Source: Cordia subcordata (taxonomy: Eukaryota; Streptophyta; Magnoliopsida; Boraginales; Cordiaceae). Taken from it: a stretch of DNA of 64,000 nt. The position numbers were made by a program, and so were the translations under genes. Shown piece by piece: positions 1 to 64,000 of this stretch. The notes beneath the pieces are model-generated. The model was given only the letters and a program-made list of their open reading frames with translations, was not told the DNA's origin and searched no databases. The DNA lies in contig JAPTOF010000024.1 in NCBI GenBank assembly GCA_028554755.1, positions 3,472,001 to 3,536,000 of the forward strand, read 5' to 3'. Within the stretch, counting starts at the first letter, position 1. The number at the start of each line of letters is the position of its first letter.

Positions 1-1128
1 AAATCTATTCAAAAGCTGCAGTCAAGATTAGCTAGGATGAAAGGGGAGTTTCGTTATATCTTTTTCATTCTATTTTCCATTATGCTCGAGTAGATTTGTA
101 TAGGGTGATTAAACTTATGTAATGGGTTGATTTTATACTCTTATGATATGGGATATGATGGCTAAATATATATATGTTTTGATTTGTCTTGTTTAATTGG
201 ATGTTCTTTCATTCATGTCTATGTGTTTGATAAAATGCCTAGATGAATAACATGTATATAAATTGAAGTTTGTTTGTTACTAAACACATCTAATCCATGT
301 TATACTCATGTTTATGTGTTTATATGTAGATGCTATGAAGTGGGTAGTGCTTTTATTCATGACTATATGCGTATTAGCATGCCTAGTAACGAGCATAACT
401 TCAATAGTGCATATTTCTGCACGCACTAGCAAGTGAAATCCTGCTGTAGTGACCTTAGAATGACGAAGCATAATTTAGGGCTAGTCTAGGTCGAGTCTCC
501 TTTGGCTTTAAATCCAGCCGATAGGTTTCAGGATAGATTTAGTCGACCTTAGCAACACTAGGTCTTGGTTTTAAACCCAGCCAACGGTTTAGGTACTAAG
601 GTAGGTTCATTCTAAGCCACCTAGGAAGTTAGTTAGTCACTCTTGAGGCCCTAGGTCATAATGACCACGCCGTAGCTCTAGGAGACGTCGCCTAGGGACG
701 AACCCGCACCGAGTCCTAGGGGGAAATCATGACACTAATTAGCAACCTAGTTAAGAGCAATTATGAGAGTTAGTCATCATTTCTTAATCCCATAGCATTT
801 GAGTATAGAATTACCCATTCATAAGCCAAAGTCACCCTAATCCCTTTCCAATTGTTAGTTTCCTCTTAATCAACTTGCGTTTCCATTTGTTTTTATTCAT
901 AGTTTAGTTTTATTTCATTTACATAGAGCTCCCAACAATCCAAAATCCAAAAGAAAAGAAATATATATAGTTTAGATCTTTCTCTTTGGCACTTTTAGGA
1001 TACCAAGCATAGAATTCATTCACATCATTCACGCCTCCCTGTGGTTCGACACCTGCACTCGTATACACTATATTGCACATTCGTACCCTTACGGGTCTTT
1101 TAAAGCTTGCACTCGGAAGAAGACATCA
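1..1128 (+). repeat. Gypsy LTR family A, 3' part (cut by window edge)
   Basis: This is the 3' two-thirds of an LTR that matches the reverse complement of the complete solo LTR at 39760-41525 almost throughout. The shared end reads ...GAAGACATCA, so the LTR ends at 1128 with the canonical CA. The sequence CCTCCCTGTGG at about 1037 followed by a GTACCCTTACGGGT-type stretch is shared by all gypsy LTRs in the window. Sequence after 1128 does not match what flanks the other copy, so this is probably a solo LTR or element end inserted into the family-B element to its right. Its start and left TSD lie outside the window. Confidence 0.8.
502..584 (+). promoter_or_regulatory. Paired LTR hairpins with TTTAAA loop (family A)
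   Basis: Two short inverted repeats lie 62 bases apart: TTGGCTTTAAATCCAGCC at 502-519 and CTTGGTTTTAAACCCAGCCA from 564. Each has a stem of about 5-6 pairs around a loop containing the palindrome TTTAAA. The same pair recurs in the other gypsy LTRs of the window. An RNA role is inferred, not shown. Confidence 0.5.
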
Positions 1129-2010
1129 TTCTCCTCATATGTGCCTACCCCTTGTGAAGAGCATGATGAGAAGATGACGACCACTAGTGATAAATTTGTG
1201 GAAGCATTTGATGAGATCTTTGCTAGGGTGGATCTAGAGTCATCTATTGGGGAAAATAGAGCATCAATTTCGGATTCCTTAGAAGATAAGTCTCTTGAAG
1301 TTAAGGATTGTTGTGTTGAGGAGAATGGCCACTCCAAGAAGACATTTAAGGAAGAAATTGATGAGCTTGAAATTACAATCTATGGGTTTTTGGGTGTGTT
1401 TGATGAATCATTGTTGATACCTTATACTACCCTCTCCACTAGGGAATCAATTGATGAGGTTGAGCCTTTTTTAGATGAACATTAAACTTTCCTTGGTGTG
1501 AGTAAACCTATTAAGATCAAATCCACCTTTTGCGAGAAGTTAGAGCGACCTAGGCTTGAAAATTCTATATTTTGTGGAGAAGAAGAGTGTAGTACGTCCA
1601 ATTCCCCTATCTTTGCTCCTCCTTCTCCCAATGTCATTCTTACTCCCCTTGCCCATTCCATTGAGCCTCCCTCTTTGGAGCTTACGTTTGTGCCTTCTTG
1701 CATTGAACACTTTTATCTAGGGTTAGAAAGCACATTTTTTATGTTGCATGCATTTGACTTATCTTTAACCCATGAGAATAGTGTATTTTTAGCCCTTGAT
1801 TTTGATAAAAAGGCCATGGGGTGGCTAATTAAAGAGCAACCGGGACATGATTTTTCATATTTGAGCATGCTTCATTCCACACTTGCACCCACATGCTCAT
1901 TTGATATTTCGGGGTGGGGCCTTGAAAAGGGGTGCATCATGCATTCATCGCCCCAACCCTTAGTGCATGACCCTTTTCCTTCTATGTTCTGTGCTTTGAT
2001 GATTATCTAG
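1129..2010 (+). pseudogene. Unrecognised gypsy 3' ORF, one internal stop
   Basis: A single reading frame runs from the LTR junction at 1129 to a stop at 2008-2010, broken only by a TAA at 1483-1485. About 290 codons are visible and the true start lies upstream or was lost at the LTR insertion. The N-terminal half is acidic (DEIFARVDLESS, EEIDELEITIYGFLG). The C-terminal part is Cys/His-containing and proline-rich without a domain I can name. It sits between the pol end and the 3' non-coding region of a gypsy element, where Athila/Tat-type elements often carry an extra ORF. That position is the only hint of function. I find no signal peptide or clear membrane segment. Whether it is translated is unknown. 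Confidence 0.5.
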
Positions 2011-3568
2011 CAATTTGTGCCACGCAACTTTAAACATGTTTTATTCTAACATCGGCCCCCGACTGGAGGCGTTAAATCCAACGCTACTAGGAGGCACCCT
2101 AGGCTTGTTCATATTTTTCTTTTTTTTCTTGTATTTATTTTCCTTTGCCTTTGTATGTAGTAGATTAGTTTTTTTTTTTTTATATTTATTCTTGCTTTGT
2201 ACATAATAGATTAGATTGCTTTTGTTTATCTTACCTTTTGATATTTTAGGCTTTCTTTTGTTTGTTTTCATTCTTAGTAGGTTAGATTTTTGCTCCCTTA
2301 CTTGTTCTTGCTCCTTTCCTTCATTTGTGCATCAATCCTTTACCCCTTGTTTACATCCTTGTTTATCATTTCAAATGTCAATGTGAGCTTGCATAGCATA
2401 TCTTCTAATCTCTTCTTTGTTTTTTTGAGCATTAGTGCTTTCCACAAAAGATAGAGGCTAGTAGATCATGGGATTGTCTTTGGCATTTGCGGACTACATG
2501 GAAACAAGGTTGTATCTATCCATGTTTTACTTATCCTTATCTATCCCTCTCCGCATTCCCCATATGTGTTTCATGTTGATTCTTGTCATGTGGCTTTGTG
2601 ATTTTTGCTTGAGGACAAGCAAAGTTTAGGTTTGGGGGTGTAGTCGTTCATTTATTGTTTATATCATATTTGGGATAGATTTGCTTGCCATATCTTATTT
2701 TTTCTTAAAATGTGTTCAAAATTTTCATTTTTTTTTTGCATATTTTGAGTTGGTTTATCTCCACGTTGGTTGGAGAGTTGGCTTTTGCTATTGACTTAAT
2801 TGATTGGAGAAGATGAGGGTGTATTGTGGGGAGTAAATGGAGTGTGGGGTATGACCTGAACTTCGAAGAGAATCCTTTTGAAAACTGCGGGGAGTGAGTA
2901 TTTCTAAGGATGCACCTTGTAGTTTCCCCACAACTTGGTTGGAAAAAATGTTTTTTAAGGGTTGTTGATATGAGTGCCCCTTCCTTGATTTGTTCTTTTA
3001 GTTTGCCTTAGCCTCTTCTTTTTTCCTTTCTTAGTGTGCCCATTGAAAAAAAATTGCAAAAATGAAAGAAAAAGTTTAAAAAAAAGCCAAAAGGCAACAA
3101 AAAGATTGAAAAGTGAAGTATGTTGAATTAGTGTCAAGTGACATAATGTCAATTTGACACAAGTATCTCTTTTGTTTATTTTTATGTATTGTGGATAAGG
3201 CTCTTACGTCAATGTGAACCATTGTGATGTATCTTCTCTTCCTTGTATCTATAGGGCTAAATGCATATTGAGAGACCATGTTAGTTGATAGGGCACGAAG
3301 TACCAACATCCCGAGTGCGTGAGTTGGAATCCTAAGTTTATGGTGGTTCTAGCTACTTGGTGGCATTCCTAAGAGGTGTGAGACCCAGTGTGATTGAAGG
3401 AAGGATTCGAAAAAGATTAGGGAAGCCCTTACATGAAAGGAATGACCCCTTGTACCCCTTGCATGCGAAAGATAGCAAGTCAATGCAATTGGCAACTCTT
3501 TGAAAAACATGAGGATAAACTTCATTTAGGCTTGCTTGAGGACAAATAAAGGGAAGGTTTAGGGGTGT
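2011..3568 (+). other. 3' non-coding region of gypsy element B
   Basis: A conserved motif follows the ORF at about 2068-2100 (GCGTTAAATCCAACGCTACT, then AGGAGGCACC). It matches the block found after the pol/3' ORF of Athila/Tat-like gypsy elements and also seen at 53210 in element F. The rest is T-rich and non-coding. It has homology by eye to 32973-34600 on the other strand, the 3' region of element D. It contains two purine-tract motifs, at 2607-2640 and 3535-3566. Confidence 0.6.
3550..3566 (+). promoter_or_regulatory. Polypurine tract of gypsy element B
   Basis: A purine-rich AGGGAAGGTTTAGGGGTG stretch lies immediately before the TGATGTG start of the 3' LTR. This is the position and form expected of the primer for plus-strand DNA synthesis. 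Confidence 0.65.
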
Positions 3569-3833
3569 TGATGTGTGTCATTTGTGCGTGTTTAAATCTA
3601 GTTTTTGCATGCACATTTAAGGGTGTCTAGAGTATAATTGAGTGCACTTAGTATAAAGTTTATGCATATTTGTTAATATTTGCACATAATGTATTTAGAT
3701 GCATAAATACTACACTAAGTGTTATATTCCATGTTTTATGAGTGTTTTAGAAAGGTTCAAGCTTATGCGAGGAAGAAATAAGCTAACGAATGAAGACCGG
3801 AAGAAAAAGAATAAAGAAGAGATCATTCTGATC

Positions 3834-4042
3834 CAGCCGGTCAACTTAGAAGAAAATCCGGTTGACCGGCTAAGTCGACCGGCCCCTCTAGCGAATAAAG
3901 AATTTAAGCTGGTCGAGTTCCTCAAGGAGCCAGTCGATCGACTAGGTCGACCGGCCATTCTTGAGAGCATCATGATTGAAGCCGGTCGAGCAAGAAAGAG
4001 GAGCCGGTCGACCGGCTGTGCACTGAAGAAATCCATAAAAAG
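3834..4042 (+). promoter_or_regulatory. GTCGACCGG cluster plus TATA-like box in LTR B
   Basis: Between 3834 and 4018 there are several full or near copies of the palindrome CCGGTCGACCGG and of TCGACCGGC. A TATA-like CATAAAAAG follows at 4034-4042. This matches the arrangement in LTR families A and E. A promoter role is inferred from position. Confidence 0.55.
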
Positions 4043-4544
4043 CTTGTTTCAGGTCATTTTCTAGGGAGGAACTTTTATTTCTTAAATCCTAAAAAAAACC
4101 CTAACCCTTTACCCACTTTACCAAATACCCTAAACCACCATCTAAACCCTATACCATGCTAGGATTGAAGCATTAAACAAAGATTTGAAGGATTTGTGCG
4201 GACTTGGAAGCAAGAATTTAGAGAAGTTCTTCTTGTTCTTTCTCTATTTCTTGCAAATATGTTGCTAGATTAGGCTAGATTTAGGATTGATTGTTGTTGT
4301 ATATTAGATTAGGGCTTTGAATAATGGATTTGTGTAAATCTTTGGCTCTTAATACATGTTTATTTACATAAATTTATGGCATGATTCAATATGTCTATGT
4401 ATTGGAAATCAAACATGTCTATGTGTTTGTCAAAATGCCTAAGTGAATATGCATGTGTTATTTGTGCTTCAAATGCTCTTATCTACTTATATGGGTGATG
4501 TGATTGTGCTTAATCTTATGGCGTTGCTTAGTAGAGTAGGCTTT

Positions 4545-4805
4545 AGCTTTAAATCTAGCTAATAGGTTACATGCTTTGCTTAGTCGAGTTTAGGTGCTAG
4601 TCATTGGCTTTAAATCCAGCCAAGCGAATAAGTTAACCTAAACTAGAGTATCCCTTACCCACGTTAGTGTTGGTTAATCGAGCCTTCATGTCACGTAGTG
4701 TTTAAGTGCTAGTCCTTGGCTTTAAATCCGGCCAAGAGGATAAGTTCTAATCACGGATTGCGTAGGCTATGGGGTATTGGCCCTTAACTTTAAATCCAGC
4801 TAACT
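4545..4805 (+). promoter_or_regulatory. Repeated TTTAAA-loop hairpins in LTR B
   Basis: Four units are spaced over 260 bases. The two best are TTGGCTTTAAATCCAGCCAA at 4604-4623 and CTTGGCTTTAAATCCGGCCA from 4715. Weaker forms lie at 4545 and 4785. The stems pair TTGGC with GCCAA. Confidence 0.5.
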
Positions 4806-5198
4806 GGTTAAATCACTAGTATTGGTTAAGAGAGCCCAATCAACATAACGGCAATAGAAGTCTCGAGCCTTAGATAGACCTCATCCATTATCATAGCCCA
4901 AGTCTTGTTGCAATGCAATCACCCTAAATCCCCTTCTTCTTTGTTAGTTCTTCCTTCCTTAGTTTGGCTCCTTTAAGTTCCTCTATAGATTAGTTTTTAT
5001 TTTCTTTTTATTTTCGAGCTCTTTTCCATCCTAAAGTAAGCATACACACGCACATAGCTAGTTTGAAGCATCCAAGCACATAGAGACTAAACTAAGGTAG
5101 CCTCCCTGTGGAGACGATAACCGCACTCGAATCCACTATACCACGAACGATCTGTACGCTTGCGGGTGTAAAACTCGATACGAATAGCACACACCACA

Positions 5199-5383
5199 AA
5201 CTAAGCTAATAAACAAAACAAACACAGGATAATAAGAAACTAAGGGAAAAGCAAGATAAAGAACTACTAAAACAAAATAAATAAGATGAGCAAGTAAAAC
5301 AAACAAAACAAGCAACTAACTAAAACACATAAGCAAAAAAGTCAAACCAACCATGCCTCCTTGACAACAGTGCTAGAACTTGG
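5199..5383 (-). other. PBS-proximal leader of gypsy element C
   Basis: On the minus strand this follows LTR C and resembles the leader of element D at 42085-42299. Both have a TTGTC(A/G)AGGAGGCA block next to the LTR end, then an A/T-rich stretch that reads as runs of AAACAAA on the plus strand. The rest of element C is left of the window, separated by the insertion of element B at about 5198. Confidence 0.6.
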
Positions 5384-5934
5384 TGCGATTTCAATAGACA
5401 AGCCTAAATAGCCCACAAGCACATGGGTCAAGTGTGGTATTGTGTGGGCAAATGTGTGGTCGAATCCACGAGGAGGCTAAATATGGAATGATCCTAAGAA
5501 ATTTATCCTAGAGAATTGCCTTAAAAAGAAAACCTAAGCTAACAATCTTTTTGGGAGTTTTTGGATAGAATGAAGCTCCAAGGGAAAGGAAATCTAGACT
5601 AAATTAAACTAAAGGGAAAAGGAAATGGAAAACGGGGGAAACAAGCTAACCTAGAAGGGAAACTAACAAATGGAAAGGGTTAGGGTGATTATCTCTTGAT
5701 TATGGATGACTTAGTACATTTTTGCTATGGGATTTAAGAGATGGTTTATCTATTAAGAGCCATTCTATACGAGGGTTCTAACTAGCCTCCTAAATAACCA
5801 CTAAAACTCGGTACAAGTTTGTCGTTAGGTGTTGGTGCCTTGAGTATGATGTGGTCCTTATGACCTAGGGCCTTAAGGTTGACTAATTAACATCTGATGT
5901 GACTTAGATTGAACCTACCCTAGTGCCTAAATTG

Positions 5935-6016
5935 TTGGCTGAGTTTAAAGCCAAGACCTAGTGCCATTAAGGTTGACTAATATTATTTGAAACCTATTGG
6001 CTGGGTTTAAAGCTAA
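5935..6016 (-). promoter_or_regulatory. Paired TTTAAA-loop hairpins in LTR C
   Basis: On the plus strand these read TTGGCTGAGTTTAAAGCCAA at 5935-5954 and TTGGCTGGGTTTAAAGCTAA at 5997-6016, spaced 62 bases as in family A. Confidence 0.5.
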
Positions 6017-6445
6017 AGGAGACTCGATCTAGGCTAGTCTTAAGTTAAGAGTCATCAATCTAATGTCACAATAGCGGGATTTTAACGATTAAGCACATTC
6101 ATACATGTTCTATAGTATGGCATTCGCGAATACATAGACATACTCAGCTACCAAACATCGTCATGCTTGGATTACACCATTTTAAGAATTAGAAACCAAT
6201 ATTTATGATATTAAAGTCATATTTACTGCTAAGACATGCAAATACACACATAAACATGCATATAAGCATTACCCACTTCATATAAACATCAAACAAATAC
6301 ATAAACATGCTCATATAATGGATTAGAAGTGATTAGTAGTAAATAGACGTCAATTTATATATATGCTACTTATTTAAGCATATTATCAGATACATGGACA
6401 TGTATTGAACAAATGCCATCAAAACCATGAAAATAAAGCATACAC

Positions 6446-6464
6446 AGACACACACACACATATA

Positions 6465-6501
<37 letters not shown>
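6446..6501. repeat. CA/TA microsatellite in LTR C
   Basis: A short (CA)n run at 6446-6460 passes into (TA)n up to 6501. Confidence 0.9.
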
Positions 6502-6505
<4 letters not shown>

Positions 6506-6843
6506 CGATCAAATCCCATAACAATCAAGTATTTAATCAATATAAGCTAAATTACCCTAAAGAGATCTATACATACATGATATAAAATAGGAGAAAAGGG
6601 AAATAGAAGAACTCCGCTTTCATCCTTGCAATCCTTCTACAAATCTTTGAGTAAATCCTTAATCCATAGTGTTTGAATCCTTCTAAGAGCTTGAATTCTA
6701 GTGTTTTTGTGTGTGGGTTAGTATGTGTGAGGTAAAGGAGTTAGGGTTTAGTGTATGTGAAAAATAGGTATGAAGAGTGTGTGTGAATTGATGATTAAAA
6801 TGCTGCTAAACTCGGGGTATTTGTAGCAGCTTTGCGGCGCTAC

Positions 6844-7010
6844 TGGTCGGTCGGTTCTTAAGGGGGATCGACTTGTAAAATACTCTGTTCTTTGGATCAA
6901 CCGATTGACCCTATCAATTAGCCCATTCATTCAACTGGTTCCAGCTGCCTTCTCTGGATCTACCAGTTGACCTAGCTGGTTGACCGGCTCCTTTCCTAGG
7001 TCGACCAAGG
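6844..7010 (-). promoter_or_regulatory. Decayed GTCGAC cluster in LTR C
   Basis: Degenerate copies of the palindrome are present (GGTCGGTCGG, GTTGACCGGC, GGTCGACC, GGATCAACCGATTGACC). Many CpG positions are changed to TpG or CpA. On the minus strand a TATA-like TACAAATACC lies just downstream near 6815. Confidence 0.45.
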
Positions 7011-7299
7011 CTTTAATCGTTTTCGTCTTCGCTTCTGACCTTCACCCCACGACCCGTACAGTTTAGTTCTTCATCAACCATCATCGTGCAAGCTCGTTCA
7101 TCAACCCAAGACTCATCTAAATAATCAAACTAGACATTTAGTGTTTATCCATAAAACTCAACTATATACAATTAGCTCACTTATGCACAGCTCTACCATA
7201 AGTACTACACTAATGCCATTACAAAAACACAAAGTACCTCAAAAACATATGGAAAATGCAATGCAAACACACACAAAACCAAGACACATCACTACACAT

Positions 7300-8370
7300 T
7301 CTTTAAAGAGCTACAAATTTTTGTTATGAGCTATAGATTTTTTTGTAAAAGACCTATAGATTTTTGTTAAGAACCTTCAGATTTTTGTAAGGAACTTACA
7401 GATTTATGCAAAGAAGCTACAGATATTTACTTTTCAGCCTACCAATTTTTCCTATGAAATTTTTTACATTTTTTATAAGCAAATTGGACTGTAAAAGTCA
7501 TTCATATTTTACTACCAATATTTAATTTAGAAGTATAATCTTTCGTAAAGAACCTACTAATTTTTATTAAGAACGTGCAGATTTTTGTAAAGAAACTACA
7601 TATATTTATTTCTCAACCTACAAATTTGTTCTATGAAATTTTCACATGTTTTTACAAGTAAATAGGATTGTAAAAGTCATTCATGTTTTACTATAAATAT
7701 TTAACTTAGAAGTACAATTTTCTATTAAAAAAAGCCTCCAAATTTTTGTTAAGAACCTACATATATTTATTTTTTGGCCTATAAATATTTTCTATTAAAT
7801 TTTTACATTTTTCACAAGTTTATAGGACTGTACAAGTCATTCATGTTTTACTATAAATATTTAATTTAGAAATACAATTTTTTGTTAAAAAACCTTCTGA
7901 TTTTTTTTTTTTTGTAGATATTACATAATTTTGTAAAGAAGTTACACATATTTATTTTTTAGCCTACAAATTTTTTATGATATTTTTACCTTTTTTTACA
8001 AGTAAATAGGATTGTAAAAGTCATTCATGTTTTACTATAAATATTTAATTAGAGGTACAATTTTTTGTATAAAAAAACCTAGAAATTTTTGCAAAGAACC
8101 TACATATTTTTGTTAAGAACTAATACAGTTTTGTAAAGGATCTACAAATTTTTGTTCTTCATTCTACAAATTTTTCCTATGAAATATTTATTTGCAAAAT
8201 CATTCATTTTTTACTACAAATATTTATTTTAGAAGAATAATTGTTTGTAAAGAAGCTATACATTTTTCTAAAGAACCTATAAATTTTTGTTTAAAAATAT
8301 AGATTTTTGTAAAAAACCTACATATTGTTGAAAACCTACACATTTTTGTGCTATCGTTAAAGAGCTCAGT
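7300..8370. repeat. Left AT-rich tandem array (unit about 165-185 bp)
   Basis: Five degenerate units share the core AAAAGTCATTCATGTTTTAC followed by TATAAATATTTAATTTAGAAG, at about 7495, 7672, 7835, 8014 and 8200. Within units, CTACAGATTTTTGTAAAGAA repeats on a scale of 20-30 bases and is nearly palindromic (TACAAATTTTTGTA). Confidence 0.75.
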
Positions 8371-8413
8371 TCTAGTTTTATTTGTAGTGGTATATTGATA
8401 ATTGCACAACATG

Positions 8414-8513
8414 TGATTAGACGATAGCTCAAATAGTTGAGACTATCTCCTTTAAGTATAAGGTTTTGGGTTCAAATTCCATAAGAGTTACGGCTTTAAC
8501 AAAAAAAAAAATG
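8414..8513 (+). mobile_element. Short tRNA-derived SINE with 12-bp TSD
   Basis: The element is about 100 bases. It has an A-box-like GATAGCTCAAATAGTTGAG at 8424 and a B-box-like GGGTTCAAATTCC at 8469-8481, and it ends in an A-run (8501-8511). It is flanked by exact direct repeats TTGCACAACATG at 8402-8413 and 8514-8525. The box pattern, tail and TSD together are diagnostic of a retroposed SINE. Confidence 0.85.
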
Positions 8514-8525
8514 TTGCACAACATG

Positions 8526-9086
8526 CCAACTTGCACTCTAAGCATGAACAATAACAATTAAGGGGCAACCATGCAATCAGAAAAACAAACATATACTAAG
8601 CTAAAATACTCTATACATTTAGTAAATGCTGAAGAAATTCATCATAGATAAAATGCCAAGTGCTACTGTGTCCCATGTGAGCAAAGCCAGTAATGACACA
8701 AAAATACCAAGCAAAAGAAAAGTCTTTATATACCAAAGAATTGTAATCACCTCTCTTTACCTAATCAAAGATGGTAAAAATAAGGTACAAGAAATTTTTT
8801 TTATACATATTAGTAAATGCTAAAGAAATCCATCATGTATGAAAGGCCTAGTGCTATTGCGTCTCATATGGCACAAATATACTAAGCAAAAGAGAAGTCT
8901 TTTCTGATGCTTTTTCCTACCAAAGTTCTATGTACAAATTAGTCAACTGTGATACTCCCTCCTAAAGCACAGCAATGGGCTATTAGATTATAACACCAAA
9001 AATCTAGTAAAGTCACTTGCAAGAAATAGGAAAACAAGGAAAATCATCTTGAAAACAACTACTGTTGAAATGAGACATCGCAAAGA
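8526..9086. other. AT-rich interval, no feature recognised
   Basis: This interval contains only short reading frames with no recognisable domain. A pair of related stretches starts near 8612 and 8808, each about 100 bases (AGTAAATGCT(G/A)AAGAAAT..CATCATAGAT / ..CATCATGTAT). It probably belongs to the 3' flank of the Ulp1 region. Confidence 0.4.
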
Positions 9087-12000
9087 TTAGCTAAAATTTA
9101 CCTCTAGTGGCTTACAAAAACCAATTTTTTGCATATCAATTGACTTGAGACAACATTGTATACTTCTTAGGTTGACTCTGGACCCATTCATAGGGCATGT
9201 TTTTCTCATTTGACTCATCATACCACAGTTTAGTAGATATTTCATTTCTTCTTTCTTCTGACTCTTCATTAGTACAAGGATACAATGAACAATCTGCCAA
9301 ACTCATGCACACAAAGACGCTGCAATCCCACCCATTACTTTGTTGGACAACCCAGGAAGGACGCATAATTTGGAGGCCTTTTATTTTGTGCTTCTTAATA
9401 TTTGCAGCAATCTTATCTAATGAAGACACCTAACATCAAATGGTGTATTTATGTTTTAATATAGAGAACAACTTGAATTGGACTTTCTAAAATAATTGAC
9501 CATGTCTTACCAACTTTTTACCATCCTTGTCAATAGATCTGATTTGGTGTTTGTTGATCAGTGAGTCACACACAAAAACAATTCCTCTTTCAAAATTTAC
9601 AAGTACCAACAACCAATGTTTGTTCTCATAATTTATTGATATATGAATCTGCACGGATTAAATATTTAAACTAATAAATAAAATTCTGAATTCAAGTATA
9701 TGTTATAACCTAAAAAACTTTACCACTTGACAAGACTGCATTGGTCTAATGCGTTTGTCCTTTGAAAAATATCTTCTTATCAGATCAGTAGTACTTAGTA
9801 GTGTCTCACTGAACACATGTTGCTACAAGCAATAACACTAAATAATCAATATATAATATATAAATAACTAAATTCAACTAAACATTTGCAATGTATTAAA
9901 CATACAACAAATTTTGAAGGCAGATACCATGTAGGCATCTTCTTATCTCTTATTCATGCTTTCAAACTCACTTGCATTGCAAACATATCAATGACCTAAA
10001 ATTACATAAGGAACTATTAAACTATATAGCATAAGTTCATACCAGGCATCTATTTGAAAAAAGTGATGTCAATGAATTACATCACTACTGAGCCAGATTC
10101 GTGGTTTGAGTGTACGCATTTCAAAGGGAGTCAAGTGGCGAATCTTATTTCGTACTAGAATTTCACTACAAAAAGGAAGTAGTAGCAGTCAACATGCATT
10201 ACAAAAAACAAATAAGACTTGCATAATTACATAAAACTTATTTTGGATCTCCTTCTGATGAATATAGATAAGATAACAACTTCACATCTTTTGTCATATA
10301 GTTACACACAATATCCATTGGCAATGGTTGATGTAGTGGTGGATGTTCCCTTCTTTAATGATCAAAATGTCATCACACATTGCACTAGAGGCTGACGGCT
10401 TCTCACTTAGGAGACAACTGGATTGCCTTCGAGTTCTCTTTACATGAAGGATAATTTGCAAAGATGGATGCACTTCCACTTCAATAGCCATCACATTCTC
10501 CTCTTTAGAACTCGTTGGTAATTTACACCCTTTGTTTCCACATAAATTAACATGATCATCCCTAAAGTTATCATATTACCGCTGACCACCATCATAACCT
10601 TTATAATCATCACTGTTTTCCCCTCTTGGTGTTTGAATTGACAGGCATTTTTCCATTTTCTCCAACTTATCTAACACTACTTTTATAAAAGAGTTTTAAA
10701 AAGTCAACTCATTTATGGACTCTTTTTGTTCATTTTTGACCTCAATATGACTCTTCATATCATTCGGTTCCTTTTTAACCTCTTTTTGTTCATTTTTCAA
10801 ATACTCAACCTTACTTTTCATAGCATTCAACTCCTTGATGATCTTTTTGTTCATTTTTCAACTCCTCAACTTCACTCACAATAGATGATAATTCATCCTT
10901 CATGTCTTTTAGCATTAATTCAATTCTCATAATTCCTAGATCACAACCCTCATCCTTTATAATGAACTCCGTTCTTTCTCCAAACCGATTATGCATGAAC
11001 ATAACGGAATCCTTACTTTCATAACCACCAGATTTCTTGTATTTTTTCCGTTCAGACTACAACATGTTCATTTTCTAATATGAGATACATGAAACATCAT
11101 TATGCTCAGGACATATATTCTTCATCGGATTAAAATATTCAAAGGAAAAAACCTACGTATAAATAATGAACATGTCAATATTATAATAATGTAAGGAGAA
11201 ATGTATCTATTTACTTGACTAAATAGCTTAATTACTATTAAGAGAAATATGCAACCGTTCTGATGGACAACAAATCCCAAAAATATACCAGCTGAGACAC
11301 CAAAGGCACATTTAAGTGGATTCATCTTCATCTTATTTGCTCTACACCTCTCAAAGACCCGATCCAATACTGAAATGTGATTGTCCCATTTGCCTGACTT
11401 TACCACTATATCATCGACGTAGTCCTTGATCTCTTTATGCACCATGTCTTGGAATATGGTGGTCATGGCTCGCTGATATGCAGCACCCGCATTCTTTAAC
11501 CCAAATGGCATCATAGAATAAGGGAATAGATGCGACAATAAAGCCGATCCAAGTAAGGTAGCGCAGCATCTTTTCCAACATTGTTAAGAAAGGGGAATAA
11601 GGAGCAGTAGAAAGGGTACAGGGAACCATTAGGCAGTGTGGTGTTCCAGTTAGATGAACTTTTTTTGATGTCTATCGAAGCGAAGACAGACAGCCTCTCA
11701 GTTTAGTTCCTTCATAAAGGAAGATAGTGCGCCCTCTAAAGAAATGCTAGCGTGCAACGAAGTGAGCAGCTTACCTCACTCCCTGGCTGACTACGGGCAT
11801 GATTACAAAAGAGATGGAATTCTTCTAACATAAGTATATGCTCTACTTTTACTCCGACTGATTACACTTATAAAGGAGTCTATCACAAATTGTAACCAAT
11901 TATATGTTCCAATGATGTCAACATCTCTTAATGCATGCAACATATCTTTCCTAATTCTATAATCTGTAGTTGGGACCAAAAATATCTTACAACAAATAGG

Positions 12001-12170
12001 GCATACATCACTTTGTATTTTTTGTCAGCTTGACAACTCAATAGAAATCTCCACTGTTGAAATAAATGAATCATGCATCTTAAAAATGTTACAAAGATGT
12101 CGAATATCATCGTCGAACCCTTTAGAAGGAACAACATCTCCTGCATTGGCCAATCCAAGAATCCTCTCAT
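9087..12170 (-). pseudogene. Ulp1/C48-type cysteine protease of a MULE, disrupted
   Basis: The C-terminal protease domain is visible in two exon-like blocks on the minus strand. About 9640-9513 contains ENKHWLLVLVNFERG and FVCDSL, giving the His and Asp. About 9432-9136 contains QQSNGWDCSVFVC, giving the Gln and the catalytic Cys near 9322. Between them lies a short intron-like gap with GTAAGA at its start and TTAG at its end. Further upstream, 10811-11002 encodes a Glu/Lys-rich coiled-coil-like segment. 11928-12170 looks like the N-terminal domain that accompanies transposon-borne Ulp1 proteins in plants. Ulp1 enzymes process or remove SUMO. Stops, frameshifts and the inserted RT fragment at 11255-11825 make this copy inactive. 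The family call rests on the H/D/Q/C motifs. Confidence 0.65.
11255..11825 (-). pseudogene. Gypsy reverse-transcriptase fragment inside Ulp1 region
   Basis: Minus-strand reading gives MPFGLKNAGAAYQRAMT, then YVDDIVVKS near 11409-11422, then KCAFGVSAG. These are classic RT blocks of Tat/Ogre-type gypsy elements. It covers only the fingers/palm part, roughly 100 codons, and continues into a non-RT stretch (11640-11825) of higher GC that I do not recognise. It has no LTRs and no obvious TSD. It splits the Ulp1-type sequence: N-terminal domain at 11826-12170, coiled-coil part at 10811-11002. Whether it arrived by retroposition, DNA repair filler or as organellar DNA carrying an RT fragment is open. 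Confidence 0.65.
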
Positions 12171-13674
12171 GTTAACACTTTTAATCTAAATTTATTTACC
12201 ATGGATCTCTAATTCTCCACTAACTTGGTTAAATTGGTCAATGATCCATTTACATAAAGGGTGTTTTAGGTTGCTATACTTTAAATTTAACAAACTATCA
12301 AACCTTATACTATACATTGTATCATTTTGCTCTGCTGTTAATTTTTTGTGGAGAGAACAATCTTTTGCTGCAACAAAACAACAAACGAGTGGATATGCCT
12401 TGATGCAATGACAAATAATGTTTTATTTTAAGAAGACCAACAATAGGAAAAACTCAAAAAGAAGTTGCGTGAAAAGAAAAGAAAATAAGGTAGCATTATA
12501 TGTACACAGAGAGAGTCAATGAAAGGTAAATTAAAATTAAGAAAAAACAAAAGCTTAAAACCCTTCTTTTAACTAATTATGTTCAATTTCATATCAGCCC
12601 ACATAAAACCATTCTTTTAACTGATTACACTCTTTTGAAGCTGTTACAACTAAGCCAATCGAACTTATGAGCTTTCCTTGACTAATTTCACCCCCAAAAT
12701 TATATAAATTTACTTTCTTTCCACCTCCTATTCAAAAAAATTTTAACTTTTTAATGCTTAAAAATTCAAAACTTATACTCAAAGTACAATATTAAGAATA
12801 TCAAATCTACAAAACAAAGTCAAAAAATCAAATTGCAAGCAGTAAACTCTACTGATTCTGCCCATCTAACTAATGCATAAAACACCTATACATGAATGTT
12901 TATGTACGTATGTATAGATAACAAAAAAGTGTAGAGACAATGAGAATGCACCATATTGACGTTGCAGCGATAAAGATCCAGGTATTCTTCTTGATTGTCT
13001 CCGATGTTGTCATCCTTTGTAGCCTTTTCCCAATGATCTTTAAAATGTTCCATACATGTGAATTTAATTTTTTAATTTCAGTAAGTTTTCAATTTGTAAA
13101 TTAAATGTTCCATACACATGAATTTAACTTATATTTTTTGTGAAATTAATATAATTAGTTTTTCACACAACAAAGTCTATAAAATAATTTGTAAAAATAA
13201 TAAACAAAATTATTTTCATGAATATAACAAATTTTTTACAACTATGGAAGACTAAAATTTTTTATGTTTTTGCTACAAATGTTACTATTTAACACTACAT
13301 ATTTTTTTAGAAATTATACGAATTTATTTTGTTAATTGAAGTGATTTAAAGTCATGCTATGTACAATTAATAAAGTTTTTTTATAAAAATGATTCTATTT
13401 AATCTACAAGTATTTGTGAAAAAAGCTATGAGCTTATACTTTGATGTGTAGGATAAAATTAGAAATAAAAGTCATAACACAGAAAAATCAACTTAATTAT
13501 ACTAAAAAACACAAAAATCCAACACTAAACTCATACTTGTCCCATATTTAACTAATTTTCATGATAATAAAATTCAAAGTACATAGGTCAATCTCAGTGG
13601 TAATATGTCTTCAAAATAAATCAACAAAACAACCTATAAAGATTAATTTGATTGAAAATTCATCTAATGGATGA
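12171..13674. other. AT-rich interval between Ulp1 and transposase remnants
   Basis: No domain, RNA gene or repeat was recognised. Both strands are full of stops. It is likely intron or spacer of the Mutator-like element. Confidence 0.4.
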
Positions 13675-15716
13675 TTAGAATTGATGAAATATCATGAGAA
13701 AATGGTTCAAATATTTATCCATCATGGTGTTATTATCATCACCATATCTTAACGACATATTTTCTCGACCAACCCCTGTTGAATTAGTACCACCCATCTC
13801 TTCACTATGCCCAGGTACTGTGAAACAAACATTAGCATATGGAGAATTAACCATTGATTGATTGGAATTCATGTTCCATGATGGTAACATATAATTTGTA
13901 ATGCATCAATCCTTACATTTGGACAATTATTTGCTTAATGACCAATAAGCCTGCAAAATTTTTAACATAAATTGTATGATAACCACAATACACTACTATG
14001 ATAAAGCATTCAATAACTAACCCACATTTACGACAACGTCTTATCATGCATTCTTTGTTCTTGCTCCTTAGTCCTTCTCGTTTGGCTCTAGTTGGATCGA
14101 ATCTATCAATTTGCATATATTGAGATCTTGTAGTATTAGTTCCAGTTTCACTTTTGTAACCTTAGCTTGTCTGCTTGGCATAGTACCCTAACTCACTGCA
14201 CCTTGACATTATGTATCTGTAACAAGCTATTTCAATTTCACAAGTTATATCACATGACAAATTCTTCTTACGAATTTTGTGCTAATATCGGTAGTCTAGC
14301 GTTCATGGATATATGATGGTAGGACCTGTTTGATCTTTTCAAACTTTAGCACATATACAATGTGCTTACAAGTCAGCCTACACAAGTCAAACCTTTGGCA
14401 ATCATAGTTGAGATACATATTCTCCATGTTAAACTGTACATGTTGCAATAGGCCTTCCTTTTCATATTCTTCAACAACATACATGGAAACACTTCCGGTG
14501 AAATTTATAATGACATGCAATGACTAAGCAATGCTTGCAAATCAATCTGCTTTCTTATTGTTTTCAATATTTTTGGGGTATAAAGTTTAGCTGCATGTTC
14601 CTCAATATCTTTCAAAGCAAATGTCAACACTGGTGTTGTATGGCTTATGGTGAATTCATCATTGACACCCCTTATCCAAATTCAATCCCCGATGGTAGTC
14701 CCTTCTATAATCAATGAGTTTTTTCTCACTGCTAAGAAATTTGTTCAAGAATGCATTCATGCCCTCACATTATTATGTACTTTTCACAATGGTAAAAACC
14801 TGTCCCCACAAATATGCCTCAGACCACATGTGTCTCCTTTCGTACACATCCAGTATCTACTTGTGTTTCTAAATGCGATATTTCATAATCATTTTTGACC
14901 ACTCAATCTCAAACTCATCAATGGAGCACTTAAGTGATATATAATTATTAAAAAATTCATTAAAATTAGATATATGAACATTTGAAGTAGCATTACGCCA
15001 AAGATGCCATCTACATAACTTGTGCTTCGCATTTGGAAAGATTAAAACAATTGCTACTTGCATTGTTTTGTCTCTATTAGTTACCACTAACAAGGGTGTT
15101 TTATTGTTCATTGCTACATGAATGTTTCTAGGACCCAAATACATGAATTTAAGCTCTTCTTTTGTATCAATGCATCAAATAGATAAGTGCCTTAATGGTT
15201 GTTCATACCAGTAAGGATAATTAGAGGAAACCTATAAGCATTGGTCTTGCACGTAGCATCTCAAATCAATACATCGCCAAGTACAGCATACTCATCCTTC
15301 GACCTTCCATTTGTCCAAACTAGCCCGTCCAAGCGATTCTCGTTATCAACTGTGTAATGGAAAACAAAATTTGGATCATTATCCATTTTTGCATATAGGT
15401 AACCAAATGCCATCTTCGCATCCAGTTCATCAATTTCTAGTTGGCGAGCACAATAAAGTTCATTTTACAAGTCTGATCTTGTTAAACAAACATTTTCGTG
15501 TCCTATAGACTCATAGATAAATAAGTCCATGATTTTACTTCGTGGGATCCATGTACTATGCATAGCATGTGCTCTAGCTTGATGACCACTGTTAACATGT
15601 CTATGTGAATGCAATTGTGGAGTGGCATACTTTGGCACTAATTCATGATTGTACTCTTCTATAAAAGTATGTACAACATACCTCATGGTTGCTTTGTCGA
15701 GCTTAATGTGCAACAT
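13675..15716 (-). pseudogene. FAR1/MULE-type transposase remnant
   Basis: Domains appear in the expected order on the minus strand. First is a FAR1-like N-terminal segment with HELVPKYATPQ-type residues and ENVCLTRSDL (15716-15465). Next is the MULE transposase core with VWTNGRSKDEYAVLGDVLI and then NNKTPLLVVTNRDKTMQVAI (about 15340-14869). The Asp of the core VTDGD-type block reads VTNRD. Then comes a SWIM-type zinc segment, CRLTCKHIVYVLKFEKI (14296-14520), and a C-terminal Cys-rich knuckle, RRCRKCGLV (13913-14116). The family includes both MULE transposases and the domesticated FHY3/FAR1 regulators. Stops and frameshifts separate the pieces. Together with the Ulp1 remnant on the same strand, a transposon origin is preferred over a host FRS gene. 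Confidence 0.75.
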
Positions 15717-16288
15717 TGTTAGGCTTTAAATTAATAAAAACTAAAGTATCTTTATTCTAATTTTAAAAAGATCATCAAATCACTCTCAACTCCGAAATCA
15801 CAATTAATATCTTGCGCTAAAAATTAGAACTATCAGTTGTCAAAATTTGTTTGAAAGCATGAGAAAAACGTGATTGAACTCGTCTAAGAAACTATTTGAA
15901 CAATTAATAGGTGAATAAACAATAAACTCGAAAGATCAAATTCTTGGGAAAAATTAAAGCTCAAATATAGTACCAAGTAAAATAGGCAAGGCTTTATCTT
16001 AACCTTAGCGAGAAAAATTTAACCTAGCATGATATTTAAACTAAGAAAATTAATCTAAAAATAAAAAATCTGAAAATTAAATATAAATCAATAAATTAAA
16101 ATAAAGTAAAGAATATATTACAAGAAATATCCATCTTTTAATCTCGTAACAATCCCAACTTCACCATATTTGAAAGAAAGAACAAAAGAAAGGAAAATTT
16201 TGAAGTCCTATTCTAAAGTTTATATGCTGCTCGTGAGGCTTCTTCTACAGACTCTATGTTAATGCTCTTTCACATATATATAGAGATG
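15717..16288. other. AT-rich flank upstream of transposase remnant
   Basis: No feature recognised. By position it would be the 5' flank/promoter side of the minus-strand transposase. Confidence 0.4.
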
Positions 16289-16293
16289 GAAAG

Positions 16294-17663
16294 TGTTGGG
16301 GGCAAATATCTTAAGAGGGGTGAATTAATATATTAACCAATTTTTGCAATCAAATAACTCAATAAAAACAAGTAACTTCACTTAGACAATTTATCAAGCA
16401 AGTAATGCATACAGGTCAAACAAGAGCAGGGAGAAGAGAAAGAGAATAAAGAGGACCAACTTTTAGGTGGTTCGGCAAGCCTACATCCACTACCTAAGGA
16501 TGCTAGCCTTAGGACTTCAATACTCCACTAGTGTATGTGCTGCTTCAAGTGTTGGTGGGCACAAACTTGCTTTACACCTCTTTGAAGCCCAACTTCAAAG
16601 AACATAGCTTCACTCTTTAGGATTTCCCCACACTTACTCAAGATTAATAAATGTTTGTCTTAAGCAAATCTAGCTTCTAGAGTGTATTTACAATAATGAA
16701 TGATCGAATAAAGTGTATTTGTAAGCTCAACTTCTAATAAGTAGGTGTAGCAATGAATAGCTCTTGAATGCTCAAAGAATTTCATAGAATAGCTCAATCT
16801 CTCAATAATTTCTAAGCAATAAATGATATGAGAGAGTTTTGGCAAGCTTAGATAATGTAGTTTGAAAGATAGAAAAGTGTATTTATAGAAGGTGAGAGTG
16901 TTGAGACAATAGGTGTTGAAAAATAGGGTTAAAAATGAGTTGCAACGGCTCTTAATGATTACAGCATTTAATGCTACAGGGGAGGCTAGTCAACCAGCTT
17001 CCTCGTCGAAGCCACTGACCTACTTGGATCCCTAGGCCAGTTGACCGGCCAAGGGTCTGATTGGAAACCCTAACATTCTGAGGAGACCGATTGACCTCCG
17101 CAACCAACCGAGTGCCTAGCTTGGGGGTTTGGCCACTCCAAAATGCTTATAAAAAGCCACCAAACGTGTTTTAAAAGCTACCGACTTTGATTAAAAATAT
17201 TTAGCAAGTGAAGAACACATCAAAGAAGGCTTTCTATGACAATATAAGCTCAATGAACATGCTAACAAAGATTTTTGAAGAATTTAAAAGACTTTATGCA
17301 ATGAAAAGCATTTCTTCAAAGAATTATAATGCAAAAAACCTTTATGCAAGAGATGCAATGAAAAATCAATTTGATTGAGCAATAAAGGTGAACCTAAGGC
17401 TATTCACAAGAGAGTACTTAACCAGACCCCTTATGATGCCTCTTCTCTGTCTTATGACTCTACATCCTCTTCTTCTTTATACTTGAGCTCTTCTCTTCTT
17501 GGATTAGAATCTCTCTCAATTCGATCATGGCTCAAGTCCAATAATTCCAACAATTGCAAACACTTATCTTAAGAATATATTCAAGAAAAGCTCCTAAGAT
17601 GTTTAGTTCAAGGACATAATTTGCATCATCAAAATCATCATATAAAGCAATATTAAGCCAATA
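16294..17663 (-). mobile_element. Solo LTR family E (minus), TSD GAAAG
   Basis: The plus-strand left end reads TGTTGGGGGCAAATATCTTA and the right end aligns to the start of the plus-oriented copy at 25859, with shared TTGATTTTGATGATG. Flanking 5-bp repeats GAAAG at 16289-16293 and 17664-17668 are exact. The terminal G of one TG has mutated to A, giving TATTGGC. The LTR end TTCACCCC.CTCTTAAGATAT resembles copia LTR ends, so copia origin is suspected but no internal domain remains. Confidence 0.8.
16880..17111 (-). promoter_or_regulatory. Decayed GTCGAC cluster and TATA box in solo LTR E (minus)
   Basis: Copies such as TTGACCGGCC and CCGATTGACC lie at 16986-17111. On the minus strand TTCTATAAATA lies about 100 bases downstream at 16880-16890. 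The arrangement matches LTR A. Confidence 0.5.
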
Positions 17664-17668
17664 GAAAG

Positions 17669-18479
17669 CTTTCAACTTCTTGTGGCCCAAGGAAAGCCAT
17701 ATTAGCTCCCTCCTATCTTTTTCCTGTTTTGGTTTTTCTTTTTTTTTTTTTTGGCCTTTTCTTTTTCTCATACATCCAACTTTTGGTTGCTTTGCTTTCT
17801 TTTCTTCATGTTTTTCCAATTAAGAAATAAATTGGTCAAACTTCACAATTAATGTATTCTTTTTTCTCTAAGCTTTTGCAGTTTCCTTTTTTACTTTGAT
17901 CTTCCTTCTTATTTTTCCACATAAATTAAAATAAATCATTAAGTCCACAATATGCAAGAAAATCTTAAATCAATTAAAAACATACCAACACCCAAAATCC
18001 TTCAAAAATTAGCATTGCAGTAAATCCAATAAATCCCAATTTAATTAAAATATTAATGTAAAATTAGAATTAACATCACATTGCCATACAATTGTATCTT
18101 GTCATTGCTCAATGATCTCGTTGCTCATCAGCCATTTCTAGATACATCTTCTTTAGCTATCGCTCACATGAACAGACGTATAATCTATTTGAATTTGATT
18201 AGTAGCATTATCTCTTTACATTGTGTTTTTTCAAATACTAAACCCAATTACATATGTGTAACAATTGTAAAATTCAAATGTCTTATCTTCTAAGTCAAAT
18301 GTTATCTTACATATATCTTAGCTGCTCAATTTTAGAAAACTTGATCAATGTTCTAGTATAATAGGTGTAGTACTACTGTTATTAATATTTGAAATGTTAC
18401 AATAAAACACAATGAATTAATATTATTATCACATTAAAAAGCTTTTCATATATAGTATAAATCTTTGTATAAAGATTAT
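17669..18479. other. AT-rich interval, no feature recognised
   Basis: T-rich and A-rich sequence with no domain, RNA gene or repeat boundary identified. It lies between the solo LTR and the right tandem array. Confidence 0.4.
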
Positions 18480-19290
18480 ACATATAAATATACATGTATA
18501 GGTTCTACATATTTTTTTTAGAAGTACATATTTTTCAAAAAAGAATCTACAAAATTTTGTATATAAACTACAGATTTTCGCAAAAATTGTACATATTTTT
18601 TTCAAATAATTTATAGACTTTTCTTCTCAATCTTACAAATTTTTTTGTGAACTTTAAACTTCTTTGACAATATATAACCAAATTAATTTATATTTTACTA
18701 TAAATATTTATTTTACAAGTATATATTTTTGTAAAGAACTTACAGATATTTGTTTTATAAATAACCTATAGATATTTGTAAAGAATCAATATTAAATTTT
18801 TTAAATAAACTGCACACTTTTTTTGACAAGTATACAAGGCAAAAAGTAATTTATGTTTTACAACAAATATTTCTTAAAGATTCTGCAGATTTTTATCAAG
18901 AACCTACAAAGTTTTGTCAAAACCCTATAGGTTTTTGTATAAAATCTACAGATTGTTGTTCTTGACCTTCCAAGTATTTTCCTATGAACTTTCCACATCT
19001 TATATAAATATATAGGACCGATCAAGAGTCATTTATTTTTTATCACAAATATTTTCTTTTACAATTACAAATTTTTGGAAAGAATGTACAAATTTTTGTT
19101 TTCAACCATTAATTTATATTTTACTATAAATATTTCTTCTATAAGTACATATTTTTACTAAGAATCTACAAATTTTTGTTCTACACCTTACAAATTTTTC
19201 CTACGAACTTTTGAAAAATATAATTTTATCTACAAATATTTTGCACATATTTACAAACTTTTCTAATATATTTTTCTTTTGCTAATCTCA
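18480..19290. repeat. Right AT-rich tandem array, same repeat as 7300-8370
   Basis: Four degenerate units have the core TTTATATTTTACTATAAATA and CTACAGATTTT/TTTTTGTAAAGAAC, at about 18685, 18850, 19025 and 19110. The orientation is the same as the left array, so the two arrays are direct, not inverted, although the short sub-repeat is nearly palindromic. Confidence 0.65.
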
Positions 19291-20180
19291 AAACTTAAAA
19301 GGAAAAAAAATGTAACAACTTACTAGAAATCACGAAATGAACTAAACTCGTTTTTTCCTCTTTTTAGTTTCTTCTTCTCTTTTTTCACTTCCCTTCTCTT
19401 GATATTTTCTTTACTATAATATGAAACAACTACACCAAATTGTTCCTAGCAAAAACTTCACCAACTTTTCTTTAGTAATTGCAATTTCTAAATATAATGC
19501 CCTTATGCCATTCCATTCACAAATTACTGGTAGGTAACATTCATTGTCGAAAGTTTAAATTCAATTTGACATTTAACAACTAAATTATATTTATTATTCT
19601 ATTCTTAATATCCAACTTCTTTATTGGGGAAATGCCTAATGATTCTTTCATTAGAAATTGTTCCCATTTAGCAAAGGGTAAATTTAGTATAATGATTTTT
19701 TTCCATACAAATCAAATCAAGGGCATATTGGGAAAGATGTTTTTTTTATATACTACACAATCAACACATGTTTTCATCACCTCCCATTGGAAAACATTAA
19801 TTATGGTGGACCTGAGTGGATTGATGTTAGTCCATATCAATTACAAGAGTTTTCCTATCATACCATTCTCTTTAAGGAACTGTTTTGAGTAAATTGACAT
19901 GATTGATATCAAATTATTTAGCTAATAGGATGTGATAATACTCAAAATCATTTTTGGAATCATGCTTTCAATATTAATAATGTTGGAGTATATTCAAGAC
20001 ATCCATATTCTTTTAGCATAAAGTTTGTGAGAAAAATATTTCTAAATATTGCAAATTTATACTTGTTTTCAACTCCAAAATTCTACAATTGTAGTTAAAT
20101 TTACTCACAACAAATTTTCAGAGATCACTTTTTAAGTTCATATCTTTCTATTATAATTTGTAAAAAGATCTTACTAAATA
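19291..20180. other. Host interval left of gypsy element D
   Basis: No feature recognised. Before insertion of element D this sequence was contiguous with 44412 onward, as shown by the TSD. The 86-codon frame at 19632-19892 has no recognisable domain and is not called. Confidence 0.4.
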
Positions 20181-20720
20181 GCCAATGATGTGCCTTGAAG
20201 GTGCAAGCTCTAAAAGGTCCTGTAAGCATACGGACTGTGCACCATAAGGGGTATTATTATGGGTGTCAGACCACAGGGAGGCTCAAAGTGTAGCAAAATC
20301 CTAAGCTAGTGTGTCCTAGTAGAAGCTTGAAAAGATACCTAAACTAGTCATCGGTTTTTGAATTTTAGAAAGCTAACAGGGAAAGTAAAAGGCTACACTA
20401 TGAATGCAATAAAGGGAAAAGGTAAGAACTAAGCTAACCTAGGGGATTAAAACAATGGGGAAGTGATAGGGTGACCTACACTTGTGACTGGGGGATTTTC
20501 TACCTCTTTGCTATGAGATTCAGGGTTTTGGCTTACTAAACAGGGCTTTCAATACTAAGCAACTTACGAGTATCCTAATTACACCCTAGGACTTAGTGTG
20601 GATCCATCCCAATGCATGCACACTTAGCAGTATGGCGTGCTCCTTATATACCTAAGGCCATAATAGGGACCAGGGAGCTACTTAGGTGTCCTAAATCGAT
20701 CCTATCTTAGTTCCTAACTT

Positions 20721-20742
20721 ATTGGTTGGATTTAAAACCAAA
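20721..20742 (-). promoter_or_regulatory. TTTAAA-loop hairpin with changed stem (LTR D, left)
   Basis: ATTGGTTGGATTTAAAACCA followed by AA. The stem is TTGGTT/AACCAA where families A-C have TTGGCT/AGCCAA, a compensatory change. The same form occurs at 42842-42863. Confidence 0.5.
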
Positions 20743-21226
20743 ATCGAGGGTCACTAAGGCAGACTAACTCTACCTGGACTCTTACTAACTAGATTTAAAG
20801 ATAAAGGTTCTAGGCTAGGCTAATCTAGAATTGGGCTTCGCCAATCTAGGGACATAAAAGCTGATCTGGATTTGAACACCGCAATTTACATTTTTTAAGG
20901 CAAGTCGTTGTGATATGATGTCCTATCCACGATACAAACACAAGCAAGTTTGATTTATGCTATTAGAAACATCTGTGCATCAACATGTAGCAATATTTGA
21001 ACATGTATTCACTACAAGGCATGTTTCATACCTATATAGATGTGAATAGAACCAACCCACTTTTTATTATCCTTAATCACACACATAGACATTCATAATC
21101 TAAGGATTAGAAATGTTCTATAGCAAATATAACTCAATCTATATACATACAACTCATTCAAGCATTACATCACACATGGACATGAAATGATATAAAGCTT
21201 TTCAAAATAAGAACAAAGTATGTATA

Positions 21227-21307
21227 CATATATATATATATGTATATATGTATATATGTATATATATATATATATGTATATATGTATATATATATATATA
21301 TATATAT
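21227..21307. repeat. TA/TATG microsatellite in LTR D
   Basis: Alternating TA with interspersed TG over about 80 bases. Confidence 0.9.
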
Positions 21308-21670
21308 AAGCCAATGGAATCCCATAACAAGTTGTATGAAAATCAACCCATTACACAAGTTTAGACACCCCAAGTTATCTACTCAAGCATCAAATGAAAA
21401 GAGAATGAAAGAGGGTTGAGAAAGCTCCTCTTCCATCCTTGCTTGTTTCTTTACAATATTGAGCAAATCTTCACCAAATGATGTTGTAATCCTCCAAAAT
21501 CAACTTAGATCTAGGTAGGTATGTGTCTTAATATATGTATTAGAGGTGGGCAAAGGTAGGGTTTTGTGTGTGAGAAGTGGGTATGTGAGAAGCGAGATGA
21601 AAAAGGGTTCGAAATTTACTCAAAATGGGCTAGAAAAGTGCTTGAATACGGCTGATTTTGCGACAATCCG

Positions 21671-21793
21671 AAGGGCTCGGCCGGTCGATTGGTCTAGCAC
21701 CTAGGTTGATCGGCCTAAGGGCCTTACTTTCTATTTTGGCTGGTCAACCAAGCCGGTCGACCTGCCCTGGAAGGGGGGTCAACCAGCCAGGTC
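21671..21793 (-). promoter_or_regulatory. GTCGAC cluster in LTR D (left)
   Basis: GGCCGGTCGATTGG, AGCCGGTCGACCTG and GGGGTCAACCAGCC occur over 120 bases. CpG decay to TpG/CpA is obvious compared with LTR A or B. Confidence 0.5.
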
Positions 21794-22137
21794 AAAAACT
21801 TGGCCAATTTTCTCACGTTGCTTCTGTTTCATCCCAGTTGCACTTTTCTTCGCTTGATTGCCTCTAAAAGCCTCTTTTATGCTTCTCCCACGTCCAAACA
21901 CCTCGAGCTTGACTCCAACATCAAATCACCAAGTCTTGAGCTTTGACCTAACTTCACCAAACACAAGAAATAAGCATGTATTAGTGTAACATTTTTCTTT
22001 AAACTCAACTATGTACATTTGCATATGCTTACGCCTATCTCTAGCATATGTGCTATACTAATGCATCTCTTAAAGCTCAAAACACCTCTTAAATATAGAT
22101 AAATGACGATACAAACACACAAAAACACAACAATTCA

Positions 22138-22147
22138 ACACCCTCAA
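22138..22147 (-). promoter_or_regulatory. 3' half of gypsy D polypurine tract and copia TSD
   Basis: On the minus strand TTGAGGGTG precedes the 3' LTR start. The other half of the tract (GGTCTGAG) is at 32968 onward. The copia-like element split it, leaving CTCAA (22143-22147) and CTCAG (32968-32972) as an imperfect TSD. Confidence 0.65.
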
Positions 22148-23687
22148 TAAAGGAAATCGTGGAGACTTTCCCCAGATTTTCACGTGCAAGATCAAGCTCT
22201 AGAATTAAAATTTTTTAGAGATTTAGAATTACCTCACAATTCTTGTGCTAAAAGCATTGCCTTGCAGAAGCATTGAGCTCCTCCTCTTTGTACACAACCA
22301 AGAACTAATGGGAGAAGGCTCATTTTTTGTTAGGGTTTTGGGAGAGAGTTCACTATCTCAGATTTTCATAAAAACATATGTACAAGAAATAATGAGAACC
22401 CTCCTTATATAGGGAGATATGGGCTTTCCATTAAGCGCATCCCTACAACCCAATAAGCCAAACTCTTTGGGCTTAGATTAATGGACTTCCTAAATCCATA
22501 ATAAAGCTAAAATTAAATCCATATTTAATTTATAAACAATAGCCCATGAATTGATTTTGATCCACATATCTAGTGTGAGCTAGACATAGTCAAAATCAAT
22601 TCCGTTACCTGTAATAAGTAATTGTAATATTTAATTCTCAATTAAATATCTATAATATTAATTACTTATAGTATTATTCAATTCATAATTAAATAATAAC
22701 ACATTTAATTCATAATTAAACGTGACCAAAATTATCACAGTAGGGTCAATCCTTCAACTAATTCCTAACCATATGCGTGACTCTGTAGGTTCAAACTTAA
22801 ACCGGTAATATAAGAACTATTCTTATATTAATCGATAATACCGTCTAGCAATGGTTCCCGACGTCCGGAGAAGCTGAATAGTTGCAAGGCAATATTCAAC
22901 GAACTTGGGCACTATGGTGGATTCTCTATGACCCTCGATATTCCGAAATAACCCTAAGGGCATGGTAAAACTGTCAAACCCCTATTTAGCTATTCCATGT
23001 TAAGTCCCAATCTCGTCATGACTTATCACAACGTAACAACATGACACATCATGCGAAAAGCTTTGGCCAAAGTCTTAATGAATTAGGACTAAGCAGAATA
23101 TCATTCTCCTAATACCCAGAGCGGTCAATCCCATCTTGACCTACGTATTGACTTCGCGGCACTTGCCTACACCCAGCAGCCTTTCGTCACCGAATTAGAA
23201 ATTCAGATAGTCCAGTACCAAAATGTGGGGAGTAATCCGTAAGTCTCTATGGTGGTCTCAGGTCTAAAGAAATATGACATCCATGTGCACCACAAGCAAT
23301 TCTTTGACAGTAGGGTACATACCATAGGATGCTTGTAATCGAGTCATATTCAGTGAGCATGTCTCCACTCCTCACTGTAGGTCACACCGGTGTCTCCATA
23401 CCCCTTGATCATGAGGGTAACCAACTCATGTGATGCACTATAACCTGTGCTCGATAGAATTGATGTCCTAGTGTCAATTCTATCATTTGGTTACAAACTA
23501 GGTTTAAGGACGACTGAGCCATCCCTCATTCACATAGCTCTACTTGGTCATCCTAAGGACTACGTCATGATCTAACAATTTAAGAAAAGATGTACGATAT
23601 GATGTAAGGCCGAAAATAAGACGATTCATGTACAAATCAGTACAAAATCTATAATAGACAACTGACTTTAGGACACCATTCCTAACA
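22148..23687 (-). repeat. 3' LTR of copia-like element
   Basis: 1540 bases, aligned along its whole length with 31413-32967. It ends on plus with GGACACCATTCCTAACA. Confidence 0.9.
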
Positions 23688-25858
23688 AATCTCCCACTTG
23701 GACTAGAGCCAGTCAAATCTGTATGTTATACCCATTTTCTCACAATCCCGAGGGCTTTAGCTAAGGGGTTGGCAAAACATTCTTTGCTATATGTTATTTA
23801 CAAAGGATCATTACCTTTAGCTTAAATAAGGCAGTAACATCTAATCGTATGCTTAGAACTTTTCTAGCAAACATATTCTCAAACTTTGTGACTATTTTCT
23901 TTGTTTGATAAGAATTTAAAATTAGTTCAACTGACTAGTTTCATGTCAAACTTCTCCATAAATGAGCCATTGGTACTCTTGTACTCCTAGTACTAAGGAA
24001 CAGTTCCACCTTCTGCCAATGCTTTTAGCTGGGATCAAGATGATACCTGTTGATTACTCTAGTCGAGAGTGTACCTTATTAGGCCATGCACATGACATAA
24101 TGTACTTAGTGAATCCTATTGTCTAAACTCTTAGGATTCCTCATACACTTTCTAAAGAAATTTGTCAAACAAATTTTCTTGAATAACGAATTTAAAAAAA
24201 AAAATTGTATAATTCAATAAGTAGAACTATTTCAACATAAAGTCAATACACACATACTAAGAAGTCCCATTAACCTCTCTAATCTACCCATATAGATTAT
24301 GATCCCAAATACATTGGATACCTTTTCAAAAAACTTTTATAGAGAACAAAGACAATAGATATAGTTTTTCCATTTTATAGTATCGAAATGTCATCCACAT
24401 TACTTACTATAAATAGCCACACGATCATTAGCCTATTAACAAATACAAGGCACATTCTTCTTCTTAACAAAGGCATACATCTTGATACTTTATCAAAATG
24501 TACTAACCCAAAATACTTGCACAAGACCACTCATGAGCCTAATACACATATGCTTTATAATCTCGCCAGTAGATGTGAACTATTCAACTGTGTCATACAT
24601 ATCCTCTTTTAGCTCACCTTGAAGGAAAGCGGTCTAAGCACCTATTGACTAGATTTCATGATACATACATGCATCTCATACATGAATGATGCAAATGAAT
24701 TCAAACATCATCATTAATGGAAATGTCTTGTCATAGTCAAACTACAACATTCACAAGGCTTCCTAACAACGAGTTGGGCATTTAGGTCTCAACCTATTAA
24801 AGCCATTTCATGAACCATTTTTCACACTATGGGTCTTACCCAGTATGTAGTCAAGTAATGTCCATACATTGTTGACATTTATGGTTTTGCAAAAGGATTG
24901 CCTTGAAGCAAGCAAGTTCTTAGAGTTATACCTCTATCCAAAATCTTTACAAGTGATTGAATTCATATTGTTCTCTAATAGTTCAATGGAATTTCTACCT
25001 TGGATAAGGATTTAACACTTTTCCATTAGACATGGTGCCTTACCAAATCACCTCAGTGATGCTTCTTTAATAGGCCCAAGATTTGGTTCTTAACCTTATC
25101 TTGTTTTGGATGTTCAACAATTAGTATTATATCCTTCTATTTGGAACTTTATAAAGCTCATTATCAAGAGAATCTTGTTTAAGAAATTCTTTCTTGAAAA
25201 GATTCCTTTGAGGTTAATGAATACTTATTATTCACTACCTCTATAGAAGTTGAATTTACTAAACTTTCTAGGAAATCTTTCAAACACCTACAAACTTCAA
25301 TTCCAGCTTGTCAATGAAAAGATAATTGATGTGTGCTGTTTCTTCAACCCTTTAGTAAAAGTGTACAACTTATTATCATGCCATATCTAATATGGTATCT
25401 TATCCATTGACTTGCTAGATGTTGTAGCTTAATATCTAAGCATTTGTCTCAAATATATATCCAAAGGATATGGTCAAAACCATAATTTACATAATGGATC
25501 CAACTATGTCCAACATTGCTTGATTTCTCCTTTCTAACAAACCATTCAATTAAGGTAAATTAGTAAAAGTCCTTTATATAAGATTCTTATTCTCTTCTAG
25601 GCAAATGAGAGACTTACTTGAAGGATATTTATTTCCATGACCGGATCATAAGATCATATCATCCTGGCCGACATACGTTATGCTAGAAAGATGAGCTTAT
25701 TTTAGTTTACAATGCGTGATAATAACATTATTCATAATAATATTAGCATCATGTTTATCATTACTAGTCAACAGTTCCACTATAACAAGTTATAAGGGCT
25801 GTTTGTATCTTATACAATGCTAGTAGGATCAACTGAATTTGCAAGGTGTTATCATATT
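23688..25858 (-). other. Interior of copia-like element, left part
   Basis: No coding domain recognised on either strand. PPT AAGTGGGAGATT (minus) is at the left edge. Confidence 0.5.
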
Positions 25859-27173
25859 TGTTAGCTAAATATTCATTATTGATTTTGATGATGAAAATAT
25901 ATATATATGCATTATTTGACTAAATAGCTTCTTGTGAAAATGAGATGACATTAATATGAAGCTTTGAAAGATATGAAGATGTGCAAAAAGCCTTATTTGA
26001 AGGGAGAAAAGATGAGAAGGCATAAGGAGGAGAAGAGAAACCATAAGGGGTACCGGATTTGTTTTTCTTCTTGCTCTTTTTGTGAAATGCCTATATATTG
26101 TGTGGACTTGACTCAAAATTTTTTCTTTGTCATAGCAAAAATTTTCAAGTCTTGCACATTTGAAAATAACATATGAACAAATGTATTTGAATGCACACAT
26201 TAAGATAAAATGAGTTTTTGGGGTGTTTCAATTCACAACATGTGTTTACATATTTGTTCAAAATGTCTTAGAGTTGTGAAAATACACTTAAATTGTTTTT
26301 CTACAAAATCTAGCTTTAGTTCACATTCTGGAGTGGCCGGACCCCCCAGCCGGTCGACCGGCTGACCTGGGTGGTCGTACGGCCTAAACAGAAAAGTGAA
26401 GGGAAAAGCCGGACCCCCTAGCCGGTCGACCGGCTTAGGCGTCCGGCCTAGTCAGAGAAGGAGAAGGGTAAGCCGGACGACCCAGCGGGTCGACCGGTTG
26501 AACGGGATCTGCAATAAATGCACTAGCCGTTTATTACCGTTCTGGCCAAAAAACTTAACCCTTCTTCACCTACCATATCCCTAACCCCCAAATCTCTTTA
26601 AATACTCATTCAATACACTTTCTAATCATAAAATTGAAGTGTGCTAAAGTGTTTATCATCATTCAATCCATCTTTGAGCCATTCTTGCAATATATTTGAG
26701 CTTTCAAGAGCTTATTCTTTTTCTTCTTGAAGAAAATCTCATATTCAATCTTTTCTCATTCTTAAGTACATACACACTTTGAGAGCCTTAATCTTTGTGA
26801 GATATATTCATTTAAGCTTGTAAAGTGTGAGGAAATCCTATGGAGTAAATCTCTTGGGTTCTTTGAAGTAAGACTTCAAAGAGGTTGTAAAGAACTTGGT
26901 TTGTGCTTCACCAAGTTTTAAAGAAGCATCTTAGTGGAGATCTTTGAAGTCCTAAGGGGAGATTCCTTGGGCGGTGGACGTAGGCTTGGCCGAACCACCT
27001 TAAAATCGTTTGTTTCTCTTCTCCTTACATTTCTATTTTTATTCTTCTTACCTTGTTTATCTTGTGTTTGATATATTGTTTGTTAGAAGTTGTAAATTTT
27101 CTGTAAATTTCAAAAATAAAAATTAATATTAATATCTTAATTCACCCCCCCTCTTAAGATATTTGCACCTACA
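25859..27173 (+). mobile_element. Solo LTR family E (plus), nested in copia-like element
   Basis: It starts TGTTAGCTAAATATTC and ends ...ATATTTGCACCTACA, 1315 bases. It is flanked by ATATT (25854-25858) and ATATA (27174-27178), a TSD with one mismatch. It is the same family as the minus copy at 16294-17663. The end resembles copia LTRs. No internal sequence remains, so recombination between LTRs is inferred. Confidence 0.75.
26334..26605 (+). promoter_or_regulatory. GTCGACCGG cluster and TATA-like box in solo LTR E (plus)
   Basis: AGCCGGTCGACCGGCT occurs at about 26348 and again near 26420, with CCGGACGACCC and GGGTCGACCGGTT near 26475-26500. A TATA-like CTTTAAATAC follows at about 26596. 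The GAGTGGCCGG lead-in (from about 26331) is shared with family A (GGAGTGGCGG near 41176). Confidence 0.55.
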
Positions 27174-29039
27174 ATATATGCACTTCATGCAACAACCACT
27201 TGCCATTTTTAGTCTCTCGAGATATAATAACACTAGACTTTAAAAACTCTTCTTCTTCTAGTGTTTGGACATTTAAAGAGATACTGCGTGTAAACCAATT
27301 GTTACTACTGGTGGGATTCTAAACCTCATTTAGTAATTAATGGATGAATCACCTCCTATTGAAATATTGTTTTCTCTTGAATCTAGTTATCTTGCTAGAA
27401 GATCCCTAGCAGCTCAAAGGGTCCATTATAGTCAACAATTGACTTGCCATGTCTTGAACCAATTCAAGAAAGGAAGCGATTATTGAGGGGTGAGAATAAT
27501 ATACCTAATTATCTTCTTGAAGGAAGTAATCAAATGATATTTGCTTCTCTACCTTTTTCTATCTTGTATAGTACGTAGACAATCTATCCTTCAAGTAAGT
27601 GTCAAAGACAGTATATTAGATCTTTGTGTCCCTCTATGTCATCAAATGTATAGAAAGACTCATCTAACCTTTGAATATAGATCCATAAGTTAGCATACGC
27701 ACTATCCGCCACGAAGACAAACTTTCAATGCAGACCGTTGCATCTCATCAGCTAATTGATGATCATCCCGACACTTTATAGCTAATTGGTCTTACTTATG
27801 CCAAGTTTGTATAGAACATACAGAATGCATTTATGATCGTGACTAACTATATCACTATCAAATAGTAATATATCTATAACATATTGAGATTTATGAAAGC
27901 AAATAACAAACACAACTAATGTAGACAAGCCATTATATATGAATTATCATTCCTAGAGACATGGGCCAATGTCTAAAGAATTCTCCCACTATTTTATTTA
28001 GACTAATAGCCTCTACCTTCAATCCGAGGAGATTTCCAAATCCAAATCCCTTAGTGGGTACTGAGATCCAAAATAGTTGAACATAAGCTCGACTAAGGTC
28101 AGCCCAGCTATGAACACTACTTGGTAGGTTCATAACCAATTGCTTCTCCAAACAACTCTCAGTAGTCAATTATGCCCCAAGCATCTCTTTAGCAAGACTG
28201 AGGTCCTCCACTGAAAAGCTTAGCTAGGTCAAACCATTAACATGAAATCCCAAGGTCTTCCTCTAAGCCTAATGAACAAGCCCGACTGAGGTCGGCCCAC
28301 CTATTCATTAGTCTGAAAGGATTCCAAGGGCTTCATATAGTGAATAATAATCCCAATATTTTAATAAAAACCAGGCCTAAGGGCCTCCAGCATTTATTAG
28401 AACATAGGGCCCATTATTATCTACTTTAATGGGAGGCAATTATTTGAGCACGTCCATGTTCAAACCACTTAATGGGCCTAATAATTTGAAGGATTTTATA
28501 TAGATGATAAGCGCATTGGTTATAATAGCCAAATTCCTTTAATTAATCCAATTAATTTACCATAATTGGCATACAAAACAATATATGACTATATATATAA
28601 GCACATGTGGGTGGTTACGAGCTTTTCCTAGTGTAGCCCACTAGAGCCACTATGGGCCACTCTATCTGCAATTAAGGATATTATCAGTTATTGTTGAGAA
28701 ACATGGAATAGGCCGGGTCTTCTAGTCCTTAGTCTTCTTCATCTTGTCTTGATCGCACTTCAACTACTAATTACATTAACTAGAAGTAGAACTCCTTTTC
28801 AAGGAGGGGATACATCACTTGGGAGATGGGATTACAACTAGAATTCAAGAGAAGGCTAAGCTCGCTGGCCCAATTTTAATTCCAAAAACAATTACAATAA
28901 TTGATAAATAAACAAGTAATAAGATGCATGAAATGCAAGCCCATAACCACACCAATATATGACATACATCATAAAAGACATGAATAAAGTAGCTTCATGA
29001 TTTTATCACACAATCATTAGGTGGATTTAATTGTATTAA

Positions 29040-29520
29040 ATCAACCTCTCTAATTAATTAAAACTCCGTTTAAATTAATTGGGGTCAAAATCTCCATTTT
29101 GATAAGTTAGGGAATTTCCAATTAATTAAATACTCATTTTAAATTACTTGGAGTCAAAACCTAATTTTGACTAGCCATTGAATGTTGTTCAATTAATTAA
29201 AAACTTTTTTTCTAATTAATTAGGGTCAAAATCACTATTTTGACCAATTATGGGACTAATCTATTTAATTAAAATTCTTTTTAAATTAATTGAGGTCAAA
29301 ATCATAATTTTAACTTATTAATGAGCCTCTGCCAATTAATTAAAACTTCTTTTAAATTAATTGGGGTCAAAATCTAATTTTGACTTGCTTTAAGACATAA
29401 TTCAATTAATTAAAAACTCCTTTCTAATTAATTGTAGTCAAAATCAGTATTCTAACAAATTAAGGTCTTTGTCCAATTATTTAAAAAAAAAATTTTAAAC
29501 TAATTGGATTAAAAAAAATA
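29040..29520. repeat. Tandem array, unit about 70-75 bp
   Basis: About six degenerate units have the pattern CCAATTAATTAAAACT, TTTTAAATTAATTGGGGTC and AAAATC..TTTTGAC. The half-unit CCAATTAATT / AATTAATTGG is itself an inverted repeat, so each unit could form a hairpin. Confidence 0.75.
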
Positions 29521-30974
29521 ACAAATTATAGGCTTCAACATAAATATCTTATATTTATCTACCAAAATTAATATTATCAAATAAAACAACTCATAGGGTT
29601 TTTGAATTAAATTTGGACCCAATTTAATTTTAATTGGTCATGACCAATTGAGTGAAATTCTAAAGTCCAATCTATTTGTAAAAGTTCATTTAATAAATAG
29701 ATACAACACTTGTACATTTATACAAGTCTAGTCCACATCCAAATAAAAAAAAAATTACTTAGGACAAAATGAGTTTAAAACTCATTATAAAATCTATAAA
29801 CAAAAGCAAAGCCCAAAGCCAATAAAGATTTAGCCCAACATTGAACATATATATATATATATTCCAAGATTTAAGCAACTTAAATCCGTCCTTTATAACA
29901 AAAGCAACTCAAGACAAGAATAAGAGAGAACTAAGAAGTAAACCATTACTGGATCTGGATCCAAACTATTTGGAACTAATTCTTATTCAGGTTGTTTGGG
30001 TCAAACCCAATCCATTAAATTTATTAAGTTAATCAAATCAACTTAATATAATAGTCTTTCAATATAGTGCCCAAAAAAGAATATGCTCAATAAACCCAAA
30101 AACTAAGTTTAGCCCAACCACAATTTAAATAAGACACATCTTATCCAACATGCCCAAATCTTCAATGATAAGTATGAAATGGGTCAAACCCATGACAAAA
30201 AGAAATCAGGTCGGGTCTTACCCAATCCAAAAGAAAACCCTAATGTCTTTCTCCTACTCGGCGCCGGCACACACCACTGAGACACTAACGACGGCCAAAA
30301 TAGTTGACCACCGGAGTCTACACATCATAGTAGTTGTCTAATCTAACACCCTCATCAAAAGACCACTGCTGCAAACCATCTTTGCGGCAGGATATGCAAC
30401 GACCATCGACGCAAGACCAACTCTCTTTGACAACCACTCGACATTGCAGCTCATTACACTGGAAATTGTGGTTCAATATAAGTTAATGCTAAGCACCAAG
30501 CCATCACCATGACCAAGGCCTCAACACCATCTACCTTATCATTGCCATCAACATGGCAACCTTGTTTGAGCACCTCTATAGCGCCGACATTCAACAATTC
30601 ACAAAATAATAAGATGTCTCGCAACACCTAAGCCAATACGCAACGCCATCTGCACCAACTCATAAAGCCATGGCGTTTGGCCATAATCCACCTTCTTTGA
30701 CGACGTGGTGCCTCATCAATGAACCTGCCTTGTCCAGCAGGTCTTTTAGTGCCATTCTTTCCCGCTAAAGCTCCATCGTCAACGGCCGTGGGGGACTGCC
30801 TTGTCTCGCTCATAATTCTGATACTTGCCAAACCACAACCATTATAGCTCGGAGAGTACGGTAGGTTCAAGTTAACGTGTAACCTAAGAAGACAACTATT
30901 ATTTATTTATTTATTTATTTTTACTTAATATCGAAACAAACCTATTATAAAATATCTGTTTCAGATAGCTTTCA

Positions 30975-31075
30975 TGAATCAGAAGATGTCTTAGTGGTCA
31001 AGATCCTTGCTAGATTTGCCAAAGTTGCAAAAGTTGCAAGTTCAAATCTTTGTGGACTCCTTTTTTTTTTCCTTC
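30975..31075 (+). mobile_element. Possible tRNA-derived SINE remnant
   Basis: TTAGTGGTCAAGATCCTTGC resembles an A-box region and AAGTTCAAATCT a B box, followed by a T-run of 10 or more. No clear TSD was found, so the call is tentative. Confidence 0.4.
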
Positions 31076-31398
31076 AATAGAGTAACTATGTATGGCAGAC
31101 CCCATTAATGGCGTAATAACTATGTCTCGTATGTCATAAACACGAAAATTAATTTTGACACAGTAACTCCTTTCTTGGGCATATCAATTGCAATCTAATT
31201 ACACACTAGAATAGGGCAAATCAGTTGCAACCATCTTGCAACTTAGGGCACAACAAATAGTAATCTTATTACAATTAAAACCACACACTAATTCACAATT
31301 AAAGTGCACAAGATAAAAATAATGTATATGGACATATCACATACACATACATATATAAACGAGCGACAAAATCATAAAATTACGTGAAAAAGAGCTTT

Positions 31399-31411
31399 GG
31401 CTCTGATACCA
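31399..31411 (-). promoter_or_regulatory. tRNA-Met primer-binding site of copia-like element
   Basis: The minus strand reads TGGTATCAGAGCC, one base after the LTR end. It matches the 3' end complement of plant initiator tRNA-Met. Confidence 0.9.
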
Positions 31412-31412
31412 C

Positions 31413-32967
31413 TAAAGGAAATCGTGGAGACTTTCCTTGGATTTCCACGTACAAGATCAAGTTCTAGAATTTAAAATTTTAGAGATTAAAAGCATTGTCT
31501 TGCGGAAGCATTGAGCTCCTCCTCTATATACGCGATCAAGGACTAGTGGGAGGAGGCGAACTTTTGGTTAATACGCGATCAAGAACTAATGGGAGGAGGC
31601 GAACTTTTGGTTAGGGTTTGGGAGAGAGTTCTCTATCTCAGATTTTCACAAAAACATACGTACAAGAAATAATAAGAACCATCCTTATATAGGGAGATAT
31701 GGGATTTTGATTAAGCCCATCCCTACAACCCAATAAGCCAAACTCTTTGGGCTTAGATTAATGGACTTCCTAAATCCATAATAAAGCTGAAATTAAATCC
31801 ATATTTAATTTATAAACAATAGCCCATGAATTGATTTTGATCCACATATCCAGTGCTAGCTAGACATCGTCAAAATCAATTCCGTTACCTATAATAAGTA
31901 ATTATAATATTTAATTCTCAATTAAATATGTATAATATTAATTACTTATAGTATTATTCAATTCATAATTAAATAATAACACATTTAATTCATAATTAAA
32001 CGTGACCAAAATTGTCATAGTAGGGTCAATCCTCCAACTAGTTCCCGACCATATGCGTGACTCTGTAGGTTCAAATTTAAACCGGTAATATAAGAACTAT
32101 TCTTATATTAATAGATGATACCGTCTAGCAATGGTCCCCGACGTCCAGAGAAGCTGAATAGTTACAAGGCAATATTCAACGAACTTGGGTACTATGGTGG
32201 ATTCCCTATGACCCTCGATATTCCGAAATAACCCTAAGGGCATGGTAAAACTGTCAAACCCCTATTTAGATATTCCATGTTAAGTCCCAATCTCGTCATA
32301 ACTTATCATGACGTAACCACATGACACATAATGAGGAAAGCTTTGGCCAAAGTCTTAATAAATTAGGACAAAGCAGAATATCATTCTCCTAATACCCAGA
32401 GATGTCAATCCCATCTTGACCTACGTATTGACTTCGCGGCACTTGCCTACACCTAGTAGCCTTTGGTCACCGAATTAGAAATCCAAATAGTCCAGTACCA
32501 AAACATGGGGAGTAATCCATAAGTCTCTATGGCGGTCTCAGGTCTAAGGGAATACGACCTCCATGTGCACCACAAGCAATTCTTTGACAGTAAGGTACAT
32601 ACCATAGGATGCTTGTAATAGAGTCATGTTCAGCGAGCATATCTCCACACCTCACAGTGGGTTACACCGGTGTCTCCACACCCTTTGGTCATGAGGATAA
32701 CCAACTCATGTGACGCACTGTAACCTATGCTCGATAGAATTGATGTCCTAGTATCAATTCTATCATTTGGTTATGAACTAGGTTTAAGGACGACTGAGCT
32801 ATCCCTCATTCACATAGCCCTACTAGGTCATCCTAAGGACTACGCCATGATCTAACAATTGAGGAGAAGATATACGATATGACGTAAGGCCGAAAGTACG
32901 ATGATTAATGTACAAATCAATACAAAATCTACAATAGACGACTGACTTTAGGACACCATTCCTAACA
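31413..32967 (-). repeat. 5' LTR of copia-like element
   Basis: 1555 bases. Relative to the other LTR it carries a local tandem duplication at about 31528-31612 (ACGCGATCAAG.. to ..GGCGAACTTTTGGTTA twice). Confidence 0.9.
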
Positions 32968-34690
32968 CTCAGACCTTCGCCTTGCTTGTTCCTAAGGAAG
33001 CCCAATCTCAAGTTTGTTTCTAGGTCGATGTAAAGGGTTATCTAAAGGATTAACTCATTATCAAGGTTAGCCTAAGAAGCATGAAGGGGGCATTCCTACT
33101 GTGGAGAGATCCCCAAGCCTCTTTGAATCCTTCCTCTACTCATAAAGGGCTTTGAACCTCGTGGGAAGTTCCTAAGTAGCCAAAACGGTACAAGCCTAGG
33201 ATTTTAACTGATGCACGCGGGATGTTGATATTTTGTGCCCCCCAACTAACATGGCCTTCCCAACATGCACAAAGCCTTAAAGACAAGAAGGGAGAGAATA
33301 AACATACACGATGGCTTATAAAAGCCTTATTCATATATATACAAAGAGGATAGTTTGTGCTAAGTTGTCATTGTGTCACTTATGCACTTATTCACAAAAC
33401 TTTTTTGTGCTTTTGACTTTTTCAACTTCTTTTCTCATCTTTTTGCAATGTTTTTGCCATTTTCAATTTTTTTTGAATTTTTCATACTTTCTATTGCATT
33501 ACAACAAGAAAGGAAAGAGAAAGGCTAAGGCACATAAAAAAGAACTAATCAAGGAAAAGGCACTGATATCAACAACTCTTTTTCTTTACTTTTTCCTACC
33601 AAATTATAGAGTGGCTATAAGGGGCATTCTTAAAGGTCCTCACTTCCCACAACTTTCAAGGGCATCCCCTCCAACACCTAGTTTTCTATTTACTCCATTC
33701 ACTTCCCTATAATGCTTCTCATATTCAAAAATCAATTGAGTTAATCACACTAGCCAACACAATAATCAACCAAGAAATAAACAATTTTATATGCATCAAA
33801 TTGAAAAATTTTCACCATTTTAAACGACATAATGCAACCTACCCTTCTAAAGCATAAAACAATAAGACCAAATCCCCACTCCTTAAAACCTAAAGTGTTC
33901 TTGTCCTCAAGCAAAATAAAATAAAATCATACGACAAGCAAATGATCCACACAAAGCAAGTAAGAGTGGTGGAGATGGGGTAGAAATATAGGGAACAAGT
34001 GGAGAAAGGATAGATATAACCTTGCATTGTCTTGAAAGCTCTCCATGCCAATGACCAATCACCAAACTACTAACCCTGTGACTTACAATCCATAAACACT
34101 TGCAAAGAAAATAAGGTTAGTAGTATTGCCAATGTAAGCTTACATTCGCATATGCAATAATAAGCAATGGTGTATCCCATGGGACAAGTGATTGGGATTC
34201 AGCACTTTGGTGTGGGTGAAAGAAAAAAGAAAGAACACAAAGAAAGGAAAATTTAACCACTACACCTTTAACTAGGCGATCATCTTCTCTATATCCATCT
34301 TCATAGATAGGGTCTTAAAGCATCAAAACCTCTACACAAGCCATGCACAGATCATATGCATCATTCAGGCACTGCCTGTTCACTGTCATCTTTTGGCCAT
34401 CCTTTAAATCCTTAATCTTAACTACTCCAAAAGGGTAAGCTACCAGTACCTCGTATAAACCATCCTATCATGATATGAGCTTACCTGGAAAGAGCTTCAA
34501 ATATGAGTTAAACAACCAAACTTTATCAAAGAGAGAGAGAATGATTTCTTAAGAATGTCTTTATCATAAATCCTCTTCATCCTACCTTATAAAGCTTGGC
34601 ATTCTCGTACATCTCAAACCTAAGCTCTTCCAATTCTATTAGGTCAAGTTTCCTTTCTTCACCCACTTTAGCTTAATCAAAGTTTAGGGC
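32968..34690 (-). other. 3' non-coding region of gypsy element D
   Basis: It is the counterpart of 2011-3568 in element B. Minus-strand GCTTGAGGACAA lies at 33901-33912, and a second, degenerate GCTTCCTTAGGAACAAGC at about 32984-33001 abuts the split PPT. No ORF with a recognisable domain was found. The 133-codon plus frame at 33311-33712 is antisense T-rich sequence. Confidence 0.6.
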
Positions 34691-34699
34691 CTTGATTGC

Positions 34700-35400
34700 C
34701 TAATAAGCCCTATGCTCAAGTTCTACTGGTAAAAGACAAGCTTTACCATAAACCACTTTATACGAAGACATACCAATGGGAGTCTTAAAGGTGGTACGGT
34801 AAGCCCACAAAGCATCATTCAACCTAATAGACCAATCTCTCTTATCAAGCCTAACCATTTTCTCCAAGATATGCTTAATCCCCTTATTGGACACCTCTAC
34901 TTGTTCACTAGTTTGCGGGTGATAAGGAGTAGTAACCTTATGGGTAACCAAATATCTCCTTAACAAGGCCCCTAATGTCCTATAGTGGAAATGCAAACCA
35001 CCATAACTAATCAAGACCTTAGGGACTCCAAATCTAGAGAAAAAGTTCTCCTTAATGAGCTTCACCACTACTCTATGGTCATTAATACGAGTGGGGATAG
35101 CCTCAACCCATTTGGACACATAGTCTATGGCAACTAAAATGTATTAGTACCCAAAGAAAGGTGGAAATAAACCTATGAAATCTATACCCTAAACATCAAA
35201 TAGGTCACATGGTAGAATAAGGGATAAAGGCATCATGTTTCTCCTAGAGATGGACTCGGATTGTTGACATCTAACACGCTGTTTATAATACTCTTGGGCA
35301 TCTCTAAAGAGAGTGGGCCAAAACAATCCATATTGTAAGACCTTCGCGACTGTCTTCTTTCCACTTAAATGCCCTCAACACCCCTCAACATGGCACATAC
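34700..35400 (-). pseudogene. Gypsy D integrase, catalytic Asp lost
   Basis: The uninterrupted part (35119-34700) reads [30 protein letters not shown] and [15 protein letters not shown], then [14 protein letters not shown] and [13 protein letters not shown]. That is the integrase core and C-terminal region of Athila/Tat-type elements. The second catalytic Asp of the usual ISDGG block reads Tyr here (ISYGG), which should abolish activity. The Glu in VEVSN is present. Upstream of 35119 the frame has stops but retains GIDFIGLFPPFFG with the first Asp and a decayed zinc region near 35250-35380. Confidence 0.85.
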
Positions 35401-35491
35401 TCAACATGCTCTCGAACTAGTCGTCGGGCACACACAAGCGAATCATTTGATTTTCACACACCTTGAAAAGATAGGGATCCTTTTAAAAGAA

Positions 35492-35494
<3 letters not shown>

Positions 35495-35541
<47 letters not shown>
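35495..35541. repeat. (CT)n microsatellite
   Basis: About 23 uninterrupted CT units at the 3' edge of the RNase H remnant. Confidence 0.95.
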
Positions 35542-35544
<3 letters not shown>

Positions 35545-35963
35545 CAAAGGGAAAAAAATGCCTAGTGGCTACATAATTGACAATATAAGCAAACCATGGT
35601 GTATGATGAGAGATGGAAAACAATTGTTCATCAGGAAAGGAATCACAAAAAGGTAAAGGGTCACTAGAAGACTCATTAACAAGACAGGAAAGGTGATCTA
35701 CTACCAAATTCTCGCTACCCTTCTTGTCTCGAACCTCAATGTCAAACTCTTGAAGAAGGAGCAAGCACCTAATCAAGTGAGGCTTAGACTCTTTTTTAGC
35801 TAACAAATATGTCAATGCCACTTGATCCGTGTAGACAATCACTTTGGACCTTAGTATGTACGACCTAAACTTGTCAAGAGGGAAAACAATAGTTAGAAGC
35901 TCTTTTTCCGTGGTTGTGTGGTTCTTTTGGGCCTCATCAAGAATCTTACTAGCATAGTACACT

Positions 35964-36139
35964 AAATAGGGCATCATATCATGCCTTTGACCTAAAACAA
36001 CTCCTATCACATAGTCAGATGCATCACACATAACCTTGAATGGGAGACTACAAATAGGGCATCCTATCATGTCGTTGACCTAAAATAACTCCTATCGCAT
36101 AGTCAGATGCATCACACATAACCTTGAATGGGAGACTAT
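35964..36139. repeat. 88-bp tandem duplication in RNase H region
   Basis: Two adjacent copies start AAATAGGGCATC and end ATGGGAGACTA(C/T), with a few differences between copies. Confidence 0.85.
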
Positions 36140-37340
36140 AGTCAGGTGGTTGGATAATTAGGGAGGAGGACAACGAGGATTTAAGCCCATCAAAAGCCTT
36201 AACACATTCATCATTGAACTCAAATAGGACGTCCTATGCTAAGAGCCTAGACAAAAAATGTGCAACATGGCTAAAATCCTTAATGAACCTATGGTAGAAT
36301 CCTGCATGCCCTAGAAAAGATTTAACATGCTTAACATGTTTAGGGACAAGCAGCTTCTCAATAAATTAAATCTTTGCTGGGTCGACTTGAATGCCACTAG
36401 ATGAAACTACATAACCCAAGATTATTTATTGTTGCACCATGAAGTGGGATTTCTCTCAACTCAACCCTAAGTTCTTCTCCACAAGTTCTTCTCCAAACAA
36501 TGGTCTAAGACTAAAGAGAGGTGACTCAAAAACTCATCAAAGCTATCACCAAAGACTAAGAAATCATCCATGAATATCTCTAGGTGTATCTCAATCATAT
36601 CACTGAAAATGGCCATTATACACCTCTGAAAAGTTGTTGGGGTATTGCATAGACTGAAGGGCATCCTCCTAGAGGCAAAATTGCCATCGGGAAAAGTAAA
36701 GGTGGTCTTCTCCTAGTCCTCAGGAAACACAGGAATATGATTATATCCAGAATAGTCATCTGGAAAACAATAGTAGTCGTGCCCAACTACTCTATCTAAG
36801 ATCTGGTCTAGAAAAGGCAATGGGAAATGATCTTACCTAGTTTTGGAATTGAGTTTCCTATAGTCTATACAAACCCTCCTATTTGTTGTTGCACCATGAA
36901 GTGCGCGTAGCGATAAGCTCTCCTCCCTCGTTCTCTACAACTGTGATCCCGGACTTCTTAGGGATAACTTGTACTGGACCAACCCACTCTATCAGAGATC
37001 GGATAAATAATGTCTGTTTCTAAAAGCTTAATGAGCTCTTTTTTCACTACTTCGTTCATGTGTAGGTTTGGCCTCTTTTGTATCTCCTTAGAAGGAACGG
37101 GGTCCATCCTCAAGGTGCATACAATGCATGCAAACTGAAGGATCTATACCTCTCAAATCATCAATTTTCCCCTTATAGCCTTCTTATGTTTCCTAAGAAC
37201 CTCTAAGAGATACTCCTCATACTCACTAGAAACATCGGAAGCTATGATAACTAGAAGGGTCTTAATAGGGCGTAGGAAAGCATACTTCAAATGCTTAGAA
37301 AAGGGTTTGAGCTCTAAAGATGGACTAAGCTTAACCAAAG
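36140..37340 (-). pseudogene. Gypsy D reverse transcriptase, decayed
   Basis: The minus strand shows FSLCNTPTTFQRCIMAIFSD and IFMDDFLVFGDSFDEFLSHL at 36664-36467, with the catalytic FMDD near 36563-36574. Upstream traces of the RT fingers (VCIDYRKLN-like, about 36870-36890) are broken by stops and small insertions. The 37338-37153 segment is the linker before RT. Not functional. Confidence 0.8.
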
Positions 37341-37565
37341 GACACTCAACTTCAACAACATTAATAGGGACATCACTAGAATCAAGACTAGAAGGAACAA
37401 CCTCAAGTGACTTATCAATTATGGAATCATCAATTAAAGAACTAAAAGCTATACATTTCTACTCTAAGGTCTCTAAATCAAAGCTAGTTAACAACTCTTC
37501 AAATTTCCTCAAACCCTCGCTATCGATCATGATCCTCTCTACAAAGTCATTGATGCAAGAACTAA

Positions 37566-38168
37566 TCACATTATTCTAAAGCACTCTTCTTCATCTTCTT
37601 CTCCTCCTACACTAGCCCTACTTACCGCCTCAATAACCTTCATGGTGGACCTCCAATTCCCAAATTTCATCTCTAATAACCCCGACCTATAATGAATAAT
37701 AGCATTTGTAGTAGCAAGGAAGGGGTGACCTGAGAGAACGAGAGTGGAATGTCTAGAGTCATATCCCGCATCTATATCGAGTACTATGAAATCTGTAGGG
37801 TACACAAACTCACCTACCTGGTGCATCTTTTACTACTAAAACTAGGTGTAAAAAACCAACCAAACTGACCTTGTAGATAAATTAGGAATACAGAAACAAA
37901 AACAGCAATTAGAGTAGAGAATACGTACTCCCCTAAGTCTTTTCTTAGACATATCAGCTAGCTGTAAGACAACGTGCGTGGGAGACAAGCCTCCTAAACC
38001 TAACTGTTGGTAGACTGAGTATAGGATGAGGTTTACACTAATTCCTAAGTCTAGCAAGGCATGATAAAAGCGGGCCTCACATATCCTACAAGGAATGGTG
38101 AAAGCTTTACTCATCTTAGCCGAAAGGCCAGTTGTACAAATACTACTCACTTTCTCGATAAGTTTCAT
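37566..38168 (-). pseudogene. Gypsy D aspartic protease
   Basis: Two blocks in order: KAFTIPCRICEARFYHALLD followed by LGISVNLILYSVYQQLGLGG (38168-37842), then YPTDFIVLDIDAGYDSRHST and LVLSGHPFLATTNAIIHYRSG (37826-37566). The active-site block normally reads DLGAS in this lineage and is DLGIS here. The ILGRPFLAT-type flap region is readable as LSGHPFLAT. A frameshift separates the blocks. Confidence 0.8.
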
Positions 38169-38599
38169 GTTCTTAGGCGTAATCGAGGCTTAACGCTTCC
38201 CAGTACAAAGATCCTTAAAGAACATGGCGTAAGAGGGAATAGAACGGACAGCTTCTATCAAAGGAAGATTGATCTTGAGGTATTTAAGATGCTCTAGGAA
38301 TTTGAGAAATCTAGTATCCTCACTAGGTGAAGGCCTTTCTAAAATAGATGGATAAGGAATTTTAGCTTAACATCTCTGGACTCATGGGAATCATCAATAG
38401 GCTCATTTCCTTCCTGAGATGGGCAGGAAGTACTACTCTCTTCATGGTCTCTCGTGGGCTCAATTCTCTCAACAAGGCCCTCTTTAGAATCTCCCTCAAC
38501 AAGGCTACAATGAAGCTTTCTAGACTCAAAAAGACCACTAGGTGCAGGCACTGCATAGTCAACTCCTACTCCATTATCCATTAATTTATCACTCCTACG

Positions 38600-39754
38600 A
38601 GTGGTGACGGCCTTAGCTTGGTCTTAAGGGGGATAAGTGGTATTGGTGGAGAAACAAGACTGGACTATAAGGCTTACCTTCAGCTGAGAAGGTAGCTTCC
38701 CAGGGTCTCTAGCGCTTAACTGACTGGTCAATTGCCCTAACTATGCCTCAATCCTAGCCATGTGCTACCTATTTTCTACTATTTCCTGCTACTAGTTCTG
38801 AATGTATTGCATTATCTTCATCTTGTCATTGCTAAGAGGATGGCTACTAGATAGAGTAGGCAATGCCTGAGGCTGAGAAGCACTAGTGAGACAGGAATGA
38901 TTAAGATTATAGAAACATGGGAGATATTAAGGAAGGGGTCACTGCTAGGGTGAAACTTGGGAATATGAACTAGACTCATGCTGATCTTATCTCCAAGAGA
39001 ACTTGGGATTATCCCTTTATCCCAGGTTATAAGTGTTGGAATATGGGTTATACTCACGAGAATATCCCTATGTTGCACATACTTGCTCCTGCATAAAATC
39101 AGGAAACTGGGGTGCCAAAGGCAAGCAATAGTCTCATGAGATGCCCCAAAACATAAAGCACAGACTTTAACTACTAAAAAGGGAAAAGGAGAACCTATTG
39201 AACTAGCTCTATGATTTTGAGAGGAAAGAAACAAAGAGAGAAATTGATCAAAAAAAGAGAACCTATTGAACTAGCTCTATGATTTTGAGAGGAAAGAAAC
39301 AAAGAGAGAAATTGATCTAACTTATAAGTCAATGCTCTAACCTTAGAAGGTAAATCAGAATAAACTCCAACCTCACTAATACCTCTTCTATTACCTTCTC
39401 AACTGGACCTATCCATAGAAAGTTCTGAAAAGAGTTTTTGGCCATCAACTCCATTTTCTCCCATGCCTTAGTCGGTCTTTAAGTATAGAGGCCATCACCA
39501 GAGGCGGCATTGACCATCATCCTATTTTGTTCATTCAAGCCTTGAAAGAAATACTGTAGTAGGTCATGACTACCATAACCGTGATATAGACCGTGATATG
39601 GACATTGTCTAAGGTCTAAGTCATATTAGGAGAAAGTCATAATGGCGGTCCTAAGGTTGGCTGTCTTGGCCATAGAAAAGAATTTCTGAAAGAACTTAGA
39701 TTGAAGCTCAGCCCATGAAGTGATACATCCATTAGGCAAAGAATGTAACCAAGT
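38600..39754 (-). pseudogene. Gypsy D gag, C-terminal half with zinc knuckle
   Basis: The minus strand shows a CX2CX4HX4C knuckle, CALCFGASHETIAC, at about 39121-39162. Upstream are capsid-like blocks (LPNGCITSWAELQSKFFQKF, PYHGLYHGYG, QYFFQGLNEQNRMM) between 39754 and 39500. Several stops. A 68-bp tandem duplication lies at 39189-39317. The solo LTR A at 39760-41525 interrupts this gag. Confidence 0.75.
39189..39317. repeat. 68-bp tandem duplication in gag
   Basis: The segment starting GAGAACCTATTGAACTAGCT occurs at 39189 and 39257, differing at few positions. Confidence 0.85.
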
Positions 39755-40300
39755 CCTATTGATGTCTTCTTACGAGTGCAAGTTTTAAAAGACCCGCAAG
39801 CGTACGGATTGTGCAATACAGTGTTTACGAGTGCGGGTGTCAAACCACAGGGAGGCGTGAATATCGTGAATGTATCCTATGCTTGGTGTCCTAAAAGAGC
39901 TAAAAAGAAAGATCTAAACTAAGTGTACTTTTTCTTGTGAAGGTTTGGATTGTCGGGAGCTCTAAGTAAATGAAAGAAAACTAAACTATGAATAAAAACA
40001 AAAGGGACGCAGGTTGATTAAGAAGAAACTAACAATTGGAAAGGGTTTAGGGTGACTTGGACTTATGAATGGGTAACTCCATACTCAAATGCTATGGGAT
40101 TAAGGGATGATGGCTAACTATCAAAAGTGCTCTTAACTAGGTTGTTAGTTAGTGTCCTGATTTCCCCTAGGACTCGGTGCGGGTCCGTCCCTAGGCGACG
40201 TCTCCTAGAGCTACGGCGTGGTCCTTATGACCTAGGGCCTCAAGAAGGACTAACTAACTTCCTAGGTGGCTTAGAATGAACCTACCCTAGTACCTAAACC

Positions 40301-40383
40301 GTTGGCTGGGTTTAAAGCCAAGACCTATGTTGCTAAGGTCGACTAAATATATCCTGAAACCTATTGGCTGGATTTAAAGCCAA
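40301..40383 (-). promoter_or_regulatory. Paired TTTAAA-loop hairpins in solo LTR A
   Basis: GTTGGCTGGGTTTAAAGCCA at 40301 and ATTGGCTGGATTTAAAGCCA at 40363, spaced 62 bases, with perfect TTGGCT/AGCCAA stems. Confidence 0.55.
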
Positions 40384-41030
40384 AGGAAACTTGACCTAAA
40401 TTAGCCCTAAATTATACTCCGTCATTCTAAGATCACTACGGTAGGATTTGACTAACATTCATACACATGTGATATTGAAATTATGGTGGTTACTAGGCAT
40501 GCAAATACGCATATAGACATGAATAAAAGCACTACCCACTTCATAACATCCATGTATAAACACATAGACATGAGTACAGCATGGATTAGATGTGTTTAGT
40601 AACAAACAAACTTCAATTAATATATATGTACTCATCTAAGTATTCTATCAAACACATAGACATGAATGAAAGAACACATAATTAAACAAAACAAATCAAA
40701 ACATATATATATATACTCAGCCATCATATCCCATATCATAAGAGTATAAAATTAACCCATTATATAAGTTTAATCACCCTATACAAGCTACTCAGACATA
40801 ATAGAAAATAGAATGAAAGAGATATAATGAAACTCCCCTTTCATCCTAGCGATTTTAGAACACAGCTTGTAAACAATCTCGATTCCAAAGCGTTTGAATC
40901 CTCCAACGGCTTGGTTCTTCGTGAAAAGTATGTGAAAAGGGTGTGTGGCGGCTAGGGAATAGGGTTAAGTGTGTGTGAGAATAGGTGTGAAGTGTGTGTA
41001 AAAACTCTCCTTTTTGCTCGCGTCGGGCTT

Positions 41031-41229
41031 TATTTATAGATTCGCGCATGGCCGGTCGGCCGTCTAGGTCGGCCGCCTCTGAGTACTCGACCGGCTTTCT
41101 TCAAGGGCTCTGGGTGGCGGTCGACCTAGCCGATCGGCCGGCTCTTGAAGAAGTCGTCCGGCTTTTTGACGGTTCTGGAGTGGCGGTCGACCTAGTCGGT
41201 CGACGCAATTCTTCCTTAGCGTCCGGCTG
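41031..41229 (-). promoter_or_regulatory. GTCGAC/CGGCCG cluster with TATA box in LTR A
   Basis: GGCCGGTCGGCCG, CGACCGGC, GCGGTCGACCTAGC and GGTCGACGC occur at 41049-41229. On the minus strand the TATA box TCTATAAATA at 41031-41040 follows directly. This is the least decayed copy and best shows the cluster/TATA spacing. Confidence 0.6.
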
Positions 41230-41530
41230 ACTTCCTTCATTCAATTTTTCGTCATTTCGGCCTTTAGTCTTCTCCCTTAGACCCGTGCATGTCCTATCTT
41301 CGTCACCTTTCATTGTTCAATCTTTATCTTAACCCAAAGTCACCTGAATCATTGAAAATAAGCTATTAGTGTAGCATTTTATCTCTTAAACTCAATATGC
41401 ACATTTATTCACACTTAAGCCTATTCCTATCAAAAGTACTACACTAATGCATCATTATAAGCATTCAACACCTCTAAAGTATAAGTAAATGGCGATGCAA
41501 ACACACACCAAATCACAACTCATCACCTAT

Positions 41531-42080
41531 CTTTATCCTTAAAAGAGAAAGGAAACAACTGTAGACATATGACCTTTTAGGAGACATTGGGAACATGGAG
41601 GGTCGAACTGATCTCTATGAAGTTAGTAATATGCTCCAAAGGACTCTCATTGCTCTTCCAGTAGAAGGAACGGAGCATGGCTAACATATTAGGTTGAAAT
41701 CGAAGATCATTTCCCCCAAACCCAGAATTTGAATTGCCTAAGAGTAGGCTCTTTATCTATGAATGGGTATGGCCTGTGAGGCTCTTGTCTAATATGATCT
41801 TAGGTTTGATGCATATGGTGATCATGACATGGAATGGGATTCATCTAAGGAGTGGGCGGATTAGGAGAATGATTGAGATTGGCCATCTCTTTAGGAAGAT
41901 TTCTTAAATTTCTAAAATTCCTTGCAATCCTATTATGTTCGAAATTAAGAGGAACTAGGGGATTTCTAAGGGATATCCAACCAAGCATGCAAAAACTACC
42001 ATAACTTCGACCACTTCAACCCTAAAAAACTTCAAAAATAACCTAGAACTATAGCAATAAAGCCATAAACCATGGAGTCT
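41531..42080 (-). pseudogene. Gypsy D gag, N-terminal part
   Basis: Gag-like reading continues on the minus strand beyond the solo LTR (NFRNLRNLPKEMANLNHSP and related), with stops. It merges into the leader near 42000. Confidence 0.5.
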
Positions 42081-42299
42081 ACTAGAAATAAAAAGCGAAA
42101 ACAAAATAAGATAACAAGCAAACTATGCTAAGCAAGAAAAGTAAACACAAAAAGATCAAAGAAACTAAACACAAAACAAAATAAATAACTACTAAAGCAA
42201 GCTAATAGAACAAAACAAAACAAACAAAAGAGCAACTACTAAAACACACAAGCAAAGAACAGAAACCACTGTGCCTCCTCGACAATGGTTCCAAGAATT
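42081..42299 (-). promoter_or_regulatory. PBS and leader of gypsy element D
   Basis: Directly after the LTR end (minus ...GACACATCA) comes AATTCTTGGAACCATTGTCG then AGGAGGC, the family's PBS-proximal block, also seen in element C and, degenerate, in element F. Which tRNA is the primer is not clear from the decayed sequence. Confidence 0.6.
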
Positions 42300-42841
42300 T
42301 GATGTGTCTTGAAGGTCCAAACCCTCAAAGGTCCCACAAGCATACGGATCGTGCACTATAGGGGATACCATTGCAGGTGTCGAACCACAGGAAGGCTCAA
42401 AGTGTAGTAAAATGCTAAGCTAGTGCATTCTTGTAGAAGCTTGAAAAGAAACCTAAACTAATCATCTTTTTGGGTTTTTTGGATTTTAGGGAGCTAACAG
42501 GGATAGTAAAAGGCTATGCTATGAATGCAATAAAGAGAAAAGGAAAGAAATAAGCTAACCTAGGGGATTAAAACAATGGGTAAGTGATAGGGTGACCTAC
42601 ATTTGTGAATGAGGGCTTTTTTACCTCTTTGCTGTAGGATTTAGGGTATTGGCTTACTAAACGAGGCTTTTAATATTAAGAAACTAACGAGTATCCTAAT
42701 TACATCCTAGAACTCGGCACAGGTCCATCCCTAAGCATGCACACTTAGTAGTATGGCATGGTCCTTATGTACCTAAGGCCATAGGAGGGACTACGGAGCT
42801 ACATAGGTGTCTTAAATCGATCCTATCCTAGTTCCTAAATT

Positions 42842-42863
42842 ATTGGTTGGATTTAAAACCAAA
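42842..42863 (-). promoter_or_regulatory. TTTAAA-loop hairpin with changed stem (LTR D, right)
   Basis: ATTGGTTGGATTTAAAACCA followed by AA, identical to the left LTR, with the compensated TTGGTT/AACCAA stem. Confidence 0.5.
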
Positions 42864-43691
42864 ATCGAGGGTCACTAAGGCTAACCAACCCCACCCAGAC
42901 TCCTATTAGTTGGATATAAAGCTAAAGGTTCTAGCCTAGGCTAATCTAGAATTGGGTTTTGTCGATCTAGGGACACAAAAGTAGATCTGGATCTTAACAG
43001 CACAATCTATATATTCTAAGGCAAGGTGTTGTGAATATGACATCCTATCCACGATACAAACACAAGCAAGTTTGATTTACACAATTAGAAACATTTAAGC
43101 ATCAACATGTAGCAATATTTGAGCATGTATTCACTATAATATATGTTTTATACCCACAAAGACATGAATAGAACCAACCCACTTCATATTATCTATAATC
43201 ACACACATTGACATGCATAATCTAAGGATTAGAAGTGTTTGGTAGCAAATATAACTCAATCTATATACAAACAACTCATTCAAGCATTACAGCAAACACA
43301 TGGACATGAAATGATATAAAGCTTTTCAAATTAAGAACAAAGTATGTATATATAAGCCAATGGAATCGCATAACAAGGAGTATGAAAAATCAACCCATTG
43401 CACAAGTTTAGGCACCTTAAGTTTTCTACTCAAGCAACAAATGAAAAGAGAATGAAAGAGGGTTGAGAAAGCTCCCCTTTCATCTTTGTTTGTTTCTCTA
43501 CAATCTTGAGCTAATCTTCACTAACTAATGTTGTAATCCCCCAAAATCAACGTAGATCTAGGTGGGTGGGTGTGTTAATGTATGTATTGGAGGTGGGTGA
43601 AGGTAGGGTTTTGTGTGTGAGAAGTGGGTGTGTGAATGGGAGGTGAAAAAGGATTCAAAATCTATTCAAAATGGGCTGGAAAAGTGCTTAA

Positions 43692-43918
43692 GGGCCCATT
43701 TGGATTGGGTTTTTTCAAAAGTGCTTTTCTAACAGCTTTTAAAAAATAACTTTTTTTGAAAGGCTAAAAATTCTAGCTTCTAAAAAAAACTGTGTTTGAG
43801 CTTTATTCAAAGTTTCAGCTTTTTTGAAAGTTAAATCAAATAGTTATTTCAAATTTAATGAAACTTTTTCAGGAAAAAAATATTTTTCCTAAAAAAAAAA
43901 GTCAATCCAAACAGGCCC
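43692..43918. mobile_element. Harbinger/Tourist-like MITE, TSD TAA
   Basis: 227 bases with terminal inverted repeats: left GGGCCCATTTGGATTGGG, and the right end read on minus GGGCCTGTTTGGATTGAC. TAA flanks both sides (43689-43691, 43919-43921). The empty site is visible in the other LTR of element D (about 21637). TIR style and 3-bp TSD fit PIF/Harbinger MITEs. No coding capacity. Confidence 0.9.
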
Positions 43919-43949
43919 TAAATGCAGCTAATTTCGCAACAAGCCAAGG

Positions 43950-44050
43950 GCCTTGGCCGATCGATCGACCTAGTACCAAGGCCAATCAGCCTACGGGCCT
44001 CACTTTCTATTTTGGCTGGTCAAGCAGGAAAAGGGGGTCGACTAGCCAAG
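43950..44050 (-). promoter_or_regulatory. GTCGAC cluster in LTR D (right)
   Basis: GGCCGATCGATCGACC and GGGGTCGACTAGCC occur over 100 bases. Decayed relative to families A and B. Confidence 0.45.
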
Positions 44051-44411
44051 TCAGAAACATGGCCAATTTTCTCGCGTTGCTTCCATTTTGTCCCAATTGC
44101 ACTTTTCTTCGTTCAGTTGCCTCTAAAAGCCTATTTTATGCTTCTTCCACATCCTAAACAGCTCGAGCTTGTCTCCGACATCAAATCACCATTGATTCAA
44201 GTCCCAAGCTTTGACGTAACTTCACCAAACATTATAAATAAGCATGCATTAGTGTAGCGTTTGTCTTTAAACTCAACTATGTACATTTGCATGCACTTAA
44301 ACCTATCTCAGCATATGTACTATACTAATGCATCTTTTAAAGCTCAAAACACCTCTTAAAGATAGATAAATGACAGTTCAAACACACACAAAAGTACAAC
44401 GTATCAGCCAA

Positions 44412-46439
44412 AAAATACTTGGCCAAAAATGGCCAAAATATACACAAAAGACATTTTTGTCCTAAGATATACACTTACATTCTCTCTCTTCATTACACTA
44501 CACACTTCATCATTATACCAGACATTCTCTCTCCTGTCATCTTGCCCTCACTTTATCGACTAAAACCTAACATTTCATATCACACACTCTTTTAATTTCT
44601 CTCACTTGCATTTGTTTTTTTGGGATCAAAAAGTCTTCGTGTTTTATTTCTCTAAAATTTAGCCAATAAATTTTACACAAATTTCACTGCAAAAAAGTTG
44701 TTTGTGAAATAAAATAAATTCACACAATCATATATAATGTAGCACCGATTCAAATTTTGTTTTATAAACCTTTACGTTAAAATATTATGAAAAAGTTTAA
44801 GATTATAAAATGTTAATATAATTATAACAAATGATTTAATAGATAATCGTCCTAACTTCATTCATTATGAGAAAATAGTTGCTTTTTTAGATGTGAGTTT
44901 TTTAATGGCTTCATAGGTAAAAAGGCTGATAAAAGTCTTATGTACCGACTTTCAATTCATTATATGATTGAGAAGCAATCAGAGTCATTGTTGTCAATTA
45001 AAAAATCTACACTAAAAACTAAAAACACTAAAAGCTAGTTTAAAAGGTTAAAATTGCCAGCCTTGATTGGAAAAAACAATCTAACACTAAAAGCTAATAA
45101 GAGATAGGGGTGGAGCCAAAAATTTAACTTTGAAAGGGCTAAAACTTAATTAAGGCAGTATTAAATATTTTAATTATAACAAAATATAAAAAGATAATAT
45201 TTAGGAAAACAAAACAAGTAAAAGAATGTTAACTAATTCAGCTAATGAAGTTGAACTCATCAAATAGAAAATATCAATTATCGTATTTATATGAATACAA
45301 TAGCAATTCATTTTACCATATAGAAAATCAAGTTACTATTTAGAAAGTTAGGGTGAATAGACACACAATATTATGTTTAACCCTTAAATATTTTGTTAAA
45401 AGGTTCAAAAGGCTTATCTGTATTGGCTTATTTTTTTATAAAAAAAAAAACACACATACTTTTTTATAACACTTGAAAAAGTGTATTTTAGAGTTTGATC
45501 TTTTTAAAAAATTATTCCAAAAACTTATTAGGAAAAAAGAGTATTTCCATTAAAAAGTACTTTTTTTATATAAAGATTCCAACATTAATTAATAATTTGT
45601 ATGCCCAAAATAAATGATCCCTAGATTCAAGCTTTAAAATTGCCCAACTAAAAGATAAACAAATTAAGAATTTCTAGAAATTTATCCGCTAAGATTAAGT
45701 ACTCATTATAAAAATTTGACCACTTCAATATCATTTTAAATAACTAAAGAAACTCACTAAAATATCATAAGTAGCTCTACTCTTATAAGAGAGACTATTT
45801 TACTAAACAACAAAATTAGAATAGATAATCTTTGACAGGGTCAAAAATATTAAAAACCTATTTTTATGTGTTATTGAACATGATTAAGTGTCTCAAGTTT
45901 AAAATTTTGAACTACTCTCTAATTAGAGAAGAAACAAGTCGTCAATAATTAGAGGTAGAAGTTGCCATTTCTAATCTAGGGGTAGCTATTTCCTCTCTTC
46001 CTCTCTCTCCCACTCTCTATATACATAAACATACACACATACATACATATATTTGAAAAGAAATCATAATAGATATATTTAGAATATACATATATATATA
46101 TTGTCTTATAGTTTTATGTCTTATAGTTTTAACTACAATTGTCAATAATTATTGATAATTTAATTTTCTGTACTAATAGTTGAGAACAAAATTTTCATTG
46201 TATACATGGCATATCATGAATTAGTAATTGCTTCCAATGTTTTTTTAAACTTTCCCCTTTTAAGATACAATTCAAAAAAGATGAATAATGTTGACTCTAG
46301 TTAGAGACATAAACCATTGTATATAATTTTCATAAATATATCGATTTTTTTGGGCCAAACATTTACACATTTATTTCACATAGGACTCTTTGATATCAAC
46401 GTGACTACTAATTAGATTTAGTTTTAGGATTAGATTATG
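44412..46439. other. AT-rich host interval, no gene recognised
   Basis: Non-coding on both strands. TE-derived scraps are likely, for instance AGGGGTGGAGCCAAAAATTT near 45107, a phrase common at the ends of plant repeats, but no boundaries can be fixed. Confidence 0.4.
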
Positions 46440-46740
46440 TCGTGTATATAGGTTGAACAGGAAATTTTTATTGATATTGGAAAATGTTACAAAAGGTTGA
46501 AAGGATACAACGAAACAGAGTTAAATTGTAAAGAAAAGGCACGCACACCTAGCAATTACAATTTGGAGTCTTAATAGATCCAGAAAGCAAACACAATAAT
46601 TATAAAGTCTGAAAAGAAAAGAAAAGTTTGCAAACACAATAATGCTGTTGGGTCATGCGTTCAACTTTATCTCCTTTTGAGAAACTACTTGAAAGTAGTT
46701 TGTCTTCTTTTGATGGTGGATTTATCATGGGTTTGGCACT
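46440..46740 (-). other. Relic related to pararetrovirus non-coding region
   Basis: AATTTTTATTGATATTGG, then TACAAAAGG...AACGAAACAGAG and GTCTGAAAAGAAAAGAAAAG, resemble 58785-58960 of the endogenous caulimovirid in order and orientation. The relic is strongly diverged and contains no coding part. Homology is judged by eye only. Confidence 0.5.
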
Positions 46741-47386
46741 ATTCACCTTTTGAAATATTTTGTTTTTTGAGAAAAGGGACTTGAGTTAAGTGCTAAAAAC
46801 CTAACAGTGTCAAATCTATTTGAGTATAGAACCTTCAATTAATATTTATGTGTGTATGTGTGTAAGGGTATTTTCATGGAAAAGTCATTTTATCACTCGT
46901 CACATGCATCAATATGATCATAAATTATTTTATTAAAATTGTACGTTATCATTTATTTCTTTAATTGACCTTTTGAAAAGCACTGGAACGCATTAATTTT
47001 TGTTTTGTTAAATTACTTATAAAACCCGTTCTTTGAATAGTCTAACTTAAAACAGTGAGGAAATAATAGTCTTATTAGGCTCAAAGCATCAAAGTCCTAT
47101 CACATCTCTATCCCACTTTCCCACCTTTGTAACCGATTCATGCCTTAGATGTACAGTTAAATCTTCAGCTTCACCCAGTTCTAAACTCCAAGGCACTAGT
47201 TTTTCTTTTCTTCTTTTTCTTTTTCTAGCTCAATATAATTCAAGCTTTGTTGTTTAAATTTATTTACTTTCTTTTGTCTTTTTTTGTTTGAATTGATTTA
47301 TTGACTAGGCATCAATATTTTGGTTTCATGTTTGGTTGGCTATTTATTGGGCTGATAGTAAATTCATTATCATTAATGTTGATATT

Positions 47387-47446
<60 letters not shown>

Positions 47447-48500
47447 ATTATTATTATTATTATTAGTATTATTAGTATTATTATTGTTATTATTCTTATA
47501 TTACTTTTAAGTAACGTCGAGAAGTGAATTCTAAGTCACAAAAAGGAAAACTCACATAAATAGGGGGCTGTATTTTGATACTGTTAGAATGAAAACTTCC
47601 GTTACTATAAGATCAAGTGGTTGAAATGGGAAGGTTTTGACCAAGTAAGTAATGGTTATGTGAAGGAAAAATTTGAAATTTGTTAAAGATGATGACTTGT
47701 ATAATGTTCTTTAAGGAAAAGAGATGGAAAAAAAAGAAAAAGAAAAAATGTTGGTAGCTTAAAGCTGCGATTTATTAGTGAAAATTGTGCAGAATAGCAA
47801 TGTTTTTAAAATTTAAACATCAAACCCCAGTTCCTAAAACTCTTTTACAACAATAATTATTAAACGGAGGGATCTTATTGAAAAGAAGATTAGTTGGACA
47901 ACTGGCAATAGAGCAGGTTGATATTTATTGAGATAGATGGCTGCCAAGCAAGGGACTGATTCAAAGGCCTCCAAAATACTAATTATTATGTGATAACTGT
48001 TTGGCAATTGATCCATCTTAGAAGTCAATTAGCAAAGAACAAGCAATTGAAGAATTGTGAACACCTTTAATGAGAACCCGTTCAACTAACAAGGGACAAC
48101 TGCATATAAATATTGGATTTTAGTCCTCATTTTGGCTACTTTTGTATTTGTCTATTGCCAAATGACTCTTATTGTGTTCTTTTATCTAAATGTTCCCAAT
48201 GATGATTTACAATCTTGTGTTCCATTTTTTAGGTTTGAGCCTCACTCAGTTTGGTTAAAATATGAGTTTTTTAGGGATGGTAAATATTAGCCTACATTGT
48301 GACTTAGAATTGGTACTCCCACTGAAGTATTTTATTTTATTTTATTTTTGTACGCACACAAATGTGAAAGAGTGAAAGTTCAAGGATGCATGAGATTCGG
48401 AAGGTTAATATGTAAAGATATTGTCAAATTTCATGAGATCATGTGCTTTGATTAAGTGAACAAGCCATTTGGTGCTACAATTTCAAGATATTGGCAAGTA
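46741..48500. other. AT-rich host interval with microsatellite
   Basis: No gene recognised. It contains the GTT/ATT microsatellite at 47388-47503. Hydrophobic frames there (poly-Leu or poly-Val) are repeat translations. Confidence 0.4.
47388..47503. repeat. (TTG)n-(TTA)n compound microsatellite
   Basis: About 19-20 TTG units to 47446, followed by interrupted ATT units to about 47503. Confidence 0.95.
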
Positions 48501-48505
48501 ATGAC

Positions 48506-49924
48506 TGATAAGTCTGAAATAAGCCTTTAACTGATAGTTATTTGCACTTAATTTTGGAATTAAATGCTTCTTAATTTGTGCTTTTTAATGTGTTTTTGCA
48601 TATTTATGCTTAGAAAAAGGACCTAGAGGCATTATATATAGATTCAAAGGACTTTTAGACGTGTTTGTTGATGATAAAATTATTCTACTACCTTGGAAAA
48701 TGCCATGGGAAGTCTATGTGGGATTCACCGAGCTTTAACCAGAGCTTGGAGATATTTTTGTAGCACTTTTGGAAAATATTTGCATTGAAGACTTACCATA
48801 TTTTGGAAAGGAAGGAAATTAATTCTAGAAGACTTTTATTTTATTAAGAATTTTAATTAAGGATTTTTACCTTTTTATTTTCTTTAGCTTTTAAAGAGTT
48901 TATTTATCCAATAAGGGCTCTAATTAGGAATTTCTTCTATATATTTTCCTATAAACGTTTTATAGAGACATCTAGACTTTATTCAGAAAATACTTTGCAG
49001 AAAGTTTTTTCTCTTTAGGCGTCCAATCCATGTCCATGGAGTTCCAAACTTCTTTCTAGCTAAAGGTTAATCTCGATTTTGGTTCTGCAAAATTCCGTGA
49101 GATCTAACTAATCTGTCCTTTCACTTTTATTTTGGTATTTATATATTTACTGTTTTAAGAATTCATATAGTCTTGTGATTGTTTAATTCGCTGGCAAGTA
49201 TTCAATTGCACGATGATAGATAGCCAAATAGAATAATTTAATTAATCTAAGAATAGTGGCAATTAGATCTCCTGTGTAAACACATAATCTAATTGAACGA
49301 TTGTCGTGAGAGAATCGACTTTTAGAATCAGGTTTTTTTAAAGCCTAGTGCTGTTATTAGATAAACCTTGTGGGTATCTTGGGAGGTTAAACCGTCTAAA
49401 AAGTAAGGAGATAGCGGGAAAAATTGTAGGGGGTTTAATCCGTTATCAATATTGTAAGGAAAGATGAGGTTGTAAGGTCGTGCTGACGACCATAACTGAT
49501 TTATCAAAATAGGTGAAAGTTATTTTTATGTCTAGGATTGGATTTGTTGACCAAAATTGACATTAAACCCAAGGCTAAGCTTAATTCCCATTGATTTCTT
49601 GTTTAATATTGATTTTCTAGCATTTACATAAGTGTAGATTACATACTTAGGTTAAATTTTATTATTATTTATGTTTTTCTATTTTTTGCCCAATTATGTG
49701 TCCACGCTTCGCGATCCAGTGTACTAGACAGTTTTGATTAGTTTGTTTCTTTCCGAATAAAAACCCTTTTTTTATTATGACTTGTTTGATTAATCTACTT
49801 GGCATAATTAGCATATTCTAAATTCCCCAATCCTTATGAACTCGACATTTTCTCACCGCATACACAAATTAAAGTTGCAAGGTAAGATATAAGAATTTAT
49901 TTTTTGTGGTTTTGACGCCCATCA
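48506..49924 (+). repeat. 5' LTR of gypsy element F
   Basis: It starts TGATAAGTCTGAAATAAGCC and ends ...TTGACGCCCATCA, 1419 bases. It is followed by AATTTTGATGATGTTGTCGT, a degenerate form of the PBS-proximal block of elements C and D. ATGAC at 48501-48505 is the candidate left TSD. No 3' LTR with this start was found before the pararetrovirus, so the element is truncated. Confidence 0.7.
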
Positions 49925-50235
49925 AATTTTGATGATGTTGTCGTAGATTGGTGCTAAAATTATTGCTTTTTATGACCAGGTTAAATCAAATAAATGAATT
50001 GCATTTTGGTCCCGAGATTGAAAAGACCGCAAAGAGCTTAAAAAAGAGGCAAAGTTGCATAAACAACTTGAGAAACAATCTGAAACATCACAAGCTTTCT
50101 CCAAATCATTCGGTGAGTCCGAAAAAGAAGAGGAGATGGCCAAAAATAATAGAAATTGTGCAAATTAGTTGCTATCCCTATGAATCAACCATCCCTTTGC
50201 ATCACTTATCCGGAGCTTAATGTCAATCTCGAGTT
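49925..50235 (+). other. Leader of gypsy element F
   Basis: Region between the LTR and gag. The 90-codon frame at 49948-50220 is basic and not recognised. Confidence 0.5.
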
Positions 50236-51340
50236 AAAATGGGATTAGTTCGTCTTTTGCCTACTTTTCATGGGTTGGAAAATGAAGATCCCCATAAATA
50301 TTCCACATAGTTTGTTCAATTATGAGACCTAATAGTATAACGGAAGACCAAATTAAATTAAGAGCATTTCCTTTTCCCTTGGCAGATTGGGCAAAAGAAT
50401 GGTTATTCTATCTTCCATCCGGTTTTGTCATTACTTAGGGGGATATGGCTAGAGCTTTCTTTGATAAATTCTTTCCTACTTCTAGAGGCGTGGTAATTAC
50501 GAAAGAAATTTGTGCCATCAAGCAAAGGGATTTGGAGTTGCTTTATGATTATTGGGAGAGATTCAAGAGACTTTTGTGCAAGTTGCCCCTAACATGAGAT
50601 TTGTGAACAGTCTCTTATCCAATACTTTTACGAGGATTGCTTCCAATTGAGAGAAAGATGATGAATGCTACAAGTGAAGGTGTCATTGTCAATAAAACAC
50701 CTCAACAAGCTAGAGACTTGATTTCCATCACGGCTGCAAACTCGCAGTAATTTGAGGATAGATAGGAGCCTTCACAAAGGGTTAATAAGGTAAGTGTTTC
50801 ATCTTTAGATTCGAAGTTAACTCAACTAATTTCTCTCGTTCAAAGTTTCATAGTAAGTCGTAATATTCCAATTCAAAAAGTTTGTAGAATTTGTGCCATG
50901 GTGAGACACCTAACTAATATATGTCCTACGCTCTAAGAGGAGGATCCCCAACATACCAATGCTGTAGGAGGATTTTTTGGTCCGCCATAGCAAAGATATG
51001 ATCCTTTTTCGAATACATACAATCCTAGTTGGAGGGACCGCCCAAATTTGAGATATAGAATGAGTCCACAAAATTATAATTCACCAAATCCACAATACTT
51101 TTAGCCATAGTCAGCTCCACCACTGCAGCATGCACCTTCAAGTTCAGGTACTTCTCTTGAGGATATTATGAAATCTCTTGCTTTTAACAATCAACAATTT
51201 CAATAGGAAAGGAGGGCAAGCATAAACAATTTGGAGACCCAAAAGAGCCAATTGGAAACATCCATAAGTAGGTTAGAGTCCCGTGGTAAATTATCTTCTC
51301 AAATGATTGTTAATCTAAAGGAGAATGCATGGACAATCAC
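50236..51340 (+). pseudogene. Gypsy F gag with zinc knuckle
   Basis: The conserved start block LPTFHGLENEDPHKY lies near 50257-50300, followed by capsid-like blocks in shifting frames (LRAFPFPLADWAKEW-like, AFFDKFFPTSRG-like). A CX2CX4HX4C knuckle, CRICAMVRHLTNIC, is at 50883-50924. Gln/Pro-rich and coiled-coil-like sequence follows. Multiple stops. Confidence 0.75.
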
Positions 51341-51599
51341 TTTGAGAAGTGAAAAAAAAGCTACTAGACAGCCATTGTTAGACTAGGCGTGGGCAACAAA
51401 GTTGACAGCCCCTGAAACAAAGAAAAAAAATGGAAATAAAGGCGCAGAACATGATGAAAAGGGGGGGCAGCAATGAATTAGAGCCTAAAAATGGTATGGA
51501 GCTAGTGGCTAAGCCTCCTTTTCCTGAAAGATTTGCAAAGTCCAAAAAAGAGAAGGAAGAGAAGGAGATCTTTGACATTTTTCACAAAATTGAGATAAA

Positions 51600-52285
51600 T
51601 ATTCCATATCTTGATGTGATTAAGCGAATACCTCGCCATTTGAAATTTTCTTAACGAGTTGTGCATGGACAAAAAGAAACTTGATGGTAATGAGAAGATG
51701 AACGTGGGGTAGAATATCTCTATTGTGCTTAAAAAGGATCTGCCACCAAAGTGCAAGGACCTAGGTATATTTCCTATTTCATGTAAAATAGCCTCTCTAG
51801 GTATTAAGAAAGCTATGTCTGATCTAGAAGCAACTATTAATGCCATGCCTAAGGCTATTTATGCTGCTTTAAGTGCAGGACCCTCGATAGTAAGACCTTT
51901 GAAAGAAACAAGAGTTGTTATTCAATTAGCTTATAGGTTTCTGGTTTATCCTGAATGTGTCCTAGAAGATGTTTTAGTGCGTGTAGATGATTTTACATTT
52001 CTTGCTAATTTTTACATGTTTAATATGGAGGAAGATTCATCTTCTAAATCTTGTGAAATTATGTTAGGAAGACCTTTTTTTAGTATAGCTAGGATAAACA
52101 TTAATGTGCATAATGGTATTCTTACTATGAAGTTTGATGGAAATATTGTTAAATTTGATGTCTATAATGACATGAAAAATCCTTGTGAAGTGTCTTGTGT
52201 TTTTGCTTTAAAAACGATTGATGATAATAAACTAAGTGTTACCTCTTGTGAAAGTCCCACTCTTGAAAAATCAAAAGAATTTTAA
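51600..52285 (+). pseudogene. Gypsy F aspartic protease, active-site block altered
   Basis: An open frame from 51725 reads LPPKCKDLGIFPISCKIASL, LEATINAMPKAIYAALSAGP, YPECVLEDVLVRVDDF and EIMLGRPFFSIARININVHN, the Athila/Tat protease with its preceding linker. The active-site block is DLEAT instead of DLGAS, so it is probably inactive although the frame is long. Confidence 0.8.
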
Positions 52286-52980
52286 GAAGACTTTTGTAGA
52301 TAACACTAACTTGCAGGAACCAATTGCCATGTAAAGGGAATCAGAATAAGCCAATGGAAAAAACTCAAAACCAATTGAATCCACCTATGATGGATAATAG
52401 GGGTGCACATAGGAAGTTACAAACCCAAGAGTTGAAGAAGAGGAAAAACAATGCTCATAAGAAGGTACAAATCTGCAAGGAAAAGAAAAAGAGCTTGCAA
52501 AATAAAGTTATTGCCAGAAAACAATTTTTGGTTGGACGAAAATTGATGTGCATAATGGTATTCTCACAATGAAGTTTGACAAAGACATTGTTAAATTTGA
52601 TGTCTATTATGGCATGAAAAATCCTAGTGAGGTGTCTTGTGTTTTTGCTTTAGAAACAGTTGATGATAATAAGCTAACTGTTACTTTTTGTGAAAGTCTA
52701 CTCTAGAAAAACGAAAAGAATTTAAGAAAACTTTTGCACGTAACATTAACTTGTGGGAACCAATTGCCATATGGGAGAATTGGAAAAAGCCAATGGAAGA
52801 AATTCAAAGCCATTTGAATCCACTTACGGTGGATAAGAGGGGTGCACATAGAAAGTTACAACCCCAAGAGTTGGAGAAGAGGAAAAACAATGCTCATAAG
52901 AAGGCACAAATCCGCAAGGAAAAGAAAAAGAGCTTGCAAGATAAAGTTATTGCTAGAAAACAATTTTTAGTTGGATAAAA
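52105..52980 (+). repeat. Tandem duplication of about 440 bp spanning a pol deletion
   Basis: The block starting TGTGCATAATGGTATTCT occurs at 52105 and 52547, and its end CAATTTTT(G/A)GTTGGA at 52522 and 52961. Each copy joins the protease end directly to an integrase C-terminal-like basic stretch (NNAHKK.QI.KEKKKSLQ). So RT, RNase H and the integrase core were deleted before the segment was duplicated. Confidence 0.8.
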
Positions 52981-53250
52981 AGCTTTATATCATCACTCTG
53001 GTTTTAAATTTTTTTCTTGATGATCCATGGACTAGATGGTTAGGCCTTTTTGTTATTACTAAATTGTTTTCTTGTGGTGTAGTTGAAGTGAAGGGATTGA
53101 GCAATGACAAAGTCATCAAAGTTGATAGACATTGTTTAAAGCCCGTCCATGAGAGAGTTGAGCTGAAAAAGCCTTAGGATACAACTCAGATAAATTGGCT
53201 ATGTCGAGTCAATGACGTTAAATAAATGCGCTAGTGGGAGGCGACCACGG
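52980..53250 (+). pseudogene. Gypsy F integrase C-terminal end
   Basis: GVVEVKGLSNDKVIKVDRHC followed by LKP at 53073-53150 matches the chromatin-proximal end of gypsy pol (W.G.F.V..V...GAVE..). The block GACGTTAAATAAATGCGCTA, then GTGGGAGGCGACC, follows at about 53212, the same post-pol block as at 2070. Confidence 0.7.
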
Positions 53251-53865
53251 AGTTAAAAAATTTTAATTTTGAGTCTTCTAGTGTGTTTTAGTTGATTTTT
53301 GAAATTTCTTTTCCATTTTTTTCAATTATTTTTCATCTTATTCTTCCTTGTGTACCTTAACTTTGATCTAAAATTGTTATGAGAAGGTTTTGATATTGGT
53401 AGGAGAGAGGTGCTTTAGAAAATTGGTGCATTTTTATGGAGCTTTTTGAAAAATTGGGCATTGGACACTTAGGCGTACCCACTCAAATGCACTGAGCTAT
53501 TTTAAAGCTTTTATAAAACCAGCCCTAACTTTTTTTTTCTATTTTCAATTCCACCTTATCTTTTTTTTCACCAGACAGTTGTCGCACCCACCTATATAAC
53601 CACTACCAAAAACCTCTATAATTCCGTAGTAATATCACAAAACACATGGGACAGAAGCGACAAGCAAAGAAAACACCATAGAATTCACAAAAAAAGCCAA
53701 AAGAACAAGATCAAAATCGATCCACCACCCTCCATCGTGCAACTAACGACGCCGTTGCTTCCCTAGCCCTCACGTTGCTTCCCAATTCACTTTTTCACAT
53801 AGTAGGTCCCAGATTTAAAGTGTCCAACCTCATGTGCTTCGGATTCTAATCGTGTGCATTCATTA
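53251..53865. other. 3' scrap of element F and unassigned sequence
   Basis: A T-rich stretch is probably the start of the element F 3' non-coding region. 53570-53860 is of unknown origin. No 3' LTR. Confidence 0.4.
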
Positions 53866-53869
53866 TGGC

Positions 53870-54190
53870 CTGTGTAATTATAAGGCAAATTGTGGTTAAC
53901 TTCGCCACAAGTATCTCTTGTTACTATATATCAGATCCATTGAAGGGCTTTGTTAAGCGGTTTGTAATTTATAACCATTCTTGGAGCGTCTCTTTCAATC
54001 TCAGCGGCATTGTTAACAAAGAAAGTCGAGCAACTCCAAGGGCTTTTACTGGGTCTAATAAGGCCTTTTTTTTTAATATAATCATCGATGTATTGTCCAT
54101 GAAGTTCAAAAAGTTATTCATTCATTTGGATCGGTTGAGATTTTGTAAGGATCATGGTTTCAGAAAATTCTTTAGTATATGGGAGAGAGA
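53870..54190 (-). pseudogene. EPRV reverse transcriptase, N-terminal end
   Basis: The minus strand shows the RT entry blocks (IRPSKSPWS-type and a short NYKPLN-type motif), with at least one stop and a frame change. It stops at about 53870. The continuation is at the other end of the element (61430). Not functional. Confidence 0.6.
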
Positions 54191-54449
54191 CTTCATGATG
54201 TTTTCTTTGCCAGGAGGCTGTTGGGTTTGAATGACAAACTTCTAAAATTAATGTATCTTGAAAAGCTTGGACCTGTTGGAATTCTGGATTATTGAGTTGT
54301 TATTCAATTCTTTTAAATTCCAGATCATCTTTAAGGAAATTAATTTGGGAGGATTTCTTTTGGATTAAATTAAGTTGTTTTTTATCAATTACCATATTCT
54401 TGAGAAAGTCGAGAAGGTTAAGGTATCTTTCTTGAGAGGGGTCGATAAA

Positions 54450-54780
54450 ATCAAAAAGGATATTTTGTGAGAACATTTTTGAATAAATTCTTTTTGAAGA
54501 AACTGAAAAGGATTGAATTAAATTAAGAAAAGGAGTTCCTAAAATTAAATCTGAATTGAGATTTTTGATAAGAAGAAAGTTAGTTTTAATACATATTCCA
54601 TTTTTACAAATAAGAATGTTAGTTTATATTTAATATGAAGTTTGGAACCATTTGCTGCAGTAACTCGTTCTTTGGTTTTTCAAAATATTTTGTTCGGATA
54701 AGGCCTTCTTGTATACAACTCATGTCAGCGCCTGAGTCTATAAGTGCAATAAAGTTAAAAGTTTCATGTTTATTAATCAC
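54450..54780 (-). pseudogene. EPRV aspartic protease
   Basis: The active-site block DSGADMSC is readable at about 54720-54745 and the ILGTPFL-type flap block about 150 bases downstream on the minus strand. Frames are broken between the blocks. Confidence 0.7.
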
Positions 54781-55389
54781 AAGAGTGATAGTAGTTATCC
54801 ATTTTTGGCAGGTTACTTGCGAAAATATCCTAAAAAATTTATCATCAGGATTTGAGGTAGAAGCTTCTTCATGTGATTCAGTCGAAGATTTTGCTGGGGG
54901 TTTTAAATGTATGACTTGATTAATATTTTGGATTTCAGATTTAATTTGTACAATTTCTCTTTTTTATTCTTGGACTTCATTTTAAAGGTCTTGAATTGTG
55001 ATTTCTTTTGGTTTAGTATGTCTATTTAAAATTTCTTTAATATCATAGATTTGAGGTTTAGTTTTTGAAGAGGAAGGTTCTTTGGAGGCAAGTCTTGTGT
55101 GGTTTGGACAAGTTCTTTAAAAATTTTAAGGTATTCTATTTGTTTTTCAGAGGAGTCAAGGAAAGCTACAAATTCAAGCAGTTGATCTATTGTAGAACGT
55201 TTAATTAAGTTTTAATTTAGAGTACAATTTTGACAGGTACAATTTTTTGAGATGGGACATTCGTTATCAGAAGAAGAGGAGTATTCATTATAAGAAGTTA
55301 GTCTTGCAATTTCATCAATTTGGAAGGACTCTTCAGAGTCAGAGGAAGAAGGGGAAGAATTCGTATTCATGAGATTAAAGATTTGTTGT

Positions 55390-56680
55390 TGGATTTCTTT
55401 GTCAAGTTCAATAGCGTTTAGCTTTTGTTTTAATTTACACTAGTTTTTATAGTGGCTGGATTTGCCACGTTTATAGCACATTGGAGTTTTGAATTTCTTA
55501 GCAAAGTTAGATTTCTTTTTATCTTTTTTGAAAGAAAAGTTCTCTTTTTGATAAGGTTTGTTATCGTACTATTTTTTATATGTCTTCTCATAAGATTTCC
55601 TATATTTCTCTTTTGGCGAAGATTTTTTGGTAAAGGATCGAATAGGTTGGTATCCGAATTGTTTGCAAAAATTACCTAATTCTTTACGAGTAGTTATTCT
55701 TTGGCATTCAAGTTGATTTTTTATTCAAAGGTCAATACAGAGTTGAAGTCCAGTTTGATTTATAAAGGAGATTAATTGTCCATAAGTAAGGTTGTCATAT
55801 GAAATATTTCCATACATATCAATAATTTTGGTTTTAACCTTTTCAACGAAAAGAGGAGGAAGTCCGAAAAGAAATTTTTTTGTCTAGAAAGTATGATTGC
55901 GATCCTGGCGAAGCATAACTCTAGAGAGGAAAACATCTGTATATCACCTAAAATCTCTAAGAGTTTTACATTTGAGATTTGAAAGGGTTTCTATCAAACT
56001 ATCTTGAAGACCTTGCATGTTTCCTACAAAATGAAATGCAATTGAAGACAGAAGAGTGGGAACAGCGTCCAAAATCATTTGACCTTATTCGTTGAGGATA
56101 GGAGTATTATTGACGTCTTTTTTAACAGCAAAGAGAATGTTTTGGCGATCAGGGTCAGAAAGGTAACTATCCCACGACCCTTTGAGAATGTCGGTAAATC
56201 TAGACTTGAGCATTTGGGCAATTTGGACATCAGTTTTATTATGAAGTCAGAATACATTTGAAGCCATTGTCATTTCATGGAGGAGATTGAGAACTTCGTA
56301 GTCAGATTTGCCGTCTATATTCCATTCGTAAAGAGATCCTTCAAAGTATTGACTCTAAGAGAAATTTGCGCGTTCTTCGAATTGAATACCGACAGGAGTA
56401 GGTCGTGGATAGTAATTTGGTAGGGTATGGTGCGAACTTTGATGGGGACTGCGATGCATGGGAGAGGTAAAAGATTTAATTTGGGGTTCTTGCTCCGGTT
56501 GGGTAAATTGATGCTCTAGCTCAGCTATAGACTTATCATCAATCTCTGAGTCAGAAGTTTGATGAAGGACAGTAAGCTTATTTTGAGAAGGTTTATTCTG
56601 GGAAGGTTCTCGAATTTGGATACCCTTAGAAACAAGAGGTGTCTTTGAGGCATTTGAAGGCTCAGGGTCTACAACTTTAT
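55390..56680 (-). pseudogene. EPRV coat-protein region with damaged zinc knuckle
   Basis: On the minus strand an acidic and Ser-rich stretch surrounds a knuckle, CYKRGKSSHYKN, near 55455-55495. The second Cys of the usual CX2C pair is replaced by Arg. The region between is full of short frames. The coat assignment follows from the knuckle and the order between movement protein and protease. Confidence 0.6.
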
Positions 56681-58417
56681 TTTCCTTTTAAAGTAAGCTT
56701 AGAGAGGGCTTCAATTTGTTGATCTAATTTAGAAAGATAGTCATCTGGAGTTGACTTTAATTTTATTGAAGAAAGGAGGTTGAAGTGTTTAATCAATGGT
56801 TGCAAAATTTGAGTTTTCGGAGGGACTGGAGAAGAAGGATTTGTACTGTTAAGAAGAGATTCTACTTTACTAAGATGGGTTCCATTTGTGTCTAAATATT
56901 GATTAGTACAATTATTTTGTTCGATTATTTTATTAACATCTTTAACAGTAGCTTCTTTTTCAGGGTCAAGGGAGAAAGGTCCTTTGATTGGAGTAGCATT
57001 GACCATATATTCTTTATAAGGAAGTTTAAAGGGTTGAAAATGAGGGAATTTGAATCAATGATATCGTCATCTGCTAAAACCCATTTTTTTGTAGATTCAA
57101 AAACCATTTGGAGAGTTTTAGGAAAAGGAAATTCAATTTGTTGTGCCTCACAAAACATTTCAAACCAGTCAAAAAAGAAAATATTAAATTTGTTTTCTCT
57201 CATAAAAGAGTAATATTCTTCATGAATATCGTCTTTTTGAGATCGGGAAAAATTGTTTAAAAACCATTCTCTTTTAGAATCATTTTGGGAAGAATTAAAA
57301 TTAGTTTTTATATGTTGGAAACCGATTTCAAAATCATTTGTAAGAACGAAGAGATCAGGATCACGTGCTTGAGAAATAGGTTTGCTTTTTGAAACACAAG
57401 AAGTTGGAGGTTTCATTTTGCTAAAGGTTGGAGACGTATGGGTTGAAGATGATGTAGCATACACATTTTGAGGATAGGAGGATGTTCTCTAATTCCTTGG
57501 AATCTAGATGTTGAACATTTGGGAATATATTCAGAATAGGAAGAGGTTTTTGAAGTTTGCAACACAAATTTAGAAGTACTAAACCTAAGGGAATCATTTA
57601 TTTTATTTGAGAATTTGATTTCTACAGTTCCATCAGGGTACTCTATTATTTGTTCTAAGTCTTCATGTTGTTGAGGAGGTAAAGGATTTGGTTTGTTATG
57701 GACAGTCAAATACGTAGGGAGTTCCACTTCAGCCCACTAAATCTCTTTTGGAACAAAAGTTTTACCTTTATTATCTTCTAAGTTTGATTAAAATAAAATA
57801 GTTTTACCCTTTGGGATCACATCTTAGAGCTTTTGGATTTAAAAGAGTCTTCGTTGCTTTGTAATGTATCCTATATATTATTGTTATGGGTATAGTATCA
57901 GGATCCACGTCAAATCCCGAAGTTTGAAGATTCAGGGTCAAAGTTTTATTAACACTTGGATCTTGTAATACCATAAAAAAATTTGGAAAACAATTAAAAT
58001 AAATAGGACCTTCTAATAAACTTGAAGCAACAGTACCAAGCAAAGAATCAATAAATTTATGGTGCCTAGCATCTCTAAGTGCAATTAAAATAGAAGATTT
58101 GAGACCATCTTTTGTTAAAGGTTTGACAGTTACCTAAATTAAACCTAAATGCATGTATGAGTATTTTTGCCTATGCTTTTGAATTGTTTTATCTAACAAA
58201 AGTTGAATACTTTGAACAGACTTTGAAATTGAAAGAGTTTGTTCTATACTTTTAATTGAATAACTAGTTGCAAAGCCAAAGGTATTTTTAAGATAAACTT
58301 CATTTGAATCTACCTTAGGTAATTGCCAATCTGAAAGCTTTTGATCTATATCTGAAAACTTTTGTTTTTGTTTATTTACTTTTGCTGTGGATCTAATCCT
58401 GAGGATGCAGATGCCAT
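56677..58417 (-). pseudogene. EPRV ORF1 N-terminal part, movement-protein-like
   Basis: It starts with an ATG at 58417 downstream of the PBS. Pieces 58043-57804, 57727-57413, 57464-56925 and 57006-56677 continue the polyprotein in changing frames. The stretch IDSLLGTVASSLLEGPIYFN and the following FPNF.MVLQDP fit 30K-type movement proteins of the family. That is a family-level judgement. The 57006-56677 piece has a second copy on the other strand at 61433-61845. Confidence 0.6.
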
Positions 58418-58419
58418 AC

Positions 58420-58980
58420 TCCTATTTGAATTTGTTTAAATAACCTAGACATATTAACTAAACTCTATTCCTTAGATCACAGTCAATGACGTTACTGCCC
58501 TAACTCAATGCCTATCTTCGGCAACAATAGGGACTTACCACGCGACTTTGTTAGGAACAGGGGATAGCTAATTTGGTTCAGTTACTTGGAAGGTCACTCA
58601 AAAGGGAGATCTAGCTCTTATACCATAATGGCCCAGGAAGCAGAGTAGCATATAAACAAAGACATTCGTAAACAGATATAAATCGAATATAAAATAGCAA
58701 TATAATAAAATAGATTTTTGATCAACAGAAGTACCTTGAATTTTATGGTGCAGCAATAATTTGAGCACAGTGTTTTGGAAGAAAACAGTAATTTTATTGA
58801 TATATGAGAATGATACAAATGAGAGAGTATAACGAAGCAGAATGATCTTAAAAAAAAAAAACCACACCGAAAATATAAAACTTGGAACCTTAAATAGGCC
58901 CGAGAAAAACAAAAGGAAGCAAAAGAAATTATTACAAAGTTTGAAAAGAAAATAAAGTCTTTAGGGGAATCCAACTTTTG
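58420..58980 (-). other. EPRV non-coding region (promoter, polyA signal, leader)
   Basis: The minus strand contains TATTTAAGG and TTTTATATTTT TATA-like stretches (about 58870-58900), an AATAAAA signal at 58791-58797 and the PBS. It corresponds to the intergenic region of caulimovirids. Confidence 0.55.
58613..58625 (-). promoter_or_regulatory. tRNA-Met-like primer-binding site of EPRV
   Basis: The minus strand reads TGGTATAAGAGCT, 11 of 13 positions as in TGGTATCAGAGCC. It conventionally marks nucleotide 1 of a caulimovirid genome. Confidence 0.7.
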
Positions 58981-60426
58981 CACCGCGTGATCTGCTTTAT
59001 CTCTTGTCTTTCAACTGTAGCTTCATGGGTGAGATTCCTTTTGCACCTTTTGAGGTTTTTGAGCCGAAGTAATTTGTCGTCTTCTTGAATCACAGATTTG
59101 AAACTGTTCACTTTTTCAAAAGTTGTTTGTCGCGTGCTCAGAACCGTTTTCCCCACTGACATTCTGAATAGCGTTTTGTTGTTGTCTTAAAAGATCAAAT
59201 GCTGATGTGTAGATTTCGAAGCAATCATCTTTGTTTTGATTTGGGTCTTCGGATGAACCTACTAAAGTTTGAGGTTCTTCTTCGGTCCCAAGCTATTAGA
59301 GATACTGTTTGAGAGTTTTGTTTTATGAATTTAGATTTGGAGCTGCTGCCAGTTTTGCCTGCATTTGTGCTTTGCGAGCCAAAAACTGAATTTGAACTTT
59401 GGACACCACGGAGGTAGCATCAGGATTATTTTTTAACCATTCATCAAGGTCGGCCTTGGTGAATTTTGAACAAAACAATCCCACCACTTAATGATGAAAT
59501 CTCTAGCTAAAAATGGCGGTTCGGTCTTTATAGCTGGTTGGATTTGAATATCCCATGAGAGAATCCATGAGACATTGAATTGAGAGCAAAACACAAAAAA
59601 GAGGGTAAAAAATTTGTCATTTTGAAGGGGTTTGGTAGGAAAGTAATCAGTCTTTGTAGAATTGGGAAATTTGCTCAGGGAAAATTTGAGTGTTTGGTCC
59701 AAGAAAGTTCCACTAATCGCGAAACCAGAGTGGGGAGTTTTTAAGTTTGAATTATTTACAAAAGAAAAGGAACCAAGAATGCTGATGGGATTTGTCTTGA
59801 AAAAGAAATACCTTGTTCCAGGCTTGTTGATACTCAAAATAATTGAAACTTGAAGGGGAAAACTGTTGGGAGAAAGGTTTGGCTTGAGAAAGGAGAGCTT
59901 TCTAGTCGGTGGGGGAGAGGACTTTTTCAATGCGAATCTTTGAATAAGCGATTTGACCATCAGAGTTCTTGTTATGAGTAATCTCAACTGAATCTGTATC
60001 AACTAAAATAAACTCATAAAACTTTTGGAACTTTTGGTTATCAGAAGCAAGAAAGCAATGGGGGAAGAAGAGTTCTTTGAGAAGGATCCAGGGATCTTTG
60101 ATTTGGGCGTATTTTTGGTTGATCCAGAAAAGATTAAAAGAACTTTTGAAAATATACTGACTCTTGATAAGAGAGGATGATTTTTCAGAAGAGGAAAGTT
60201 GTGATGGAGATGTTTGAAAGGCCTGGGAGTAAGTTTGAAGTAGAGAAAAGGTGTTTGAGGTTGACAATGGAGCATTTGGAATGCGAAGAATTTGCCCTAA
60301 ACTAATCATTTTGCATTGTGGAGAGGGAGTTTGCGGAGTTTGGGAGGAAGAGGATGATACTCCTTGAGCATACAAACTTTTGGCATTTGGCTTTGCTTCG
60401 GGGCGATTTGGATGGCGTGAATCCAT
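58950..60426 (-). pseudogene. EPRV ORF2 (function unknown), broken
   Basis: It begins at 60426 with MDSRHPNRPEAKPNAK and stays open for 174 codons (to 59902). It is then readable in other frames to about 58980 (KFTKADLDEWLKNNPDATSV near 59460, LARKAQMQAKLAAAP near 59370, acidic DDCFEIYTSAFD near 59210). It directly follows the RNase H end, as ORF2 does in florendoviruses, whose function is unknown. Confidence 0.65.
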
Positions 60427-60429
60427 CCT

Positions 60430-61430
60430 TCGGTTCTTCCCTATAGGAATTCTCTAGTTAAGAAATCTGGAAGGAAATTAGTATCTCCTTTGATAAATTC
60501 AATATCGAAATCAAAAACAAAAAGAAAAGCTTGCCATCACACAAAAATCTATTTTGAAGCAAGATTTTTAATGTCCTTTTGTAAAACATCTTTTGCCGCT
60601 TTGCAATAAATTCTTAATAGAAAATTTTCATTTAATAAATCATCTTGAAATTTGGAGATACATGGCACTATAGGAAAAATTTCCTTTTTTATAATACTAT
60701 AGTTCTGCTGCGTTTTGGACCAAAATCCTGAGGTGAAGTGGACAATTTGTTCAGGTTGTTTTGGGCCAAAGGTTTGTTTAAGAATACCACTATAGCCTAG
60801 CTCGAAGGCTTCAGTTTCGACAATTTTGAGAGTTTTTGGGTCAAGAAGTCCAAGACAAGACAAGGATCAAGCTTGGTCTTTGAGTTGATGGACAATTTGT
60901 GTGTGTTAGTCTGTCCAGGGAAAAGGAGTTTTTGAGAGTCTGTGGTAGAGGGATTTTGCAATTGGGTGAGATTGGGACAAAATTTAGAGATATAATTAAG
61001 ATATCCTAAAAATCTTTGTAGTTGTTTCTTATCTCTAATTTCATCAGGAAATTTTGATGCAAACTCAGTTGTCCTATGAATTGGTTTAATTGTTCCTTGA
61101 GTAATGTTATGACCTAGAAATCTAATTTGTGTTTTAAACAAAACTATTTTTGGTGAAGATATAGCAAGACCATTTTCTTTGACTGTATGTAAGAATGCAC
61201 ATAGATGTTTCCAATGTTATTCTAAGGATGCAGAGAAAATTAAAACATCATCCATATAAACAATCAAAAATTTTGAAAAAGGAAGGAAAATATCATTTAT
61301 GATTTTTTGAAATTCAGAGAGGGCATTTTTTAAACCAAAAGGCATCACATTCCATTTATATTGACCAAAAGGGACATTAAATGCCTTTTTATATTTATTT
61401 CTTCTTTAATTTTAATTTGATAATATTCTG
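60430..61430 (-). pseudogene. EPRV reverse transcriptase C-terminal part and RNase H
   Basis: The minus strand shows PFGQYKWNVMPFGLKNAL, then VYMDDVLIF with YMDD near 61247-61258, then FLGHNITQGTI and QLQRFLGYLNYI (61141-60960). RNase H-like ELGYSGIL.Q, FTSGFW and NYSIIKKE follow (60863-60549). Stops and a frameshift near 60860 break the frame. The upstream half of RT is absent here and present at the left end (53870-54190). Confidence 0.75.
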
Positions 61431-61432
61431 AT

Positions 61433-61845
61433 TTCAACCCCTTAAACTTCCTTATAAAGAATATATGTTCAATGCTGCTCCAATCAAAGGTCCTTCCTCC
61501 CTCGACCCTAAAAAAGAAGCTACTACTAAAGATGTAAATAAAATAATTGAATAAAATAATTATACTAATCAATATTTAGACAAAATTGGAAGCCATCTTA
61601 GTAAAGTAAAATCTCTTCTTAATAGTACAAATGCCTCTACTCCGGTCCCTCCGAAAACTCAAATTTCGCAACCGTTGATTAAACCCTTCAACCTCCCTTC
61701 TTCAATCAAATTAAAGTCAACTTTAAATGACTATTTTTCTAAATTAGATCAGCAAATTAAAGCCCTCTGTAAGCTTACTTTAATAGGGAAAAATAAAGTT
61801 ATATGCCCTGAGCCTTCAATTGCCCCAAAGACCCCTCCTTCAAAT
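61433..61845 (+). pseudogene. Second EPRV fragment, opposite orientation
   Basis: The plus strand repeats the segment found on minus at about 57040-56600: CAACCCCTTAAACTTCC corresponds to CAACCCTTTAAACTTCC, then APIKGPSSLDPKKEATTKDV and PPKTQISQPLIKPFNLPSSI. One in-frame stop lies at about 61550. It is joined head-to-head to the RT end of the large copy at about 61430. Similarity fades near 61845. Confidence 0.75.
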
Positions 61846-61849
61846 ACTT

Positions 61850-63242
61850 TAAAATTGAAGGGACGAATTTAAAGAATGTAAAAATAATAGGGGCCATTTG
61901 TTAAATTAACCTCAAAATTTCCCTCAGAACTAAAGTAATTAGTAGGCAAATTCTCCCCCAAAAGTGAAACGCCCAATGAATCTGTGAGAGTGAACCTTCG
62001 AGCTTTTGTGCCGCTGCGTTTCGAGTTTCTTCATCTTCCTTCTTCCTCAGGGCGCGTTATATATACACGTGAGTGTGTATCTTTATATATATATGTTCTG
62101 CGCTGCTGCATCTCTAGCATCTTTTTTTTTCCCCCTTCTTTTGTTAGTTCCGTTTGGGTTTATTGCTTCCAGAAGAAGAAGGTTGTTTCTTTGTTATTAT
62201 TCAATCGTGAAGTCCAAACATATTTAATGATCTATTGGGAATTTATTGAAGAATTTTATCATTATGTGCAGAATTTCGATTAGGTTTTAGTGTTTTATTC
62301 TTTTTCGCAAAATATTTAGCTTTTGAATTCTCGTTGTATAGTTTTAAAGGATTGATGTATCTGAAGTTGGAAATTAAATTTTGGAGATCTCTTTGGTCGC
62401 CTCGTGTATGGAATCCGATTCGTTACTTGTTTCAGTATATGGCTGTTGGTGAATCATATAGAAAAGTTCAGCAAATTGATATTTGTCAAGCTGAAAACGG
62501 AGAAGTAAAGTTGGACATACAACTGTTTTCAGTGTTTGATTATGGTTTTTCTGTTTCTATTGAATTTCAGTGTGTTTTAACTTTTAATTCATTCATTTAT
62601 TTATTTTTTAATAAAGATTTTGGGTTTAGGTTTGGTATTTATTGGGTTTTGCAGATTCACGGTGCCCTGGGTATGGACGGGTTTTGGGGGCAAAATTAAC
62701 GTATTGGGTTGAGGACCCGTCATCTCTTTTATAATCAGACTTAGTTTGAAGAGGGGCCGGTGGGTGGGTTGTTAAGATGAATGGAGAAGTTTTTTGGTCA
62801 AAAGTTAAAGAGGAAAAAATTGGAAAAGGTTTATATGATTTATTAGTTTTCTTTCTTTTTGAGACTTGGGGGGCCAGGGCCCCCACTAATCCCCCTAGTT
62901 GCTCCCCTGCTTTTACCTGTTATTCCAATACAGTTTCACGATAACTTCTACACATGTATATTATACTACTTTTTGATCTTCACCCACTGTGTGTGGGCAG
63001 CACTCTCATGTTCCTAGTTATAAAATCTTTTTACGTATGAAAAAAGAAAAAAAAAAAACAGTTAAAGCAAAAGGCTCGAAGTGGAAAATATTCATTCCTT
63101 TTTTCCATTTTTCTAATTTTCTGGGTAACTACATGCAAGTACTGAAAATAAAGAAAAGGAAAGAAACTTGTTATTTTTTAAACAATCTTGGGTGTAATGA
63201 AGACTTTGTCGTTTGACACTTAAATCTTACTTTGTTTTCTAG
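61850..63242 (+). promoter_or_regulatory. Promoter, 5' leader and probable leader intron of P5A ATPase
   Basis: TATA-like TTATATATAC lies at 62059-62067 and TTTATATATATATG at 62082. A donor-like GTGAGT occurs at 62070 and a good pyrimidine-rich acceptor TTACTTTGTTTTCTAG ends at 63242. So the leader is probably split by an intron of about 1 kb, but the first exon and start site cannot be fixed without RNA data. A GGGGGGCCAGGGCCCCC palindromic stretch at about 62867 suggests a small repeat in the intron. The 121-codon frame at 62334-62699 is not considered a gene. Confidence 0.5.
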
Positions 63243-63285
63243 ATTTACAGACAGTTCCACAGTTGAAGCAGGGTAAGGAAGTGCA

Positions 63286-63534
63286 ATGTCACATTGCCAT
63301 GTGGGTGGAAAAGTGGTGGATAGTGTGGATTTGCTGAGGAAGAAGCCCTTGTTATGGCATCTGGATGTGTGGCCTTTTGCGATTATATATGGCATCTGGC
63401 TAATAGCTATAGTTCCTGGATTAGATTTCATGGATGCACTTATAGTTCTTGGTGGCCTCATAGTTATACACATTCTGGTCTTCCTCTTTACTGTTTGGTC
63501 TGTGGATTTCAAATGTTTCATCCAGTACTCGAAG
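63286..63534 (+). CDS. PDR2: P5A-type cation-transporting ATPase (MIA/PDR2), first coding exon
   Basis: An 83-codon exon begins MSHCHVGGKVVDSVDLLRKK and ends ...SVDFKCFIQYSK at a GTATGC donor (63535). It matches the N terminus of plant P5A ATPases, the MIA/PDR2 (Spf1p-type) pumps of the endoplasmic reticulum. These affect pollen development, phosphate-starvation responses of roots and, in the wider family, membrane-protein insertion quality. Two hydrophobic segments at about residues 27-45 and 50-71 are the family's extra N-terminal membrane helices. The catalytic DKTG phosphorylation loop lies in later exons beyond the window. The start is chosen as the first ATG after the acceptor and because conservation begins there. 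It is the only intact cellular coding sequence recognised. Confidence 0.9.
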
Positions 63535-64000
63535 GTATGCTGCCTGCCTGCCTGCCCCACATTTTTGTTGTTTCTACGGAGTTGTTACAGTTGTGACGTT
63601 AGCTCTTACCTATTTCTAGATGATCAATATGCTGTTGCAATTGCCTCATATATTTCTGTTAAATATTTGTTTGTGGTTTAAGGTTATCACGCGAAACTAT
63701 TAACTGAAACAGTTTTTCAAATATAAACTGCTAGGGTAAGGCGTTTTTAATTGATTTATGAACTTCCTTTTTAGTTGTTAGATGACTTGCTCACTTGAAT
63801 TGGTATTGTTCTAATCAACAGTAATGTCTTGAAGTCATTATGAATGAGAATGGTAACTAATGGCCTTCATCTATTCTGTTGTCTCCCTCTGTGATTATTC
63901 TTCTGCATGATTGCTTTTTCAGGTTTTACATTTATAGTTGTGCTATCTACTTGGTGTTCATCCAATTTGGGTGAGAGACAAAATCTGCAGTTATTTGACA
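63535..64000 (+). other. First coding-region intron of P5A ATPase (incomplete)
   Basis: T-rich sequence after the GT donor. No second exon fitting the family was recognised before the window ends, although TTTTTCAG at about 63917-63924 is a possible acceptor. Confidence 0.6.

Follow-up and report, generated by a model that had tools for sequence, protein, structure and literature searches.

Palindrome blocks in the LTRs of the window

The window (the whole 64,000-bp stretch of DNA analysed) contains LTRs of Ty1/copia- and Ty3/gypsy-type retrotransposons, with their palindrome blocks and TATA-like boxes. The family letters A to F are labels of the present analysis and may differ from those of the original prediction.

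about 1-1128, + strand: second C LTR, partial
3569..5166, + strand: Ty3/gypsy-type LTR, family A (91% identical across 1,600 bp to another A copy, C1:6390k)
3834..4018, + strand: family A palindrome block
4033..4042, + strand: family A TATA-like box CCATAAAAAG, at offset 19 relative to the final core
5405..7272, - strand: Ty3/gypsy-type LTR, family B (ends approximate; homology to D LTRs)
6816..6826, - strand: family B TATA-like box CTACAAATACC
6844..7010, - strand: family B palindrome block, decayed
16298..17600, - strand: LTR of E type but older, its 5' end uncertain (889 bp aligned with E at 63% identity)
16879..16888, - strand: TATA-like box CTATAAATAC of the older E-type LTR
16986..17111, - strand: palindrome block of the older E-type LTR, strongly decayed
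20186..22125, - strand: probable 3' LTR of Ty3/gypsy-type element D, copy D1 (ends approximate; about 80% identical to D2)
21671..21793, - strand: D1 palindrome block, decayed
25859..27168, + strand: Sirevirus (Ty1/copia) LTR, family E (1,323 bp aligned at 84% identity with the solo E LTR of L003)
26334..26506, + strand: family E palindrome block, made of three units in tandem with spacings of 72 and 64 bp
26596..26605, + strand: family E TATA-like box CTTTAAATAC, about 100 bp past the last main core
34700..36079, - strand: remnants of a Ty3-type pol in the interval between the two D LTRs (RT_RNaseH, then integrase core)
39760..41526, - strand: Ty3/gypsy-type LTR, family C, within the internal part of element D
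41030..41039, - strand: family C TATA-like box CTATAAATAA, about 10 bp past the block
41049..41229, - strand: family C palindrome block
42304..44398, - strand: copy D2, the 5' LTR of element D (approximate ends)
43950..44050, - strand: D2 palindrome block, decayed

All seven palindrome blocks of the original prediction were found at their coordinates. They lie in the U3 of the LTRs, ahead of a TATA-like box: such boxes were found downstream on the LTR sense strand for the blocks starting at 3834, 6844, 16986, 26334 and 41049, the block at 21671 is followed only by the weak TATA-like CGTATTCAAG, and a MITE-like insert (about 43690-43920) separates the block at 43950 from the promoter side.

The core of the blocks is the 12-mer dyad CCGGTCGACCGG. 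When near-matches were defined by at most 3 mismatches, 22 of the 23 in the window fell inside the seven blocks (1,056 of 64,000 bases in total; matches beginning no more than 15 bases ahead of a block were counted as inside), the sole exception lying at 22857. With at most 1 mismatch, CCGGTCGACCGG occurs 6 times in the window against 0.02 expected, and exact GTCGAC 15 times against 2.2. Among the 16 self-complementary CCGG-N4-CCGG words, CCGGTCGACCGG is the commonest in the window (13 matches with at most 2 mismatches and 23 with at most 3, against 7 and 16 for the runner-up). Genome-wide, exact CCGGTCGACCGG is present 5,941 times (3 for the reversed control), the 16-mer AGCCGGTCGACCGGCT 3,230 times (control, 0) and CCGGNNNNCCGG, i.e. 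CCGG-N4-CCGG, 9,002 times (control, 2,447), CCGGTCGACCGG making up 66% of these 9,002 sites. The window and genome counts, compared with their controls, rule out chance or composition as the source of the blocks.

Superfamilies of the LTRs and inheritance of the block

Family E is a Sirevirus (Ty1/copia), as assigned from pol domains and sequence signatures rather than from an RT tree. A copia-type pol lies between two E LTRs in L020 (PF07727 RVT_2, 1.1e-84; gag_pre-integrs, 4.3e-14; rve, 6e-14). The Sirevirus 5' LTR/PBS junction, CA/ATTGG-TATCAGAGC, is found in one E element as CACCCACA/ATTGATATCAGAGC, one base off; the PPT and AT/TG attachment site is found, again in one element, as AGGGGGAG-AT/TG at the LTR start, the same element having an extra PPT copy, GGGGGAG, farther upstream. 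The C-rich integrase signal about 20 bp from the LTR end is present as TTCACCCCCC...CTTAAGATATTTGCACCCACA, and the older E-type LTR also has a C-rich stretch near its 3' end. Repeats of the CGG-CCG dyad lie ahead of TATA, in the upper LTR half, with about 3 full cores plus half-sites in a family E LTR.

Families A, B, C, D and F appear to form a Tat/Athila-like Ty3/gypsy group, as judged from LTR homology, the D pol and the PBS rather than from an RT tree. A Ty3-type pol (RT-RNaseH before integrase) was seen for D only, the other four being placed by LTR homology; it comprises RT_RNaseH at 35483-36079 (PF17917, 4.5e-27; PF17919, 4e-19) and an integrase core at 34700-35143 (PF00665, 3.6e-6), the latter at 27.6 bits, below the Pfam cut-off of 32.6. 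The two D blocks probably belong to both LTRs of one Ty3-type element. Tat/Athila-like elements are characterized by the PBS TGGCGCCGTTGCCGGGGA. It was found for A as TTTTTGGCGCCGTTACCGGGGAGGCA in L043 and TTTTTGGCGCCGTTGCCAAGGAGGCA in L044; it is decayed in D2, whose LTR is followed by the PBS-like TTCTTGGAACCATTGTCGAGGAGGCA, and after the family B LTR (a PBS-like stretch read by eye), and none was seen for C and F. Family A is non-autonomous, and its full elements elsewhere in the genome measure about 6.9 kb. In further A elements the paired LTRs are 98% alike, and a stretch resembling a PBS, TTTTTGGCGCCGTT, is present. The A LTR of the window has a purine tract directly upstream.

The B and D2 LTRs align over 1,426 bp with 63% identity (E 1e-99), A and C are homologous over positions 1-893 (E 2e-31) and F matches B (E 3e-96), the direct A-D match being weak only. 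The LTRs of A to D are therefore homologous outside the block, pairwise or via an intermediate, which implies that the block was inherited with the LTR in the Ty3-type group and rules out independent gain within A to D. The original prediction had proposed a module gained or kept independently, and had named beforehand a full alignment showing inheritance with the LTR as the outcome speaking against it; within A to D, this is the outcome obtained. What stands is a promoter-proximal module next to a TATA-like box that is common to copia-type and gypsy-type LTRs, and this copia-gypsy sharing is the only part left to explain.

No clear copia-gypsy similarity outside the palindromes emerged from masked alignments and a shared-word test, both of low power. 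For the masked alignments, 15 pairs of blocks were compared in either orientation; no consistent signal was obtained (lowest copia-Ty3 p 0.010-0.025, uncorrected), and the power is small, since the homologous A-C pair fails too. In the shared-word test on copia and Ty3 blocks, the best p was 0.007 among 10 comparisons; this concerns the lead-in TTCTGGAGTGGC, which the blocks at 41049 and 26334 have in common. Relative to the LTR, however, it runs in opposite directions in the two, and the sharing is not clearly beyond chance. The exact 28-mer GCCGGACGACCAAGCCGGTCGACCGGCT occurs in sense orientation at 10 E loci, in the F LTR L040 and in L027; it consists of a core and a half-site and hence does not discriminate between exchange and convergence. 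L027 is a chimeric solo LTR in which an F-type U3, with block and TATA, is joined to an A-type R-U5 (junction and target repeat read by eye).

Genomic carriers, TATA spacing and core variation

The motif is not restricted to Sireviruses: 32 consecutive clusters on contig C1 comprise 20 of Sirevirus type, 11 in Ty3-type LTRs and 1 unclassified. Eighteen of the 20 Sirevirus-type clusters are in an LTR and the other 2 upstream of post-pol-type ORFs. At L032, the motif lies upstream of a post-pol-type frame 66-77% identical to the ORF that follows pol in the E element; the corresponding frame at L039 shows a weaker likeness (31% over 94 aa), and there ACCGGTCGACCGGT is placed 16 bp before ATATATAG.

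TATA spacing is fixed although array length varies. The core-to-TATA offset is 19 in 7 of 9 A-type copies (the L027 chimera included) and 20 or 32 in the three F copies. In E copies sampled independently of the core, it is 91-100 in 21 of 30 and 146-155 in the other 9, in which the third core is not recognised at up to 2 mismatches. In the core-selected E set, the offset is 99-101 in 8 of 15 copies and 161, 159, 105 and 92/122 in four, no TATA-like box being found in the other three. LTRs regarded as the two ends of a single element carry unequal numbers of units (L001/L002, 97% alike; L041/L042, 98% alike; L081/L082, paired on spacing alone), and the indels end within cores.

Among copies retrieved with a U3 query, i.e. 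independently of the core, 24 of 30 for E and 8 of 8 for A keep at least one exact core. As measured by pi, core columns were not more conserved than the remaining LTR in the core-selected or core-independent sets: at non-CpG core columns, pi was 0.149 against 0.098 for the rest of the LTR in the 15 core-selected E copies, 0.081 against 0.055 in the 8 core-selected A copies, and 0.199 against 0.0215 in the core-independent E set, where part of the difference may be assembly error. Core conservation as a proof of function was thus looked for in these comparisons and was absent.

A putative host-factor site common to two superfamilies

In Sireviruses this class of motif is known from earlier work: Bousios et al. 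2010 (PMC2829016) described CGG-CCG palindrome arrays upstream of TATA, the Vitis version being CGGTCGACCG, which is contained in the present core. The likeness extends to CGG...CCG dyads in many copies that start 200-400 bp into the LTR and lie upstream of TATA about mid-LTR, and to extra copies upstream of an ENV-like gene; the Vitis element has 10 cores, compared with the smaller number per family E LTR given above. The paper calls the motif Sirevirus-specific and absent from the classic copia elements compared, Ty3/gypsy elements apparently being outside the comparison, whereas here the identical motif is also found in Ty3/gypsy-type LTRs. Function and binding partner were left open in 2010, when a common site to which a single factor would bind could not be identified (PMC2829016). 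Sharing across element classes has been seen before with a different palindrome, that of maize, which is more frequent in Helitrons than any other structured motif (5,231 regions, 10.7%; PMC10760457). The maize Sirevirus palindromes likewise form a rapidly varying array in the LTR control region (PMC5311732, PMC10760457), but their core is CACCGGACNNNGTCCGGTG and their second carrier a DNA transposon class, not Ty3/gypsy LTRs. Gypsy LTRs with the present motif are absent from the full-text literature matches listed (subscription literature being outside the scope), and what looks new is that, within one genome, Ty3/gypsy-type LTRs have the identical palindrome at the same LTR position. Bousios reportedly described the palindrome regions of maize Sirevirus LTRs in 2016 as small-RNA hotspots.

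We consider it fairly probable that the blocks are promoter-proximal arrays which two superfamilies use and to which a single dimeric host factor binds. The blocks would constitute the U3 control region of LTR promoters, as arrays of the CCGGTCGACCGG dyad and half-sites; a dimeric, sequence-specific host transcription factor would most likely bind them and activate the TATA box about 10-110 bp downstream. The Sirevirus lineage (family E) and the Tat/Athila-like Ty3/gypsy families (A, B, C, D and F) would share one site, which may have reached the Ty3-type group convergently or through exchange of a short segment with the Sirevirus. The occurrence of one exact sequence in both superfamilies, with its high copy number and its share of the CCGG-N4-CCGG sites, the fixed TATA geometry, the recurrence upstream of post-pol-type frames, core retention, the L027 chimera with its U3 block and TATA, and the Sirevirus precedent (PMC2829016) argue for this model; the finding that core columns are no more conserved than the remaining LTR weakens it. 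The same dyad at the same promoter position in a second superfamily of one genome indicates that a host factor recognises the sequence, and suggests that two unrelated kinds of LTR retrotransposon are switched on or recognised via the same host protein. It also has a bearing on promoter spread among retrotransposons.

Structure itself could matter instead of protein binding, with RNA or DNA hairpins serving RNA packaging or dimerisation, or host small-RNA processing. The hairpins predicted in five blocks are strong (z -3 to -11 against base-shuffled sequence), so that an RNA role is conceivable, and the maize hotspots are in keeping with it (PMC5311732, PMC10760457). We nevertheless find this unlikely: structure alone needs no single sequence, whereas two unrelated superfamilies have one exact sequence, beyond mere symmetry, the place is fixed relative to TATA, and the Ty3-type chimera L027 has block and TATA together. 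Functionless repeats, amplified by slippage or strand transfer and passed to Ty3-type copies by recombination with a Sirevirus, would account for the varying unit number between paired LTRs and for the indel ends within cores. In einkorn wheat, the gypsy element RLG_Quinta and the copia element RLC_Gisela share an LTR segment near the predicted TATA, read as acquisition by RLG_Quinta from RLC_Gisela across superfamilies (PMC11302176); that segment, however, is a 162-bp alignable motif tied to CENH3 nucleosomes, while only short dyads are shared here. Such selfish amplification strikes us as quite improbable in view of the constant TATA spacing, the motif upstream of post-pol-type frames, its presence, partly decayed, in five Ty3-type families with LTRs differing by 30-40%, and the lack of a clear spacer sequence common to E and Ty3-type blocks.

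CG/CHG-rich palindromes might also be kept as methylation targets or CpG-island borders, as a signature of host silencing. CpG observed/expected is 0.56-1.23 in the seven blocks (1.17-1.23 at 3834 and 41049, 0.97 at 26334, 0.56-0.66 at 6844, 16986, 21671 and 43950) against 0.44 for the whole window, Sirevirus motif clusters define predicted CpG islands (PMC2829016), and CpG pi in the core-selected sets is lower in cores than outside the block (0.055 against 0.189 for A, 0.129 against 0.168 for E). By contrast, CpG retention in the core-independent E set is 92% in cores (231/250 cells) and 90% outside the block (269/298), giving no hint of special protection or decay, and we regard a silencing origin as very improbable. 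CpG protection of cores, hinted at by the core-selected A set and not by the core-independent E set, is not claimed.

As for the favoured host-factor model, LBD/LOB-domain proteins may be considered as candidate binders of the palindrome but are not claimed; the literature matches listed held nothing usable on such binders. More tentatively, one host DNA-binding protein might select a single version of the palindrome in each plant lineage, on which Sireviruses and Tat/Athila-like Ty3 elements would have converged, or which they would have swapped, as a promoter 'password'. If so, the CGG-CCG version carried by an element would report the host factor and not the element's ancestry. The two superfamilies provide two independent sets of natural LTR variants, and the host-factor question becomes testable with DAP-seq or yeast one-hybrid. 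The copia element Tnt1 has, in the U3 of its LTR and ahead of TATA, tandem repeats and an activator box that is symmetric. These boxes differ from the present array in sequence and lineage. Box I of Tnt1 is mentioned in PMC2829016.

Palindrome blocks in the window and across the genome

The original prediction placed GTCGAC-type palindrome blocks at seven positions of the window. All seven are present, and the observation is both sound and striking: when the GC-rich 12-mer CCGGTCGACCGG (the core) was searched for at up to three mismatches, 23 matches were found, 22 of which fall inside the blocks.

3834-4018, palindrome block
6844-7010, palindrome block
16986-17111, palindrome block
21671-21793, palindrome block, in the probable 3' LTR of element D (20186..22125)
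26334-26506, palindrome block, in the family E LTR (25859..27168, +)
41049-41229, palindrome block
43950-44050, palindrome block, in the 5' LTR of element D (42304..44398)

Genome-wide (472 Mb, 62 contigs), the exact 12-mer occurs 5,941 times (forward count) compared to 3 for the reversed control, and the longer 16-mer form, AGCCGGTCGACCGGCT, 3,230 times compared to 0. CCGGNNNNCCGG was counted 9,002 times, versus 2,447 for its reversed control; since 5,941 of these sites are exact 12-mers, a single centre out of 256 makes up 66% of them. The next commonest centre among the matches listed, TCAA/TTGA (5 places), is the product expected from C-to-T decay of TCGA.

LTR families carrying the blocks

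Family E was assigned to the Sireviruses from its sequence, i.e. from a copia-type pol and three published hallmarks: a PBS (ATTGATATCAGAGC, one base off) after the LTR, a PPT with AT/TG together with one more PPT copy, and C-rich sequence that precedes the end of the LTR by about 20-25 bp. For seven pairs of E LTRs, matched up by their spacing, divergence outside the block is 0.5-1.5%, corresponding to an age of about 0.2-0.6 My if a rate of 1.3e-8 per site per year is assumed; another pair, compared with the block included, shows 97.1% identity.

Families A, B, C, D and F are of the Ty3/gypsy type. Element D contains, between its two LTRs, a Ty3-type RT-RNaseH and an integrase match scoring below Pfam's cut-off, along with a decayed, Tat/Athila-like PBS. 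Family A is non-autonomous: in two elements, 98%-alike LTRs surround a short internal part that starts with a TTTTTGGCGCCGTT PBS and ends with a purine tract, and the two ORFs tested there (smaller ones were left out) gave no pol match. The A query yielded 1,860 first-look candidates, 40 of which were scored; four A pairs among the matches listed lie 5.2-5.3 kb apart. Family F includes a solo LTR with the target-site repeat GCTAG (by eye). Because homology among the A-D and F LTRs extends outside the block, pairwise or via an intermediate, the block is inherited within this group, and the independent gain proposed for the gypsy families A-D is not upheld.

Ty3-type families have exchanged promoter parts close to the border of U3 and R, as indicated by L027, a solo LTR (minus strand of its locus, target-site repeat TGTAT) whose first part, including block and TATA box, is F-type (best match 78%) and whose remainder, starting just past the TATA box, is an A-type R-U5 (best match 92%; junction by eye). 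No copia-gypsy chimera was seen in the loci read.

The carriers were traced for 32 consecutive clusters on contig C1 (0.76-16.28 Mb), a stretch covering the first part of the places only.

Carriers of the 32 consecutive clusters on C1
Family E LTRs: 18 (in three, similarity to the window copy is down to about 75%)
Family A: 7
Family F: 3
F/A chimeric LTR: 1 (L027)
Upstream of post-pol-type reading frames: 2 (L032, L039)
Unclassified: 1 (L025, adjoining a gene-like stretch, by eye)

The L032 cluster (1150-1400, -) lies upstream of reading frames that share 66-77% identity with the ORF following pol in the E element. At L039 (2900-3050, -), ACCGGTCGACCGGT is found 16 bp before the TATA-like ATATATAG and about 200 bp before reading frames, one of which shares 31% identity with the post-pol ORF of E across 94 aa. 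One L039 frame weakly matches Transposase_32 (4e-5), as does L032 (1e-6), both below Pfam's cut-off. Judged by sequence, both arrangements resemble an internal promoter, and their position agrees with that of the extra Sirevirus motif copies published as lying upstream of the ENV-like gene (PMC2829016). A lone ACCGGTCGACCGGT at L025:1267, outside any recognised LTR and near the gene-like stretch (by eye), is possibly a host site.

A MITE-like insert (43690-43920, ends GGGCCCATTTGGATTGG...CCAATCCAAACAGGCCC) separates the block from the promoter side in the 5' LTR of D and is missing from the other D LTR. An element at 22145-32967, whose two LTRs of 1.55 kb match each other at 88.6%, lies between the D LTRs and encloses the E LTR; its own LTRs lack the block, with a single weak match at 22857, and are a useful negative control.

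Block architecture and variability of the core

The repeat unit of the blocks is the dyad, i.e. the 16-mer, mostly recurring every 57-74 bp; in A and F it is often followed 13 bp on by another dyad or a half-site. The last core precedes a TATA-like box by 19 bp in 7/9 A-type copies, by 20 or 32 bp in F (three copies) and by about 100 bp in E. This spacing is constant despite a unit number that differs even within presumed LTR pairs of one element, with indels ending inside cores.

Other results speak against reading the blocks as promoter arrays bound by a host factor. The blocks are predicted to fold strongly as RNA, and among copies the core columns show no conservation beyond background. 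In 30 E copies obtained without regard to the core (from 1,467 first-look candidates of a U3 query lacking the block, 40 were scored and 30 fetched), pi at non-CpG core columns was 0.199 versus 0.0215 in the rest of the LTR (about 9-fold). In the L045-L074 blocks the sequence in and near the palindromes and nearby CCG sites has a scrambled look, with small deletions and with GTCGAC turned into GTCGGC or GCCGAC, and the changes group by copy; differences within the A pair L079/L080 are almost solely of this type. Near CCG sites just downstream of the E block, 5.5% of cells were substituted versus 1.0% elsewhere in the LTR. Near those of the internal part before the PPT (46 columns, 10 copies) substitutions were not in excess (0.9% versus 1.2%) and gaps were more frequent (10.9% versus 2.2%). 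These changes more likely stem from errors of base-calling or assembly at CCGG sites that are methylated and form hairpins, with true hypermutability as a possible alternative.

Sharing of the dyad between superfamilies

Outside cores and half-sites, tests of weak power found no clear similarity between E and Ty3-type blocks, and an exact 28-mer (core plus half-site) is common to both in sense orientation. The sharing may reflect convergence, or a short stretch of less than about 30 bp may have been exchanged. Published work describes the motif class upstream of TATA in Sireviruses (PMC2829016), a maize Sirevirus palindrome that ranks first among the structured motifs of Helitrons as well (PMC10760457), and a proposal of LTR motif acquisition across superfamilies in wheat (PMC11302176). 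As far as the literature searched goes, it is new that Ty3/gypsy-type LTRs carry this dyad alongside Sireviruses within one genome. Most likely, a putative dimeric host activator would act on the LTRs of both superfamilies.

AT-rich degenerate repeats with a period of about 180 bp (units like CTACAGATTTTTGTAAAGAAC) were also observed in the window at 7310-8350 and 18505-19240, the two places being similar to each other.
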